Below are positions 1 to 64,000 of a stretch of 64,000 nt of DNA, piece by piece. Position 1 is the first letter of the stretch. Every line of letters begins with the position of its first letter. The notes under the pieces are model-generated. The model made no database searches, had not been told where the DNA came from, and worked only from the letters and a program-made list of their open reading frames with translations. Both the position numbers and the translations under genes were made by a program. Source of the DNA: Argopecten irradians (lineage: Eukaryota > Mollusca > Bivalvia > Pectinida > Pectinidae); NCBI RefSeq assembly GCF_041381155.1, contig NC_091142.1, positions 40,907,604 to 40,971,603 on the forward strand, in the 5' to 3' direction.

Positions 1-3000
1 TTACACTGACGGAGCTAACTGATCATTTAAGGTATGTATTTACATGACGAGCTACTGACATTAAGGTAGTATTTACTGACGGAGCTAACTGACATTTAAG
101 GTATGGTATTTACACTGACGGAGCTAACTGATCATTTAAGGTATTGTATTTACACTGACGGAGCTAACTGACATTTAAGGTATGATATTTACACTGACGG
201 AGCTAACTGACCATTTAAGGTATGTATTTACACTGACGGAGCTAACTGACCATTTAAGGTATGATATTTACACTGACGGAGCTAACTGACATTTAAGGTA
301 TGGTATTTACATGACGGAGCTAACTGACCATTTAAGGTATGTATTTACACTGACGGAGCTAACTGACCATTTAGGATGGTTTTACATGACGGAGCTAACT
401 ATTTATTTACATGACGGAGCTAACTGACCATTTAAGGTATGATATTTACACTGACGAGCTAACTGACCATTTAAGGTATGGTATTTACACTGACGGAGCT
501 AACTGACCATTTAAGGTATGGTATTTACACGACGGAGCTAACTGACCATTTAAGGTATGGTATTTACACTGACGGAGCTAACTGACATTTAAGGTATGAT
601 ATTTACACTGACGGAGCTAACTGACCATTTAAGGTATGGTATTTACATGACGAGCTATGACATTTAAGGTATGTATTACAGACGGAGCTAACTGACCATT
701 TAAGGTATGGTATTTACACTGACGGAGCTAACTGATCATTTAAGGTATGGTATTTACACTGACGGAGCTAACTGACCATTTAAGGTATGATATTTACACT
801 GACGGAGCTAACTGACCATTTAAGGTATGTATTTACACTGACGGAGCTAACTGACCATTTAAGGTATGTATTTACACTGACGGAGCTAACTGACCATTTA
901 GGTATGATATTTACAGACGGAGCTTACTGACATTTAAGGTATGGTATTTACACTGACGGAGCTAACTGACCATTTAAGGTAGGTATATTTACACTGACGG
1001 AGCTAACTGACCATTTAAGGTATGTATTTACACTGACGGAGCTAACTGATCATTTAAGGTATTGTATTTACACTGACGGAGCTAACTGACCATTTAAGGT
1101 ATGGTATTTACACTGACGGAGCTAACTGACCATTTAAGGTATTTGACGATATTTACAGTTGACTGGAGCTAACTGACCATTTAAGGTATGATATTTACAC
1201 TGACGGAGCTACAACTGATCATTTACAGGTATGGTATTTACACAGGACGGAGCTAACTGATCATTTAAGGTATGGTATTTACACTGACGGAGCTAACTGA
1301 CTATTTAAGGTATGATATTTACACTGACAGAGCTAACTGACCATTTAAGAGATGATATTTACACTGACGGAGCTAACTGACCATTTAAGGTATGGTATTT
1401 ACACTGACGGAGCTAACTGATCATTTAAGGTATGGTATTTACACTGACGGAGCTAACTGACCATTTAAGGTATGATATTTACACTGACGGAGCTAACTGA
1501 CCATTTAAGGTATGGTATTTACAGTGACGGAGCTAACTGATCATTTAAGGTATGGTATTTACACTGACGGAGCTAACTGACCATTTAAGGTATGATATTT
1601 ACACTGACGGAGCTAACTGACCATTTAAGGTATGATATTTACACTGACGGAGCTAACTGTCCATTTAAGGTATGGTATTTACACTGACGGAGCTAACTGA
1701 CCATTTAAGGTATGATATTTACACTGACGGAGCTAACTGACCATTTAAGGTATGGTATTTACACTGACGGAGCTAACTGATCATTTAAGGTATGGTATTT
1801 ACACTGACGGAGCTAACTGACCATTTAAGGTATGGTATTTACACTGACGGAGCTAACTGACCATTTAAGGTATGATATTTACACTGACGGAGCTAACTGA
1901 CCATTTAAGGTATGTATTTACACTGACGGAGCTAACTGACCATTTAAGGTATGGTATTTACACTGACGGAGCTAACTGATCCATTTAAGGTATGGTATTT
2001 ACACAGACGGAGCTAACTGATTTAAGGTAGGTATTTACACTGACGGAGCTAACTGACATTTAAGGTATGATATTTACACTGACGGAGCTAACTGACCATT
2101 TAAGGTATGTATTTACACTGACGGAGCTAACTGACCATTTAAGGTATGGTATTTACACTGACGGAGCTAACTGATCATTTAAGGTATGGTATTTACACTG
2201 ACGGAGCTAACTGACCATTTAAGGTATGATATTTACACAGACGGAGCTTACTGATCATTTAAGGTATGGTATTTACATGACGGAGCTAACTGATCATTTA
2301 AGGTATGGTATTTACACAGACGGAGCTAACTGACCATTTAAGGTATGATATTTACAGTGACGGAGCTTACTGATCATTTAAGGTATGTATTTACACTGAC
2401 GGAGCTAACTGATCATTTAAGGTATGAGGTATTTACACAGACGGAGCTAACTGGCCATTTAAGGTATGGTATTTACACTGACGGAGCTAACTGACCATTT
2501 AAGGTATGGTATTTACACTGACGGAGCTAACTGACCATTTAAGGTATGATATTTACACTGACGGAGCTAACTGACCATTTAAGGTATGATATTTACACTG
2601 ACGGAGCTAACTGACCATTTAAGGTATGGTATTTACACTGACGGAGCTAACTGACCATTTAAGGTATGATATTTACAGTGACGGAGCTTACTGATCATTT
2701 AAGGTATTGTATTTACATTGACGGAGCTTACTGATCATTTAAGGTATGGTATTTACACTGACGGAGCTAAATGTCCATTTAAGGTATGGTATTTACACTG
2801 ACGGAGCTAACTGTCCATTTAAGGTATGGTATTTACACTGACGGAGCTAACTGACATTTAAGGTATGATATTTACACTGACGGAGCTAACTGACCATTTA
2901 AGGTATGATATTTACACTGACGGAGCTAACTGTCCATTTAAGGTATGGTATTTACACTGACGGAGCTAACTGACTATTTAAGGTATGATATTTACACTGA

Positions 3001-4945
3001 CAGAGCTAACTGACCATTTAAGGTATGGTATTTACACTGACGGAGCTAACTGACCATTTAAGGTATGATATTTACACTGACGGAGCTAACTGACCATTTA
3101 AGGTATTGTATTTACACTGACGGAGCTAACTGACCATTTAAGGTATGATATTTACACTGACGGAGCTAACTGTCCATTTAAGGTATGGTATTTACACACT
3201 GACGGAGCTAACTGTCCATTTAAGGTATGATATTTACACTGACGGAGCTAACTGTCCATTTAAGGTATGATATTTACACTGACGGAGCTAACTGTCCATT
3301 TAAGGTATGGTATTTACACTGACGGAGCTAACTGTCCATTTAGGTATGGTATTTACACTGACGGAGCTAACTGTCCATTTAAGGTATTGTATTTACACTG
3401 ACGGAGCTAACTGACCATTTAAGGTATGATATTTACACTGACGGAGCTAACTGACCATTTAAGGTATGGTATTTACACTGACGGAGCTAACTGACCATTT
3501 AAGGTATGGTATTTACAGTGACGGAGCTTACTGATCATTTAAGGTATTGTATTTACACAGACGGAGCTAACTGACCATTTAAGGTATGATATTTACAGTG
3601 ACGGAGCTTACTGATCATTTAAGGTATTGTATTTACACTGACGGAGCTAACTGATCATTTAAGGTATGGTATTTACACAGACGGAGCTAACTGGCCATTT
3701 ATGGTATGGTATTTACACTGACGGAGCTAACTGACTATTTAAGGTATGATATTTACACAGAGCTAACTGACCATTTATGAGATGATATTTACACTGACGG
3801 AGCTAACTGACCATTTAAGGTATGGTATTTACACAGACGGAGCTAACTGATCATTTAAGGTATGGTATTTACACTGACGGAGCTAACTGACCATTTAAGG
3901 TATGATATTTACAGTGACGGAGCTTACTGATCATTTAAGGTATTGTATTTACACTGACGGAGCTAACTGATCATTTAAGGTATGGTATTTACACTGACGG
4001 AGCTAAATGTCCATTTAAGGTATGGTATTTACACTGACGGAGCTAACTGTCCATTCAAGGTATGGTATTTACACTGACGGAGCTAACTGACTATTTAAGG
4101 TATGATATTTACACTGACAGAGCTAACTGACCATTTAAGAGATGATATTTACACTGACGGAGCTAACTGTCCATTTAAGGTATTGTATTTACACTGACGG
4201 AGCTAACTGACCATTTAAGGTATGATATTTACACTGACGGAGCTAACTGTCCATTTAAGGTATTGTATTTACACTGACGGAGCTAACTGACCATTTAAGG
4301 TATGATATTTACACTGACGGAGCTAACTGACCATTTAAGGTATTGTATTTACACTGACGGAGCTAACTGTCCATTTAAGGTATGATATTTACACTGACGG
4401 AGCTAACTGTCCATTTCAGGTATGATATTGACGGAGCTAACTGTCCATTTAAGGTATGATATTTACACTGACGGAGCTAACTGTCCATTTAAGGTATGAT
4501 ATTTACACTGACGGAGCTAACTGTCCATTTAAGGTATGATATTTACACTGACGGAGCTAACTGTCCATTTAAGGTATGGTATTTACACTGACGGAGCTAA
4601 CTGTCCATTTCAGGTATTGTATTTACACTGACGGAGCTAACTGTCCATTTAAGGTATTGTATTTACACTGACGGAGCTAACTGACCATTTAAGGTATGAT
4701 ATTTACACTGAGGGAGCTAACTGACCATTTAAGGTATGGTATTTGCACTGACGGAGCTAACTGACCATTTTAGGTATGGTATTTACACAGACGGAGCTAA
4801 CTGACCATTTTAGGTATGGTATTTACACTGACGGAGCTAACAGACCATTTAAGGTATGGTTTTTACACTGACGGAGCTAACTGACCATTTAAGGTATGGT
4901 ATTTACACTGACGGAGCTAACTGTCAATTTGAGGTATGGTATTTA
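1..4945. repeat. 40-bp tandem satellite, about 120 copies
   Basis: The unit is a head-to-tail 40-mer containing the core TTTACACTGACGGAGCTAAC. The array begins before the window and stops exactly where a TIR element starts. Units differ mainly at the bases after AAGGTATG (GT, AT or one base missing) and at GACC/GATC/GTCC. The first 1.2 kb has many one- to four-base indels within units, while later units are regular; this could be older sequence at the array edge or base-calling error. No gene is supported in it. Confidence 0.97.
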
Positions 4946-6177
4946 ATGCTAGGTTTACACTATGTTCCCGGCGGCCATGGCAGCCCCGTTTCAGACCACT
5001 GTGGATAAAACTTGGTGACCGCAAGACAACGTGAGACAACGCAGAATGACGTGATAGACAAACTTGAGCGGTCGTGATTATCGATGTTGCCGTGCTAGAA
5101 TTTTCAACTGTCAAAAAATTTGCCACGGCAGTCAATGTACAGATGGTGAACGCCACAGGACGTAATAAAACGAGATTGACGTAACAAAACGTAGCAGTGC
5201 GTACATGGCCGTAACAAAACTTCCAGCCGGTCCGTGGTGGAACGGGCAGCAATCACGTTCCCCGGAATCTCACAGTGATTTCAAGTTTTGTTACGTTCTG
5301 CTGCGTTTTTTCCACGTTTTATCACGGTTGATTCAGATTGGCTGCACGTTTTTTTGCCGTTTTATTCAGGTTTGTCAAGGTTTTGACTGCAAGCCAAGGT
5401 GGATGATAACCGTTTTGATGCGTTCTGTCAAGGCACATCACGGCTTGTAGCGGTTGAAAGCCCGACGTGATACGGCTTGTTACGTCTTATTACGGTCTTA
5501 CGTTGCAAGCAATATATGATGGAGTATCATTGCCTGGCCTGGTACATATTCGCTACTTCATGGAATTATTTGTATAAATAAATAGAAATAGTCATTATCA
5601 AACAAACTTAAAATATCAAATTATACCAAACTATTATTGCAGAAGGCAGATTAAGTGAGAACACTTACAGAAAAAACAATTGTATATAAACACTTGGCTA
5701 AATAATTATATATCTATACCAAATATAGTTAATATTTTAATTCTTTTAACGCATTTTGTAACCAAAACGTGTTTGAAATGACATATTCGGCAATATATAT
5801 TGTTTCATTTGCTCCAAAAAAGACCGGCATCAGACTTTTATCCATAGTAAGCCTTGGCGGACCGTGAAAAACGTATCGGAGCTTGATCAAAACGTGTAAA
5901 ACGTAGCAGACCTCATCAGATCGTAACAGGCCTAGAGAGAACGTAGTGGTATCCTTGATAGACTGTGGCAAAGCCGTAGTGTACCTTTAACGTCCGGGAA
6001 CAACACTTCCCCTATATCCACGGTCCATCACGTTATCCGTAAAAGACCGTGACAAAACTTCAAAAGACCTAGCTCAACTTGAATACAGAGACAAAAATAG
6101 CCAAAATTCCACGGCGCACAACGCTCCGGGCAAACGGGGCGACCGTGCTCGCCGGGAACATAGTGTTAACCTAGCAT
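4946..6177. mobile_element. Non-autonomous TIR DNA transposon, 1.2 kb
   Basis: The two ends are inverted copies. The left begins ATGCTAGGTTTACACTATG and the right, read on the minus strand, begins ATGCTAGGTTAACACTATG; similarity continues through TTCCCGGCG and CCCCGTTT. Both arms are packed with short motifs of the type ACGTAACAAAACG and CGTGATAC, as expected for subterminal transposase-binding repeats, while the centre (about 5520-5760) is AT-rich. No transposase is recognisable; the short open frames inside look like chance. I could not find a convincing target-site duplication. Superfamily unknown. Confidence 0.8.
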
Positions 6178-6366
6178 CTAACCAATACATTAGCTATGTG
6201 TGTCATTATTGTTTTTATATTCAATGTCAGTTATGCCTCTTTGAAATTATTGTAATTTGAAATGTGAATTTATAAAATTCAGTTTCCGATGTTTTGAACA
6301 GCTTAGAACTGTGTCCCAACATTTGGAAATCAATACCACATGAAGCGTTCCGAGAGAAAAGTGAAC

Positions 6367-7463
6367 ATGGCGGTGACGGTTAAAGTAAGTGAGCTACACG
6401 ATGTTTAAATGGAGTTTCTACAAAGTACGGGTCATGACACCTCCAAAGGAGATTGTCGATGAACACAGTTATGGGTACTGTTTACCACCACAAGCGTTGA
6501 TTTTGTGATTTTGGCTTGGTTTTTGAGGTACCCATTAGAGCCTAGACGACATTTCGACCGGACAGGGAAATGTCTACCTAGCGTATTTTTCGTAAATTTC
6601 CCGATTCATCAAGCCATAACTTCGTCAATACTTGACCAATTTTGTTCATCAAGCACTCAATGGAAAGATAAATTATGCCTCTTTAAGGTAAGATATCCGT
6701 CAATGTTGTATAGAACCCATTTATTAAAATAATCACGGTTTTAAAAAAATAGGTCCGTTTTTCTCGATCGCCGAGTTCATACCCTTGATACTATAATATA
6801 TATATATATGTATACTGTTAGTTTTAAAAAATCGTGCCAGGTCCCTGTGAATTGGATTTTTTTTTTGCTGTTATGTTTTATCCATTGTTATTGTTGTTCT
6901 ATTCATATTCTCTTGATTCGTTTATTTAAGGAGGCGCAGCAGTTTAATAGGAATTTGCATAAATATTTAATGAGTAAATACCGAAAATAATCTGATTAGG
7001 TATTAATTGATACTAGCGACACTGTAAGTTAACGTATCATTGTATCAAGACATATAAAAATGTAATGGGCAAGTGTTAAAATGTCCAATTTCCACGGGTA
7101 GAACTTTTATATATACGAATTATGAAACATGCTTTGCCCTTAAATATAATTGGAATTGTTTAATTAAGTTAATTAAGACACACAATGTAATCTTCACCGA
7201 ATCCAATAACTTCAATATAACGTTATAACAATTAAAACTTATAGGTTATAGCATTATAAAACAGTGCATAGTGTAGTTGATATCAATATTTTATCATGGT
7301 AGTTAGAAAGAAGTTCATGTTTTTATTTCAGACAATCAGAACTATACATGATATATCGAATTTATTATTTTGTGAATCTGTGGCAGGGAAAACGTGGACG
7401 ATACATGAGTTGTGTTGGCTTTGTTATCAACTCTGCTGTGCTGTGTTTGTATCACAGGTGTAA
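6367..7463 (+). CDS. Possible small two-exon gene or first exons of an unrecognised gene
   Basis: A start in good context (GAACATGGCGG) is followed by six codons, MAVTVK, and a strong donor GTAAGTGAG at 6385. The next plausible acceptor, TTTTATTTCAG, ends at 7331; the sequence after it stays open in phase 0 for 42 codons (7332-7457), then reaches a stop two codons later (7461-7463), giving 49 residues. The predicted exon has seven cysteines and contains VAGKTWTIHE. I do not recognise it. The stop lies in a local direct duplication, so the true exon may end at 7457 or the whole model may be chance. Confidence 0.2.
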
Positions 7464-7526
7464 CTAGGCCCTGTAGTGTATAGGCTGTCTTTATATCACA
7501 GACCTGTACAACTAGGCCCTGTAGTG
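7440..7526. repeat. Short imperfect direct duplication
   Basis: Two adjacent copies of about 40 bp share TATCACAG and AACTAGGCCCTGTAGTG. It is a local tandem duplication with no coding meaning seen. Confidence 0.6.
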
Positions 7527-9315
7527 ACGGAGACGCTTTGGCTCTGGGAGTACGTGGGTGTATGAAGTTCCCACGCTAGTTACCTAATCAGTTCGTTTAA
7601 AATTACTTTACAAGAAAAAATATGTGTCTTTTAACAAAAAAATCCAATAAATATTTTACTTTTGATTTTTGAATTCATAATCTTAATTGAAAACTTAAAT
7701 GGATACTATGACATTTTAACGATGATCTTGTAGATCAGTTTTCTTGTAACGATCATTTGTATGGACTTAAATACTGGTATTTATTTTAACGGCTCATAAA
7801 GAAAAAATGGAAAATGTAATTTTGCTTTTTTTCAAGTAAATCTTTTAAAAATATTCTAATTATTTGTATTTAAAAGTCACTTAAACCTTATGTTTAACTA
7901 AACGGACGGTCTGTGACCCGACCATTTAGACACATTTTCATCACCGGCTATTCCGTAAAACATCTTAACTGATCAGTTCAATGATTTTGACTTCAGACAA
8001 CCCGTCCTGTATCTGGTGACGGTACGACTCAGAATAGTTTTGTGTACATTTAGCCTTCAAGACAGGGAATTGATATAAAATCACCAATGTTTGCAAATGT
8101 AAAAGACTCGTTTCACACTGATTTCAGATACTAAATCTTTTATCTCCACTTGATAAACTTGATGTTAAAGTCGACCCATTTTTGTTGGTTTTGTATTTCT
8201 TCTAAACATGTTTTTGTCGTTTTGTGTGTGTGTTCTTTTTCGTCATTTCCAAGGATGAACTTAGTTTCAATTAGCTTTACTTAACAGAGATTGTCCACCA
8301 TATCAATCAGCTGCATGTTTTTATTACCTTGTTTATGTAAAGATCAGGTATGCAAACAGAAAGTTAGATACATAGAGACTGGAAACTCAGATCGGAACTA
8401 GGACCCCTATAATGTGAATACGTTTATTTTTAAATATAGGAGGATAACTTTGTTATGTAATCACATTTCACCAATTAAGGATGGAAAATATTTTGGTTGA
8501 TATAATAATAAAAATGCACTTCCAATTGCTTATTTTCTATTTCAGCAAATATAGTATTTAAACATCTTAACCGAGAGAAAAACAATCTGGCCATGTTAAA
8601 CGAAAATATATATGTAACGTTTAAATGTAGGCAAACATGCTTGTTTTAAGTAATATAATTAAACGAAGTTAGCCAAGAAAACTGCTTATAAATAGGAGGC
8701 TTTAACACCAGAAAAGTCAAAGGAGTTTCCAATACATATATATTTATGTTTTTGGTAAATTAATTAACTATAAAATGAATTCCGCGTATTTGCATCCATT
8801 TCTGGTGACACATTTCATTTGTTTTTATAATTTTTCTTAGTTATGAGCTTTGTGTTTAGACAAATTTTATAAAGTCACTTGTAGTTATGAGTTATATGGA
8901 GCTGATAATTCTAATGTTATAATTATAATACATATGTCAAATCCTTATATATTAACTTTTGCTATTAAGAAACAATTCTTGACTTCTATAATCAAGGAAA
9001 ATAAAAAAAGATATATATGCCAAGAATGACAATTGAACGTAAATCGAATCCAATTTTAAGAAGAATGTGTTTTATTGTTGAAATATGATTTGCAACAAAA
9101 AATTTGGAAACAATGAAGAAATTAACATCAACATGACAAATATATGACAAAACATGGGGTAGCGAAAAAAAACCCATGTGAATCAGGATTGGGTTTGACA
9201 ATGTTCGAATTTGTTAAAAATAAAATCTTCACCTCTGGTGCCTTGTAGTCACTTAATGAATAAAAATGTAAATCATTCGCAAAAAATACACGAAAGCAAC
9301 ATTGAATGCTCATCT

Positions 9316-9321
9316 TTTATT
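9316..9321 (-). terminator. Poly(A) signal of the abductin-like gene
   Basis: AATAAA on the minus strand, 44 bases after the stop codon at 9365. It is the first canonical hexamer downstream of the last exon. Confidence 0.65.
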
Positions 9322-9364
9322 GTCTACATCAACAAACCAAAAGTCACTGAAGAATTCCAATTCC

Positions 9365-11084
9365 TTAATATCCACCACCTGAAAAAGTAAAATAGAGATG
9401 TGGGATGATGTATCATAATATATATTTTTTTTCGTAACAAAAAACAGTTGTAAAAAATAAAGAGAATATCGATATTTAGTTGAACTTGAACAAAAAGATT
9501 GAAATATACATTTATTTCTTCATGTAATACTCACTTCCGCTGCTGCCGCCTCCCATGCCGCCACTTCCACCGAAGGGGCCGCCTCCCATGCCACCACTTC
9601 CTCCGAATGGACCACCTCCCATGCCACCGTCCATGCCTCCTTTGCCGCCTCCCATACCGCCACTTCCTCCGAATGGACCGCCGCCCATGCCACCGCTTCC
9701 TCCGAAGGGACCACCTCCCATGCCGCCGCCCATGCCTCCTTTACCGCCTCCCATACCACCACTTCCTCCGAATGGACCGCCGCCCATGCCACCGCTTCCT
9801 CCGAAGGGACCACCTCCCATGCCGCCGCTCATGCCTCCTTTGCCGCCTCCCATGCCGCCACTTCCTCCGAATGGACCGCCTCCCATTCCTCCGAAGGGAC
9901 CACCTCCCATGCCACCGCCCATGCCTCCTTTACCGCCTCCCATGCCGCCACTTCCTCCGAATGGACCGCCGCCAATGCCGCCACTTCCTCCGAACGGACC
10001 ACCTCCCATGCTGCCGCCCATGCCTCCTTTGCCGCCTCCCATACCGCCACTTCCTCCGAATGGACCGCCGCTCATGCCGCCGCTTCCACCGAAGGGACCA
10101 CCTCCCATGCCGCCGCTCATGCCTCCTTTGCCGCCTCCCATGCCGCCACTTCCTCCGAATGGACCACCGCCCATTCCTCCGAAGGGACCACCTCCCATGC
10201 CACCGCCCATGCCTCCTTTACCACCTCCCATACCGCCACTTCCTCCGAATGGACCACCGCCCATGCCGCCGCTTCCTCCAAAGGGACCACCTCCCATGCC
10301 ACCGCCTATGCCTCCTTTACTGCCTCCCATACCGCCACTTCCTCCGAATGGACCACCGCCCATGCCGCCGCTTCCTCCGAAGGGGCCACCTCCCATGCCA
10401 CTGCCCATACCTCCTTTACCGCCTCCCATACCGCCACTTCCTCCGAATGGACCACCGCCCATGCCGCCGCTTCCTCCGAAGGGACCACCTCCCATGCCGC
10501 CGCCCATGCCTCCTTTACCGCCTCCTATTCCGCCACTTCCTCCAATCCCCCCGAATGGACCGCCTCCCATTCCTCCGAATGGACCGCCTCCCATGCCACC
10601 GCCCATGCCTCCTTTACCGCCTCCCACACCGCTCATACCACCAGAAGGACCGCCTCCCATTACACTCGTGCCGCTGAAGGGCCCACCTACCATGCTTCCC
10701 GAACCACCGCCATATGTACCTATAATGTTAACAATTGTCATCTAAGCATTGAACTAAAACGAATGCTTCAGAAATCCGTTCGCATTCTCATCGTTATGGA
10801 TGGTTATGCAATAGAATGGGAGGTTGAAAGAGGTCAGTTTCTGCGAAAGATAGCTTTTTGAATGAAAAGATCTGAAAGTGTAAACGTTCCATCACATATT
10901 TTGTTGTTGTGGGAGTTAGAATCAAAATTATGTTGTGAAATTAAGAAGTAGTATCTTATGGTCTTAATAACTCTAAATATGAATAAATAATGGTTTTTAC
11001 AGGACGTGGTAGCAGAAGTGACATATTACCTGCGGTACTAACAACCACTATCAGGCAGGAGACTATACAGATGAAGGTATTCAT
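9365..11084 (-). CDS. Abductin-like Gly/Met-rich elastomeric secreted protein
   Basis: Three coding exons by eye: 11084-11030 (signal peptide), 10719-9535 (repeat exon) and 9378-9365 (last codons), about 417 residues. The signal is MNTFICIVSCLIVVVSTA, likely cleaved before GTYGGG. Splice sites: GCAG/GTAATA donor, ATTATAG acceptor, GGAA/GTGAGTATT donor, CTTTTTCAG acceptor; both introns are phase 1. The repeat exon carries 11 lysine-headed units of about 33 residues, built from GGPFGGSGGM and KGGMGGGM blocks. Abductin, the scallop hinge-ligament rubber, is built on a GGFGGMGGG-type decapeptide, hence the call. The mature chain has no Cys or Trp and only two Tyr, third from the N-terminus and last residue. 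Without splicing the last exon, the frame would end in EYYMKK, which is intronic. A shell-matrix glycine-rich protein is the alternative reading. Confidence 0.85.
9555..10650 (-). repeat. About 99-bp coding minisatellite in the abductin-like gene
   Basis: Eleven tandem units of roughly 99 bp (33 codons), with some 90-bp units lacking one SGG step. Period and indels are multiples of three, so the frame is kept. All long open frames on the opposite strand here (proline-rich) are shadows of this repeat. Confidence 0.9.
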
Positions 11085-11811
11085 GCTGATCAGCTGCAAC
11101 ACAAGTAAACAAAACGTATGTGTAAACAGTATGCTAAAACGTAAACAAAAAAGGGACACAGTAAAATATCTAATAACGTCTTAATTGATTATGATTAACT
11201 CTTTATTATATCAACTGAAGATAACAGTGAATAAACTGTAAATATTTGCCAGTAAGTAAAACTAAACTCGTATTAACACTCAGCGGTGGTGTTGTCAGTG
11301 TGATGTTATACACACGGAATAAGGACAACGTTATTACTATATCTAGGTTATAATTAATTATAAACTATCTATATTATATTTATTTATTTATTGTATTTCG
11401 TCTAAGAAGTGTTGATATAAGATAAATGTGACATTACAAAATGTTAATATGATGTTGAATAAGGTAAGACTGATATCTCAATTCTTAAAGCATCATCAAA
11501 TGAAGTAATGTGTATATATGCATATTTTATTTTGATAAATTTTCAGTAAGTGACAACATTTGAATTTTATAATTGATATCAATCATATTCCGCATTTGCA
11601 TGAAACAGAGTTATCTGCTCTTGATAAAAGACATTGATTGTTACGTCATACGTTTGTGTGCAACTATTATGTCATTTCTCTTAAAAAATTATTGTACTCA
11701 TAGATATATGACGTCACTACAAATATCTGCAGTCAAGATACATATTTAACTCCAAAATATGTAAATACAGATTATAATATCATACGTTACTACTTCATAA
11801 TCTATCCTTAC

Positions 11812-11892
11812 CTTATGCAGTGTGGAGACCGTTCAGCGTTAACGTTGTAAGGAGAAAGGTGGCTGATGATGACCAATAGAGGTATATTTATA
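11812..11892 (-). promoter_or_regulatory. TATA promoter and untranslated exon 1 of the abductin-like gene
   Basis: TATAAATA lies at 11892-11885 inside GGTATAAATATACC. About 70 bases downstream is a strong donor, CATAAG/GTAAGGA, ending the untranslated exon at 11812. The next exon starts at 11093 after acceptor TACTTGTGTTGCAG and holds the start codon nine bases in. The transcription start near 11860 is inferred from TATA spacing. Confidence 0.6.
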
Positions 11893-11894
11893 CC

Positions 11895-13529
11895 TGTCTA
11901 TAACGGAAGTCTGCAGAATATTCTAACTAGGGCATTTCAAAGGTCAGCTCAACAAGTATTACTGGTTATTTATTGGTGTTCATTTGACTGTAAACTGCTG
12001 ATCAGCACATTTACGGAGCCTTTGTTGCAAACGAAACATGGAATTTGCACATTTTTATGACTTCAGCTCATTCTTATAACATATCTGATACCATTTAAAT
12101 CAGGAGGCACGTAAAAGCCATATCATTTTACATTCTCTTTTATTGAAACAAAAGTTCATGAAACATGCTGAATCTGCATTCTTGTCCACATAATTCACAA
12201 ATAACATGCTCATAAATTCTACGTCTTTCTACCGTTCTTTGTACTTAAAGTTTTACGGTAGGGCGTAATAATGGCGTTAAGTTGTTTAACAAAATCACAT
12301 GTTTGGTGTGGTCTTTTGTTCTTACTCTCCACTGAATATGTCTTGTTTGACGGCAAGCATTTCTTAACAAACAACTGTTGCTGATTATGCATAATACAGT
12401 GAGGGAAAATGTAAGTATTACTATTTACCTATTATTTATTCTAATCGAACAAATATTTGTGCAAGTTTTGATAAAAGAGTAAAACAAGTTTAAACACTTC
12501 CAGAACTTATGTTATTATCGTTTTACTGTAAATACGTTAACGTATTATATCAATTTATACCTCTATACAATGTGCATAGTTTATCTTTTGATTCCGAAGA
12601 CCAAAACACTACTATTTTGTAGAGACAAAGTTTGAATATAGATCTAGTTGTGCCTTTCAGACACAATTTCCATAAATATATCTGTATGTAATTAAACTAT
12701 CTAGGATTAAAAATGAAACTACCGAGACATTTGTGAAAACGAGCATGTTTATCGGAGAAAAAGTTTGAATGAAATCGTCAAGTCAGTTGTATTTATTGGC
12801 AAATCACTTCGAAAATTTTATTTTACAGATATCGTGCAAATATACGGTAAAATAAAGCCAGTGTCGTGCAACTAGGTAAATATACATAATTATAATTTTT
12901 GTGCCAATATCAGTTGGAAAGGTATGTTACAGGTGCTTTGAGAATATTTGTTAATTAGTAAAACTTGCGGTCATTGTAAATGTTTCATTTTTTCAGGTTC
13001 AAACATTTTTGTATTGTTAACTGACTCTCTATTTAAATGTAAATAAAGTGATTTCGGCTGTTTTCACATGGCATTGCTTGACAATTGTTATAAATATACA
13101 AATCCTCAGAAACTGTTGACCGGTTTATAAATTAACTGTTGACCAGCGAGAAGCTTATGTATGCGCTTAATTGCTGACGTCATAATGAATTGGTGACGTC
13201 ATAAAGACCGGCGCTACGGACCCAAATACCTTTCGACGAAAGTCTCTCTCGTCGAAAGCTGTGAAAACTGTGCCATCTCACAGGAGGGAATCCATTCGAC
13301 TTATACTAGGACTGTTTTTATCTTGATTTTGTATTATGTATATTATGATACTATGCTATTTTAAATGAGAATTGTCAAACAGTATACCACTCAGCTACAG
13401 TGTAGAGTCCAGACATTGTATTGGCTGACGAGGATGCCTCACCTAACCTATTACTTTCCTCTTCTTGTAGTGAAAAATAATGCTATAGTTATTGATTTTA
13501 CATGCAAACTGAAACAGGACCTGAAATTT
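11895..13529. other. AT-rich intergenic DNA with a small hairpin
   Basis: No gene is supported. Near 13230-13260 an inverted repeat CTTTCGACGA ... TCGTCGAAAG forms a compact hairpin, preceded by two TGACGTCA palindromes near 13180 and 13195. Confidence 0.6.
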
Positions 13530-13950
13530 ATGGAAATGTGTCATTGTTAATGAAGACAAATGTATGGAAATGTGTCTCATTGTTAATGAAGACAAATGTA
13601 TGGAAATGTGTCTCATTGTTAATGAAGACAAATGTATGGAAATGTGTCTCATTGTTAATGAAGACAAATGTATGGAAATGTGTCTCATTGTTAATGAAGA
13701 CAAATGTATGGAAATGTGTCTCATTGTTAATGAAGACAAATGTATGGAAATGTGTCTCATTGTTAATGAAGACAAATGTATGGAAATGTGTCTCATTGTT
13801 AATGAAGACAAATGTATGGAAATGTGTCTCATTGTTAATGAAGACAAATGTATGGAAATGCGTCTCATTGTTAATGAAGACAAATGTATGGAAATGCGTC
13901 TCATTGTTAATGAAGACAAATGTATGGAAATGCGTCTCATTGTTAATGAA
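13530..13950. repeat. 36-bp tandem minisatellite, about 12 copies
   Basis: The unit begins ATGGAAATGTGTCTCATTG and continues TTAATGAAGACAAATGT. The first copy is two bases short; the last three share a GTG-to-GCG change. Because 36 is divisible by three, several frames stay open on both strands. These are not treated as proteins. Confidence 0.95.
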
Positions 13951-15359
13951 ATCGACACCTGATAGAATAGTGTGTTCACCAGTGTGTTCTCTGTAGCTTC
14001 CTCTTAATTATAACAAAAATATAAAAGTCAAACACGCTTTCATTATATATCAATGTAAACTGTTAATGGGGTAAACTATATCTCATAAAGACTTTTCTTC
14101 ATAACAACATAAATGGTATACGTTATTATACGCTTTCTCTCTAATGTTTACAATTATTGGAAACACCCAGCGATTTTTTCTTTTATTTCGGTTTATGAAA
14201 TAGAATTATGACAAACATGATATCTACATTATAATGGTTATTTCAAACGAAACATAACATATCAGGTGCTTTTATTCTACCATGACTTTTATTTGGAGGA
14301 CTTGTCAGAAAAGATTTACAATGAAATAAATGAAATATGAAGGAAACTAAAACAGGACTGGTTGGAAGAGTGATAGAATATTACATGGGCCTTCAGGGAT
14401 ATCTCAACCTGAGTGAAAGATTTTGGCTTGTCAACCCGAGGCTTGCCGAATGAAACATTATGAAAATGCAGTCAAATAGAAACACTTCAAAAGCGCTGCC
14501 ATCATAGGAACGTCGCAATGCGCCAAAATTAACATCGCCGACAATAGTCCCGCATGTAATGAGGAAGTCACGTTATTGATTACCGTGTGTGAGCTTCCCT
14601 TCCCCGACAAAAGACAGAGTTAAAATGTATCATTTCCCTAGCAACCGCGGGATAACCCTGTCAAGTATGAAAAGTATGGGAGAATGCAAGCCGCCATCCT
14701 ATTTAAACAAATCTCGTAACAAAACTAAACTAAATATTGCTTTAAATGTAATTTCATGTTGGCCAATACAATCTCCCTTCGCACTAGCCAATCAAATTGT
14801 AGCTGGTTAATTAAGATTGTTTTGATTGACGATAAATCTTGAGATGAGCTCTTAACTCTAAGAAGAACAAAACCAGTAACATGGCAACTAACAATTATAA
14901 AAGACGATTGCTAATTGCTCGAATAAACTCTCGGTATATGTACCATCGAGAAGACGTAACACAAAATAAACATAATGTACAATTTAATTTGTTTATTCTA
15001 CATAAAGCATGCCATTCTAACAGATGATGTTTGGTTATTAGGAAAATAATGATCTCAATCAATAACGTGATAACTATTAAATCCTACCTAGTTTTATACT
15101 TTGTTTCCAACCTATCCATCAGCTCGAAAACAGCATAGGTATAAATGGACACAAATAACACTACTGGTAAACATTCTACGCTTGATAATTAAGTAGGAAT
15201 TACATATCAGTTTTTTTAACTGTTAGAGAACATTCTTAAAAACTGTCAACATCTCTCTTGGGTTAGAATCCGAAGCTTTTTATACATAATATACTGATAT
15301 ATATTCCTGTTGATTGTTCCTGTGTCTATCATAAAGCTCAGCTAATGTATCCAATACTT
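13951..15359. other. Intergenic DNA; 3' flank of the small secreted-peptide gene
   Basis: A less AT-rich island at about 14390-14800 may be an old dispersed repeat. AATAAA on the minus strand at 14997-14992 could serve as the poly(A) signal of the gene ending at 15360. Nothing else is supported. Confidence 0.5.
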
Positions 15360-16861
15360 TCAGTGATACATTCCTCCGTCCATCATCATGTTACCAAACG
15401 GGAAATAGACTCGGCCCATTCCACGCATGCTCGAGTCGTCTCCCTTGTAGCTGAACTGCCATTCACCTTTAACAAAGAAACATAAATAAGACAACCAGAC
15501 AAATGTAGAGTGTTTTACAGTTTTGCTTTCTTTCTTCGGAAAAAAGCTTTGATTGTTACGTCATTGCTTATAAACTATAATCATTCAATAATTTCAAACA
15601 ATTCCAAAATATATCCAACAATGATAGGAGGTATCTCCACAGTATAGCAATGGGACGTATCGGAAAAATAAGCGTCTCCTGTTTCGCCTTCGATAACCGC
15701 CATATATAAGTGTATACATTTTTTATGTGAGCATAAATTCATAATTTCTACACAAAAATATGACGTCGTCATTTTGTGAACAAATAATGACGTAAAAATC
15801 AAAATGTCAATGTCAAAACTGTCAAAACTGCATTCAGATTAGTGAAAAAGCGAGTGAAAATATCACTGATATTTTCAACATAAAACCTTTTATTTCACTG
15901 CGAAAAATGTAATAAATAGAAAATATTCCTTGTTTCTTGATGAATACCAGTACTATTTCATCGAATGAGGTGGAAACTTTGAAATTTTTCACACGTTCTT
16001 CGCACACGTGAAAAATATCAAAGTTTCCATCTCACTAGCATTTCACAGCTCATGTGCTCATGTGTGATATCAATTTCTATCATGTATAACATACATACAG
16101 CATGCTTTATTTGTGATAATTTAATAAAAGACAAAAAAAAATTGAAAATAAGTATTACTGAGTAAAAAAAAAACAACAAATGTGTCAATTTAGAATTGAA
16201 CAGGATTAATATGAATTAAAGAACAGTTCTCTACAGCCCACATTTGACATTGATTTCAACAACATATATACTTACAGCACTCTTTGTCATGATGCAAAAA
16301 AAATAATTCTTACTATTGTGATGCGACTTATCCTATATTTGAAGTTCTGATTGTCAGTTCTGATCACGAAAACGTATCAGTGACAAGAAACGGGATTAAT
16401 TTGAATTATAAAATAATGCTTTACAGCTCACGTGTGACGTGTGTGACACGTATGACGTGTGTGACACGCGTGACATGTGTGACATTGATTTCTATAAATA
16501 ACTTACCTCTATCTCCCCTCCACATGTCCTGGGACCAGGCGGTCGAGCACGACAGGATGACAAATAACACCACAGCTAGACAAACACATTTCCCCGCTAT
16601 ATTCTGTAAACATAAATACAAGATATGTTGAAAAGATAAATTTTATAGTTTTCATGTCACTACGTATATATATAACTTATTTCAGTCAATTGTCTTATCT
16701 ACATTCCTATATAGAAGGACATTTATTCAAATGCACAATGTAAGTACCACGACATTTTCTATATTTTTTTTTATAATGACTACCTTATAATTAAATCAGC
16801 CTTTTGAAAATTTTAAGCAAACAATTAGTAAATTATGTCCTAACTGTAATTTACTTACCAT
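15360..16861 (-). CDS. Small secreted peptide precursor, 68 aa, unrecognised
   Basis: Three coding exons: 16861-16859 (only the ATG, followed directly by donor GTAAGTAAA), 16603-16507 and 15466-15360. Acceptors are TTTATGTTTACAG and TTTGTTAAAG; donors GTAAGTAAA and GTAAGTTAT. The product starts MNIAGKCVCLAVVLFVILSC and the signal is probably cleaved around STA/WSQ. The mature peptide of about 43-45 residues carries DMWRGDRGEWQFSYKGDD, two MRGMG-like steps, VYFPFGN and a Met/Gly tail ending GGMYH. There are no cysteines after cleavage. The second intron is phase 1, as in the neighbouring Gly/Met genes, and the promoter also has a TATA box. I do not recognise a family; a shell- or ligament-matrix peptide is inference from context. 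Confidence 0.72.
15850..16034. repeat. Cluster of palindromes, probably a fold-back element
   Basis: GAAAATATCA C TGATATTTTC near 15858-15878 is a perfect 10-bp inverted repeat. At 15967-16034 the arm GGTGGAAACTTTGAAATTTT and its near-perfect inverse flank a short CG-containing loop. The cluster sits in the second intron of the small secreted-peptide gene. It looks like an insertion of a fold-back or MITE family; ends and target duplication are not clear. Confidence 0.6.
16430..16483. repeat. Short GTGTGACACG-type tandem repeat
   Basis: About five imperfect 10-12 bp units of the kind CGTGTGACACG/ATGACGTGTG. It lies in an intron, just after the donor of exon 2 of the small peptide gene. The open frame across it is intron read-through. 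Confidence 0.7.
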
Positions 16862-16941
16862 GATCTAGCTTATGGTCAGTGAGGATATCGACAGGTTGAA
16901 ACAGTCTGGACGGCAGTGAACTCCCGGACACTGGTCAAACA

Positions 16942-16948
16942 TTTTATA
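16942..16948 (-). promoter_or_regulatory. TATA box of the small secreted-peptide gene
   Basis: TATAAAA on the minus strand, about 80 bases before the start codon at 16861. With a start of transcription about 30 bases downstream, exon 1 would be short and would end in the ATG itself. Confidence 0.6.
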
Positions 16949-16949
16949 G

Positions 16950-19162
16950 TCTAAATTTTTGACATTTCCTGTCCAGTTTCTGTGTGTGAAGAAAATTCGT
17001 GAATGAAGTTGAAAGAAAGGAAATGTAATGTAGCTTGATGCAATAAAAGTTTTCATATCCGTCCACTGGACAGAACTTCGGACATGTCCAGCAGTAAATC
17101 GTGACCTTCATATGTGTTTGTTCTGACCGCTCGGACATGTTTTGTTGTAGATAAGCTAGTAAACTCAAACGTACGGGGTGAATCAAGGGATAACATGTCT
17201 GATTATGTTAATACGTTTTCACATAGGATTGGAACATATTTGGTTTGCTTTATAGACCATCATTTACATGATGATCGTAATAAAATTTCTTAACGTGGAC
17301 GGTGTTGTCTAATTATTTTGTTAGCAAATATGTGATCTTTCTTGTACGAGGATATCACGACAATTGATAAAGGTAAATTTACCGCCCCAATGAACTGAAA
17401 AATGATATAAATTTAATTAGGAAAATCACAGTGTTAGCTACGCTTTGTAAATGATGCGATACTGTAAATTTCATGTTTGTTTTTTTGGTTTTCTAATCTA
17501 AAACATGTAGTAGCAACAGTCTTGTGACCATATCCTTTGTCCATTTATCCAATATTTTGTTTGAACGATATATTAATTGATAAAAAATGAAAATGATGTG
17601 AAGTCAATGAGACTTTTTTTCATCAACGACGCACTTACGCATAATTATAAATATCTTTTAATCATTAAAAACACCAGTTTGGGGCTTTCTAACAAAAAAC
17701 TTATAGTGAATCTCTTATTTCAGTTTAAGTATACGTAATACTAGAATAATTTAAAGGTATCTGGATTTTATATTGCTTAGATATGTTAAATAAAATATTC
17801 TGAAATGAAGTGTATCTTTGACCTCGCAAATAATCAATAATGTTGGTGGTTGATAAGCGCCATTTCTTTATTATCCCTTTTGTAAGGCGAAATAACGAAT
17901 GAACGTTAAAATGGCACATATCAGCCACCATAATAATTTGCTTATGAATGATGTTAAGCAGTTACATGTATATATTTAATTCAAAATAAAAGATTTCAAT
18001 TTTATTCGAAATTTCCTACTCTTATTTAGAAAGTATTTCGAATCCACGTCACCAGCTTGGTAGTCAGTCATCTCTGTAATGTCTCAATTTCTCTTTATCA
18101 TCATTGTGGATAGACGGTTATAAGATCAAATATTGTCCTCGCCGTTTCTATATTCTTTTCAATCATGACATTGGTATTGGCTATCTCACCTACAGATTAT
18201 TAACTATATTACACACATATTATTTTTATTCAGGGAGCAATACAAATTAACAAACACCACAGTTTTAATAGAAACAAGTGTTTATGAAAATTATTCGTCC
18301 TCTGCAATCTCATTAAAATCATATCTTCCCTGTAGGGTGAAAGAGGATTTTCGGATTGTAGTTGAAAATCTGGTTTTAATAAAAGTGCCGTTCTTAGCAT
18401 CATCCACGACAGCCGCCATACACATCTACATGTAGGTCTACTTTAGATTGAGATACGAACAGAGAGAGCTTGTAATTATGGAGTATGACAAACGTAGACA
18501 ACTTATTAACTATTCATTTAACATTTCTATAGTGTAACAACCCTGTACTCTCAACGACCTAAATAATACCCGCCCTAGGTGTTCCCGAAGTGTATTCTTT
18601 CTTTTAAATTGACACCATTTGTATTTAAACCAGGGGTAATTTTGTTGATATGGTTAAAAACATATTAGCAGCTATGGTCATTAAAGGGCTGTCACACATG
18701 CATGCAGTGCGTTTCGTGTGTGAATGACCATTTGTTTTGAGAGAATGCGGTGGCTATATGTTGTGTATCTTTGTATTAGTAGGAATCCTGTTCTTTTTAT
18801 TGTGCTCATTGATACATACTACCAAAGACAAGCACGCCCCACCCGGTTATATTAAAAATACGGGCAAACCAGTGGTTTCCTTTATGTTAAGTTCTAAGCA
18901 GAGCAGAAACTACAGATTTGGTTTGTCTCAACTCACATCTCGTGGTCAAAAATAAGGTATTGTCAATGGGGACGTTAGGAAGTAAAAGGTCTGTTATTAT
19001 GATCCCAAATTTAGTCGCCTTTACGACCGTGCATTGGGGTAGCAGGTATAATGCCTGTAACCAACATGATGATTCAAGCCGATGAAGATTATTGTTATTT
19101 TTAATGTTTCGATCCGAGTCTCATTTGAGATTATAGACTGACCTATATTTGTCCTAATATTA
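16950..19162. other. AT-rich intergenic DNA
   Basis: No gene is supported. The minus-strand open frame at 17725-17931 and the plus-strand one at 18737-18955 (with a hydrophobic stretch) lack splice or promoter support. The stretch near 19005-19075 (TTTAGTCGCCTTTACGACCG) resembles a dispersed bivalve repeat from memory only. Confidence 0.5.
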
Positions 19163-19532
19163 GCCGGTGTAACGTTGAAAATGGACCCCCGTTGAAAACT
19201 GACCTCGGATCATTTTTTAATGTTGAAGAATGACCCCAAAAACCATTGAAAACTGAACTTTGAGTGCACTTTTCACACCGACCCGTTGAAAATGGATTCC
19301 GTTGAAAGGTGACCCCATAAGAACTCGTTTCTTTTTTATTACGTAACCCAACTTTCCCGATGACTGGCCTCAGTCGACTCGATTTATCTGTCTTAATTTG
19401 GAAAAAATGAATCAAGGTCAATATTTCTATTAAAGGCGAAGATGTTTTTGTACATTTTCTATCTATATAAGATATTATGAAGCAAATAAGTGCAGAAATT
19501 AACGAAAAGGTTGTCGGACAAATGCATTAGTT

Positions 19533-19635
19533 AGTTTGGTTTGGTTTATTTTTGTTTTATGTCCTATTAACAGTCAAGGTCATTTCAAAACATGCCAGGT
19601 TAAGGAGGTAGTGGAAAGCCAGAGAACCTAGAGAA
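19533..19635. repeat. Dispersed-repeat-like segment inside the 3.2-kb element
   Basis: It contains TTTTATGTCCTATTAACAGT, then AAGGTCATTT, CATGCCAGGTTAAGGAGG and GAGAAAAAAC. This resembles an abundant bivalve interspersed repeat I recall, but I cannot verify it. The ACAAC-rich tract starts right at its end, as if seeded there. Confidence 0.35.
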
Positions 19636-20537
19636 AAAACACACAACACAACAACACATAACAACACCATACGACAACACAACACATCAACACACAACAC
19701 AAAATTTAACAACAACATCACACAAAACTACACCATACGACAACACAACAAATCAACAACAACACACAACAACATAACACACAACAACACACAACTACAC
19801 ACAATAACACAACAAAACAACACACAACACAACAACACACAACACAACCACAAAACAACAACACCACACCACACAACATAACATCACACAAAACAACAAC
19901 ACAACACACGACAACAGAACACCACACAACCACACATCACGCAATACAACAAAACACCAACAACACAAAACGACACAACACAACAACATACAACCAAACC
20001 TTAACACAACACCAAACAACACAACACACAACAACACACAACACCACATTACACAGCAGCACACCACACAACAACACACAACACAACCACTCAACAACAC
20101 CACACAACAACACATCATACAACACACAACATCACACAACACAACACTACACAACACAACAACACACCACATCTTAACGCACAACACTACAACACACTAC
20201 CACAACAATATACGACCACAACACAACATCACTACACAAAAACACAACAACATCACAATATACAACGACACAACACATCAACACACAACACCATACGACT
20301 AAACAACACATCAATATACAACACAATAGCATACAACAACATCACACAACAACACAACACCACACAAAACTAACAACAACACACAGCAACAACACAACAC
20401 CACACAATACATCACACAACACATAACAACACACAAACACAACACACGACAACACAACACACAACCTCACACACACAAAACAACAACATACAAAAACACA
20501 ACATCACAACACAACCATACGCAAATCACAACAAAAC
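19636..20537. repeat. ACAAC/ACACA low-complexity tract, 0.9 kb
   Basis: Almost pure A and C with occasional T, built from ACAACACAACAC-type units and no fixed long period. The Cys/Val-rich minus-strand frames here are artefacts of the strand bias. Confidence 0.95.
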
Positions 20538-20827
20538 TGATCCATACCCAGGTATATAATTCATGTTTTTTTGTATAGCAGGGAATAAATATATATTAAC
20601 ATTCGCCAAATACCTGATAAAGTATGTGGACGCTAAAGCTATTCCAAGTAAGAATGTACATTTCATCTAAAATCATGGTGTTCCAAAAAAACTTATTACC
20701 GAGCAAGGGCGCGAAGTTTGCAACGTAATAAAAGAAGCTCTTTGCAAAAGAATGGGATACAGCATCGAATAGCTTCGCCTTATCATCCACAGACCGGGGG
20801 CCTTACAGAGAGGTATAACAGGACACT

Positions 20828-21049
20828 ATGTACAATGATTTCGTCATATACAAACGACTAGGAAGAAAACTTGGATTTTGTCCTGTTTGCATACAGAACG
20901 GCGAATCACAAGTTTACCCAAATGGACCCTTTCTCATTAGAGCTGAGGTGCCAGTTGAACTGGATTTATCTGTTGTTGGAGTGAATTTACCAAATGAGCT
21001 GAGGTGGACAGAAAATGACAGGATGTTAAATCCGCTCAGTTTGGCATAA
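20828..21049 (+). CDS. Coding-like fragment inside the 3.2-kb TIR element, unrecognised
   Basis: A 73-codon frame with a protein-like composition: it contains LGRKLGFCPVC, ELDLSVVGVNLPNEL and ends PLSLA. Another frame just downstream (about 21055-21250) reads CYSCGQSPRRGYL and PCPGYLCEFVHRC, with paired cysteines. The two could be pieces of one decayed element-encoded protein or unrelated. No family is recognised, and no start or splice structure can be defended. Confidence 0.2.
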   Translation: MYNDFVIYKRLGRKLGFCPVCIQNGESQVYPNGPFLIRAEVPVELDLSVVGVNLPNELRWTENDRMLNPLSLA

Positions 21050-23014
21050 GAGTAAAAAATTATCACCCAGACTCCATGTCCCAATACATTGATTTGATAA
21101 AGAATCCATACAATGGAATAAAGCACAGTTTACTCGGGGACTCTGTGTGCTATTCTTGTGGACAATCACCACGACGAGGATATTTGTATGGAGCAAGGCC
21201 ATGTCCAGGATATCTTTGTGAATTCGTACACAGATGTTTCATACAAAATTGAGATAACGGAACGATAGATCCGAGTGTGTTTAACCTTCTATGTGACACC
21301 GAGATTTTCGCTCAAAAGTTGTTGCTAAGTTGAAGTACTTGTAAGCTGAATGTTTTAGATAAGGGACTTCTATCAAAATATTGTGTGAATTTGAGTCTCG
21401 CAAAGATATTTGTAATAAACGTCGAAATAGTTTTAAGTACATACTCATAAGAGATATGTGCACGCGCATCTGTCACGAACACATGTATTAAAAACCTTAA
21501 CACTTGAGTGGTCTTGTTGGTCTTGTTATGTTTATATAACTTAAACATCTCCTGAAGAGCAGCGATAGCTGCGAAAGCGCTAGAGATTGCAGACTTGTTT
21601 TGATTTTCGTTTTTGTTTTAATGCCTACAAATTGTGTTCATGTACGCAACCCTCATAAGGCGAGTTCAGTTGTTTGTCAGATACAATTTGTTACGTAAAA
21701 TCAATCGTCGTCGAAAATATAATCATAAAACAAAAATTAAAAAACAAATTAATAATATCTCATAATTATAGTTTTGTAACACTATCCACTGATACTCGGA
21801 AGTGAACATCACACAGTACAAACTTTGCATGCAGTATATAACAGCATTCCTTTCTATTTACTGCGTTACATGTACCTCAGTGTTATATAGCAATTCCTCA
21901 GTTTGAGAACACTTAACAGTATCTACACGGACGGGCGGACAAAATGTCTATAGAAAAATGAAAGTTTTGAAATGCCGTATTCTTCGTAATAAACACACAA
22001 GCACCTAAATATTTAAATGAGGTATTTGTTACGAAGATAACAATACAAAATTTCAATTCAAATCGCGGTGATTACCTAATTTAAACATCAACACAGAAGG
22101 GGCGCTTATATTAGGAATGTCGATAACAGAATTCGAGAATTATATTTGCGCTATATATGTGTTTGTAATAAAATCATTTTTCAACAGACCATTCGTTGAG
22201 AGTTTGCCAAGGTCATTTTTCAACGGTCATTTTTCAACAGACCTGCCGTTGAGAATTGACCCTCGAATCTGACAATTTTCAACGGCATGTTCGATTTTCA
22301 ACGGCATTCGGGGTCCGTTTTCAACGTTGAAAAATGACCCGAGGTCAATTTTCAACGGAGGTCAATTTTCAACGTTACACCGGCCGATAGCGTCAAAGGA
22401 CATTTGCTGTTGTTCAACACTTACATTGCACGTGTATCCATCGGTATGTTCATAATCATATATACATAGAGATTAGAAACTTTGCTTTTTCTTTTCTTTT
22501 CCTCCCCCCCCCCATAAATTTAAGGTTTAAACATTATATCATGGCTTGATATGACCATTCTTATTCTATCTATATGTTTTGATATGATTTTTGAAAGTAT
22601 GAAAATACGTAATTTTACCTAGTTTTTTTCAAAAATCAGACATTCAAAACCGGAAATGCATTTTGTCGTTTATCTAAATATATATTACCCTCTTGTATTG
22701 ACCTAATTAGGAGACTGTGGAGAAACCTCGGCACATACAGGGCTACATTTGCCGAACGTAAAATGGCAAATCATCTGGCCGAATGTGGCCCTTAGTAACT
22801 GATATCTAGGCTGGTGAGATAAACATAAAAATTTAGGCCAACAATATGTGTGAGAGAGAACAATATCCTTTAGGGAAATGTACAACTGGAAACCATTTGT
22901 GAATTATTGTTGAAACAATACCAAAACATTTAAATCGAATTGGTGTACAGAACTGGACAGTGTCAGGAAACAGTATTGGAGTTAATGCTGTAGATATGTG
23001 TTAAGTAGTAAATG

Positions 23015-23024
23015 TATAAAAAGG
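23015..23024 (+). promoter_or_regulatory. Orphan TATA-like promoter
   Basis: TATAAAAAGG on the plus strand is followed about 90 bases later by a weak donor-like TTCG/GTATGT. It resembles the promoter and short first exon of the secreted-protein genes, but I found no signal-peptide exon downstream on this strand before 25.4 kb. It may be chance. Confidence 0.25.
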
Positions 23025-24341
23025 AGGAAAACCCTGGACATACAGAAATGCTGCGAATGCACATGATTTTGCGTCAATACAGGATTAAATTTTCTTCATA
23101 TTCGGTATGTAGGATTTTTTTTTGTATTTTGGATTAAAAATAACGGAATATTCCTTGTTGTGTGTTGTGCGTTTAGTTAACCTAATTATGGAAATATGTA
23201 ACACAGTAAAAGGTAGCATATAGGACAGTTACAGGTAATGGTCCCATGATCTGGTTAAAGCTCAGAAACAACAATAGATGACATTGCAACCAAGTGATCA
23301 TGATTTCAACCATTAGAAATCTACAATTTGTATCCATCTTTAGAGCCCTTTATCAAGATATTAGAAACATGATGTTATTGAGATGCATTGAAATATCATA
23401 TTCTTTTCTGTCCCGATTACAGTGTATACGTGATCACATTCAGTTTTTGTTTTGTCTTTGAAATTCAAAACCAATTCAAATTCATTCAATACAAAGGGAA
23501 TCTTTGTTAGTGATCTTTGGAAACGGAATACCACCTTCAGGATAGAACAGGGTAATCTTTACCTGAGAAAGGAGATTCAATGGTGTTTAACCTGTGGTTT
23601 GTCGGAGGTTAGACTCTCGTGAATCTCCTCCGAGAATAGAAATCTCCCAGTCCTACGTTAGGTAGGAAATGATCCATTTTCTACCATTGTAATCCCCCCA
23701 ATATAAGATATTAAAACTAAAAATAGACTACGCAATTTCGAAAAATCAACGACACATCTTTATTAACTAACTTTATCAATGGGAGAGTTTTATTGTAGTT
23801 TGTACTCTGTAAAACTCGTTGCACTGTGACAAACAAGAATCTATATATATATATATATTTGAAATATTACGTGTGCAGACTGTCTTGCCAATGGGTAAGA
23901 CAGTGAAATTTTACCCTCACCGGTAGTGCATAAATCTCTTCCGATGGCGTAGAAGCTTTAATCTGTTAAAAAAGGTAGAAAAGTGTATGTATCATTGCTA
24001 AACGTTAATTAGGTTAATTATCCGTTTTTTAGATCGATTTTAACAACTACATAGCATAATGAAAACAGTGTTGATATATCCGGTATTTAAGTAAATCAAT
24101 CATCTACCCGGATTTATATTACTCGTGGTGTCGTTTAATGATAAAACACTTATTGAGATATTTTGAAAAAGCTCATGCCTATGCAAATATCCATTATGTT
24201 ATGAAAATAAGGGAATTAAGTATAGCAGCAACATCGACTGTAACACGGTGATGTCTCAAATAATAGTTTACTTAAAGTATCATTTAGTATTGTTGTAAAC
24301 CTGGTCAATACTAGCCGCATATTTTACACCTATGAACTTCT

Positions 24342-24420
24342 CTTGAGCTCGATCGGTTGATGAACGTCAGACTAGTAAGCCAGAGGTCCCGACTTCGATT
24401 CCTAGCTGTAGGCAGTACTT
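24342..24420 (+). mobile_element. tRNA-derived SINE head
   Basis: An A-box-like GAGCTCGATCGGTTG and a B-box-like GACTTCGATTCC sit at tRNA spacing, with AGACTAGTAAGCCAGAGGTC between them. The arms do not make a good tRNA acceptor stem, so a SINE head is likelier than a functional tRNA. The 3' end was not defined. Confidence 0.6.
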
Positions 24421-25422
24421 ATGTGTTTACGTAAAAAACCCTGATACACACCATTTAATCAAAACCATTTTCCACAAAGAATTTATTTGTTTTTATTTAC
24501 AAATTCCTACATGAATGAAACAAAAATATTGGCTGAAAGTCGTTATGTTGGAGTACATTGGTAAATATTGACTGAATTTATTTCCACATCAAATCACAGC
24601 CAACTAGTAGAAATTCCATCTTCTCAAACTGAATAACGCACTCTCTACTCTACACATATATATTTCGGCGAAATCAAATTTTAGCGCAAAACCAATGTTA
24701 ATATGTCAGCAGAATCACGAATTCGCTCCAACTTCATTATGGCTGTATAAACGATATACAGATAAAACAATCAAAGCAATGATACATAAGGTCAGTATTC
24801 CAGGCACGAGGAGGGCTAAGATGAGATAACCGCTATAATTTACACTATACCACAACTAGCCATGTTTGTTTTCGACTGAAAAAGTCACATGACCATACTT
24901 TTTTTTCATTAGGTACTTCCTAAGCTATCTATTATCGGCTGTCTTTACTAAATACTGTTTCTTTGATTTATTTAGCTTGTTTTGATTTCTTGTAACATGC
25001 TCTCAACAATTATGATCTTTCATAGACATGCCTAGTGTTAAATTGTAAAAAAAACTTCGGTATCCAATGGAAAATCACCGACCTACGATCAGTACCAAAG
25101 AATATTGTTAAGGTAAATCACTTTTGTTATCGCGATACCTACTACAGAATTAACGACGAAAAAAAAATGAAAAACAAACATTGTTTTCAATTACTTTCTT
25201 TATCAAGCAAACCAAAATGACGACAAGTATGACCTGCCTGACTATGTATGACTATGTATGACTATGATAGTGTTAAAGATATTTTCTGCTATTTTCTTTT
25301 AATTATTTGAACTAAAAACACATAATTTGGACACTCAAAGAAATGTAGATATTTGTTTTACGATTACAAATCATACAAAATTATTGTTTTGCTAGAATGA
25401 AAAATTGTTTTGTTTTTTGTGT

Positions 25423-28213
25423 TCATCGTCTATCATCAAACGGGGTCGCCCCTCGAGGTCCCTTCCCAGCAGACGGTTCTGTACTGGATTGAACTCCACC
25501 ACTTCCGGTTGGCCCCTGGCCTCCGAAGCCGTGTCTTAAAAGGATTGGAAATCTTTGCATAGTGAGTGGCATCCAGTGCTGATTCTGTGATGGCGGTATT
25601 GGATGCCAATTCCCACGACCAAAATTAATCGGAAATCGCTGCATTCTGAATGGTGCCAAATGCATCATTCGGCTCCATGTTGGAGTAAAGGATTGCCAGG
25701 GTAAAATCATGTCAGGAAAGCTATGACCCGCATTCCCCGGAAACATGCTCGGAAATCTAGCCGGCATGGATGTTGGATGGACATTTCTCCAGGTGAAAGG
25801 TGCTCTTGCGCCAACCATATGCATCATGCGTCTTTGGAAGGGGACTCGATTCATCCGAGGGATCCACTGAGGGCGATTCCGCATGAGGTGCATTTGAGTG
25901 TTTACATTCAGTGATGTCGGTTGCCAGGATCTCGCTGTAATATTAAAAAATACATTGCATTTAGCTATGAAATCTTGATCTATACATGTATGTATGTACA
26001 GCAATAAAAAATATCTAATATTGATAAAAAAATCCGCCTTGGACATTATGCTTACACAATACAAACATTTATATGTTTTCATATAATAAATACATTGTAC
26101 GTCTATGCATTGTTGTGTGCATGCTTGTTTCAAAACAATCACACTCGAAATTAAATGCGTTCCGAATATTAAACCTATTTTAGTAGCATTGGATATTTTT
26201 GAATGGTCACATCGTTACTATTGCTTTATTTGGAGAAAGATTTTTTCGCGACTTTATCTTTATTATCGCATCACTTTAAACGTATTCAGAAATGGACATT
26301 CTTGGTTGTTTGATAAAGTTCACAACAAAAATACCTACCATGACCAATATCCATTCTTTGCACCATGTGCCTCCTGTGATTGGTATTCGGCACCCAATGT
26401 CTAATGCTGCGTGTTATCCGAGAAGGCGAGCCGTCTATATTCCACGAAATGAAAAAAAAAGATAGCAAGGATAATTACAACAGAAAAGGGGACAAAAAAT
26501 GGTACCAATAATTATAATAATCAAACTTACGATGGAAAATGAAGGCCTAATGCCACAAAAAATCATAATTCTACAAATGACTTCAAAATGTTACCGTTGA
26601 AAAACAAGTAAAATATTCCTAATTAATTGATTTCGAAAAAAAAGTGTTCTACTTTCCAATAGTGGTCAATTGTACTTCTGAAATAATCAAATAACAAAGT
26701 GGACAACATTTCATTTATATTCTGTATACCTATTTATTCTAGCGATAGTTAAGTATTGATCGTCTTTCAGTTGGCATTCATAGCCAATATGAATGAAACT
26801 TGACAGAGGCAAATTCAATGAAGCGAGCTAGCGCTTCATATTGAATTTGCCTCTGTTCAGTTGGCTTATATTTACATTTGGTTACAATTTTACGATGAAG
26901 TCCTAAGGGATTTTGCATCTATAATGAATTTATCATTCGTTATCGTCATGAATAGAACAGCAATTTGAACAATCGTTTTCCGTGATCACTGGAACGACAA
27001 TTGTAAAGTTACAATGATAATGATGTCATAATAAACGCTAGAAGAGAGCAACCAACTAAATGATTTTACATAGACCACAGTGTTAAACTTTGTTAAAGTT
27101 TTGTACTGTATTATTAAAACAAAGAAATATTAGTTAGGTATTGTGTTCTATAATTAAAGTCTAGGTTCTCATATAACACTAGATAGAAAAAAAAGTTTGG
27201 GTCCTTCTGCTCAAACTCCAACCAGGGTAGCTTTATTGAAATCAGGCGCATTTTGCACTAAGATATCCGGAAATTCTAATGTTTTTACCTATTCATTATC
27301 AAAATTGATATTTTGAACCTAAATCTCAATATGAATTTCCAAATTGATATTATGGTTATCTAGGAATAATTGACTGTCAGAAAACATTTTTACTTTTGAA
27401 ATTCATAATTAGCCAGCCAATCAGCGGCCGGGTTAAAATTCTATCCTGGGCTCAATCTTGTATACACAGGGGCCATTTCGAAGGTCTTTTTTTATTTAGT
27501 TGGTTGATCCCTTAGAAGGTCATAGACTATATGAATGCAAATTGCGTTTGGTAAGGTTACATAGTGGAACTGCAGTGAAAATGTAAATATTTTTATCTAA
27601 GCGCTTTTCGCATTAAAGACATTATTTTTTAAGTAAATTATCATGTCAAAATAAAATTGCTGAGTGAATGTCGACCCGAATTAAGGTCCTATTCTTGCTG
27701 TAAATTTTGCTGAATATCTTTTCATTGCTTTGAAGAATAAGGTGTTATTATCTTTAATGAGCTTATTCATGTTAAGTATACATTTTGAAAAGGAATATTT
27801 CAGGTATTGAACCACTGAACAGTGTTAATTTATATCTCCGATAATAAATATAATTCACAGTTTTCCGCATTTGCGCTAAAGTTTGACCGAGCTAAGATTA
27901 GTACATTTACAGTATACTGTACAGTAAACCAACTCTGTTTCGCGGCTGTAATTTTACGATATCCATTTCAAAACAATTTCGAGAAGATTAACATTAATTC
28001 ATATCAGCATAATGATTTAAATTTTAGCTCCAAGAGATAAATTTTCGCGAATTTACATGGACCGCGAAAGTAAATCACCCCCGAAAGATAGTTGGTTTGC
28101 AGTACTTTCTACTCACCATTGTCGCTATAGGCCAGTACAGTGGTAAAACCAATGACAATAAACAATGCGCCAAACATGACCTTATTCTTTATCTTCATCT
28201 CATATATAGCCAT
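25423..28213 (-). CDS. Secreted basic Met/Trp/Arg/Pro-rich protein, candidate matrix protein
   Basis: Three coding exons: 28213-28117, 26434-26339 and 25934-25423, about 234 residues. All junctions are canonical: donors AATG/GTGAGT and CATG/GTAGGT, acceptors GGAATATAG and AATATTACAG. Both introns are phase 1. The N-terminus reads MAIYEM-KIKNKVMFGALFIV and continues IGFTTVLA, a signal peptide probably cut before YSDN. A second in-frame ATG five codons in is an alternative start. The mature chain is very basic, has no Cys, about 16 Met and 8 Trp, many Arg/Pro/His, and a repeated MQRFPI motif. It ends with a Gly-rich stretch (GFGGQGPTGSGG) and TPFDDRR. By composition it recalls methionine-rich nacre proteins such as MRNP34 of pearl oysters, but I cannot show homology. 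Confidence 0.75.
26804..26855. repeat. Near-perfect palindrome in an intron
   Basis: CAGAGGCAAATTCAAT-GAAGCG and its inverse flank AGCTAG, with a two-base bulge. A 10-bp direct repeat, TTCAGTTGGC, lies on both sides (near 26766 and 26856), as if the palindrome had been inserted and duplicated its target. Confidence 0.7.
26861..27040. repeat. Dispersed repeat, copy 1 (second copy near 41.35-41.52 kb)
   Basis: It shares with the second copy, in the same order, TTTACAT, ATTTT.CATCTATAAT, CATT.GTTATCGTCA, GGAAC..CAATTGT and ACAATGATAATGA. The copies are diverged and aligned only by eye. It lies in the first coding intron of the Met/Trp/Arg-rich gene. Confidence 0.5.
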
Positions 28214-28483
28214 CGCACCTGAAAAGTTATTGCATGAATACAAATGATTTATAAAAATCTTTTTTTTCCCTGTTTTTCATTTTTTTATTTTATTTTTGGC
28301 GAGCAAAAATGCTTTTACAATTTTCTGCATTTAACACTGAAGCATAAACCGAAAAAATATATTGTAAAGAATATTATAATAAAAGTATATTACTATAAAT
28401 ATAATTTGTATATTTTACTGTAGTTATGAATAAGTTACTTTGAGATAAATATATTTTGCATTTTAACAGGTACATTCACTTAC

Positions 28484-28530
28484 CTCCTTAATCAACAGGA
28501 CGTGTTGGGGAGTATGTCCCCCCTTTTATG
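28484..28530 (-). promoter_or_regulatory. Promoter and untranslated exon 1 of the Met/Trp/Arg-rich gene
   Basis: CATAAAAGGG at 28530-28521 is a TATA-like box. About 40 bases downstream, AAGGAG/GTAAGTG is a strong donor (exon end 28484). The signal exon begins at 28218 after CTTTTCAG. The implied first exon is very short, so another start upstream is possible. Confidence 0.45.
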
Positions 28531-28539
28531 AGTTGACCC

Positions 28540-31500
28540 GTGAACCACTTAACGAACCTGCCCATTTCACCTTGTCATTTCAAATTGACCAATGCAGGTT
28601 CGGCATGTTTCGTGTACGCAAAGGAAAAACATAAAAACAAAACCAGATTTTTATTACCATACATTTGTCTTATCCCAATAACTTGAACGGCGAACGGCGA
28701 ACCATTCACAGGTACGTATATTTGTGAAGTTTGTTTATTCAATAATTGGTAAAATGATAGTTAAAGGTGCGGTCATAGCGAATAATGCTTACAAAACCAT
28801 TATTTAACTTATTTGTTTTATACATAAACAAATTCATTTTTATTTTATCAGATATTCTTACACCTGATCGACGGCCTTATTATGGGCAATCTTTTCCAGG
28901 TACGTGTATTTGTGAATGATAAAAAAACTAACGGTAAGATTATACTGACACACACGGAAATAGAAAAAAAAACACAATTTTTTAGGGAAGGATGAATTCT
29001 CATTGTTTTGTTGTTACGTGTTTTAAAATGATATAGTTGAAAGCTTGCATGCCATAATATTATAAAGTGAATATCACATCGCACAAAGGTAGACAACCGC
29101 AGATATATCGTAAACTTTTAAGGCGACACTTTCATTTGACAGGATCTTTAGTTTAAAGATGCTCCACCGCTGACAAACGGTATTTTTTCTCTATCGAAAA
29201 CTGGAGCAGACGAATTGCTCTTCAGTTACAAAAGTTATAAGTAACTTATTTACACCTTTGTCACCATTAAAAAATTGAGCTTGTAATTTTACTTCAAGAG
29301 GAAAATATCAAAAATAGATAATTGTATCCCGAAACATATCTGTGGCACTTTGTCCTGTATGGAATGAAGCACTGATTGCGCATGCGCCAAAAGCAAATTA
29401 AATTATTTTATATTATTTTTGTGTTAATCATACATATATATACACGATTAAACAATTATTGGTCAAATGACGAGTATCGATTATGCTCTGTCGGCGGTGG
29501 AGCATCTTTAATTTCTACCAATATACAAAGTAGCATTTCAATTAAAATACGACGCATACATATTTTAGCACTTAATTGCATTATCAAGGATTCATGAATC
29601 ATCATTTTTGCTTCAAGAACTTTTTTCACTATATGTTTCATTGAATTTGTTCATTTTTTGTTACGAAAATGAATATCTTTCAAATAAATATGTTTTTTTT
29701 TTAATTCATTTGTAAATTCGTCGATATCTGCATGCCTCTAAATCTATCGATCACAGAAGGTAAAACAATTCTAAGTGATGCATTATCAAATAAGATTTGG
29801 CATTTCATATTCTTTACATTGTATTTTAAGTTTTCTTTTCAAATACACTCATTTACCTCTATTAGATACATTGCTTCTCAAAGAATTACTCATTTTAACC
29901 ATAATTATAACTTTAATTGGGAAAAACTGTATTGTTGTCAATCATATTTCATAAAAATGATATTACCGATTTGTTTGTTTTTCGAATTGAATGCGATTTA
30001 GATAAATACGAATTCCAAATACTTTGTTTACATATACAGACTTCACTTCCTCTTAGAAGAGAACTTTGAGTCAGAGGTGAACATTTCGATAATGATATTA
30101 CTGAAAGTGGTATCGAATATGATTACTTAGAATTCCATCAATGTATAACATCCTCAATATCATTTGCTATCAAAATGCAAGAAGAAAATATTAATATTGA
30201 TGATTTAAAAAGAAATAAATTGTGTCAGGATGAATACAGGTATTTACGATTTTTCTGATTTCATTTAAAATACGCACCTTTAGTGTTACTGATCATTGAC
30301 AGATGAGAGCCTGTATTTGTCATAATTAGGCAGCTGCTTATCGTCTTTTGCTGTAGGGCGTGAGCCGATAAACTAATATTCATCGACTCAAAAGCCTTTA
30401 TAAAAACACGGTAGAATGACAGAAGGAATCGGACTTAGCTTATACATATATCATTATAGTAAATACAAAGTTATTGTAAACAATTTTTCTTTCGCGGCTT
30501 CTTAATTTCTCGATTTCTATTTCAAAACAAGTTCGCTATGATTAACATCCGCGGATATAAATATTGACAATTCAAGCGAAAAATGTTTGGTTGAAAGTAT
30601 TTTGGCAACATCCAATGACACATTATTATGTTTATTTTCATTTTTGTTGTTGTTTAGTTTATAGAAAGCAATGATTTCAAGTTTGATTATATTTTCAGTG
30701 CTTTCATGTGTAAATGGTGTGGTGTGTTTTCGTAAAAGAAAAACGTTCAGTACTAGTTACCTAACGAGCTCATTTATGTTATGCACTAAAGTCTTTGCCT
30801 TTTTGTTTCAGTGCCAGCTTCACAAAGACAACGTTTTTTGCCCATTAAAGCAGTGGATGTTTGAATATACACGAACAGTTAATTGGCATATTAGCGTAAC
30901 ACTTACCTCCATTAATTTTGATTTGTCATGGTATGGTGTCTAATTATGTTAATAAGATTTACAACAACTAACAATTCGTATATGTAAGATTAAGGTAAGA
31001 ATACAATCCCACTTTGAGGATAAAACTATCAACAGACAATAAAATTCATGCGATACAGGAAAATACATGACTTGCCTTTATCAAACTGACTATTCAAAAT
31101 TCATATTGAACGTATGATTTCCCTCGTAATCGCAATCAACATGTTAAATAGTGTCTATTTTATTCTTGTATTTACAACGATGAGACACCCTTTTGTAATA
31201 GATGTCATGAATTTGCTATCAAGTCTTAGATTTCAAAGTAAATGTGTCTGGCATTCTATGCCTATAATTCTGACTTATAGGTATCTTTGGGGCACTTACC
31301 TGGTACAACTATGGTATCGACGTAAGTTCGTTGTTTTCTATTGTTCCTCCGCCATCCATTAAAACTGACGATTTATGCTATGAATAGGACGTAAAATGAT
31401 AGTAGAATCGCTAATACTGTATTAGCCAGTGGGCGTCCTAATCTGACAGTGACTGTTGCTAGCATTGTTAACATTTCTTACTATATCAGCGATATCCTAG

Positions 31501-31650
31501 TGAATATTAAAGGACTAGATCATAAATATATTTTCATGTAATGGAGATATAACACCAAAATCTGAGTATACTTGAAATAAACCGCGAAATAAATTTACTT
31601 ATGTTACATCGATTGATAATAAAGTTACAAAACTTATGCAAATCACTTTA
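28540..31650. other. AT-rich intergenic DNA
   Basis: No gene is supported. Two minus-strand donor-like sites (GGAG/GTAAGTG at about 30911 and CCAG/GTAAGTG at about 31301) resemble the donor of the downstream gene's first exon and could be alternative first exons, but lack other evidence. The plus-strand frame at 30671-30943 begins with a hydrophobic stretch but has no splice or promoter support. Confidence 0.45.
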
Positions 31651-31654
31651 AATG

Positions 31655-31835
31655 GTCCGGATGTAAGCGCGCGAGGGGCCTAAGAGTACGAAGAAAACGG
31701 AGTGCCCGAAGAAAACAAACATGATCGGTCAGGTAATCCATAACCTTTTCTAGTCTGTATGGGGATCAAACTCAAGTCGGATAGGTGAAAGGCGAGCAAT
31801 TACCATTACAACACCAGATCACCCGAGCTTTATCA
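31655..31835 (-). mobile_element. SINE-like tRNA-derived repeat
   Basis: On the minus strand, CTGGTGTTGTAATGGT and, further on, GAGTTTGATCCCC resemble A- and B-boxes. The plus strand carries GGAGTGCCCGAAGAAAAC and GGTCAGGTAA, sequence that resembles abundant bivalve repeats from memory. Boundaries are approximate. Confidence 0.4.
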
Positions 31836-32080
31836 TACCATGTTAAACCGCGAAATGAGAGTAAAATCAAAATTTTGTATACGAAACAACTAAAACTAAC
31901 CCTACAATGATAGATTATCACTTCACAATTCAAAATTGTAATCATTACTCCGTTGTTTTGACCAATAAAAAGGCACGTTATAAACGACAAGGCCTTATTT
32001 TGACATCATGTGCTGATACGAGTAAAGTTTTAAAGCCATCGGATATACTTGTTGCAAGCGAGATTGAACTGTTATGTCGA

Positions 32081-34896
32081 CAGATTAGTAATCCGGGATA
32101 ACAGATTAGTAATTCGGGATAACAGATTTGTAGTCCGGGATAACAGATAAGTAATCCAGGATAACAGATTAGTAGTCCGGGATAACAGATTAGTAGTCTG
32201 GGATAACAGATAAGTAATCCGGGATAACAGATTAGTAATCCAGGATAACAGATTAGTAGTCCGGGATAACAGATTAGTAATCCAGGATAACAGATTAGTA
32301 ATCCAGGATAACAGATTAGTAATCCGGGATAACAGATTAGTAATCCGGGATAACAGATTAGTAATCAAGGATAACAGATTAGTAATCCGGGATAACAGAT
32401 TAGTAATCCGGGATAACAGATTAGTAATCCAGGATAACAGATTAGTAATCCAGGATAACAGATTAGTAATCCGGGATAACAGATTAGTAATCCGGGATAA
32501 CAAGTTAGTAATCCGGGATACAAATTATAACAGATTAGTAATCCGGGATAACAGATTAGTAATCCGGGATAACAGATTAGTAATCCAGGATAACAGATTA
32601 GTAATCCAGGATAACAGATTAGTAATCCAGGATAACAGATTAGTAATCCGGGATAACAGATAAGTAATCCAGGATAACAGATTAGTAATCCAGGATAACA
32701 GATTAGATCCGGGATAGTAATCCAGGATAACAGATTAGTAGTCCAGGATAACAGATTAGTAATCCGGGATAACAGATTAGTAATCCGGGATAACAGATTA
32801 GTAATCCGGGATAACAGATTAGTAATCAAGGATAACAGATTAGTAATCCGGGATAACAAGTTAGTAATCCGGGATAACAGATTAGTAATCCGGGATAACA
32901 GATTAGTAATCCGGGATAACAGATTAGTAATCCGGGATAACAGATTAGTAATCAAGGATAACAGATTAGTAATCCGGGATAACAAGTTAGTAATCCGGGA
33001 TAACAGATTAGTAATCCGGGATAACAGATTAGTAATCCAGGATAACAGATTAGTAATCCGGGATAACAGATTAGTAATCCGGGATAACAGATTAGTAATC
33101 CGGGATAACAGATTAGTAATCCGGGATAACAAATAAGTAATCCGGGATAACAGATTAGTAATCCGGATAACAGATTAGTAATCCGGGATAACAGATTAGT
33201 AATCCGGATAACAGATTAGTAATCCGGGATAACAGATTAGTAATCCGGGATAACAAGTTAGTAATCCGGGATAAGAGATTAGTAATCCAGGATAACAGAT
33301 TAGTAATCCGGGATAAGAGATTAGTAATCCAGGATAACAGATTAGTAATCCGGGATAACAGATTAGTAATCCGGGATAACAGATTAGTAATCCGGGATAA
33401 CAAGTTAGTAATCCGGGAAAACAGATTAGTAATCCGGGATAACAGATTAGTAATCCGGGATAAGAGATTTGTAATCCAGGATAACAGATTAGTAATCCGG
33501 GATAACAGATTAGTAATCCGGGATAACAGATTAGTAATCCAGGATAACATATTAGTAATCCGGGATAACAGATTAGTAATCCGGGATAACAGATTAGTAA
33601 TCCGGATAACAGATTAGTAATCCAGGATAACAGATTAGTAATCCGGAGATAACAGATTAGTAATCCGGGATAACAGATTAGTAATCCGGGATAACAGATT
33701 AGTAATCCAGGATAACAGATTAGTAATCCGGATAACAGATTAGTAATCCGGGATAACAGATTAGTAATCCGGATAACAGATTAGTAATCCGGGATAACAG
33801 ATTAGTAATCCGGGATAACAGATTAGTAATCCGGGATAACAGATTAGTAATCCGGGATAACAAGTTAGTAATCCGGGATAACAGATTAGTAATCCGGGAT
33901 AACAGATTAGTAATCCGGATAACAGATTAGTAATCCAGGATAACAGATTAGTAATCCGGATAACAGATTAGTAATCCGGGATAACAGATTAGTAATCCGG
34001 GATAACAGATTAGTAATCCAGGATAACAGATTAGTAATCCGGGATAACAGATTAGTAATCAAGGATAACAGATTAGTAATCCGGGATAACAGATTAGTAA
34101 TCCGGGATAACAGATTAGTAATCCGGGATAACAGATTAGTAATCCGGGATAACAGATTAGTAATCCGGATAACAGATTAGTAATCCAGGATAACAGATTA
34201 GTAATCCGGATAACAGATTAGTAATCCGGATAACAGATTAGTAATCCAGGATAACAGATTAGTAATCCGGGATAACAGATTAGTAATCGGGATAACAGAT
34301 TAGTAATCCGGGGGATAACAGATTAGTAATCCGGGATAACAGATTAGTAATCCGGGATAACAGATTAGTAATCCGGGATAACAGATTAGTAATCCGGGAT
34401 AACAGATTAGTAATCCAGGATAACAGATTAGTAATCCGGGATAACAGATTAGTAATCAAGGATAACAGATTAGTAATCCGGATAACAGATTAGTAATCCG
34501 GATAACATATTAGTAATCCAGGATAACAGATTAGTAATCAAGGATAACAGATTAGTAATCCGGATAACATATTAGTAATCCAGGATAACAGATTAGTAAT
34601 CCAGGATAACAGATAAGTAGTCCGGGATAACAGATTAGTAATCAAGGATAACAGATTAGTAATCCGGGATAACAGATTAGTAATCCAGGATAACAGATAA
34701 GTAATCCGGGATAACAAGTTAGTAATCCGGGATAAGAGATTAGTAATCCGGGATAACAGATTAGTAATCCGGGATGACAGATTAGTAATCCGGGATAACA
34801 GATTAGTAATCCGGGGTAACAGATTAGTAATCCGGGATAACAGATTAGTAATCCGGGATAACAGTTAGTAATCCAGGATAACATATTAGTAGTCCG
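32081..34896. repeat. 21-bp tandem satellite, about 130 copies
   Basis: The unit is CAGATTAGTAATCCGGGATAA with variants CCAGG, CAAGG and one-base deletions (CCGGATAA). It is head-to-tail throughout. The 21-bp period is a multiple of three, which produces long frames of ITNLLSR-type heptads on the minus strand; these are not proteins. Confidence 0.97.
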
Positions 34897-35225
34897 AGAC
34901 CACGAGTTGAGCACAGGAGAAAACCTTATATAAATACAACTTAAAGCTGAATTACAAGTAACGTAAACATGTAGGATTTCTCTTGTTACTAACACTACGC
35001 TATTTACATCTTTTAACACGTATTTGCATGTCTAAGTTGAAAGATCATCGACATCAAAATCTAGAATCGGATGATTACGTTATACTTATGACATTAGTTA
35101 AATATGAAATGAGCTTAAACTAATAATAACTTAATCAAGCGTGAACGATGTTAGGTTGATATCATGTTAGCCTATCATGTGGCCACTCAACTGTGACACT
35201 ATCCATCCGCTTACAGCACTGCTAG

Positions 35226-35399
35226 TCACTCTGGAAGCTTTCGAGTTTTCAGATTAACAACCCATCCATCACGAAATGTCAATTCCTTTGGTTCGTACAA
35301 GATGTCCAGAATATGTTGGAAACAGTTTTTTTCTGATGCTGATGTGACCTCTGGTACTCCTTTTGCTCGATTCCTGGATGTTCGACCAGTGACATCCTG
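35226..35399 (-). CDS. Coding-like last exon or gene remnant, unrecognised
   Basis: After an acceptor-like CCTCTCCATAG a 57-codon frame runs to a TGA at 35228-35226. Its composition is strongly protein-like: it contains NRAKGVPEVTSASEKNC, FQHILDILYEPKELTFRDGW and VVNLKTRKLPE. I cannot name a family. It lies 12 bases from, and antisense to, the TATA box of the plus-strand gene. It could be the final exon of an unseen minus-strand gene or a fragment of an old insertion. Confidence 0.3.
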   Translation of the reverse strand, partial: QDVTGRTSRNRAKGVPEVTSASEKNCFQHILDILYEPKELTFRDGWVVNLKTRKLPE

Positions 35400-35410
35400 C
35401 TATGGAGAGG

Positions 35411-35479
35411 TATAAATGGACCAAGGCGGAATCAGCTTAGTGCCGAGAGCCTAATCACTTCCAGCCAGTTGTTGTCAAG
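35411..35479 (+). promoter_or_regulatory. TATA promoter and untranslated exon 1 of the Met/Gly/Lys-rich gene
   Basis: TATAAAT at 35411-35417 is followed by an exon ending at a strong donor, GTCAAG/GTAAGTGG (exon end 35479). The next exon starts at 37448 after TTTGTATCTTCAG, 27 bases before the ATG. The transcription start near 35441 is inferred. Confidence 0.6.
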
Positions 35480-37447
35480 GTAAGTGGAAATCTTAATCTT
35501 TAATATGTAATTTCCCTGGTTTCATTCGCTCCATTTCAAAATTATATGTACATGTATATAGGTTGTCATGTGAGTGTTAAAGAATATATGGTCTTTGAAC
35601 GTGAAAATCTGTATAGGTATACACATTGTCAGAATTACACAATGGATTTGTTGCCTTGATATCATATGAAAAGCGTTATCTTGTGGTCTTGCAGGTAATT
35701 CTACAAAGACTCAGCTTCTCTCGTTTCTCTCACACACATTCCTTCTTTCCTCTGACCGCTAACTCCAAGCCACCCCCAGAAAATCTTATGTGACGTTGGC
35801 TTAATCTCTGATAAATACATTTATCCACCTTGTTAAATAGATCTAATATGAAACAAATTAAACAACGAAGGAAAGATTTTTTTCCTCATCAGGCAATCAT
35901 TACGTTTCACGGTCTTTTTTGTTATTTTCTACCTTTGAAAAACACATTTCATTTTGTATTTATTTCCTCATTTGCTACGTATGGCGTTTTACATTATTTT
36001 ATATTGATCTATATGTGAATATTGCATTTTAATTGAAATAGATTTCCAAACCTAGTTCTAGCTGCAGTATAATATCATAATCAATGCCATTTCGCAATAA
36101 TTCGTACTTTTTGCCATAATCTGTGATAGTTACCGATGACTTGAAACGAAAGAATTTACAGTCAGCATTCCTGTTACATTTAAATGTTTTGATAAAAAAT
36201 AGCCAAATGCATTGGTCTTTTGGAAAGTGATAATGCCTGCTAGACCATTTGTGAAATACTGCTTAAAAGTTCTGAAGTATCGAAGAAAAATAAGTGTAGA
36301 ATAGACTACTGGTATCTTAAATGTAATTAATTTATAATGAGAAATAAGTGTAAGGTATGTAATGCGTTATGACTAACTTGAGCGAAATAGAATGACTAAT
36401 TGCTAAAATATCGTCTCCAAAAGAGGTAATTTATCAGTATAGTCTGCATGTCTGTTATATATTGAAAAAATTGAAAGATGATATGAATCCATGTACATAA
36501 CACAGGATTTTAATTCTGTTGCAAATCAAAATTAATCAGTATACGTCATAAAAGCTCTCTTGTATCGCGATTACGCGATGCGAACAGACGTATTAAGTAC
36601 GAAAGTGATATAATTTTTATAATTTGTGATTGGTCCAGACACTTTGTCACCTGAAAGATCAATACCTTTATTGCAGACTGCAGATATGATATAACTGTGT
36701 AGCGAAAAATTCAAATGAAGCTTGAAGATATGAAGTCTGCTGATTAAAACAAAACATGTGTATTGCAGTGCCTACACGAATGCACTTTTGAGATGTTATG
36801 TGTACTTAACAGCTGTACAACAATGTCCTTATGACTATATTCCTGTTTATGAATAATTTTAATTTATATTGTCATTACGTTCCAAAGGAAAACCAAAATC
36901 ACACGCCATATTATGATTTTCTAATATTTGTTACTTAAATATACATTGGATCATTTTAATTACTTGTAACTAAAATAATCTTTTTCGTTTATTTTCATTA
37001 GAAGCTAACATTGAACCAAAAACCAACACAAGATAGATTTGAAAAAAAAACCTTTTACAAAGAAAGAAAAACAAATATATATCCCTTAGTGTAAAATATA
37101 TAAGTGTTGGTGGCAAGAAGAAATGGACATTGGTATAATTTGTAGCTGTTTTGAAATTGTTCTACATTTTGTGGATATATCGCGTCATTGTTATATGTTA
37201 GCACATTTAAAACAATTATTTAGATATGAAGTACAAACAGATATAATCTCAAGGCTGAAAAATCTTAAATGAATAAAATGTATGTTCCTTAAAAATAGGA
37301 ATGGAGGTACATCGCACTTACTGAGTCTATCAGTATGAATAAGTGATGGAAATGTTTCAATAACGTTGAAGTATCAGTTTTATTATTCTGTAGTCATTCC
37401 TCCATCTTGTATTTATCTGCTGCATGTTGAAATGTTTGTATCTTCAG
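35480..37447 (+). other. Intron 1 of the Met/Gly/Lys-rich gene
   Basis: About 2 kb of AT-rich sequence between the inferred untranslated exon and the signal-peptide exon. No other gene or repeat is supported in it. Confidence 0.5.
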
Positions 37448-37474
37448 AGTGTCGTCGTCCCCAGGAAAAAAAAG

Positions 37475-39984
37475 ATGAGGATAAATACGTTTTTAAGCAG
37501 TACCTGCCTGTTATTACTATGTCACGTGATCACCGTCGTCTCCGCAGGCGGCGGGGGCGCAGAAGCAATGAAAAAGCTGATGGGAGGTAGGATCTATATC
37601 ATTGGTTTTAAACCATTTTTTAAAAATGCAATTCAATTCAATTGACTATTCAATATATACTTTTAAACTGCTGTTTTAATTCTTTTTGCGTAAAATTCAT
37701 TTTTTATAAGTGCTCTTTGAGTAGACGTCAATTTAAATTATGTGCCAAAACGTTATTAAATGCTTTGATATTTCTTTGAAAAATTTAGAATAATTATCTT
37801 ACGTGACAAGGTAAGGTTTGCGCCAACGTCATAAAACACATGAAAAGTTAACGTCAAGTGAGATGTCTTAACACATATTGGCAGGTCAAATCTATTTCAC
37901 AGAATCTAGTATAAAATAGGTAATAAAAAGTGTGTGATCTATACAACAGATTTAATTTTCTTCCAGGAAAAATGATGTCTAAACCTATGGGAGGTATGAT
38001 GTCTGCTGGCATGATGATGTCAATGTCCAACCCTATGATGTCTATGGGCGGAATGCCTATGGGCGGAATGCCTATGGGCGCGATGCCAATAGGCATGGGC
38101 ATGCAACCTATGGAGGGCATGCCTATGGGAAAGCCTGCAGGTGGAATGGCCATGAAACCTACCAGTATGAAACCCGGGGCTGCCGCTCCTGACGATATGG
38201 AACCGGCTGAGCCGGCTGGTGGCGCAGGGCCACCGAAGAATAGCATGACCAACAACGTGATGATGATGATGGCTCCAATGGGAGGCAACATGGGTGGTGG
38301 CATGGGAATGATGCCAGAATCAATGTCACCAATGATGAAATACATGATGAAAAAGAGGATGATGATGATGGGTGGCATGGGAGCAATGGCAGGATCAATG
38401 GGTGGAATGAAACCTATGATGGGTGGAATGGTGCCAATGGGCGGTATGATGGAAGGAATGCCAATGGGAGGGATGATGGGCGGTAAGCCAATGGGCGAAA
38501 TGAAACCTATGATGGGCGGTATGATGCCAATGATGGGCGAAATGAAACCCATGATGGGCGGTATGATGCCAATGATGGGCGAAATGAAACCCACGATGGG
38601 CGGTATGATGGAAGGGATGCCAATGGGAGGGATGATGGAAGGTAAGCCAATGGGTGGAATGAAATCTATGATGAGCGAAATGAAACCCATGATGGGCGGT
38701 ATGATGCCAATGATGGGCGAAATGAAACCAATGATGGGCGGTATGATGCCAATGATGGGCGAAATGAAACCTATGATGGGCGGTATGATGGAAGGGATGC
38801 CAATGGGAGGGATGATGGGCAGTAAGCCAATGGATGGAATGAAACCTATGATGAACGAAATGAAACCCATGATGGGCGGTATGATGCCAATGATGGGCGA
38901 AATGAAACCAATGATGGGCGGTATGATGCCAATGATGGGCGAAATGAAACCCATGATGGGTGGTATGATGGAAGGGATGCCAATGGGAGGGATGATGGGC
39001 GGTAAGCCAATGGGTGGAATGAAACCTATGATGAACGAAATGAAACCCATGATGAGCGGTATGATGCCAATGATGGGCGAAATGAAACCAATGATGGGCG
39101 GTATGATGCCAATGATGGGCGAAATGAAACCCATGATGGGTGGTATGATGGAAGGGATGCCAATGGGAGGGATGATGGGCGGTAAGCCAATGGGTGGAAT
39201 GAAACCTATGATGAGCGAAATGAAACCCATGATGGGCGGAATGAAACCTATGATGGGCGGTATGATGCCAATGATGGGTGGAATGAAACCTATGATGGGC
39301 GGTATGATGCCAATGATGAGCGGTATGATGGAAGGAATGCCAATGGGAGGGATGATGGGCGGTAAGCCAATGGGTGGAATGAAGCCAATGATGAACGGTA
39401 TGACGTCAATGGGCGGTATGATGGGAGGAATGCCAATGGAAGGTATGAAGCCCATGTCACCTAAGCCGTCTAAATCAAAAGGTAAGCCATGATTTTTATA
39501 TATTGGATAACAAAGCTTTTAAAAATTTGAAAAATAAATGAGGTTTTTGAAGGGAAGCTGCTGACATTGTATGATCATATAGAATGAATCGTGTAAAACT
39601 CATGTTCCTTTAATCCTCCATTCAACGTAAACTATTCTTTGTGAATGTATTACATACATGAAAAACGCATATGAAGTTAAGTACAAGCGTTGTGAATAAT
39701 AATTTCCAAATAATCTCTGACTAGGATAAGGATACCAAGCTTAAAAATATTAATTATTGCCAGTAAATATAAAGAAAAAGGAAAAACATAGTGGAAAATT
39801 GGCATAATATGTTAACCAAAATGGTCAAAATATTTTCTAATTTTGTATCCTTTGCCAGTATTTAAACCTCATCATCACAACTACAAATCAAAACCTTGTC
39901 ACCCTGAACAGATAAGATGCATTTGTATAACTCATTGATGAACTAAACTGTCTCCATTCCTTTGTTCCAGGAGGATCCTATTAA
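37475..39984 (+). CDS. Secreted Met/Gly/Lys/Pro-rich repeat protein
   Basis: Three coding exons: 37475-37586, 37967-39481 and 39971-39984, about 546 residues. Splice sites: GGAG/GTAGG, TTCTTCCAG, AAAG/GTAAGCC and TTGTTCCAG; both introns are phase 1. The signal peptide MRINTFLSSTCLLLLC continues HVITVVSA and is cut before GGGGAEAM. Residues about 38-170 are a Met-rich leader region containing the only Ala/Pro/acidic segment (PDDMEPAEPAGGAG) and MMKYMMKKR. The rest is about five 60-residue repeats of KPMGGMKPMMNEMKPMMGG-type steps, then a basic tail (PKPSKSKG) and the final GGSY from the tiny last exon. The mature chain has no Cys, Trp or Phe and exactly two Tyr (about residue 163 and the last). 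An extracellular matrix or ligament role is inference; the repeat is not the abductin decapeptide. Confidence 0.85.
38440..39390 (+). repeat. 180-bp coding minisatellite
   Basis: Five long units of about 180 bp (60 codons), each made of shorter GGCGGTATGATGCCAATGAT and GGCGAAATGAAACC blocks. Central units are nearly identical, which suggests recent homogenisation. The long Ile/Pro-rich frame on the minus strand is a shadow. Confidence 0.85.
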
Positions 39985-40050
39985 CAAACATCGCAACGCA
40001 CCTTCATCCACAACAAACCATCCTAACTTTTTATGTTTTCTTACTTAAAC

Positions 40051-40056
40051 AATAAA
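40051..40056 (+). terminator. Poly(A) signal of the Met/Gly/Lys-rich gene
   Basis: AATAAA, 67 bases after the stop codon at 39984. Confidence 0.65.
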
Positions 40057-41344
40057 TATTTATGAATGCAACATGATGCAATGTTTGTGCTTGAAATTGT
40101 ATTTGCTAAGTGTCAGCGATCACTGGAATTGCGATGGAATGTTAACAATCTGTAAAATATTCCTTGTGGACGTGAATTAAGCAGCCTCTTTTAAGCAAGA
40201 GAATATTTTTTAGTTTAAAATCAAATTTATTGATCTATGTTTCGCAGTTGACAAGTTTTTGAAACACGAATGAATGTGAACCTACGGAAACGCCATTCAT
40301 ATCACACATATATAGCGAACATGTGTTAACAAAACCTAGGTCAAATCCAATCAATGTTTATAAGGACGATTCTACTAGATATATTCATTATATGTACGTT
40401 TACAGTTTGAGGTGAACATGGAGCTACAAAGAGGACGAATTAGAGTGTAAACCTAGGGGATGATAAACACTTTAGGGAGATGTTATGATTATACTGCCAG
40501 AACTCTGTTTATATGTGTGATGGTCAAATAATGAAAAATGGATTGCTTGCTCTTCCGGTATAGCTGGATATAAGATATAATATTGATACTGAATGATTGA
40601 TAACAACGAAGAGATACATTGCTATAAATCACTTTACTTTCCTGTACACAATAGTTTGCGTCTTCCTTATTTCAAAAATATTAGTAAATAAACTTTTATA
40701 AATGAACTCACAATCAGTGGGTCCTACTTTTAATCGTACATTCATGTTACGCTTTAAACTTGCGTTCGAGCATTCTCGCGATATTACGCGAGAATTTGTA
40801 TCTCGTGCAAATAAGTCGGTTTCCAGTAAGTAATGACCCCGAAATCCTGATGTTTGTAGGGGGACATACAAAAAAACTAGGATAATAAGATCATATGTTC
40901 CAGAAGATTCAGCTTTCTTCAATGAAAACATTAAAATAGAGGTCGACATATATAAAATAACGTTAATGTAATAGTAACACAGATATCAACAGAATAGATT
41001 ATCTTGTACGTACATGTAAGCTGTACAATCATCTTGAAAATCACATACCGTCAAGCATAAAATTAATTCTATGATGATGTTAAGCTCAATCGGGCAACCT
41101 ACCAACCGTTGAAACTCTTACACGGTGTACTAGAATATATTTTAAATCAATTCTGGTTGATCTGGAATCTGCCATTTGGATATGATCAGTGTTAAGCATT
41201 GAACTGAATGCAGATGACAATTATCGGAGATGAATGCAAACTGAACAACAGCAAACGTAGTGAATTGTGTTGGATTTGATGTTGTTTAGTTGTCATTCAT
41301 TCTTCATTAATTGCCAAATGAATAATGCAGCACAATGCTTATAC

Positions 41345-41520
41345 AAATGTATTTACATATGAAACCAATTTGATAACAAAATTGAGAGATTTTATATCTA
41401 TAATAAGAAAACAACTCATTATCGTCAAGGACGTCAAGGACGAAACAGACCCAACTTTTAGAATTCCTGGAACAGCAATTGTGACGAGACAATGATAATG
41501 ACATCAAATGAAGAGGAAGA
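41345..41520. repeat. Dispersed repeat, copy 2
   Basis: Diverged relative, in the same orientation, of the segment at 26861-27040. Shared landmarks include TTTTATATCTATAATAAG against TTTTGCATCTATAATGAA, then CATTATCGTCA and ACAATGATAATGACATCA. Confidence 0.5.
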
Positions 41521-43739
41521 CAGTGCATGCACTGAACAGCGCCAAATGCGTTTGATAAGGTTACTTATCGGGTTTGCATTCCAGATATAAATATAATAAT
41601 GTAAACTAGGTTATTCACATATTAACATATATTCGAACTAGACAGACTCCAGTGCAGAGCGTCCTCCCATCATAGAAGTAGGACTTTTTATGGAAATTAA
41701 CCAGTTTATGCTTAAACTATTGTACGTTGTTAAGTATGTTGTTTGACGAAAAAGAGATCATATTCAGAAAACTAATAATTACAACACACATATTGTAGCT
41801 AATTAACAAATATTACTTACTGTAGCTTTAGAAATATCTTCCAGCTCATGGATTTCGTAACCTATAGACGATGAATGTAGGGTAAAATGATGAATTATCC
41901 CATGCGTGAGAGGTTTAAAAATCCCTTTACCCGGAGATAGAGAAAGACACAGTCTAGTAAAAAATCGATGTTCGAATATTGAATTTTAATAAGAATGGGG
42001 AAGACGGTTCACACGCACTAATCAATTATATAATGTATGTTGTCACCAATACAAGCGGCTAAACAGGTACAACAGGTCACATTGTCATGGACGTTATCAA
42101 ATTCAGTCTTTTCGTTAGTAGTTATATGTGCCGATACTGACGAATCAAACGTTATCAGCATTTTAAGAACTACAATGTTAAATAATGTTTATTTGAATGA
42201 TACTCACAGCTTCAAAACTTGTGGTTTTCAATAGATAGCCGCAGAAAAATATCGTACAAATTATCGGCCATTTATGGCACACATAACTTTAAGTTCAAAC
42301 ACAGATCTTTAAAGCAAATATTGTAAGATATTTTATCTTCCTTCAACGTAAAAATAACTCAATGCAGAGTAGACATTGAAATGGCGACCATAGGTGACAT
42401 ATATTTTTTATCATGAAGAATTAAAACAATTACATAATTACAACATCAGAACAAATCGTTTTTCACTCAGAAAAACTACATTACCAAACATTATTATAAT
42501 TAGCTCTAGTGAGGTTGTAAAAATCCGCCACAAAAGTATTATCTAAAACTTTTAAAGCAAATATTGTTTCAACCTTCGTGAAAGATTTTGCGGGTTGAAA
42601 CAGCCCTATTACATTACTGTCAGAACCACTTCAGATTTTAATGCTATTAGTATCTGGATGCTGGGATAGGTGGCAAGAATCTGTCTATCCTTATCTATAT
42701 ATAAACACTTAGTATCACTCCCTAGAAATTTTAGATCTATTATATAGATAAATTTAATATAAATTTTCAAAACGCGTGTCTTATGTTACCCAGTGTCGCC
42801 TTAACTATCGAAATTCATTAGATTTAACGCTGTCATGTTTGCATTCATCCTACCATAATTGCCAATTAATGAAATGCAATTTAATTCTGAAAATACTTAT
42901 TCGGGATTAACTATTAAGTTTTGTTTCGATAACGTCGTGTGCTATTTCTTTTCCTTAAAATTAATGTTTGGGATGTATATTAAACGTGTAAAACAGAAGC
43001 ATGGTACGGAAAGGTGTGCCATGGGTGTTGAGATTTAATGGTGCCATATCGAACACTTGAAAGTGGTAAAAACGTAATCAGAAATTGATAACAGAAGTTA
43101 AGGGAAAATATTGAGCTAAGAAGCCTTCTTAAAATCCGTAATGCTTTACCAAGGATAATTTTCCGTTAAAGGATTCTTTAAATTTAAGGAATGTAAATAA
43201 AACTTAGCCCAAGTATTATACATTGTGGTGTATTTGGTAGAAGGCAATGGAGTGTGCATCATTGTTCACCCTATAACGATACTACGTGCCAGTGAAGATC
43301 TTAATGTAGTATAATGACAACGTTTATGGAAATCTGAATCACAGAATATTTGACGCATTATCTGCCACGATAACGATATCCCCATAAAGATCGCAGTTTG
43401 CACCTCGTCAAATCTTTGTTTTAAATAAGATAGGTTATAAATGCAGTTTAAACATGATAGGGTCGTAAATATCTCTGGCTTGATATGAAGATAGAAATTC
43501 TAAAAAAGCAGGAAGATGAGATTACTGATGATATGTTCCGTCATTTTGACGGATTTGTTACAGGGTTTTCTATAATAACAATAAAGATCAATATTGCACA
43601 AATTTAATATTATTTGGCCTCACTGCTTTTCGACTATATAGTAATCTATCACATAACCCGCCTGATATCCAGCGATTTCGTCCGTGTAATATTTTTGCAT
43701 ATGTCACTAGTGTAATATGACCTGGAGCGATTTTCATTG

Positions 43740-43812
43740 ACCGAAAATTCATTATGACGTCAGACAGAAACAATAAAATGACGTCAGGAAAAATGACGTG
43801 ACGTCAGGATTA
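43740..43812. promoter_or_regulatory. Cluster of CRE-like GACGTCA sites
   Basis: Three GACGTCAG copies and one further GACGTGACGTC overlap occur within about 70 bases. A start in fair context, ACAAAATGGCTGTCTCTGC, follows at about 43830 but its frame closes after 13 codons. This may be a promoter or simply a small repeat. Confidence 0.3.
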
Positions 43813-43932
43813 CGATGCCGACTGGACAAAATGGCTGTCTCTGCTGGATTTTTGGAATATATTTTGACGTGAAATGCTTTGTTATGTAAGTATTTTTAGT
43901 CATGTGATATAAAGTACATGTATCTTAAACTT

Positions 43933-44058
43933 GTGTTCATTATATATGAAATTTTGTGAAACTCGTCTCAAAGTTTTAATTTTTGCTCGCCAAGGCTCGC
44001 AAAAATGAAATCTTCTTAAGGCTCGTTTCATAAAACCTCATATGAAATGAACACTCAT
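43933..44058. repeat. Fold-back (MITE-like) element
   Basis: GTGTTCAT-TATATATGAAATTTTGTGAAACTCG on the left is matched, inverted, by CGTTTCATAAAACCTCATATGAAATGAACAC on the right, around a CTCGC-rich centre. Target duplication is not obvious. Confidence 0.6.
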
Positions 44059-45449
44059 GTAAGATCCTATAGCAGCATAGGGAATTCAAATATGACGTTT
44101 ACATATACAACACAATATAGTAATTATAATTGTTAACTCTTAATCGTATAACAAAATATCAATCATTGATAATTTTGGATAAAAAATGTTGCATTCAAGC
44201 CAAACACCACGTGATTGTAAACACAACGTTAAATTAATTAATAATTGAATTGCATCAACATTACATACTATGATAATACATAGGCAGCATTGCTTTATGT
44301 GAAATTTTCGTCTACAAAATAAAAATATTATTTGTTAAAACATTATCTGATAATTTGGTTAGCCTGTATTATCGCACGTTTCTCTTTCTGTTCATTTATT
44401 CATCTTTATTTATCAGATTTTTTTTTATATATTGCCGGTATACATATAAGTGAGATCAAGCTTTTTACCATCATACATGTTCAAAGCTAAACCTGTTCAT
44501 TTTTCTTATTTTCACATTCATTAAACGGTATTGAGTCGTCAAACCATCTGTTATTTAACACGACAATGTAATTAGTACAAAATAGTGTGCATTTTAAAAT
44601 GTTACGCGTGGCTCTTAGTCAATCAGGTGAATTTGGGTTATAAGAAAATGCCTTGGTGGTATTTTTAGTAAAATTGTCGTTTTGTGATTATGGCTACAAT
44701 CGTTTACTTTAATTGATAGTGTGTGATATTTAAAATATTGAACAGATTGATTATCGAATTGTTTAGAAAACATTGACAGCTTACTTCATAACATCCTGAA
44801 CGTATCGGGTATTATCGCGAGAATACACCTCGGTAATATCTATGTAATATCTATTCCCCGAGGAGTTCCGGATGACTTCATAAGGCACATCAGAGCATTG
44901 AACGTTAGCAATTTTTTTTTACTTATTCATTTATCATAGATGCAAAGATTTTATCACAACAACAGTGTTATTAAATGTCATAAGAAGCATTATACTGTGT
45001 TTAAATGATAACTATGGAACCGAAGGATGAATGCGACCTGGGACACTGTAAATTTAACAGAAGCGTACTTCTTTAAGTATTCCATTGTCCCGTCGTCATT
45101 CATATTCCCTTACGATAATATTACTAACGACAATTGCATAAATGTATTTGGTATTTGTTATATTATGTAGTATGCCATATATATAAGTTAATATGCATCA
45201 CCTCAGAATTTTATCCCTAATCATGATTGCATGTCTTACTCGGGTACAGCGACATAATCAAAGAAGTCGAAACTACATGTATAGTGATCCATTAGATATC
45301 AACATTTCTCATTCTATCGAAACCTACTATATGACAATTATAGACAATATGTCAACTCTGAATATACAGGAATAGAGTAGAGATACCAGATGCTAAATAT
45401 TAGATGTCATCGATAATAAATGCATTAATTAATCAAAATCAATTAAAAT

Positions 45450-45462
45450 TACTGTAATCATA
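45450..45462. repeat. Target-site duplication, 5' copy
   Basis: TACTGTAATCATA, identical to the 13 bases at 48138-48150 at the other end of the LINE. Confidence 0.8.
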
Positions 45463-48137
45463 AAAAATATTTTTTAACCATAGGACAGATCGAAATAGGA
45501 GTAATTATAAGCATATGAGAAATAAAGTGAATAACATGATAAAAAGGGCAAAAGAAATTTTCTACGATAATATTGATACAGTGATCGATAATAACAATAA
45601 CAATCCCAAGATATATTGGAAACTTCTTAGAAATATACTTAAAGGACAGAAGAACACAGAAATATCCCCGTTATTGGAATGTACCACTAACGAAATGATA
45701 TATGATAACGACAGTAAATGTGAACTTTTAAATAATTATTTTAGCTCTGTTTCCAACTTACCGGTAAATGAATTAGATAAAGATTCACCATTATTTGATA
45801 GTCGTACTGGCTCTGTTTTATCCGAAATAAATATTGCTCCCAGTGAAATCTTAGACATCTTAGATATATTAAATGTTAAAAAAGCGTCAGGCCCTGACGG
45901 TATAAGTCATAAAATGTTGAAGTTGGCCTCAAATGAAGTTTGTGTGCCTCTGTCTATTATATTTAATTATTCCCTTTCGTCTGGTGTATATCCTGACGCA
46001 TGGAAAAATGCTCATGTTATGCCTATTTTTAAATCTAATGACCCCAGCATTGTGTCTAATTACAGACCAATATCTCTTCTAAGCTGTATAGGTAAATTAT
46101 TTGAGCGTGTAGTATATAAATACATCTATAATTTCATGATTGATAATGACTTAATCTATAAATACCAGGCAGGATTTTTATCCATGCATTCTACCTCACA
46201 TCAGCTTATTGAAATCTACCACTCAATAATTACCTCCTTAGAAAAGTATGAACTTTCCATTTTAATATTTTGTGATTTTTCGAAGGCTTTCGACAGGGTA
46301 TGACATAAGGGTCTCATACATAAGCTGAACAATTACGGTATATCAGGTCAACTTCTTCGATGGATAAGTAACTACTTGTGTAACAGAAAACAAGCGGTTT
46401 TTGTAAAACAATAATTATCTTCTTTTAAAACAATACTTGCTGGTGTTCCTCAAGGTTCTGTACTCGGACCTTTTTTTTCCTGATATACATAAATGATATC
46501 TCTTGTAATCTTGCTTCTCTAACTAGGCTTTTTGCAGACGATACCTCACTCTCTTACTCATCCTCGAACTTACTTCTAATCGAGAACGAAGCACAATCGG
46601 ACTTAAGGAAACTAGAAATTTGGTCGAAAGATTGGTTGAAGAAATTCAATCCCATGAAAACAGAGGCTCTAGTCATATCTAATCGTCAGTTACCGTATAA
46701 CCCGTCCCTTACTTTCGATGACACTCCGATTCATTTTACTAATAATCACAAACACCTCGGTGTTATTATAACTAACGACTGTAAGTAGAATATCCATATA
46801 TAATATATCACAAGTAAAGTAACTAAATACATAGCAACCCTACGCAAACTTAAACTAATTCTAAAAAGAAATAACTTGGAAAAACTGTATCTCACTTATA
46901 TAAGACCTTTGCTTGAGTATGCGTGTGAAGTATGGGACAACTGCGGAGTAAATAATTCTTTAAAACTTGAAAATATTCAGTTAGAAGCGGCAAGGATTGT
47001 TACAGGGCTTCCAGTTTTTACTAAAACTGAGTTTTTATACCGCGAAACCGGTTGGCTGCCACTTTCTAAGAGACAAGAAGCTCGTAAACTTTCGATGTTA
47101 TATTCAATAGTCCATGGTGGTATGGCACCAAGTTTCCTCATAGATATATTGCCTGATGATGTTGGTAATTTAACCCCTTATAACTTACGAAATGCATATC
47201 AAATAAGAGAACACTACTATCGGTTACAATTATCTCAAAGTTCATTTTTTTACTCTACTATACATCTTTGGAATGTTTTAGACCATAACATTAGAAATTC
47301 TCCTTCCATAAATTCTTTTAAACTCAATATAATGAAATCCCTGAAAACAGATACAAACTTTAATTTTCCTTTTGCAACATATGGACCAAGAAAACTTAAT
47401 ATCCTCCATTGTCGTCTAAGAAACCGAGCAAGTTCCCTAAAATATGACCTTTTTAGAGCAAATCTTACCGATTCTGCATATTGTCAGTGTGGACATCCCT
47501 GTGAGGACAGCTATCACTTCTTTATTGTTTGCCCTCTGTATGCCAATCATCGAGCACTTCTCAACACTGATTTATCGTGGTACGAAGGCGCCATTAACAT
47601 TGATATTCTATGCAAAGGTGATCTTAACATTTCAATCATTAATAACATGACAATTGCAAAAGCTGTACAGCAATTCCTGGTAAGAACGGGTAGATTTGAT
47701 TGATCGACTCTCTCTCTCTCTCTTCATCTCTCTTTTTCTCTCTTTCTATCTCTCTCTCTTTCACACTCTCTCTCCCCCCTCTCTCTTTCGCTCTCTTACT
47801 TATTTCCTATATCATTACAAGTTGTCAAGAATTTTTTTCCCATTTTTCATCGCTTGCTTTATATATTATAATGGTATCACACGAATACTAATAGTACAAA
47901 TCAATTTCTTCACTCGATTAATGGGATTAATCTCTATCTTTCTCCCTCTCTCTTACTAGCTTAATGTTCTTGGTGTTTTATGTGAATTCATACTATTTTG
48001 TTCCATGTAATCACGTGACTATTCATTTATGTATGTTTATATTTTCTATATTTCAGGAGAAGTCACATATAAGTTGGAAAAACTTAATGACTTATCCTTT
48101 TGTCATTTTATGTCAATAAAATATGTTTAAACTAAAC
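45463..48137 (+). mobile_element. 5'-truncated non-LTR retrotransposon (LINE), CR1/L2/Jockey-like
   Basis: The insertion is flanked by the 13-bp duplication TACTGTAATCATA. It starts within the ORF upstream of the reverse-transcriptase domain: the frame is open from the very start through MRNKVNNMIKRAKEIFYDN. RT motifs in order are ASGPDGI, NYRPISLLS, the FCDFSKAFDRV block, AGVPQGSVLGP and LFADDTSL. The 3' part (46876-47703) has RPLLEYACEVWDNC and a Cys/His tail (CQCGHPCEDSYHFFIVCP) usual for these clades. It is inactive: a TGA at 46301 stands where DRVWH is expected, TAA at 46412, a frame change in the T-run near 46473, and more stops near 46785. The 3' UTR has a TC-rich tract and ends AATAAAATATGTTTAAACTA with no long poly(A). 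Endonuclease domain lost. Confidence 0.9.
47706..47800. repeat. TC-rich microsatellite in the LINE 3' UTR
   Basis: CTCTCTCT runs interrupted by single bases, starting just after the LINE stop codon. The two Ser/Leu-rich frames here are artefacts. Confidence 0.9.
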
Positions 48138-48150
48138 TACTGTAATCATA
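48138..48150. repeat. Target-site duplication, 3' copy
   Basis: TACTGTAATCATA, the second copy of the sequence at 45450-45462. Confidence 0.8.
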
Positions 48151-48868
48151 TAAGATAAGAATCTTGATAATGCTTTCATCTTAATTGCATTGAGCATACA
48201 AAAGATTGTTGAAATTGTGGGAAAAGAAAGATTACTTGTTTTGCATGTACCATCGGTTAAACAATGATCAACCCTAGTACAGTATATTTTATTATCTTAT
48301 TTAATGGTTTAACTAAAACATCAATTCAAATGCAAATATATATCCACCTCATGATCTCATCCATCTTAAGTTTTGTTTTCTCAAATTGAAGTAAGGTCAT
48401 TTTAAAGATGAACCTTTAACTGTCGGTGTCATTTAAAAAAAAAGTTTTTTTTTAAATAATTCATGTTTTAAAATTAGATTGAATGGTGAATCAGCGGTTA
48501 ACTTGGTCACGTTTTCTTTAACAATTAAAGAAAAAATCAAAACCAGTCAGACTGAAATAAAATTTAAATCATTTCTGAGACAGAAAAGCAGTAGTATGTC
48601 ATTTACCTTCTGTTGATACAGTGTAAAGTAATAAGTATGTTTATTGGTGCGTAAAGGCGCACGTGTATCACAATTTTACCTGTCGTCTTCCTTTGATTTC
48701 TTATGTTTTACCTGTACGGATTTGACCTCTACATGACCTCCGGAAGTATTTTATGCCAAGTCAAGCAAGTCACTGTCCTGAAACATTTGATGTATCCGCT
48801 CACGTTCATGTTGTCCGTTTGTTTAGCACTGTTAACAATTAAAAATACGTGTTACTAGTTAGATAACT
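48151..48868. other. AT-rich intergenic DNA
   Basis: Nothing supported is visible between the LINE and the promoter of the next gene. Confidence 0.6.
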
Positions 48869-48985
48869 ATAAATTACGTGCTAGGCTTGTGTAACTCAGA
48901 ATTGGCCCTTAGTCTCTAGCCCTTGATACCTAGCTCCGCAGGAATTAACACCGACAAGCCATAAAGCATATACGTGCGAATCTAA
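48869..48985 (+). promoter_or_regulatory. TATA promoter and untranslated exon 1 of the Gly/Met-rich gene
   Basis: TATAAAT at 48869-48875, then about 110 bases to a donor TCTAA/GTAAGTAG (exon end 48985). The signal exon starts at 49500 after TTTTTATTCTTACAG, 12 bases before the ATG. Another TATA-like site (GTATAAAATG near 48992) lies inside this intron, so the start is not certain. Confidence 0.5.
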
Positions 48986-49511
48986 GTAAGTAGTATAAAA
49001 TGATTATGTTTTGTCAGATAATCTTATTTTGCATTTGAACTTGTCTTCAATACATGATTTTTTCCACTCGTATACGAAAAATACTAAGATAATATCAATG
49101 TCAATTTATTCGAATCTAAAGTTATATTTTCAAAAACAACATTATATTTTGTTTATAAAGTCAGACTATAGCTTTAATCTTAAATCTGGTTTTAGCGAGA
49201 TTTTAGTAACTATTAAAGTATTGTAACATGTAGATTTCAACCTTTGGTTCTAATAAACAAGCCTAATATTTTAATTAGAGAAAGTTCGAACTGAAACAGA
49301 CCATAAGAACGGTAAATTAATAAAATTCAATTATTTGTATGGAATTTACTGTATAAAGATGTAATCAACGTGATGCCAAAGGATAAATGCAACCTTCCAA
49401 CATTGATGGTTTACATACATTATAGTTTAGTCATTTTCTTCTTTCCAGATAATAACAATACATTCTGAGAATATATATGTCCTCTTTTTATTCTTACAGA
49501 TCTCCTTCACG

Positions 49512-52500
49512 ATGCCGTCAGTCACACTTTTCCTTAAGCCCTTTTTCCTCATGGGGCTTGTTCTGGGGTACAGCGTTGGAGGGGGCGCAGGAGGAGCTGG
49601 TGGAAAAGGAGGTAACTGTTTATCTATTGTTAAAAAACTTACGTTTTACCACAGTGTGGAGCCGGATTATGGTTACAGTAAGATGTATTACAGGGGAAAA
49701 TAGCGAGTGAAGTATATTGTTTGTCAAAATCAAAAACAGGTATTTCGATGGCATAATAAACGTTGACCATTTCTTTTGATGTAACAATTTTAGCTGATAT
49801 TGAAATCGTCTATTCATAGATTCATTGACTTTGGAGTGAAACTTTTAAAATACATTTTACAAAATACATTAGTATTATTATCAGGTACACGTAATAATTG
49901 GGAAAATCTAAATTTACCGTGACGAGTGTATGAGCAAAGCGAAGTTAATAAAGCACATTTCAGTTGCCATGTTAGAGATAAATTTAAAACTAGCTATAAT
50001 AATCATATAAAAATACAAGGTTTTTTTTCGGTCAATTTGTTTTTTGCTTCCATTTTTGTTTGATAGTATACTGTATCATATTGAATGAGTACATATGAAA
50101 GGAACATTTTTTTTCAATTTAGGGTATTCTATTGATGCGCAAAATATTGAGGTTAACCAAACGTTCTCAAATTTGTGTGACGTTAAATGCATGAAACTAT
50201 AGTATTCAGAAATTATAATATATTTATATCAGCTTTTCAGTATTAAGATCTTATGTTTAGAAATTCAACACTTTCTGGATATCCCTTTGATCTTTTTTAT
50301 GTTCATATACATTTTGTATCTTAATATAAGTTATAGGTTCCGGAAATGAAACCAATATTGTATCTTTGTTTAATAATATATGGTTAATTGTCTGAAACTG
50401 ATGCATATAAATTAAGTCTTTTTTAAGTAAACAGAACAATTTGTTGCTCTTTAGAACATTCGTACTTAAAATGACGAAATCATATTCCCCTTTATATTTG
50501 GGTCTAAATTTCGCCCGCTTTATAATATTCTGTGTTTTTTTTTAGAAAAAATAGATTAGTTTTCTTTATATTAGAACATTTTATACATGTAATATTAATA
50601 ATATGCTACTTTATAAGCAAATCGGAAAAAAAGGGAAAAAACCCCAACTAAAACATTATCTACATGTATTAAAAACATTATACTAAATTAGAACCCGCAT
50701 TTATTTCAGACGTTACTACCATTTGTTGGGTAAAATCTCCACGTTATTTTTCATATACTAGTACCATACTACATTAGCCAATTTCCAGCCAATGCTATTC
50801 TTATAGGGTAATGCACTTTATAGTGCCTTAAAATGCTGGAGGCAAACGTGAGTAGATGTCTGTACATATGTATATATGCTACACTGTAAAATACCCATCA
50901 ACTATGGAAATTGGAAACATCAGTAACTCTCCGTTTCCCCACTTGCTATCACAGATACCAGGTTTTCTGTAAATATTAGTTGTTTTAACACTGTCTATGG
51001 AAATCTAGTTATTGGAATGTTTTGAGATAAACGATACTTAAATTCTAATGAAACAGTTATTACATGTTATAAGATCAAATAATTCTAGTATTTATTTGTA
51101 CCAGAATAAAATTTCTTTTAAAGGGACAATTCAGTCTAAGAGAACATTAAAATTTGTATATATATCAGATAAAACAAGTTCTAATGGAAATTAGATCAGT
51201 CAGTTTTACTGTGATATGCCTGAAACGCCTTTGATGGTGACACGTGTGTGAAATATTTGAAGACTTGCTCGCTGTCCGCCATTACACACTGTGGTCGAAC
51301 TTCTTGTATGCCGAACCATGTCCCTTGCTCGTAAAGTAATGCAACTTTTGGTTAGAACTGCTCAAATCGCTCTGACAGTAGTGTGTTTACCTTATTAGGT
51401 GAATTGTCTTGCCTAAAAATCATTTTATCACCTTCTCAGTGGTTATGTAGTTCAATGTAGTTCATTTGTTTAACGTGCGTGACTTTGGCTCGGGTATGGG
51501 TACAGAGTTAATATTGTACCTGCTTAATCGTATTGATCAACGATTTGATATTTCAACGATATTAATTAAAATACTTAACAATGTCGTGGAATTTGTCAAT
51601 GTTTTACGTTATATGTTTCATAAGAAATGTAGAACAATACATTTATGCTATATTTTGCTTATTGGTTATGTAAAAGAATTTGCCTGAGTGAATTGTCTCT
51701 TTAAGTAAATATTGTCATCGCTATAACAATATAAAATTAATGTCTGAATTTGAATGTGAGCAATTAAAACGTTCCACTTTATAATCAAATAAAGAGGAGA
51801 TTTTTACAGCAATATCCAAATATAAACAAACTGTTGTTATTTGTATTTGCCGCATTGTTTTACATTTTAAATCTGTTTTGCCTCCATATGAAATTCCAGT
51901 ACTTATGTATAAACGCTATTTATAATTACATCTTGTAGTATACGACACATTTTGTATGCAAAGATGTCGCTACATGTATGTTGATGATTCTAATATCCCA
52001 ATACATGCATCGCTCTATGAAGATGCTTTATACCTGATTTGTGTTCTGAAGATCATTTACCTTTCAGTCTCTGTATGTACAGTAGTATAGGTGATTATAT
52101 GTTACAAGGTTTGTTAGTTTTACAACCGTATTGTGTTGTGGTGTATACTACATAGGCAATATTCCTTCACGTGGATTTGGATTTCACCTGAAATTCACTT
52201 GAATGTCCTTTCACGTGATTCCACGGGAAATGTTTTTTTCCATGGTTCACGTGAAATCCTTGTGAAGACATAATGTATATTACCACGATAAAAGTGAACC
52301 AAATGATTAAACATGACTACCATTGTTAAACATGATTTAGTGGCCTGGAATTGAAGTTCGATTGATAGAAAAAAATAACCTACATGTAATCACTTTGTAC
52401 GAAGTGATGATATTTACCCCTGTTGATATTTGTCTTTTCATTTGATGAAATCATACTTTACGTTCACAGGTGCAAATGGAGGAGGAAAAGGCAGCGGTGC

Positions 52501-53134
52501 AGGCGCGGGAATGTCTGGCATGGGAGGGAAATCAGAAGGAGTCATGATGATGCCATCTGGTAAATAGAGGTTCCCCGACAAGTGACTGTTGGTTATCATG
52601 TTTATCAAGTTTTGAAAAGACACCGAACTTTAGTGAGTGTCTTGTAAAAGATTGAAAATTAAATAACTGGTATTTAGATAAACATGATAAACAAAAGTCA
52701 CGCGTTTGGGGAACTTGGTAATCCCTTAAGTTTAACTTTATATTTATACCGTGGTGATCATTTATTTCACGTCTACATTCAAGGGAACTTGCCAACATCA
52801 ATGCGTCATAATATTTTTCCGCCAAAAAAAAAAAAAAAAAGGTGCATAAATAGAGAGCTAATATTCTATTGTTTAAATAAGCAACTACATGCATCAATAA
52901 ATACAATATTCTTTAAAAGAAAATGCGCTATGAAAAGTTGTCCGAAGGTAAAAGCCAATCGGAATCATGATATGTTGGAATTAACCAATCAAAATCGCCA
53001 TAGGTGTAAACACATGATTTTTCCATTGTGAAACATGTATAGTTATGGGATAAATATTAATCCGAATAAATCTCAGATATTACTATCAACATTTTGTCCT
53101 TACAACTGCAAACCTCCTGCGAATATATACCATA

Positions 53135-53192
<58 letters not shown>

Positions 53193-55244
53193 CCTCTTCC
53201 CCTATTGTACATTTATGTATATTTGTATAATTTGTAAGTGTGTGTGAATGTTTTGGCATGTGTGTATAGGATAAAAAAAGAATTGACCAAATTGAGTATG
53301 TATAAGTTTGTATATCCTGTAAGTGTGTGAGTGTGTGTAAGGGAAGGGTGCGATAGTGTGTGTGTTTGTGTGTGTAAGATAAAAAAAAAAGAGAGAATAA
53401 GGATATGATAATTCATATTGAAAAGTGTTTGTTTACCAAGTAAGGATGAGGAAATGTATTACTGTTGTATGAGAATATGTCTGGAAAAAATAAATAAGTT
53501 ACAAAAAAAACCCAACATTTTGTCCTTACAGGTGGCATGGGAGGAAGCATGATGGGCGGAGAAGGTGGCATGTCTGGTATGGGCGGAGGAATGGGATCAG
53601 GGATGACTGGTATGGGAGGGATGATGAGCGGTAAAGCTATGGGCGGTATGGAAAGTATGATGGGCGGTATGGGAAGTATGATGGGAGGAAAAGGTATGGA
53701 AATGGGCGGTATGGGAGGAATGATGGGTGGTATGGGAGGAATGATGGGAGGAAAAGAAGGTATGGGCGGTATGGGAGGAATGATGGGCGGTATGGGAAGT
53801 ATGATGGGAGGAAAAGGTATGGGCGGTATGGGAAGTATGATGGGCGGTATGGGAAGTATGATGGGAGGAAAAGAAGGTATGGGCGGTATGGGAAGTATGA
53901 TGGGAGGAAAAGAAGGTATGGGCGGTATGGGAAGTATGATGGGAGGAAAAGGTATGGAAATGGGCGGTATGGGAGGAATGATGGGTGGTATGGGAGGAAT
54001 GATGGAAGGAAAAGGTATGGAAATGGGCGGTATGGGAGGAATGATGGGCGGTGAAGGTATGGGCGGTATGGGAAGTATGATGGGCGGTATGGGAAGTATG
54101 ATGGGAGGAAAAGAAAGTATGGGCGGTATGGGAAGTATGATGGGAGGAAAAGGTATGGGCGGTATGGGAAGCATGATGGGAGGAAAAGGTATGGAAATGG
54201 GCGGTATGGGGAGTATGATGGGCGGTATGAGAAACATGATGGGCGGTATGGGAAATATGATGGGCGGTGAAGGTATGGAAATGGGCGGTATGGGAAGTAT
54301 GATGGGAGGAAAAGGTATGGAAATGGGCGGTATGGGGAGTATGATGGGAGGAAAAGGTATGGGCGGTATGGGAAGCATGATGGGAGGAAAAGGTATGGAA
54401 ATGGGCGGTATGAGGAGTATGATGGGAGGAAAAGGTATGGGCGGTATGGGAAGTATGATGGGAGGAAAAGGTATGGAAATGGGCGGTATGGGAAGTATGA
54501 TGAGAGGAAAAGGTATGGAAATGGGCGGTATGGGAGTAATGATGGGCGGTGAAGGTATGGGCGGTATGGGAAGTATGATGGGAGGTAAAGGTATGGGAAT
54601 GGGTGGCATGGGAAATATGATGGGCGGTATGGGAGGAATGATGGGCGGTGAAGGTATGGGCGGTATGGGAAGTATGATGGGAGGAAAAGGTATGGGCGGT
54701 ATGGGAAGTATGATGGGAGGAAAAGGTATGGCAATGGGCGGTATGGATGGAATGATGGGCGGTGAAGGTATGGGCAATATGGGAAATATGATGGGCAGTA
54801 TGGATAGCATGATGGGAGGAAAAGGTATGGGTGGTATGGGAAGTATGATGGGCGGTATGGGAAGTATGATGGGAGGAAAAGGAGGCATGGGAGGCGGATC
54901 TGGAAGTGGCGGAAAAGGAATGGGTAAGTAGCTTCTTTAAGACAGTGCAAATACAACTGATAATAATATAACGTGACTATATAAGAGTCGATCGTTCATT
55001 GGTCGAGCATACACTGGAATGATTAGTGTACGTTTGCTACATCCTCAATATGGAATCGGAAGTGTACTGAGACTGATAATATTTATAAATATCTTAGAGT
55101 TAGATAACAACTCATTAAGATGTATGTTCCCACTTCTAGTGAAAAAAAAAATCCTATATATGAATTTTCAGTAAAAAAAACATGCAGAACTAGTACCTTA
55201 ATAATTGAATTTTTTTTTTTCCAGGTGGCGGTAAAAGCTACTAA
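49512..55244 (+). CDS. Secreted Gly/Met-rich repeat protein (elastomer or matrix type)
   Basis: Four coding exons: 49512-49611, 52470-52559, 53532-54923 and 55225-55244, about 533 residues. Donors: AGGAG/GTAACT, TCTG/GTAAAT and ATGG/GTAAGT; acceptors CGTTCACAG, CCTTACAG and TTTTTTCCAG. All three introns are phase 1, so exons 2 and 3 are symmetric modules. The signal peptide MPSVTLFLKPFFLMGLVLG is probably cut before YSVGGG, or slightly later. A short Gly/Lys linker exon (GANGGGKGSGAGAGMSGMGG) precedes the giant exon of GMGSMMGGKGMEMGGMGGMM-type steps, mostly Gly and Met with regular Lys/Glu. The last exon adds GGKSY. Exactly two Tyr occur in the precursor: residue 20 and the last. No Cys or Trp anywhere. 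Architecture matches the abductin-like and Met/Gly/Lys-rich genes, making the three probable paralogues. Confidence 0.85.
51118..51704. mobile_element. TTAA-type MITE, copy 1
   Basis: About 0.59 kb. The left end reads TTAA-AGGGACAATTCAGTC and the right end, inverted, TTAA-AGAGACAATTCACTC. The same element occurs at 56248-56834. TTAA at both edges suggests a piggyBac- or Kolobok-type target duplication. It sits in the first coding intron of the Gly/Met-rich gene and encodes nothing recognised. Confidence 0.8.
52150..52255. repeat. Cluster of TTCACGTG(A) motifs
   Basis: Three to four copies of TTCACGTG/TTCACCTG/TTCACTTG-like words and an inverse partner within about 100 bases, inside an intron. 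They could be a short imperfect repeat or a cluster of E-box-like sites. Confidence 0.35.
53139..53190. repeat. (TC)n microsatellite
   Basis: About 26 uninterrupted CT/TC repeats, followed by a GT-rich stretch to about 53380, in the intron just before the giant exon. Confidence 0.95.
53600..54890 (+). repeat. Coding minisatellite of GGTATGGGAAGTATGATGGG steps
   Basis: Short in-frame units (mostly 33-57 bp combinations of GGCGGTATGGGAAGTATGATG and GGAGGAAAAGGTATG) fill the giant exon without a single strict period. The Pro/Ile- and Pro/Tyr-rich frames on the minus strand are shadows. Confidence 0.9.
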
Positions 55245-55403
55245 ATACCGTCTATCGTTGATGAGCGTACATGCAGACTTGTCTATTTCAATCTTCACTA
55301 CAAACGGGCTTTCCAATGATCGCCCAATCGACCGGCGAGAATCGTCGAAATGAGCACAACACTCGACTTTGTATATATATGTATGTGTACATAGATTATA
55401 ACG

Positions 55404-55409
55404 AATAAA
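55404..55409 (+). terminator. Poly(A) signal of the Gly/Met-rich gene
   Basis: AATAAA, about 160 bases after the stop at 55244; another, TTCAATAAATC, lies near 55467. Confidence 0.6.
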
Positions 55410-55469
55410 ATGAAATTGTTAATTCAATATTATTTCGCATTTGATGAATAATTGATGCTGATAAATTCA

Positions 55470-57541
55470 ATAAATCAATTGCTAATCATGTTTTTTTATT
55501 TTTTTTTTTTTTTAATTTCTTTTGTAAGACATTTACTAAGAACATTTAAAAAAAAGTCTACAGGTAGTTAATTAGTTTTTACGTCGTCGGTTTTACCCAA
55601 GTTATCAGCCTCCATTATACACGAAGTGTAGTTGAGTTTAGACAATGAGTTTCTGAGGGTGTAGATTTCGCTACATTGTAATTGTAAAATACAATACTAA
55701 ATTTTACGTATATGAAAGCTGATGACGATATAAGCAGTCAAAAAATGAAAATTGTTAACCAGGTTTGTATTAAAGACGATGGAACCCCCTGTGATAACGA
55801 GGAATCCGTTGTATATCCCACACTCCATAAATTGGCAATTCAACATGATGACCACTGATCTGTATTACATTTGACCTCAGCTATGTTAGTCAGTACACTG
55901 AAATATGTCTAAAGTTAATGTCTAGTCTTCTTATTTTATCAAGAATTTGAAGACTGGATATAATAGTAATTCGAGGTCTTCTAAATCCTTTACAAGTTAC
56001 CAATTTATATCATAATACCGGGTCAAATATATGTTCCCACTTCGTTTCCCCTATATATTATATGGACGTATTATATTTTGATATAACGTGTTTACCACTA
56101 TAGCTATCACTATAGGTCGACGTTATACTATCTAAACTATGTATTTCTTTTTCGCTAAGCTTTTTTTCTGTCTTCCTCGAGTTCACTTAGAATTCTGAGG
56201 GAAATCAGTACTATAACCTGTTAAAACATAAATCTCCACAATACTATTTAAAGGGACAATTCAGTCTAAGAGAACATTAAAATGTGTACATATATCGGAA
56301 AAAACCCAGTTCTAATGGAAATTAGATCAGTCGGTTTTACTCTGATATTCCTGAAAAGCCCATGGTGGTGACATGTGTGTAGATGTTCAAACTCGATCGC
56401 TGTCCTCCATTACACATTGTGGTCGAACTTCTTGTATGCCGAACCCTGTCCCTTGCATTTGCTCGTAGAGTAAAGCAACTTTTGTCTAGAACTGCTCAAA
56501 TCGCTCTGACAGTAGTGTGTGTACCTTATTAGGTGAATTGTCAAGCCTAAAAAATCATTTTACCACTTTCTCAGTGGTTATGTAGTTTATTTGTTTAACA
56601 TGCTTGACTTTGGCTCGGGTATGGGTACAGCGTCCATATTATATTGTACCTGCTTAAGCGTATTGATCAACGATTTGATGTTTCAACGATATTAATTAAA
56701 ATACTAAACAATAACGTGGAATTTGTCAATATTTTATGTTATATGTTTCATTAGAAATGTAGAACAATACATTTATGCCATAGTTTGCTGCTTGCTTATG
56801 TAAAAGAATTATCCTGAGTGAATTGTCCCTTTAAGACCGAATCATCAATGTGATGAAGAGACGAAACATCTTAAGCAGAACGAAGCCAAGTATACCTGGT
56901 AGGAAGAATCTCTTTGTTCAGGAGACGTCCAAATCTCTATATGCAAAGTCCAAATGATTTCTATCATTTATTATTCTCTTGATTTCCTCCAAAACTACTA
57001 CATTTCATCAACAGTATCATAACATGCATGCCAACATCGTACAAATAATACATACACATGTTCTATCAATGATTTATAGGTATTTACAAAAATGCAGCAC
57101 ACTTCATTGCATATACAGTATCATTCAACTATAACTTGTTATTCGCTATCAATAGAATAGAATAATTCAGACTACTATATATGTGTATTTAGCTTTTATT
57201 ATAAAACAATAATAGAACAAATGTTTTCATCTCCTATTAATCTTTTATTGGTTAATCTTGATATTGTCACAATACTTAAACTAGATCTTTTAATTTTGTA
57301 ATTTAATACACATTATGGGCAATACAGTTTTCGCAGAATACCAATAGACATGCTTGGGTATGAATTTATTTAAATCATATACGGTATCATTGTTGAGGAA
57401 GAAAAAATCTTTATACTTATTACAGTTACAATTTGATATCTAAAACATACAAGTTCTTTTACTTATAAAAATATCAGTATATATATATATACTAATTCTA
57501 AAATGATTTATTGTAGGAGTAATTTACCTCTCAAATGCTAG
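55470..57541. other. Intergenic DNA with the second MITE copy
   Basis: Apart from the MITE at 56248-56834 and a T-rich tract at about 55490-55515, no feature is supported. Confidence 0.6.
56248..56834. mobile_element. TTAA-type MITE, copy 2
   Basis: Sister of the element at 51118-51704 in the same orientation, alike along its whole length by eye with scattered substitutions and small indels. Ends read TTAA-AGGGACAATTCAGTC and, inverted, TTAA-AGGGACAATTCACTC. Confidence 0.8.
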
Positions 57542-60500
57542 TATGCATGCACATCTATCTGGGGGATTAAGTATTCTATCGTACACGCGTTTATCTGGGG
57601 AATCAAGTATTCTATCGTGCATGCACATCTATCTGGGGAATTAAGTATTCTATCGCGCATGCACATCTATCTGGGGAATTAAGTATTCTATCGCGCATGC
57701 ACATCTATCTGGGGAATTAAGTATTCTATCGTGCATGCACATCTATCTGGGGAATTAAGTATTCTATCGTGCATGCACATCTATCTGGGGAATTAAGTAT
57801 TCTATCGCGCATGCACATCTATCTGGGGAATTAAGTATTCTATCGTGCATGCACATCTATCTGGGGAATTAAGAATTCTATCGTGCATGCACATCTATCT
57901 GGATTCTATCGTGCATACACATCTATCTGGGAAATTAAGTATTCTATCGTGCATGCACATCTATCTGGGAAATTAAGTATACTATTGTGCACGCGCATCT
58001 GTCGGGGAATTAAGTATTCTATTGTGCACGCGCATCTATCTGGGTAATTATGTATTCTTTCGTGCATGCACATCTATTTTGGGAATTAAGTATTCTATCA
58101 TGCACGCGCATCTATCTGGGGAATTAAGTATTCTATCGTGCATGCACATCTATCTGAAGAATTAAGTATTCTATCGTGCACGCGTATCTATCTGAAGAAT
58201 TAAGTATTCTATGGTGCACACGCATTTATCTGGGGAATTAAGTATTCTATCGTGCTCGCGCATCTATCTGAAGAATTAAGTATTTTATCGTGCACGCGCA
58301 TCTATCTGAAGAATTAAGTATTCTGTCGTGCACACGCATTTATCTGGGGAATTAATTATTCTATCGTGCACGCGCATCTTTCTGATAAATTAAGTATTCT
58401 ATCGTGTATGCACGTCTATCTGGGGAATTAAGTATTCTATCGTGCACGCCCATCTATCTGGGGAATTAAGTATTCTATCGTGCACGCCCATCTATCTGGG
58501 GAATTAAGAATTCTATCGTGCAATGCCCATCTATCTGGGGAATTAAGAATTCTATCATGCACGCATCTATCTGGGGAATTAAGTATTCTATCGTGCACGC
58601 CCATCTATCTGGGGAATTAAGAATTCTATCATGCATGTGCATCTATCTGGGGAATTAAGTATTCTATAGTGCACGCCCATCTATCTGGGGAATTAGTATT
58701 CTATCGTGCACGCCCATCTATCTGGGGAATTAAGTATTCTATCGTGCACGCCCATCTATCTGGGGAATTAAGTATTCTATCGTGCACGCCCATCTATCTG
58801 GGGAATTAAGTATTCTATAGTGCACGCCAATCTATCTGGGGAATTAAGTATTCTATCGTGCACGCGTATCTATCTGGGGAATTAAGTATTCTATCGTGCA
58901 CGCCCATCTATCTGGGGAATTAAGTATTCTATCGTGCACGCCCATCTATCTGGGGAATTAAGTATTCTATCGTGCACGCCCATCTATCTGGGGAATTAAG
59001 TATTCTATCGTGCACGCCCATCTATCTGGGGAATTAAGTATTCTATCGTGCACGCCCATCTATCTGGGGAATTAAGAATTCTATCGTGCATGCACATCTA
59101 TCTGGGAATTAAGAATTCTATCATGCATGCGCATCTATCTGGGGAATTAAGTATTCTATCATGCATGTGCATCTATCTGGGGAATTAAGTATTCTATCGT
59201 GCACGCCAATCTATCTGGAGAATTAAGTATTCTATCGTGCACGCCCATCTATCTGGGGAATTAAGTATTCTATCGTGCACGCCCATCTATCTGGGGAATT
59301 AAGTATTCTATCGTGCACGCCCATCTATCTGGGGAATTAAGAATTCTATCGTGCATGCACATCTATCTGGGAATTAAGAATTCTATCATGCATGTGCATC
59401 TATCTGGGGAATTAAGTATTCTATCGTGCACGCCCATCTATCTGGGAATTAAGTATTCTATCGTTCACGCGTATCTATCTGGGGAATTAAGTATTCTATC
59501 GTTCACGCGTATCTATCTGGGGAATTAAGTATTCTATCGTTCACGCCCATCTATCTGGGGAATTACGTATTCTATCGTGCACGCCCATCTATCTGGGGAA
59601 TTAAGTATTCTATCGTGCACGCCCATCTATCTGGGGAATTAAGTATTCTATTCGTTCACGCGTATCTATCTGGGGAATTAAGTATTCTATCGTCACGCTA
59701 TCTATCTGGGGAATTAAGTATTCTATCGTGCACGCCATCTATCTGGGGAATTAAGTATTCTATCGTGCACGCATCCTGGGGAATTAAGTATTCTATCGTC
59801 ACGCCTCTATCTGGGAATTAAGTATTCTATCGTGCACGCCCATCTATCTGGGGAATTAAGTATTCTATCGTGCACGCCCATCTATCTGGGGAATTAAGTA
59901 TTCTATCGTGCACGCCCATCTATCTGGGGAATTAAGTATTCTATCGTGCACGCCCATCTATCTGGGGAATTAAGTATTCTATCGTGCACGCCCATCTATC
60001 TGGGGAATTAAGTATTCTATCGTGCACGCCCATCTATCTGGGGAATTAAGTATTCTATCGTGCACGCCCATCTATCTGGGGAATTAAGTATTCTATCGTG
60101 CACGCCCATCTATCTGGGGAATTAAGTATTCTATCGTGCACGCCCATCTATCTGGGGAATTAAGTATTCTATCGTGCACGCCCATCTATCTGGGGAATTA
60201 AGTATTCTATCGTGCACGCCCATCTATCTGGGGAATTAAGTATTCTATCGTGCACGCGTATCTATCTGGGGAATTAAGTATTCTATCGTTCACGCGTATC
60301 TATCTGGGGAATTAAGTATTCTATCGTGCACGCCCATCTATCTGGGGAATTAAGTATTCTATCGTGCACGCCCATCTATCTGGGGAATTAAGTATTCTAT
60401 CGTCACGCCCATCTATCTGGGGAATTAAGTATTCTATCGTGCACGCCCATCTATCTGGGGAATTAAGTATTCTATCGTCACGCCCATCTATCTGGGGAAT

Positions 60501-61161
60501 TAAGTATTCTATCGTGCACGCCCATCTATCTGGGGAATTAAGTATTCTATCGTGCACGCCCATCTATCTGGGGAATTAAGTATTCTATCGTGCACGCGTA
60601 TCTATCTGGGGAATTAAGTATTCTATCGTTCACGCGTATCTATCTGGGGAATTAAGTATTCTATCGTGCACGCGTATCTATCTGGGGAATTAAGTATTCT
60701 ATCGTGCACGCCCATCTATCTGGGGAATTAAGTATTCTATCGTGCACGCCCATCTATCTGGGAATTAAGTATTCTATCGTGCACGCCCATCTATCTGGGG
60801 AATTAAGTATTCTATCGTGCACGCCCATCTATCTGGGGAATTAAGTATTCTATCGTGCACGCCCATCTATCTGGGGAATTAAGTATTCTATCGTGCACGC
60901 CCATCTATCTGGGTAAATTAAGTATTCTATCGTGCACGCCCATCTATCTGGGGAATTAAGTATTCTATCGTGCACGCCCATCTATCTGGGGAATTAAGTA
61001 TTCTATCGTGCACGCCCATCTATCTGGGGAATTAAGTATTCTATCGTGCACGCCCATCTATCTGGGGAATTAAGTATTCTATCGTGCACGCCCATCTATC
61101 TGGGGAATTAAGTATTCTATCGTGCACGCCCATCTATCTGGAGAATTAAGTATTCTATCAT
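57542..61161. repeat. 38-bp tandem satellite, about 95 copies
   Basis: The unit reads TCTATCTGGGGAATTAAGTA then TTCTATCGTGCACGCCCA. Units at the left end carry GCATGCACA in place of GCACGCCCA, the middle is mixed, and the right third is nearly uniform, apart from short-indel-rich units around 59.65-59.82 kb. The frames over it are not genes. Confidence 0.97.
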
Positions 61162-61599
61162 CATGTTGACACATATCAAAGCAGATGAAATTATTAGAAG
61201 CTATAACTCTTAACCACCATACTGAAAGAATATCATACAACCATTGTTACAACCTCTGTGATACATGTACTATGTACATCTGCAAGCCAATGCGTGCTTG
61301 TACCTTTTTTTTTTTTTTTTTTTTTAAACTTTTTTGAAAATTCCCTTTCCTAACCAAAGCTTAAAAAACCCAGCAGAATTACAGTATCTAAGTTGATAAT
61401 CTACCAAAGCTTTGTAATTTTTCATAATGTGAAGCTTCAAGGATGAAACAGAGACTAACAACAACACATAATACATGTAGATACTATGAAGACTAGAAAA
61501 TTAAAATGCACCAACATATTATCAGAGATTAATATTTATGCATCAATACAGAGAGTTTACAACCTGTACAAGTGCATATGATGTGGTCAATTGTTTCAA

Positions 61600-62300
61600 G
61601 CTTTAAAGCGGAAAAGCAAAATTAACAAGATGTCCCCAACAACAAAGATGGTACAGTGTTGTGTTGACATGAAATGTTTAAAGTTATATGTGCCGTATTT
61701 TTCATACTCACGAATCAAGATGAGCTTTTAATATATTATTCATCACCAAAAATTACCAACTTTTTGAAAATTACAGTGCTTTCAATGCATAGGTTTTAAT
61801 TTTATTTTTGGATTTTTGGCAGTACTGCTGAAAATTATTTTTGGCAGTACTGCCAAAAATCATTTATTTACATCAATAGTGAAGTGAAATGAGTACATAA
61901 GGTGAGACCATGAAGCCAACTTGTGGTCTACAATTTCATTACACATTTTTACAATGTTTTTAGTAATTATAAAGTGACTTCTGCAGGTATGTTTTCATTT
62001 AAACATATTTAAGGCATAAAAACAACAATTTTTCAGTACAAAATTCCCGTGTTATAACTAACGCTTATAAGTCATCTGAAGACATTTGAATGGTTTTTAC
62101 AGCTTTATTCATCAAACCTTATGGTTTTTAATAAATTAATAATGAAAAAATAGCATGTCAAAATTATCGCCCAGTTACGGCACATATAACTTTAATCAGT
62201 CATCCTGGAAAAGCAAAATTAACAAGATATCCCCAACAACAAAGATGGTACAGTGTTGTGTTGACATGAAATGTTTCATCAGTCATCCTGGAAAAGCATA
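61600..62300. repeat. Local duplications near the 3' end of the right-hand gene
   Basis: A block of about 70 bp with AAAAGCAAAATTAACAAGAT and CAACAACAAAGATGGTACAG occurs at about 61610-61680 and again at about 62205-62275. ATCAGTCATCCTGGAAAAGC occurs twice (62197 and 62278), the second copy covering the stop codon of the minus-strand gene. A perfect palindrome, ATTTTTGGCAGTACTGCCAA followed by AAAT, lies near 61838. Confidence 0.7.
62104..62109 (-). terminator. Possible poly(A) signal of the right-hand gene
   Basis: AATAAA on the minus strand, about 170 bases after the stop at 62279. Confidence 0.4.
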
Positions 62301-63777
62301 TTCACCAAACTCTCATCAGCACATTGTCCCTCTTCAAGTCTGTTGTTTGGCTGAAATATATAAACATGTATTTGTTTAATTACAATATTGGATTATACAA
62401 TTTACATACTACTGTTTATTGTATAATCACGGCCCGGTTGTTCAAAGCATGGTTAGCTTAATCACATGATTAGTGAAATTTTCATTTCTTATTACTGCAA
62501 TATTCGCGATCATATCTTCACTAAACTCATTAAGTAAGTAAAGAATGGAGTTCTTCAGATACATTTAAAATTTTGTAAAATTTGTATTACCAGAAATTAT
62601 TTTATCTTGATTTGAAAATTGTTGTTAAACTGTGATTAACTTAATCACCTTTTGAACAACTGGGCCCTGATGTTTGATTTTTATATAGATGAAAAATGTG
62701 TACTGTATAACACTAAATATTTGTTGTGTAGACACCTGGTTTTTCTTACGGGTGCTGCTAAACCACGAAAATACAAAAAACTAAATTTGTTTTCTGCAAT
62801 ATTTGAATCAATGTTTCTTACCACATATATTTCTACACATGAAATAGTGTTTTTTCTGTACTTTCAAACTCTAAACCATGAAAATAAGTGCTGCTATATA
62901 TATTGTATATCAACACTCATTTAAACACTGGAATTGAAAATTAATATATTTGTACAAAACAGACTGGCTCCTTAAAGACAATTGTATCTAAAACCTGCAC
63001 TTTGCTGCCTTAATCAATATGATTTATTTGTAAATGTTGTATAGGTTATCAGGTTTGGGTTAATACCAAACTCAAGTATCTTAATGTACAACTTATATAT
63101 TCCTTTCTCAGATTTATTTGATGCTCATAATAAATACATAATTAATTAGTGGTCAATTACTTATACTTTTAAGTTACTAATCACAATGCTCTGTTATAAG
63201 TCTTGATTGGTAAAGTACAGCAGCTTATAAGCCTTCTCCATACACCAGGGGTTCCGATCACTTAAAATCTCTACAACCATCAACTATCTCTGTTATATAA
63301 TACGGCTATTTTGATATTCATCAAAGAACGAAATTACCTGATCTGTTCTGTTGCCTTCATTTTTACTATGATATAGTCCAGGGGTGTAGAGATTGTAAGT
63401 GATCGGAACCCCTTGAGTATCAAGGATAGATAATAAGATGCCATTTAAAACTTTTAAAATATTTAATATATTGTAACAGTCATCTATAAGTTTAACATTT
63501 TAGAGCATGACAGATAATTTGAAATTACGAAATGTCATAAGCTTCTTAAGTTTATCATATGAACCATATGTGTAATACCATGTTTGACCGATCTACAATT
63601 TAAATTAATTTGTACTATTCTGAATACAGGCATTATTAAGCATCCAAATCAGGACATGTTTTCTAAAATACTCTGTATGAATGTATACTATAAATCATAT
63701 CATCGTGTGAATATTTGTTTACCTGTGCAAGATTCATCAGAGTAGGAACACTCTTCAGTTTCAACTTTGGGCTTGTT
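62279..63777 (-). CDS. Last two exons of an unrecognised minus-strand gene (partial)
   Basis: Two candidate exons: 63777-63723 (acceptor AACGATTTCAG, donor GCACAG/GTAAACA) and 62350-62279 (acceptor TATATATTTCAG, ending in TGA). Read in the frame that joins them in phase 0, the first gives TSPKLKLKSVPTLMNLAQ and the second PNNRLEEGQCADESLVNMLF followed by QDD and stop. Both have protein-like composition. The first exon is also open in another frame (EECSYSDESC), so the join is a choice, made because it keeps the second exon open to its end. Upstream exons would lie beyond the window. No family recognised. The intron between them holds two TIR elements. Confidence 0.4.
62431..62666. mobile_element. 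MITE, 236 bp
   Basis: Terminal inverted repeats: GGCCCGGTTGTTCAAAGC on the left and GGCCCAGTTGTTCAAAAG inverted on the right, both continuing into TTAATCAC-containing sequence. No coding capacity. Confidence 0.8.
63247..63413. mobile_element. MITE, 167 bp
   Basis: Terminal inverted repeats of about 30 bp: AGGGGTTCCGATCACTTAAA on the left and AGGGGTTCCGATCACTTACA inverted on the right, each followed by ATCTCTACA. No coding capacity. Confidence 0.8.
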
Positions 63778-64000
63778 CTGAAATCGTTATTCTTATCTTT
63801 CCAGCTGCAGTTACAAAGAGTGTATAATGTGAATTAATTAATTTGTTATAATTTAGTCACAGGCTTCATTGATATAAGGTAATAGAAAATAAAGTATAAA
63901 ATCATCGAGAGAATAAAACGGTTGATGATAAAAAATGTCTATGACCCTTTATTATTATACAAGTTCTAAAATATTTTAGACAACTTATTATCAATTAGCC
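63778..64000. other. Intron or intergenic DNA at the window edge
   Basis: AT-rich, with no further exon recognised. Confidence 0.4.

What the first reader, a model, noticed from the sequence alone, without database searches (positions are those of the whole stretch)
9365..55244. A cluster of secreted Gly/Met-rich elastomer or matrix genes sharing one gene plan
Three genes (9365-11084 minus, 37475-39984 plus, 49512-55244 plus) share a TATA-like promoter, untranslated first exon, signal exon, single giant repeat exon and a 14-20 base last coding exon. Two other TATA-driven secreted-protein genes (15360-16861 and 25423-28213) sit between them. One repeat is abductin-like (known from scallop hinge ligament); the other two have different Met-rich repeats. 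This suggests a ligament or shell-matrix locus with members beyond abductin.
Basis: partly seen in the sequence, partly recalled or inferred. Interest (0 to 1): 0.85.

Follow-up and report, generated by a model that had tools for sequence, protein, structure and literature searches.

The report
Abductin-like and methionine-rich secreted gene cluster
A stretch of animal DNA, probably from a bivalve, carries five neighbouring gene models for secreted, methionine-rich proteins, one of them much like the rubber protein of scallop hinges, which suggests a small locus for building hinge ligament or shell matrix.

Summary
Spliced models A (9365-11084, minus), B (37475-39984) and C (49512-55244) are open, have signal exons, only phase-1 introns inside the coding sequence, and 14-, 14- and 20-nt last exons ending GGY, GGSY and GGGKSY. 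Such a terminal mini-exon is rare (13 of 617 acceptor-like sites end in Tyr-stop; 4 also carry Gly, three of them these genes). TATA-like boxes followed by a splice donor lie upstream of all five models. Corrections: C has an extra 90-nt exon; D has no untranslated first exon; B and C share a seven-residue repeat MGGMxxM (18 and 35 copies, 0 in A).

A is abductin-like (63% Gly, 11% Met in the predicted mature chain) and shares Cys6 and Cys10 with scallop abductin as a review describes it. It lacks the exact decapeptide and has more proline, so I do not file it as abductin. D and E are methionine-enriched too (16% and 8%). Best reading: a ligament or shell matrix locus. No expression data, no named host and no eukaryotic relatives were reachable, so taxon, tissue and function are inferred. 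New variant of a known kind.

The parts
11812..11892 (-). Gene A: TATA box (from 11892) and putative untranslated first exon ending at donor GTAAGG (first intron base 11811)
   Evidence: inferred, no transcript
11030..11084 (-). Gene A signal exon (MNTFICIVSCLIVVVSTA-G), Cys6 and Cys10, phase 1 after
9535..10719 (-). Gene A giant repeat exon: 34 PF- or K-headed blocks (last one with the tail), 29 of them 11 residues long, plus one PS-headed block of 11; mostly a 33-residue unit
9365..9378 (-). Gene A last coding exon (14 nt), ends GGY-stop; AATAAA 44 nt after stop
35411..35479 (+). Gene B: TATA box and putative untranslated first exon, donor at 35480
   Evidence: inferred
37475..37586 (+). Gene B signal exon
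37967..39481 (+). Gene B giant exon: Met/Gly/Pro/Lys repeats, heptads within a 180-bp (60-residue) tandem unit of 5.0 copies
39971..39984 (+). Gene B last coding exon (14 nt), ends GGSY-stop; AATAAA 67 nt after stop
48868..48985 (+). Gene C: TATA-like box and putative untranslated first exon, donor at 48986
   Evidence: inferred
49512..49611 (+). Gene C signal exon
52470..52559 (+). Gene C extra 90-nt phase 1-1 exon
53532..54923 (+). Gene C giant exon: MGGMGSM-type heptad repeats
55225..55244 (+). Gene C last coding exon (20 nt), ends GGGKSY-stop; AATAAA 160 nt after stop
15360..16948 (-). Gene D: TATA 16948, coding exons 16859-16861, 16507-16603, 15360-15466; 68-aa secreted Met-enriched protein ending GGMYH
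25423..28530 (-). Gene E: CATAAAAG 28530, donor 28483, coding exons 28117-28213, 26339-26434, 25423-25934; 234-aa secreted Met/Pro/Arg/Trp-rich basic protein, both coding introns phase 1

Best explanation
The locus is a small cluster of structural extracellular-matrix genes, most likely made by mantle epithelium of a bivalve. A encodes an abductin-like elastomer: a signal peptide, then about 400 residues of mostly 11-residue Gly/Met/Phe blocks that stay disordered, with tyrosine only at residue 3 of the predicted mature chain and at the very last residue. B and C encode a probable paralogous pair of methionine-heptad matrix proteins with lysines throughout and the same kind of Gly..Tyr tail. 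After secretion the chains would be joined through the terminal tyrosines (dityrosine-type bonds by tyrosinase or peroxidase) and perhaps lysines, giving an insoluble elastic or scaffold network of hinge ligament or shell. D and E would be co-secreted accessory matrix proteins. Shown here: gene anatomy by sequence, signal exons by hydropathy, repeats, the shared Tyr end, the heptad common to B and C. Inferred: taxon, transcription, tissue, cross-linking, elasticity.
For: Open spliced models with one gene plan; terminal Gly..Tyr mini-exon rare by chance; TATA plus donor for all five; codon constraint in A; 23 windows of A within one mismatch of GGFGGMGGG against a shuffle mean of 2.8, maximum 8 of 500, and Cys6/Cys10 as reported for Argopecten abductin; B-C shared heptad far above residue shuffles and codon-order shuffles; all five predicted mature proteins Met-enriched, P from 9e-5 (D) to 9e-181 (B) against 2.5% (background and cleavage sites assumed); methionine-rich insoluble proteins are known from ligament, nacre and prism of Pinctada fucata; shell-matrix genes are frequently tandemly duplicated there.
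Against: No transcript, proteome or tissue evidence. No marker in the window names the taxon. A lacks the exact abductin decapeptide (0 copies) and at two mismatches is no richer than shuffles can be (41 windows; shuffle mean 25.8, maximum 47); it has 5.8% proline where the review calls abductin very low in proline, and its N-terminus is not alanine-rich. A has no DNA kinship to B or C beyond protein similarity. B's and C's synonymous excess is no greater than one satellite frame's, and antisense frames of A, B and C are open. C's Tyr20 may be cut off with the signal peptide and B's other tyrosine is internal (163), so a two-ended tyrosine plan is clear only for A. E has no terminal Tyr.
Confidence: 0.57

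Rival explanations
1. The genes make shell scaffold (nacre, prism or periostracum), not ligament: methionine-rich chains self-assemble into an insoluble framework for calcium carbonate, like NU-5 and MRNP34.
For: Methionine-rich regions were found in insoluble proteins of nacre and prism as well as ligament; NU-5 knockdown disturbed nacre tablets.
Against: A's composition and Gly/Met/Phe blocks fit abductin more closely. The same paper says some nacre and prism proteins had acidic-rich regions while the ligament ones had none; B and C hold at most 4 and 3 acidic residues in any 30.
Confidence: 0.25
2. The genes make byssus, adhesive or egg-case material: secreted Gly-rich fibres with terminal tyrosines cross-linked outside the mantle.
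For: Secreted, repetitive, Gly-rich with Tyr and Lys; silk-like proteins are described from byssus and other animal materials (passages).
Against: No Pfam domain in A, D or E (B and C not scanned); only two tyrosines per chain in A, B and C, whereas byssal adhesives are recalled to be Tyr/DOPA-rich.
Confidence: 0.1
3. The methionine heptads of B and C (Met three residues apart) serve mainly to bind copper or take up oxidants, feeding copper enzymes of matrix cross-linking, with structure secondary.
For: Met spacing like copper-binding 'Mets' motifs (recalled); copper amine oxidase is named among shell matrix proteins (passage).
Against: No direct evidence; matrix self-assembly explains the composition as well, and A has no such heptads.
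Confidence: 0.05
4. The giant exons are not translated in these frames; an antisense frame or a non-coding minisatellite is what is there.
For: Antisense frames of A, B and C are open and nearly as synonymous or, for B by ratio, more so (1.82 against 1.62); one satellite frame reaches 1.70.
Against: Sense frames have signal exon, phase-1 junctions, upstream TATA with donor, AATAAA 44, 67 and 160 nt after stop and the common Tyr end. Sense A is the strongest of all frames with more than 10 differences (2.54). Three long satellites are roughly flat by codon position, unlike A (8, 2, 40); the fourth control, 13524-13950, is third-position biased but has only 9-10 differences.
Confidence: 0.03

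Closest known systems
Abductin (Argopecten irradians hinge ligament, as described in review PMC13052691, section 2.4 read)
   Same: Short N-terminal part with Cys6 and Cys10, then a long Gly/Met-rich repeat with Phe; a tyrosine near residue 20 in both (Tyr20 there, Tyr21 in A).
   Different: A has PFGG(SGG)MGGG blocks, not the exact GGFGGMGGGX; 5.8% proline; Phe4 not Tyr4; two tyrosines, not three; N-terminus not Ala-rich. The abductin sequence itself was not available here.
LMP, methionine-rich ligament protein of Pinctada fucata (PMC7591529, parts 1 and 2 of 6 and passages read)
   Same: Major insoluble ligament protein with abundant methionine; like B and C in this.
   Different: LMP is recalled from memory to repeat MMMLPD; B and C repeat MGGMxxM and do not contain that motif. 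LMP sequence not available here.
NU-5, MRNP34 and other Met-rich shell matrix proteins (PMC7591529 as above; PMC4660305 passages)
   Same: Met-rich; NU-5 also repetitive and in the insoluble fraction.
   Different: NU-5 has glutamic-acid- and serine-rich regions; B and C have no acidic-rich region. MRNP34 sequence not available here.
Shematrin and other tandem shell-matrix gene clusters (PMC4759782 passages)
   Same: Clusters of shell matrix genes, shematrins being repetitive and Gly-rich.
   Different: No methionine-rich family in the passages shown (the word methionine has 0 occurrences in that paper's main text). Members here lie on both strands and are not all alike.
Gly/Met tails of GroEL (PMC12571646 passages)
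   Same: GGM-type sequence, compared there with abductin; polyproline II tendency.
   Different: Chaperonin tail of about 19 Gly/Met-rich residues; a likeness, not a relative.

Membership tests
Abductin (gene A) | Gly/Met-rich main domain with Phe | tested here: met
   Predicted mature A 62.9% Gly, 11.0% Met, 23 Phe of 399
Abductin (gene A) | Exact consensus GGFGGMGGGX | tested here: not met
   0 exact; 23 windows within one mismatch against shuffle mean 2.8, maximum 8; 41 within two against mean 25.8, maximum 47
Abductin (gene A) | Cysteines at 6 and 10 | tested here: met
   Cys6 and Cys10 of A against the review's text
Abductin (gene A) | Tyrosines at 4 and 20 and a third | tested here: inconclusive
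   A has Phe4, Tyr21 and C-terminal Tyr417; the place of the third abductin Tyr is not given in the review
Abductin (gene A) | Very low proline; Ala-rich residues 1-20 | tested here: not met
   5.8% Pro; one Ala in residues 1-20
Abductin (gene A) | Located in hinge ligament | not testable with these tools
   No expression or proteome data
Methionine-rich ligament protein LMP (genes B, C) | Abundant methionine | tested here: met
   39.1% and 32.2% Met in predicted mature B and C
Methionine-rich ligament protein LMP (genes B, C) | MMMLPD repeat (recalled) | tested here: not met
   Motif absent from both models; the motif itself is from memory, paper not held
One gene family A+B+C | Shared gene plan and Gly..Tyr end | tested here: met
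   C has one exon more
One gene family A+B+C | DNA kinship of repeats beyond protein similarity | tested here: inconclusive
   B-C: 2 of 150 synonym shuffles reach the real score, 8 of 100 one-sided; A-B 83 of 150 and A-C 148 of 150, so none seen for A
Known protein families | Pfam or solved-structure match | tested here: not met
   A (first 155 aa), D, E: 0 Pfam families at 0.1 (B and C not scanned); A giant exon: 0 chains at 0.001; E: 2 weak chains at up to 1, best 0.015; B, C, D not searched against structures

The most novel reading that the evidence does not exclude
A, B and C are end-linkable chains: the tyrosine that cross-links them is put on by a separate 14-20 nt last exon kept in all three, so the repeat exon can lengthen, shrink or change sequence freely while the chain end stays reactive. 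In A the only tyrosines are near the two ends, which would make a long-strand rubber. If A is the abductin counterpart, the Cys6, Cys10 and Tyr4 discussed as cross-link sites in published abductin would lie in the signal peptide and be removed, leaving the terminal tyrosines as the real junctions.
Probability: 0.35. Interest if true: 0.68.

Novelty: new variant of a known kind. Interest (0 to 1): 0.5.

Why it matters
Abductin's gene seems little described in the open papers I could search: my searches led me to five papers that use the word in this sense (PMC13052691, PMC3291537, PMC7591529, PMC4944945, PMC12571646), and none of the parts I saw describes a gene or its neighbours. This is no census: one search listed 40 of 732 papers, mostly on 'abducting', and subscription papers are mostly not held. 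A locus holding an abductin-like gene beside two methionine-heptad genes and two further Met-enriched secreted genes would show how a molluscan rubber is encoded, spliced and linked, and give sequences for elastic biomaterials. The mini-exon carrying the reactive chain end makes a testable design rule.

Tried and rejected
Sixth gene: an orphan TATA plus donor pair at 6271/6385 was followed through 4940-9365; I saw no secreted or repeat exon. Signal-exon scans: the strict one returned 4 rows, B once and E three times; the relaxed one 22 rows, among them A, B and E. They miss C (too weakly hydrophobic) and D, so they do not exclude further members; of the other rows only 30671 was looked at and left open.

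Outside relatives: no genome is held for the window. E in genome contigs and the giant exons of C and A in viral contigs gave no relative (73, 60 and 11 pattern stretches, none confirmed); these are prokaryote and virus collections, so this says little. No Rfam match at gathering score, no tRNA by the bacterial-code scan.

Triplet (polyproline II) periodicity: block lengths in A are 8, 11 or 14 apart from the last, but lag 3 is not favoured over lag 4 in A (0.45 against 0.52), so I do not claim it. Six repeat strings searched in full text gave one unrelated hit. The 2019 ligament paper (PubMed 31604125) is not held. No structure prediction was run: the repeats are low-complexity and D and E have no alignment.

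Full report
What was checked. I read the five claimed genes, located the splice sites and translated the spliced models. All five are open: A 417, B 546, C 533, D 68 and E 234 residues. The 9 coding introns of A, B, C and E are all phase 1; D has one phase-0 intron directly after its ATG and one phase-1 intron. Last coding exons of A, B and C are 14, 14 and 20 nt and end GGY, GGSY and GGGKSY. D ends GGMYH; E ends FDDRR.

Is the plan more than chance? Across both strands 617 acceptor-like sites pass a simple pyrimidine test. 264 give a phase-1 frame that stops within 8 codons, 13 have Tyr before the stop, and four of these carry Gly: the three genes and one other (47415, minus). In the 700 nt after each giant exon there are 3, 3 and 4 acceptor-like sites, one per gene of the Gly..Tyr kind. 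For promoters, 383 YATAWAD sites exist and 21 are followed within about 120 nt by a consensus donor; five of the 21 are those of the five genes. I chose the donor pattern after seeing these five, so this is support and not a blind test; TATAWAD alone is common, about two per kb per strand. AATAAA lies 44, 67 and 160 nt after the stops of A, B and C; for D it is 363 nt away and for E 451 (ATTAAA at 120).

Are the giant exons coding? Comparing 12-codon windows with their best other copy, A has 37 synonymous changes of 50 single differences where 14.6 are expected; all differences by codon position are 8, 2 and 40. B has 17 of 38 (10.5 expected) and C 17 of 41 (10.6); methionine has no synonyms, which weakens the test there. 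Against this: one antisense frame each of A, B and C is stop-free and gives 32 of 47 (14.6 expected), 18 of 39 (9.9) and 18 of 52 (14.8), and one frame of the 32080-34896 satellite reaches 39 of 80 (22.9), a ratio of 1.70. The three long satellites are roughly flat by codon position; the fourth control (13524-13950) is third-position biased but has only 9-10 differences. So the test supports A, does not prove B and C, and does not decide strand; the gene anatomy does.

What the repeats are. A parses into 34 blocks headed by PF or K; 29 are 11 residues long, three are 8 (PFGGMGGG), one is 14 and the last, with the tail, is 18; one further block headed PS is 11 long. Lysines are 33 apart in 8 of 10 intervals and 30 in two. 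No exact GGFGGMGGG occurs. 23 nine-residue windows are within one mismatch, against 2.8 on average and 8 at most in 500 shuffles; within two mismatches 41 against 25.8 and 47, which is not distinctive. A against B or C shows nothing beyond protein similarity (83 and 148 of 150 shuffles reach the real score). So B and C are probably paralogues; A joins them only through gene plan and composition.

Composition. With assumed signal cleavage after residues 18, 24, 21, 25 and 28, methionine makes up 11.0, 39.1, 32.2, 16.3 and 7.8% of mature A to E, all above a 2.5% background. The background figure and the cleavage sites are my assumptions. A's only tyrosines are residue 21 (third of the mature chain) and the last residue. 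C's are residue 20, which may fall in the signal peptide, and the last. B's are residue 163 and the last. C's signal exon is the least hydrophobic.

Comparison with the known. A review (PMC13052691, section 2.4 read) describes Argopecten abductin as an Ala-rich residues 1-20 with Cys6, Cys10, Tyr4 and Tyr20, then a Gly/Met domain with GGFGGMGGGX and very low proline. A has Cys6 and Cys10 exactly, Tyr21, Phe4, one Ala in its first 20 residues and 5.8% proline. In A this N-terminal stretch is a signal exon. I therefore call A abductin-like, not abductin, and suggest that the published N-terminal domain may be a signal peptide; this rests on the review's words, since the abductin sequence was not at hand. 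PMC7591529 (first two of six parts and passages read) reports Met-rich insoluble proteins from nacre, prism and ligament of P. fucata, LMP as the highest-scoring ligament protein, and abnormal nacre on NU-5 knockdown. So members beyond abductin are already known in kind. The repeat strings of A, B and C were not found in the full text of the held open papers (six strings, one unrelated hit); supplements and subscription papers were not searched. Tandem shell-matrix clusters are known in Pinctada (PMC4759782 passages).

Mechanism. Shown: secretion signals by hydropathy, repeat design, common Tyr end. Inferred: disorder and elasticity (abductin is said to adopt polyproline II in PMC12571646 passages), cross-linking at terminal Tyr and perhaps Lys, and ligament or shell as destination. 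The taxon is inferred as bivalve from A's likeness alone; I found nothing in the window that names it.

Limits. No eukaryotic sequence collection, RNA or protein data could be searched. Scans of prokaryote and viral contigs gave nothing and mean little. Signal-exon scans recover at most 3 of the 5 genes, so other members may be missed.

Noticed in passing
4946-6177: A 1.2-kb element with 46-nt terminal inverted repeats, 87% complementary, probably a DNA transposon or MITE.
   Followed up: partly
45464-47703, +: A broken non-LTR-type retrotransposon in three ORFs: RVT_1 at E 1.6e-9 in the first, RVT_1 and zf-RVT below cut-off in the others, followed by a CT tract at 47708-47796. It lies between genes B and C.
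   Followed up: partly
404-4945, 32080-34896, 57544-61159, 13524-13950: Four satellite or minisatellite arrays with units of 40, 21, 38 and 36 bp; the 36-bp array has 98% matches.
   Followed up: no
19641-20515: A long ACACA-type simple repeat with strong strand asymmetry.
   Followed up: no
52568-52715: A 39-nt inverted repeat (79% complementary, 70 nt apart) right after the donor of gene C exon 2.
   Followed up: no
6271-6385, +: A TATA box with a consensus donor 114 nt downstream, in front of no gene that I could find.
   Followed up: yes
30671-30850, +: An ORF that opens with a signal-like stretch (MISSLIIFSVLSCVNG) and runs on for at least 60 codons, between the promoters of E and B; may be chance.
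   Followed up: partly
9512-9543, -: If A's last intron were kept, A would end SGSEYYMKK, putting two tyrosines near the chain end; a possible alternative end.
   Followed up: no
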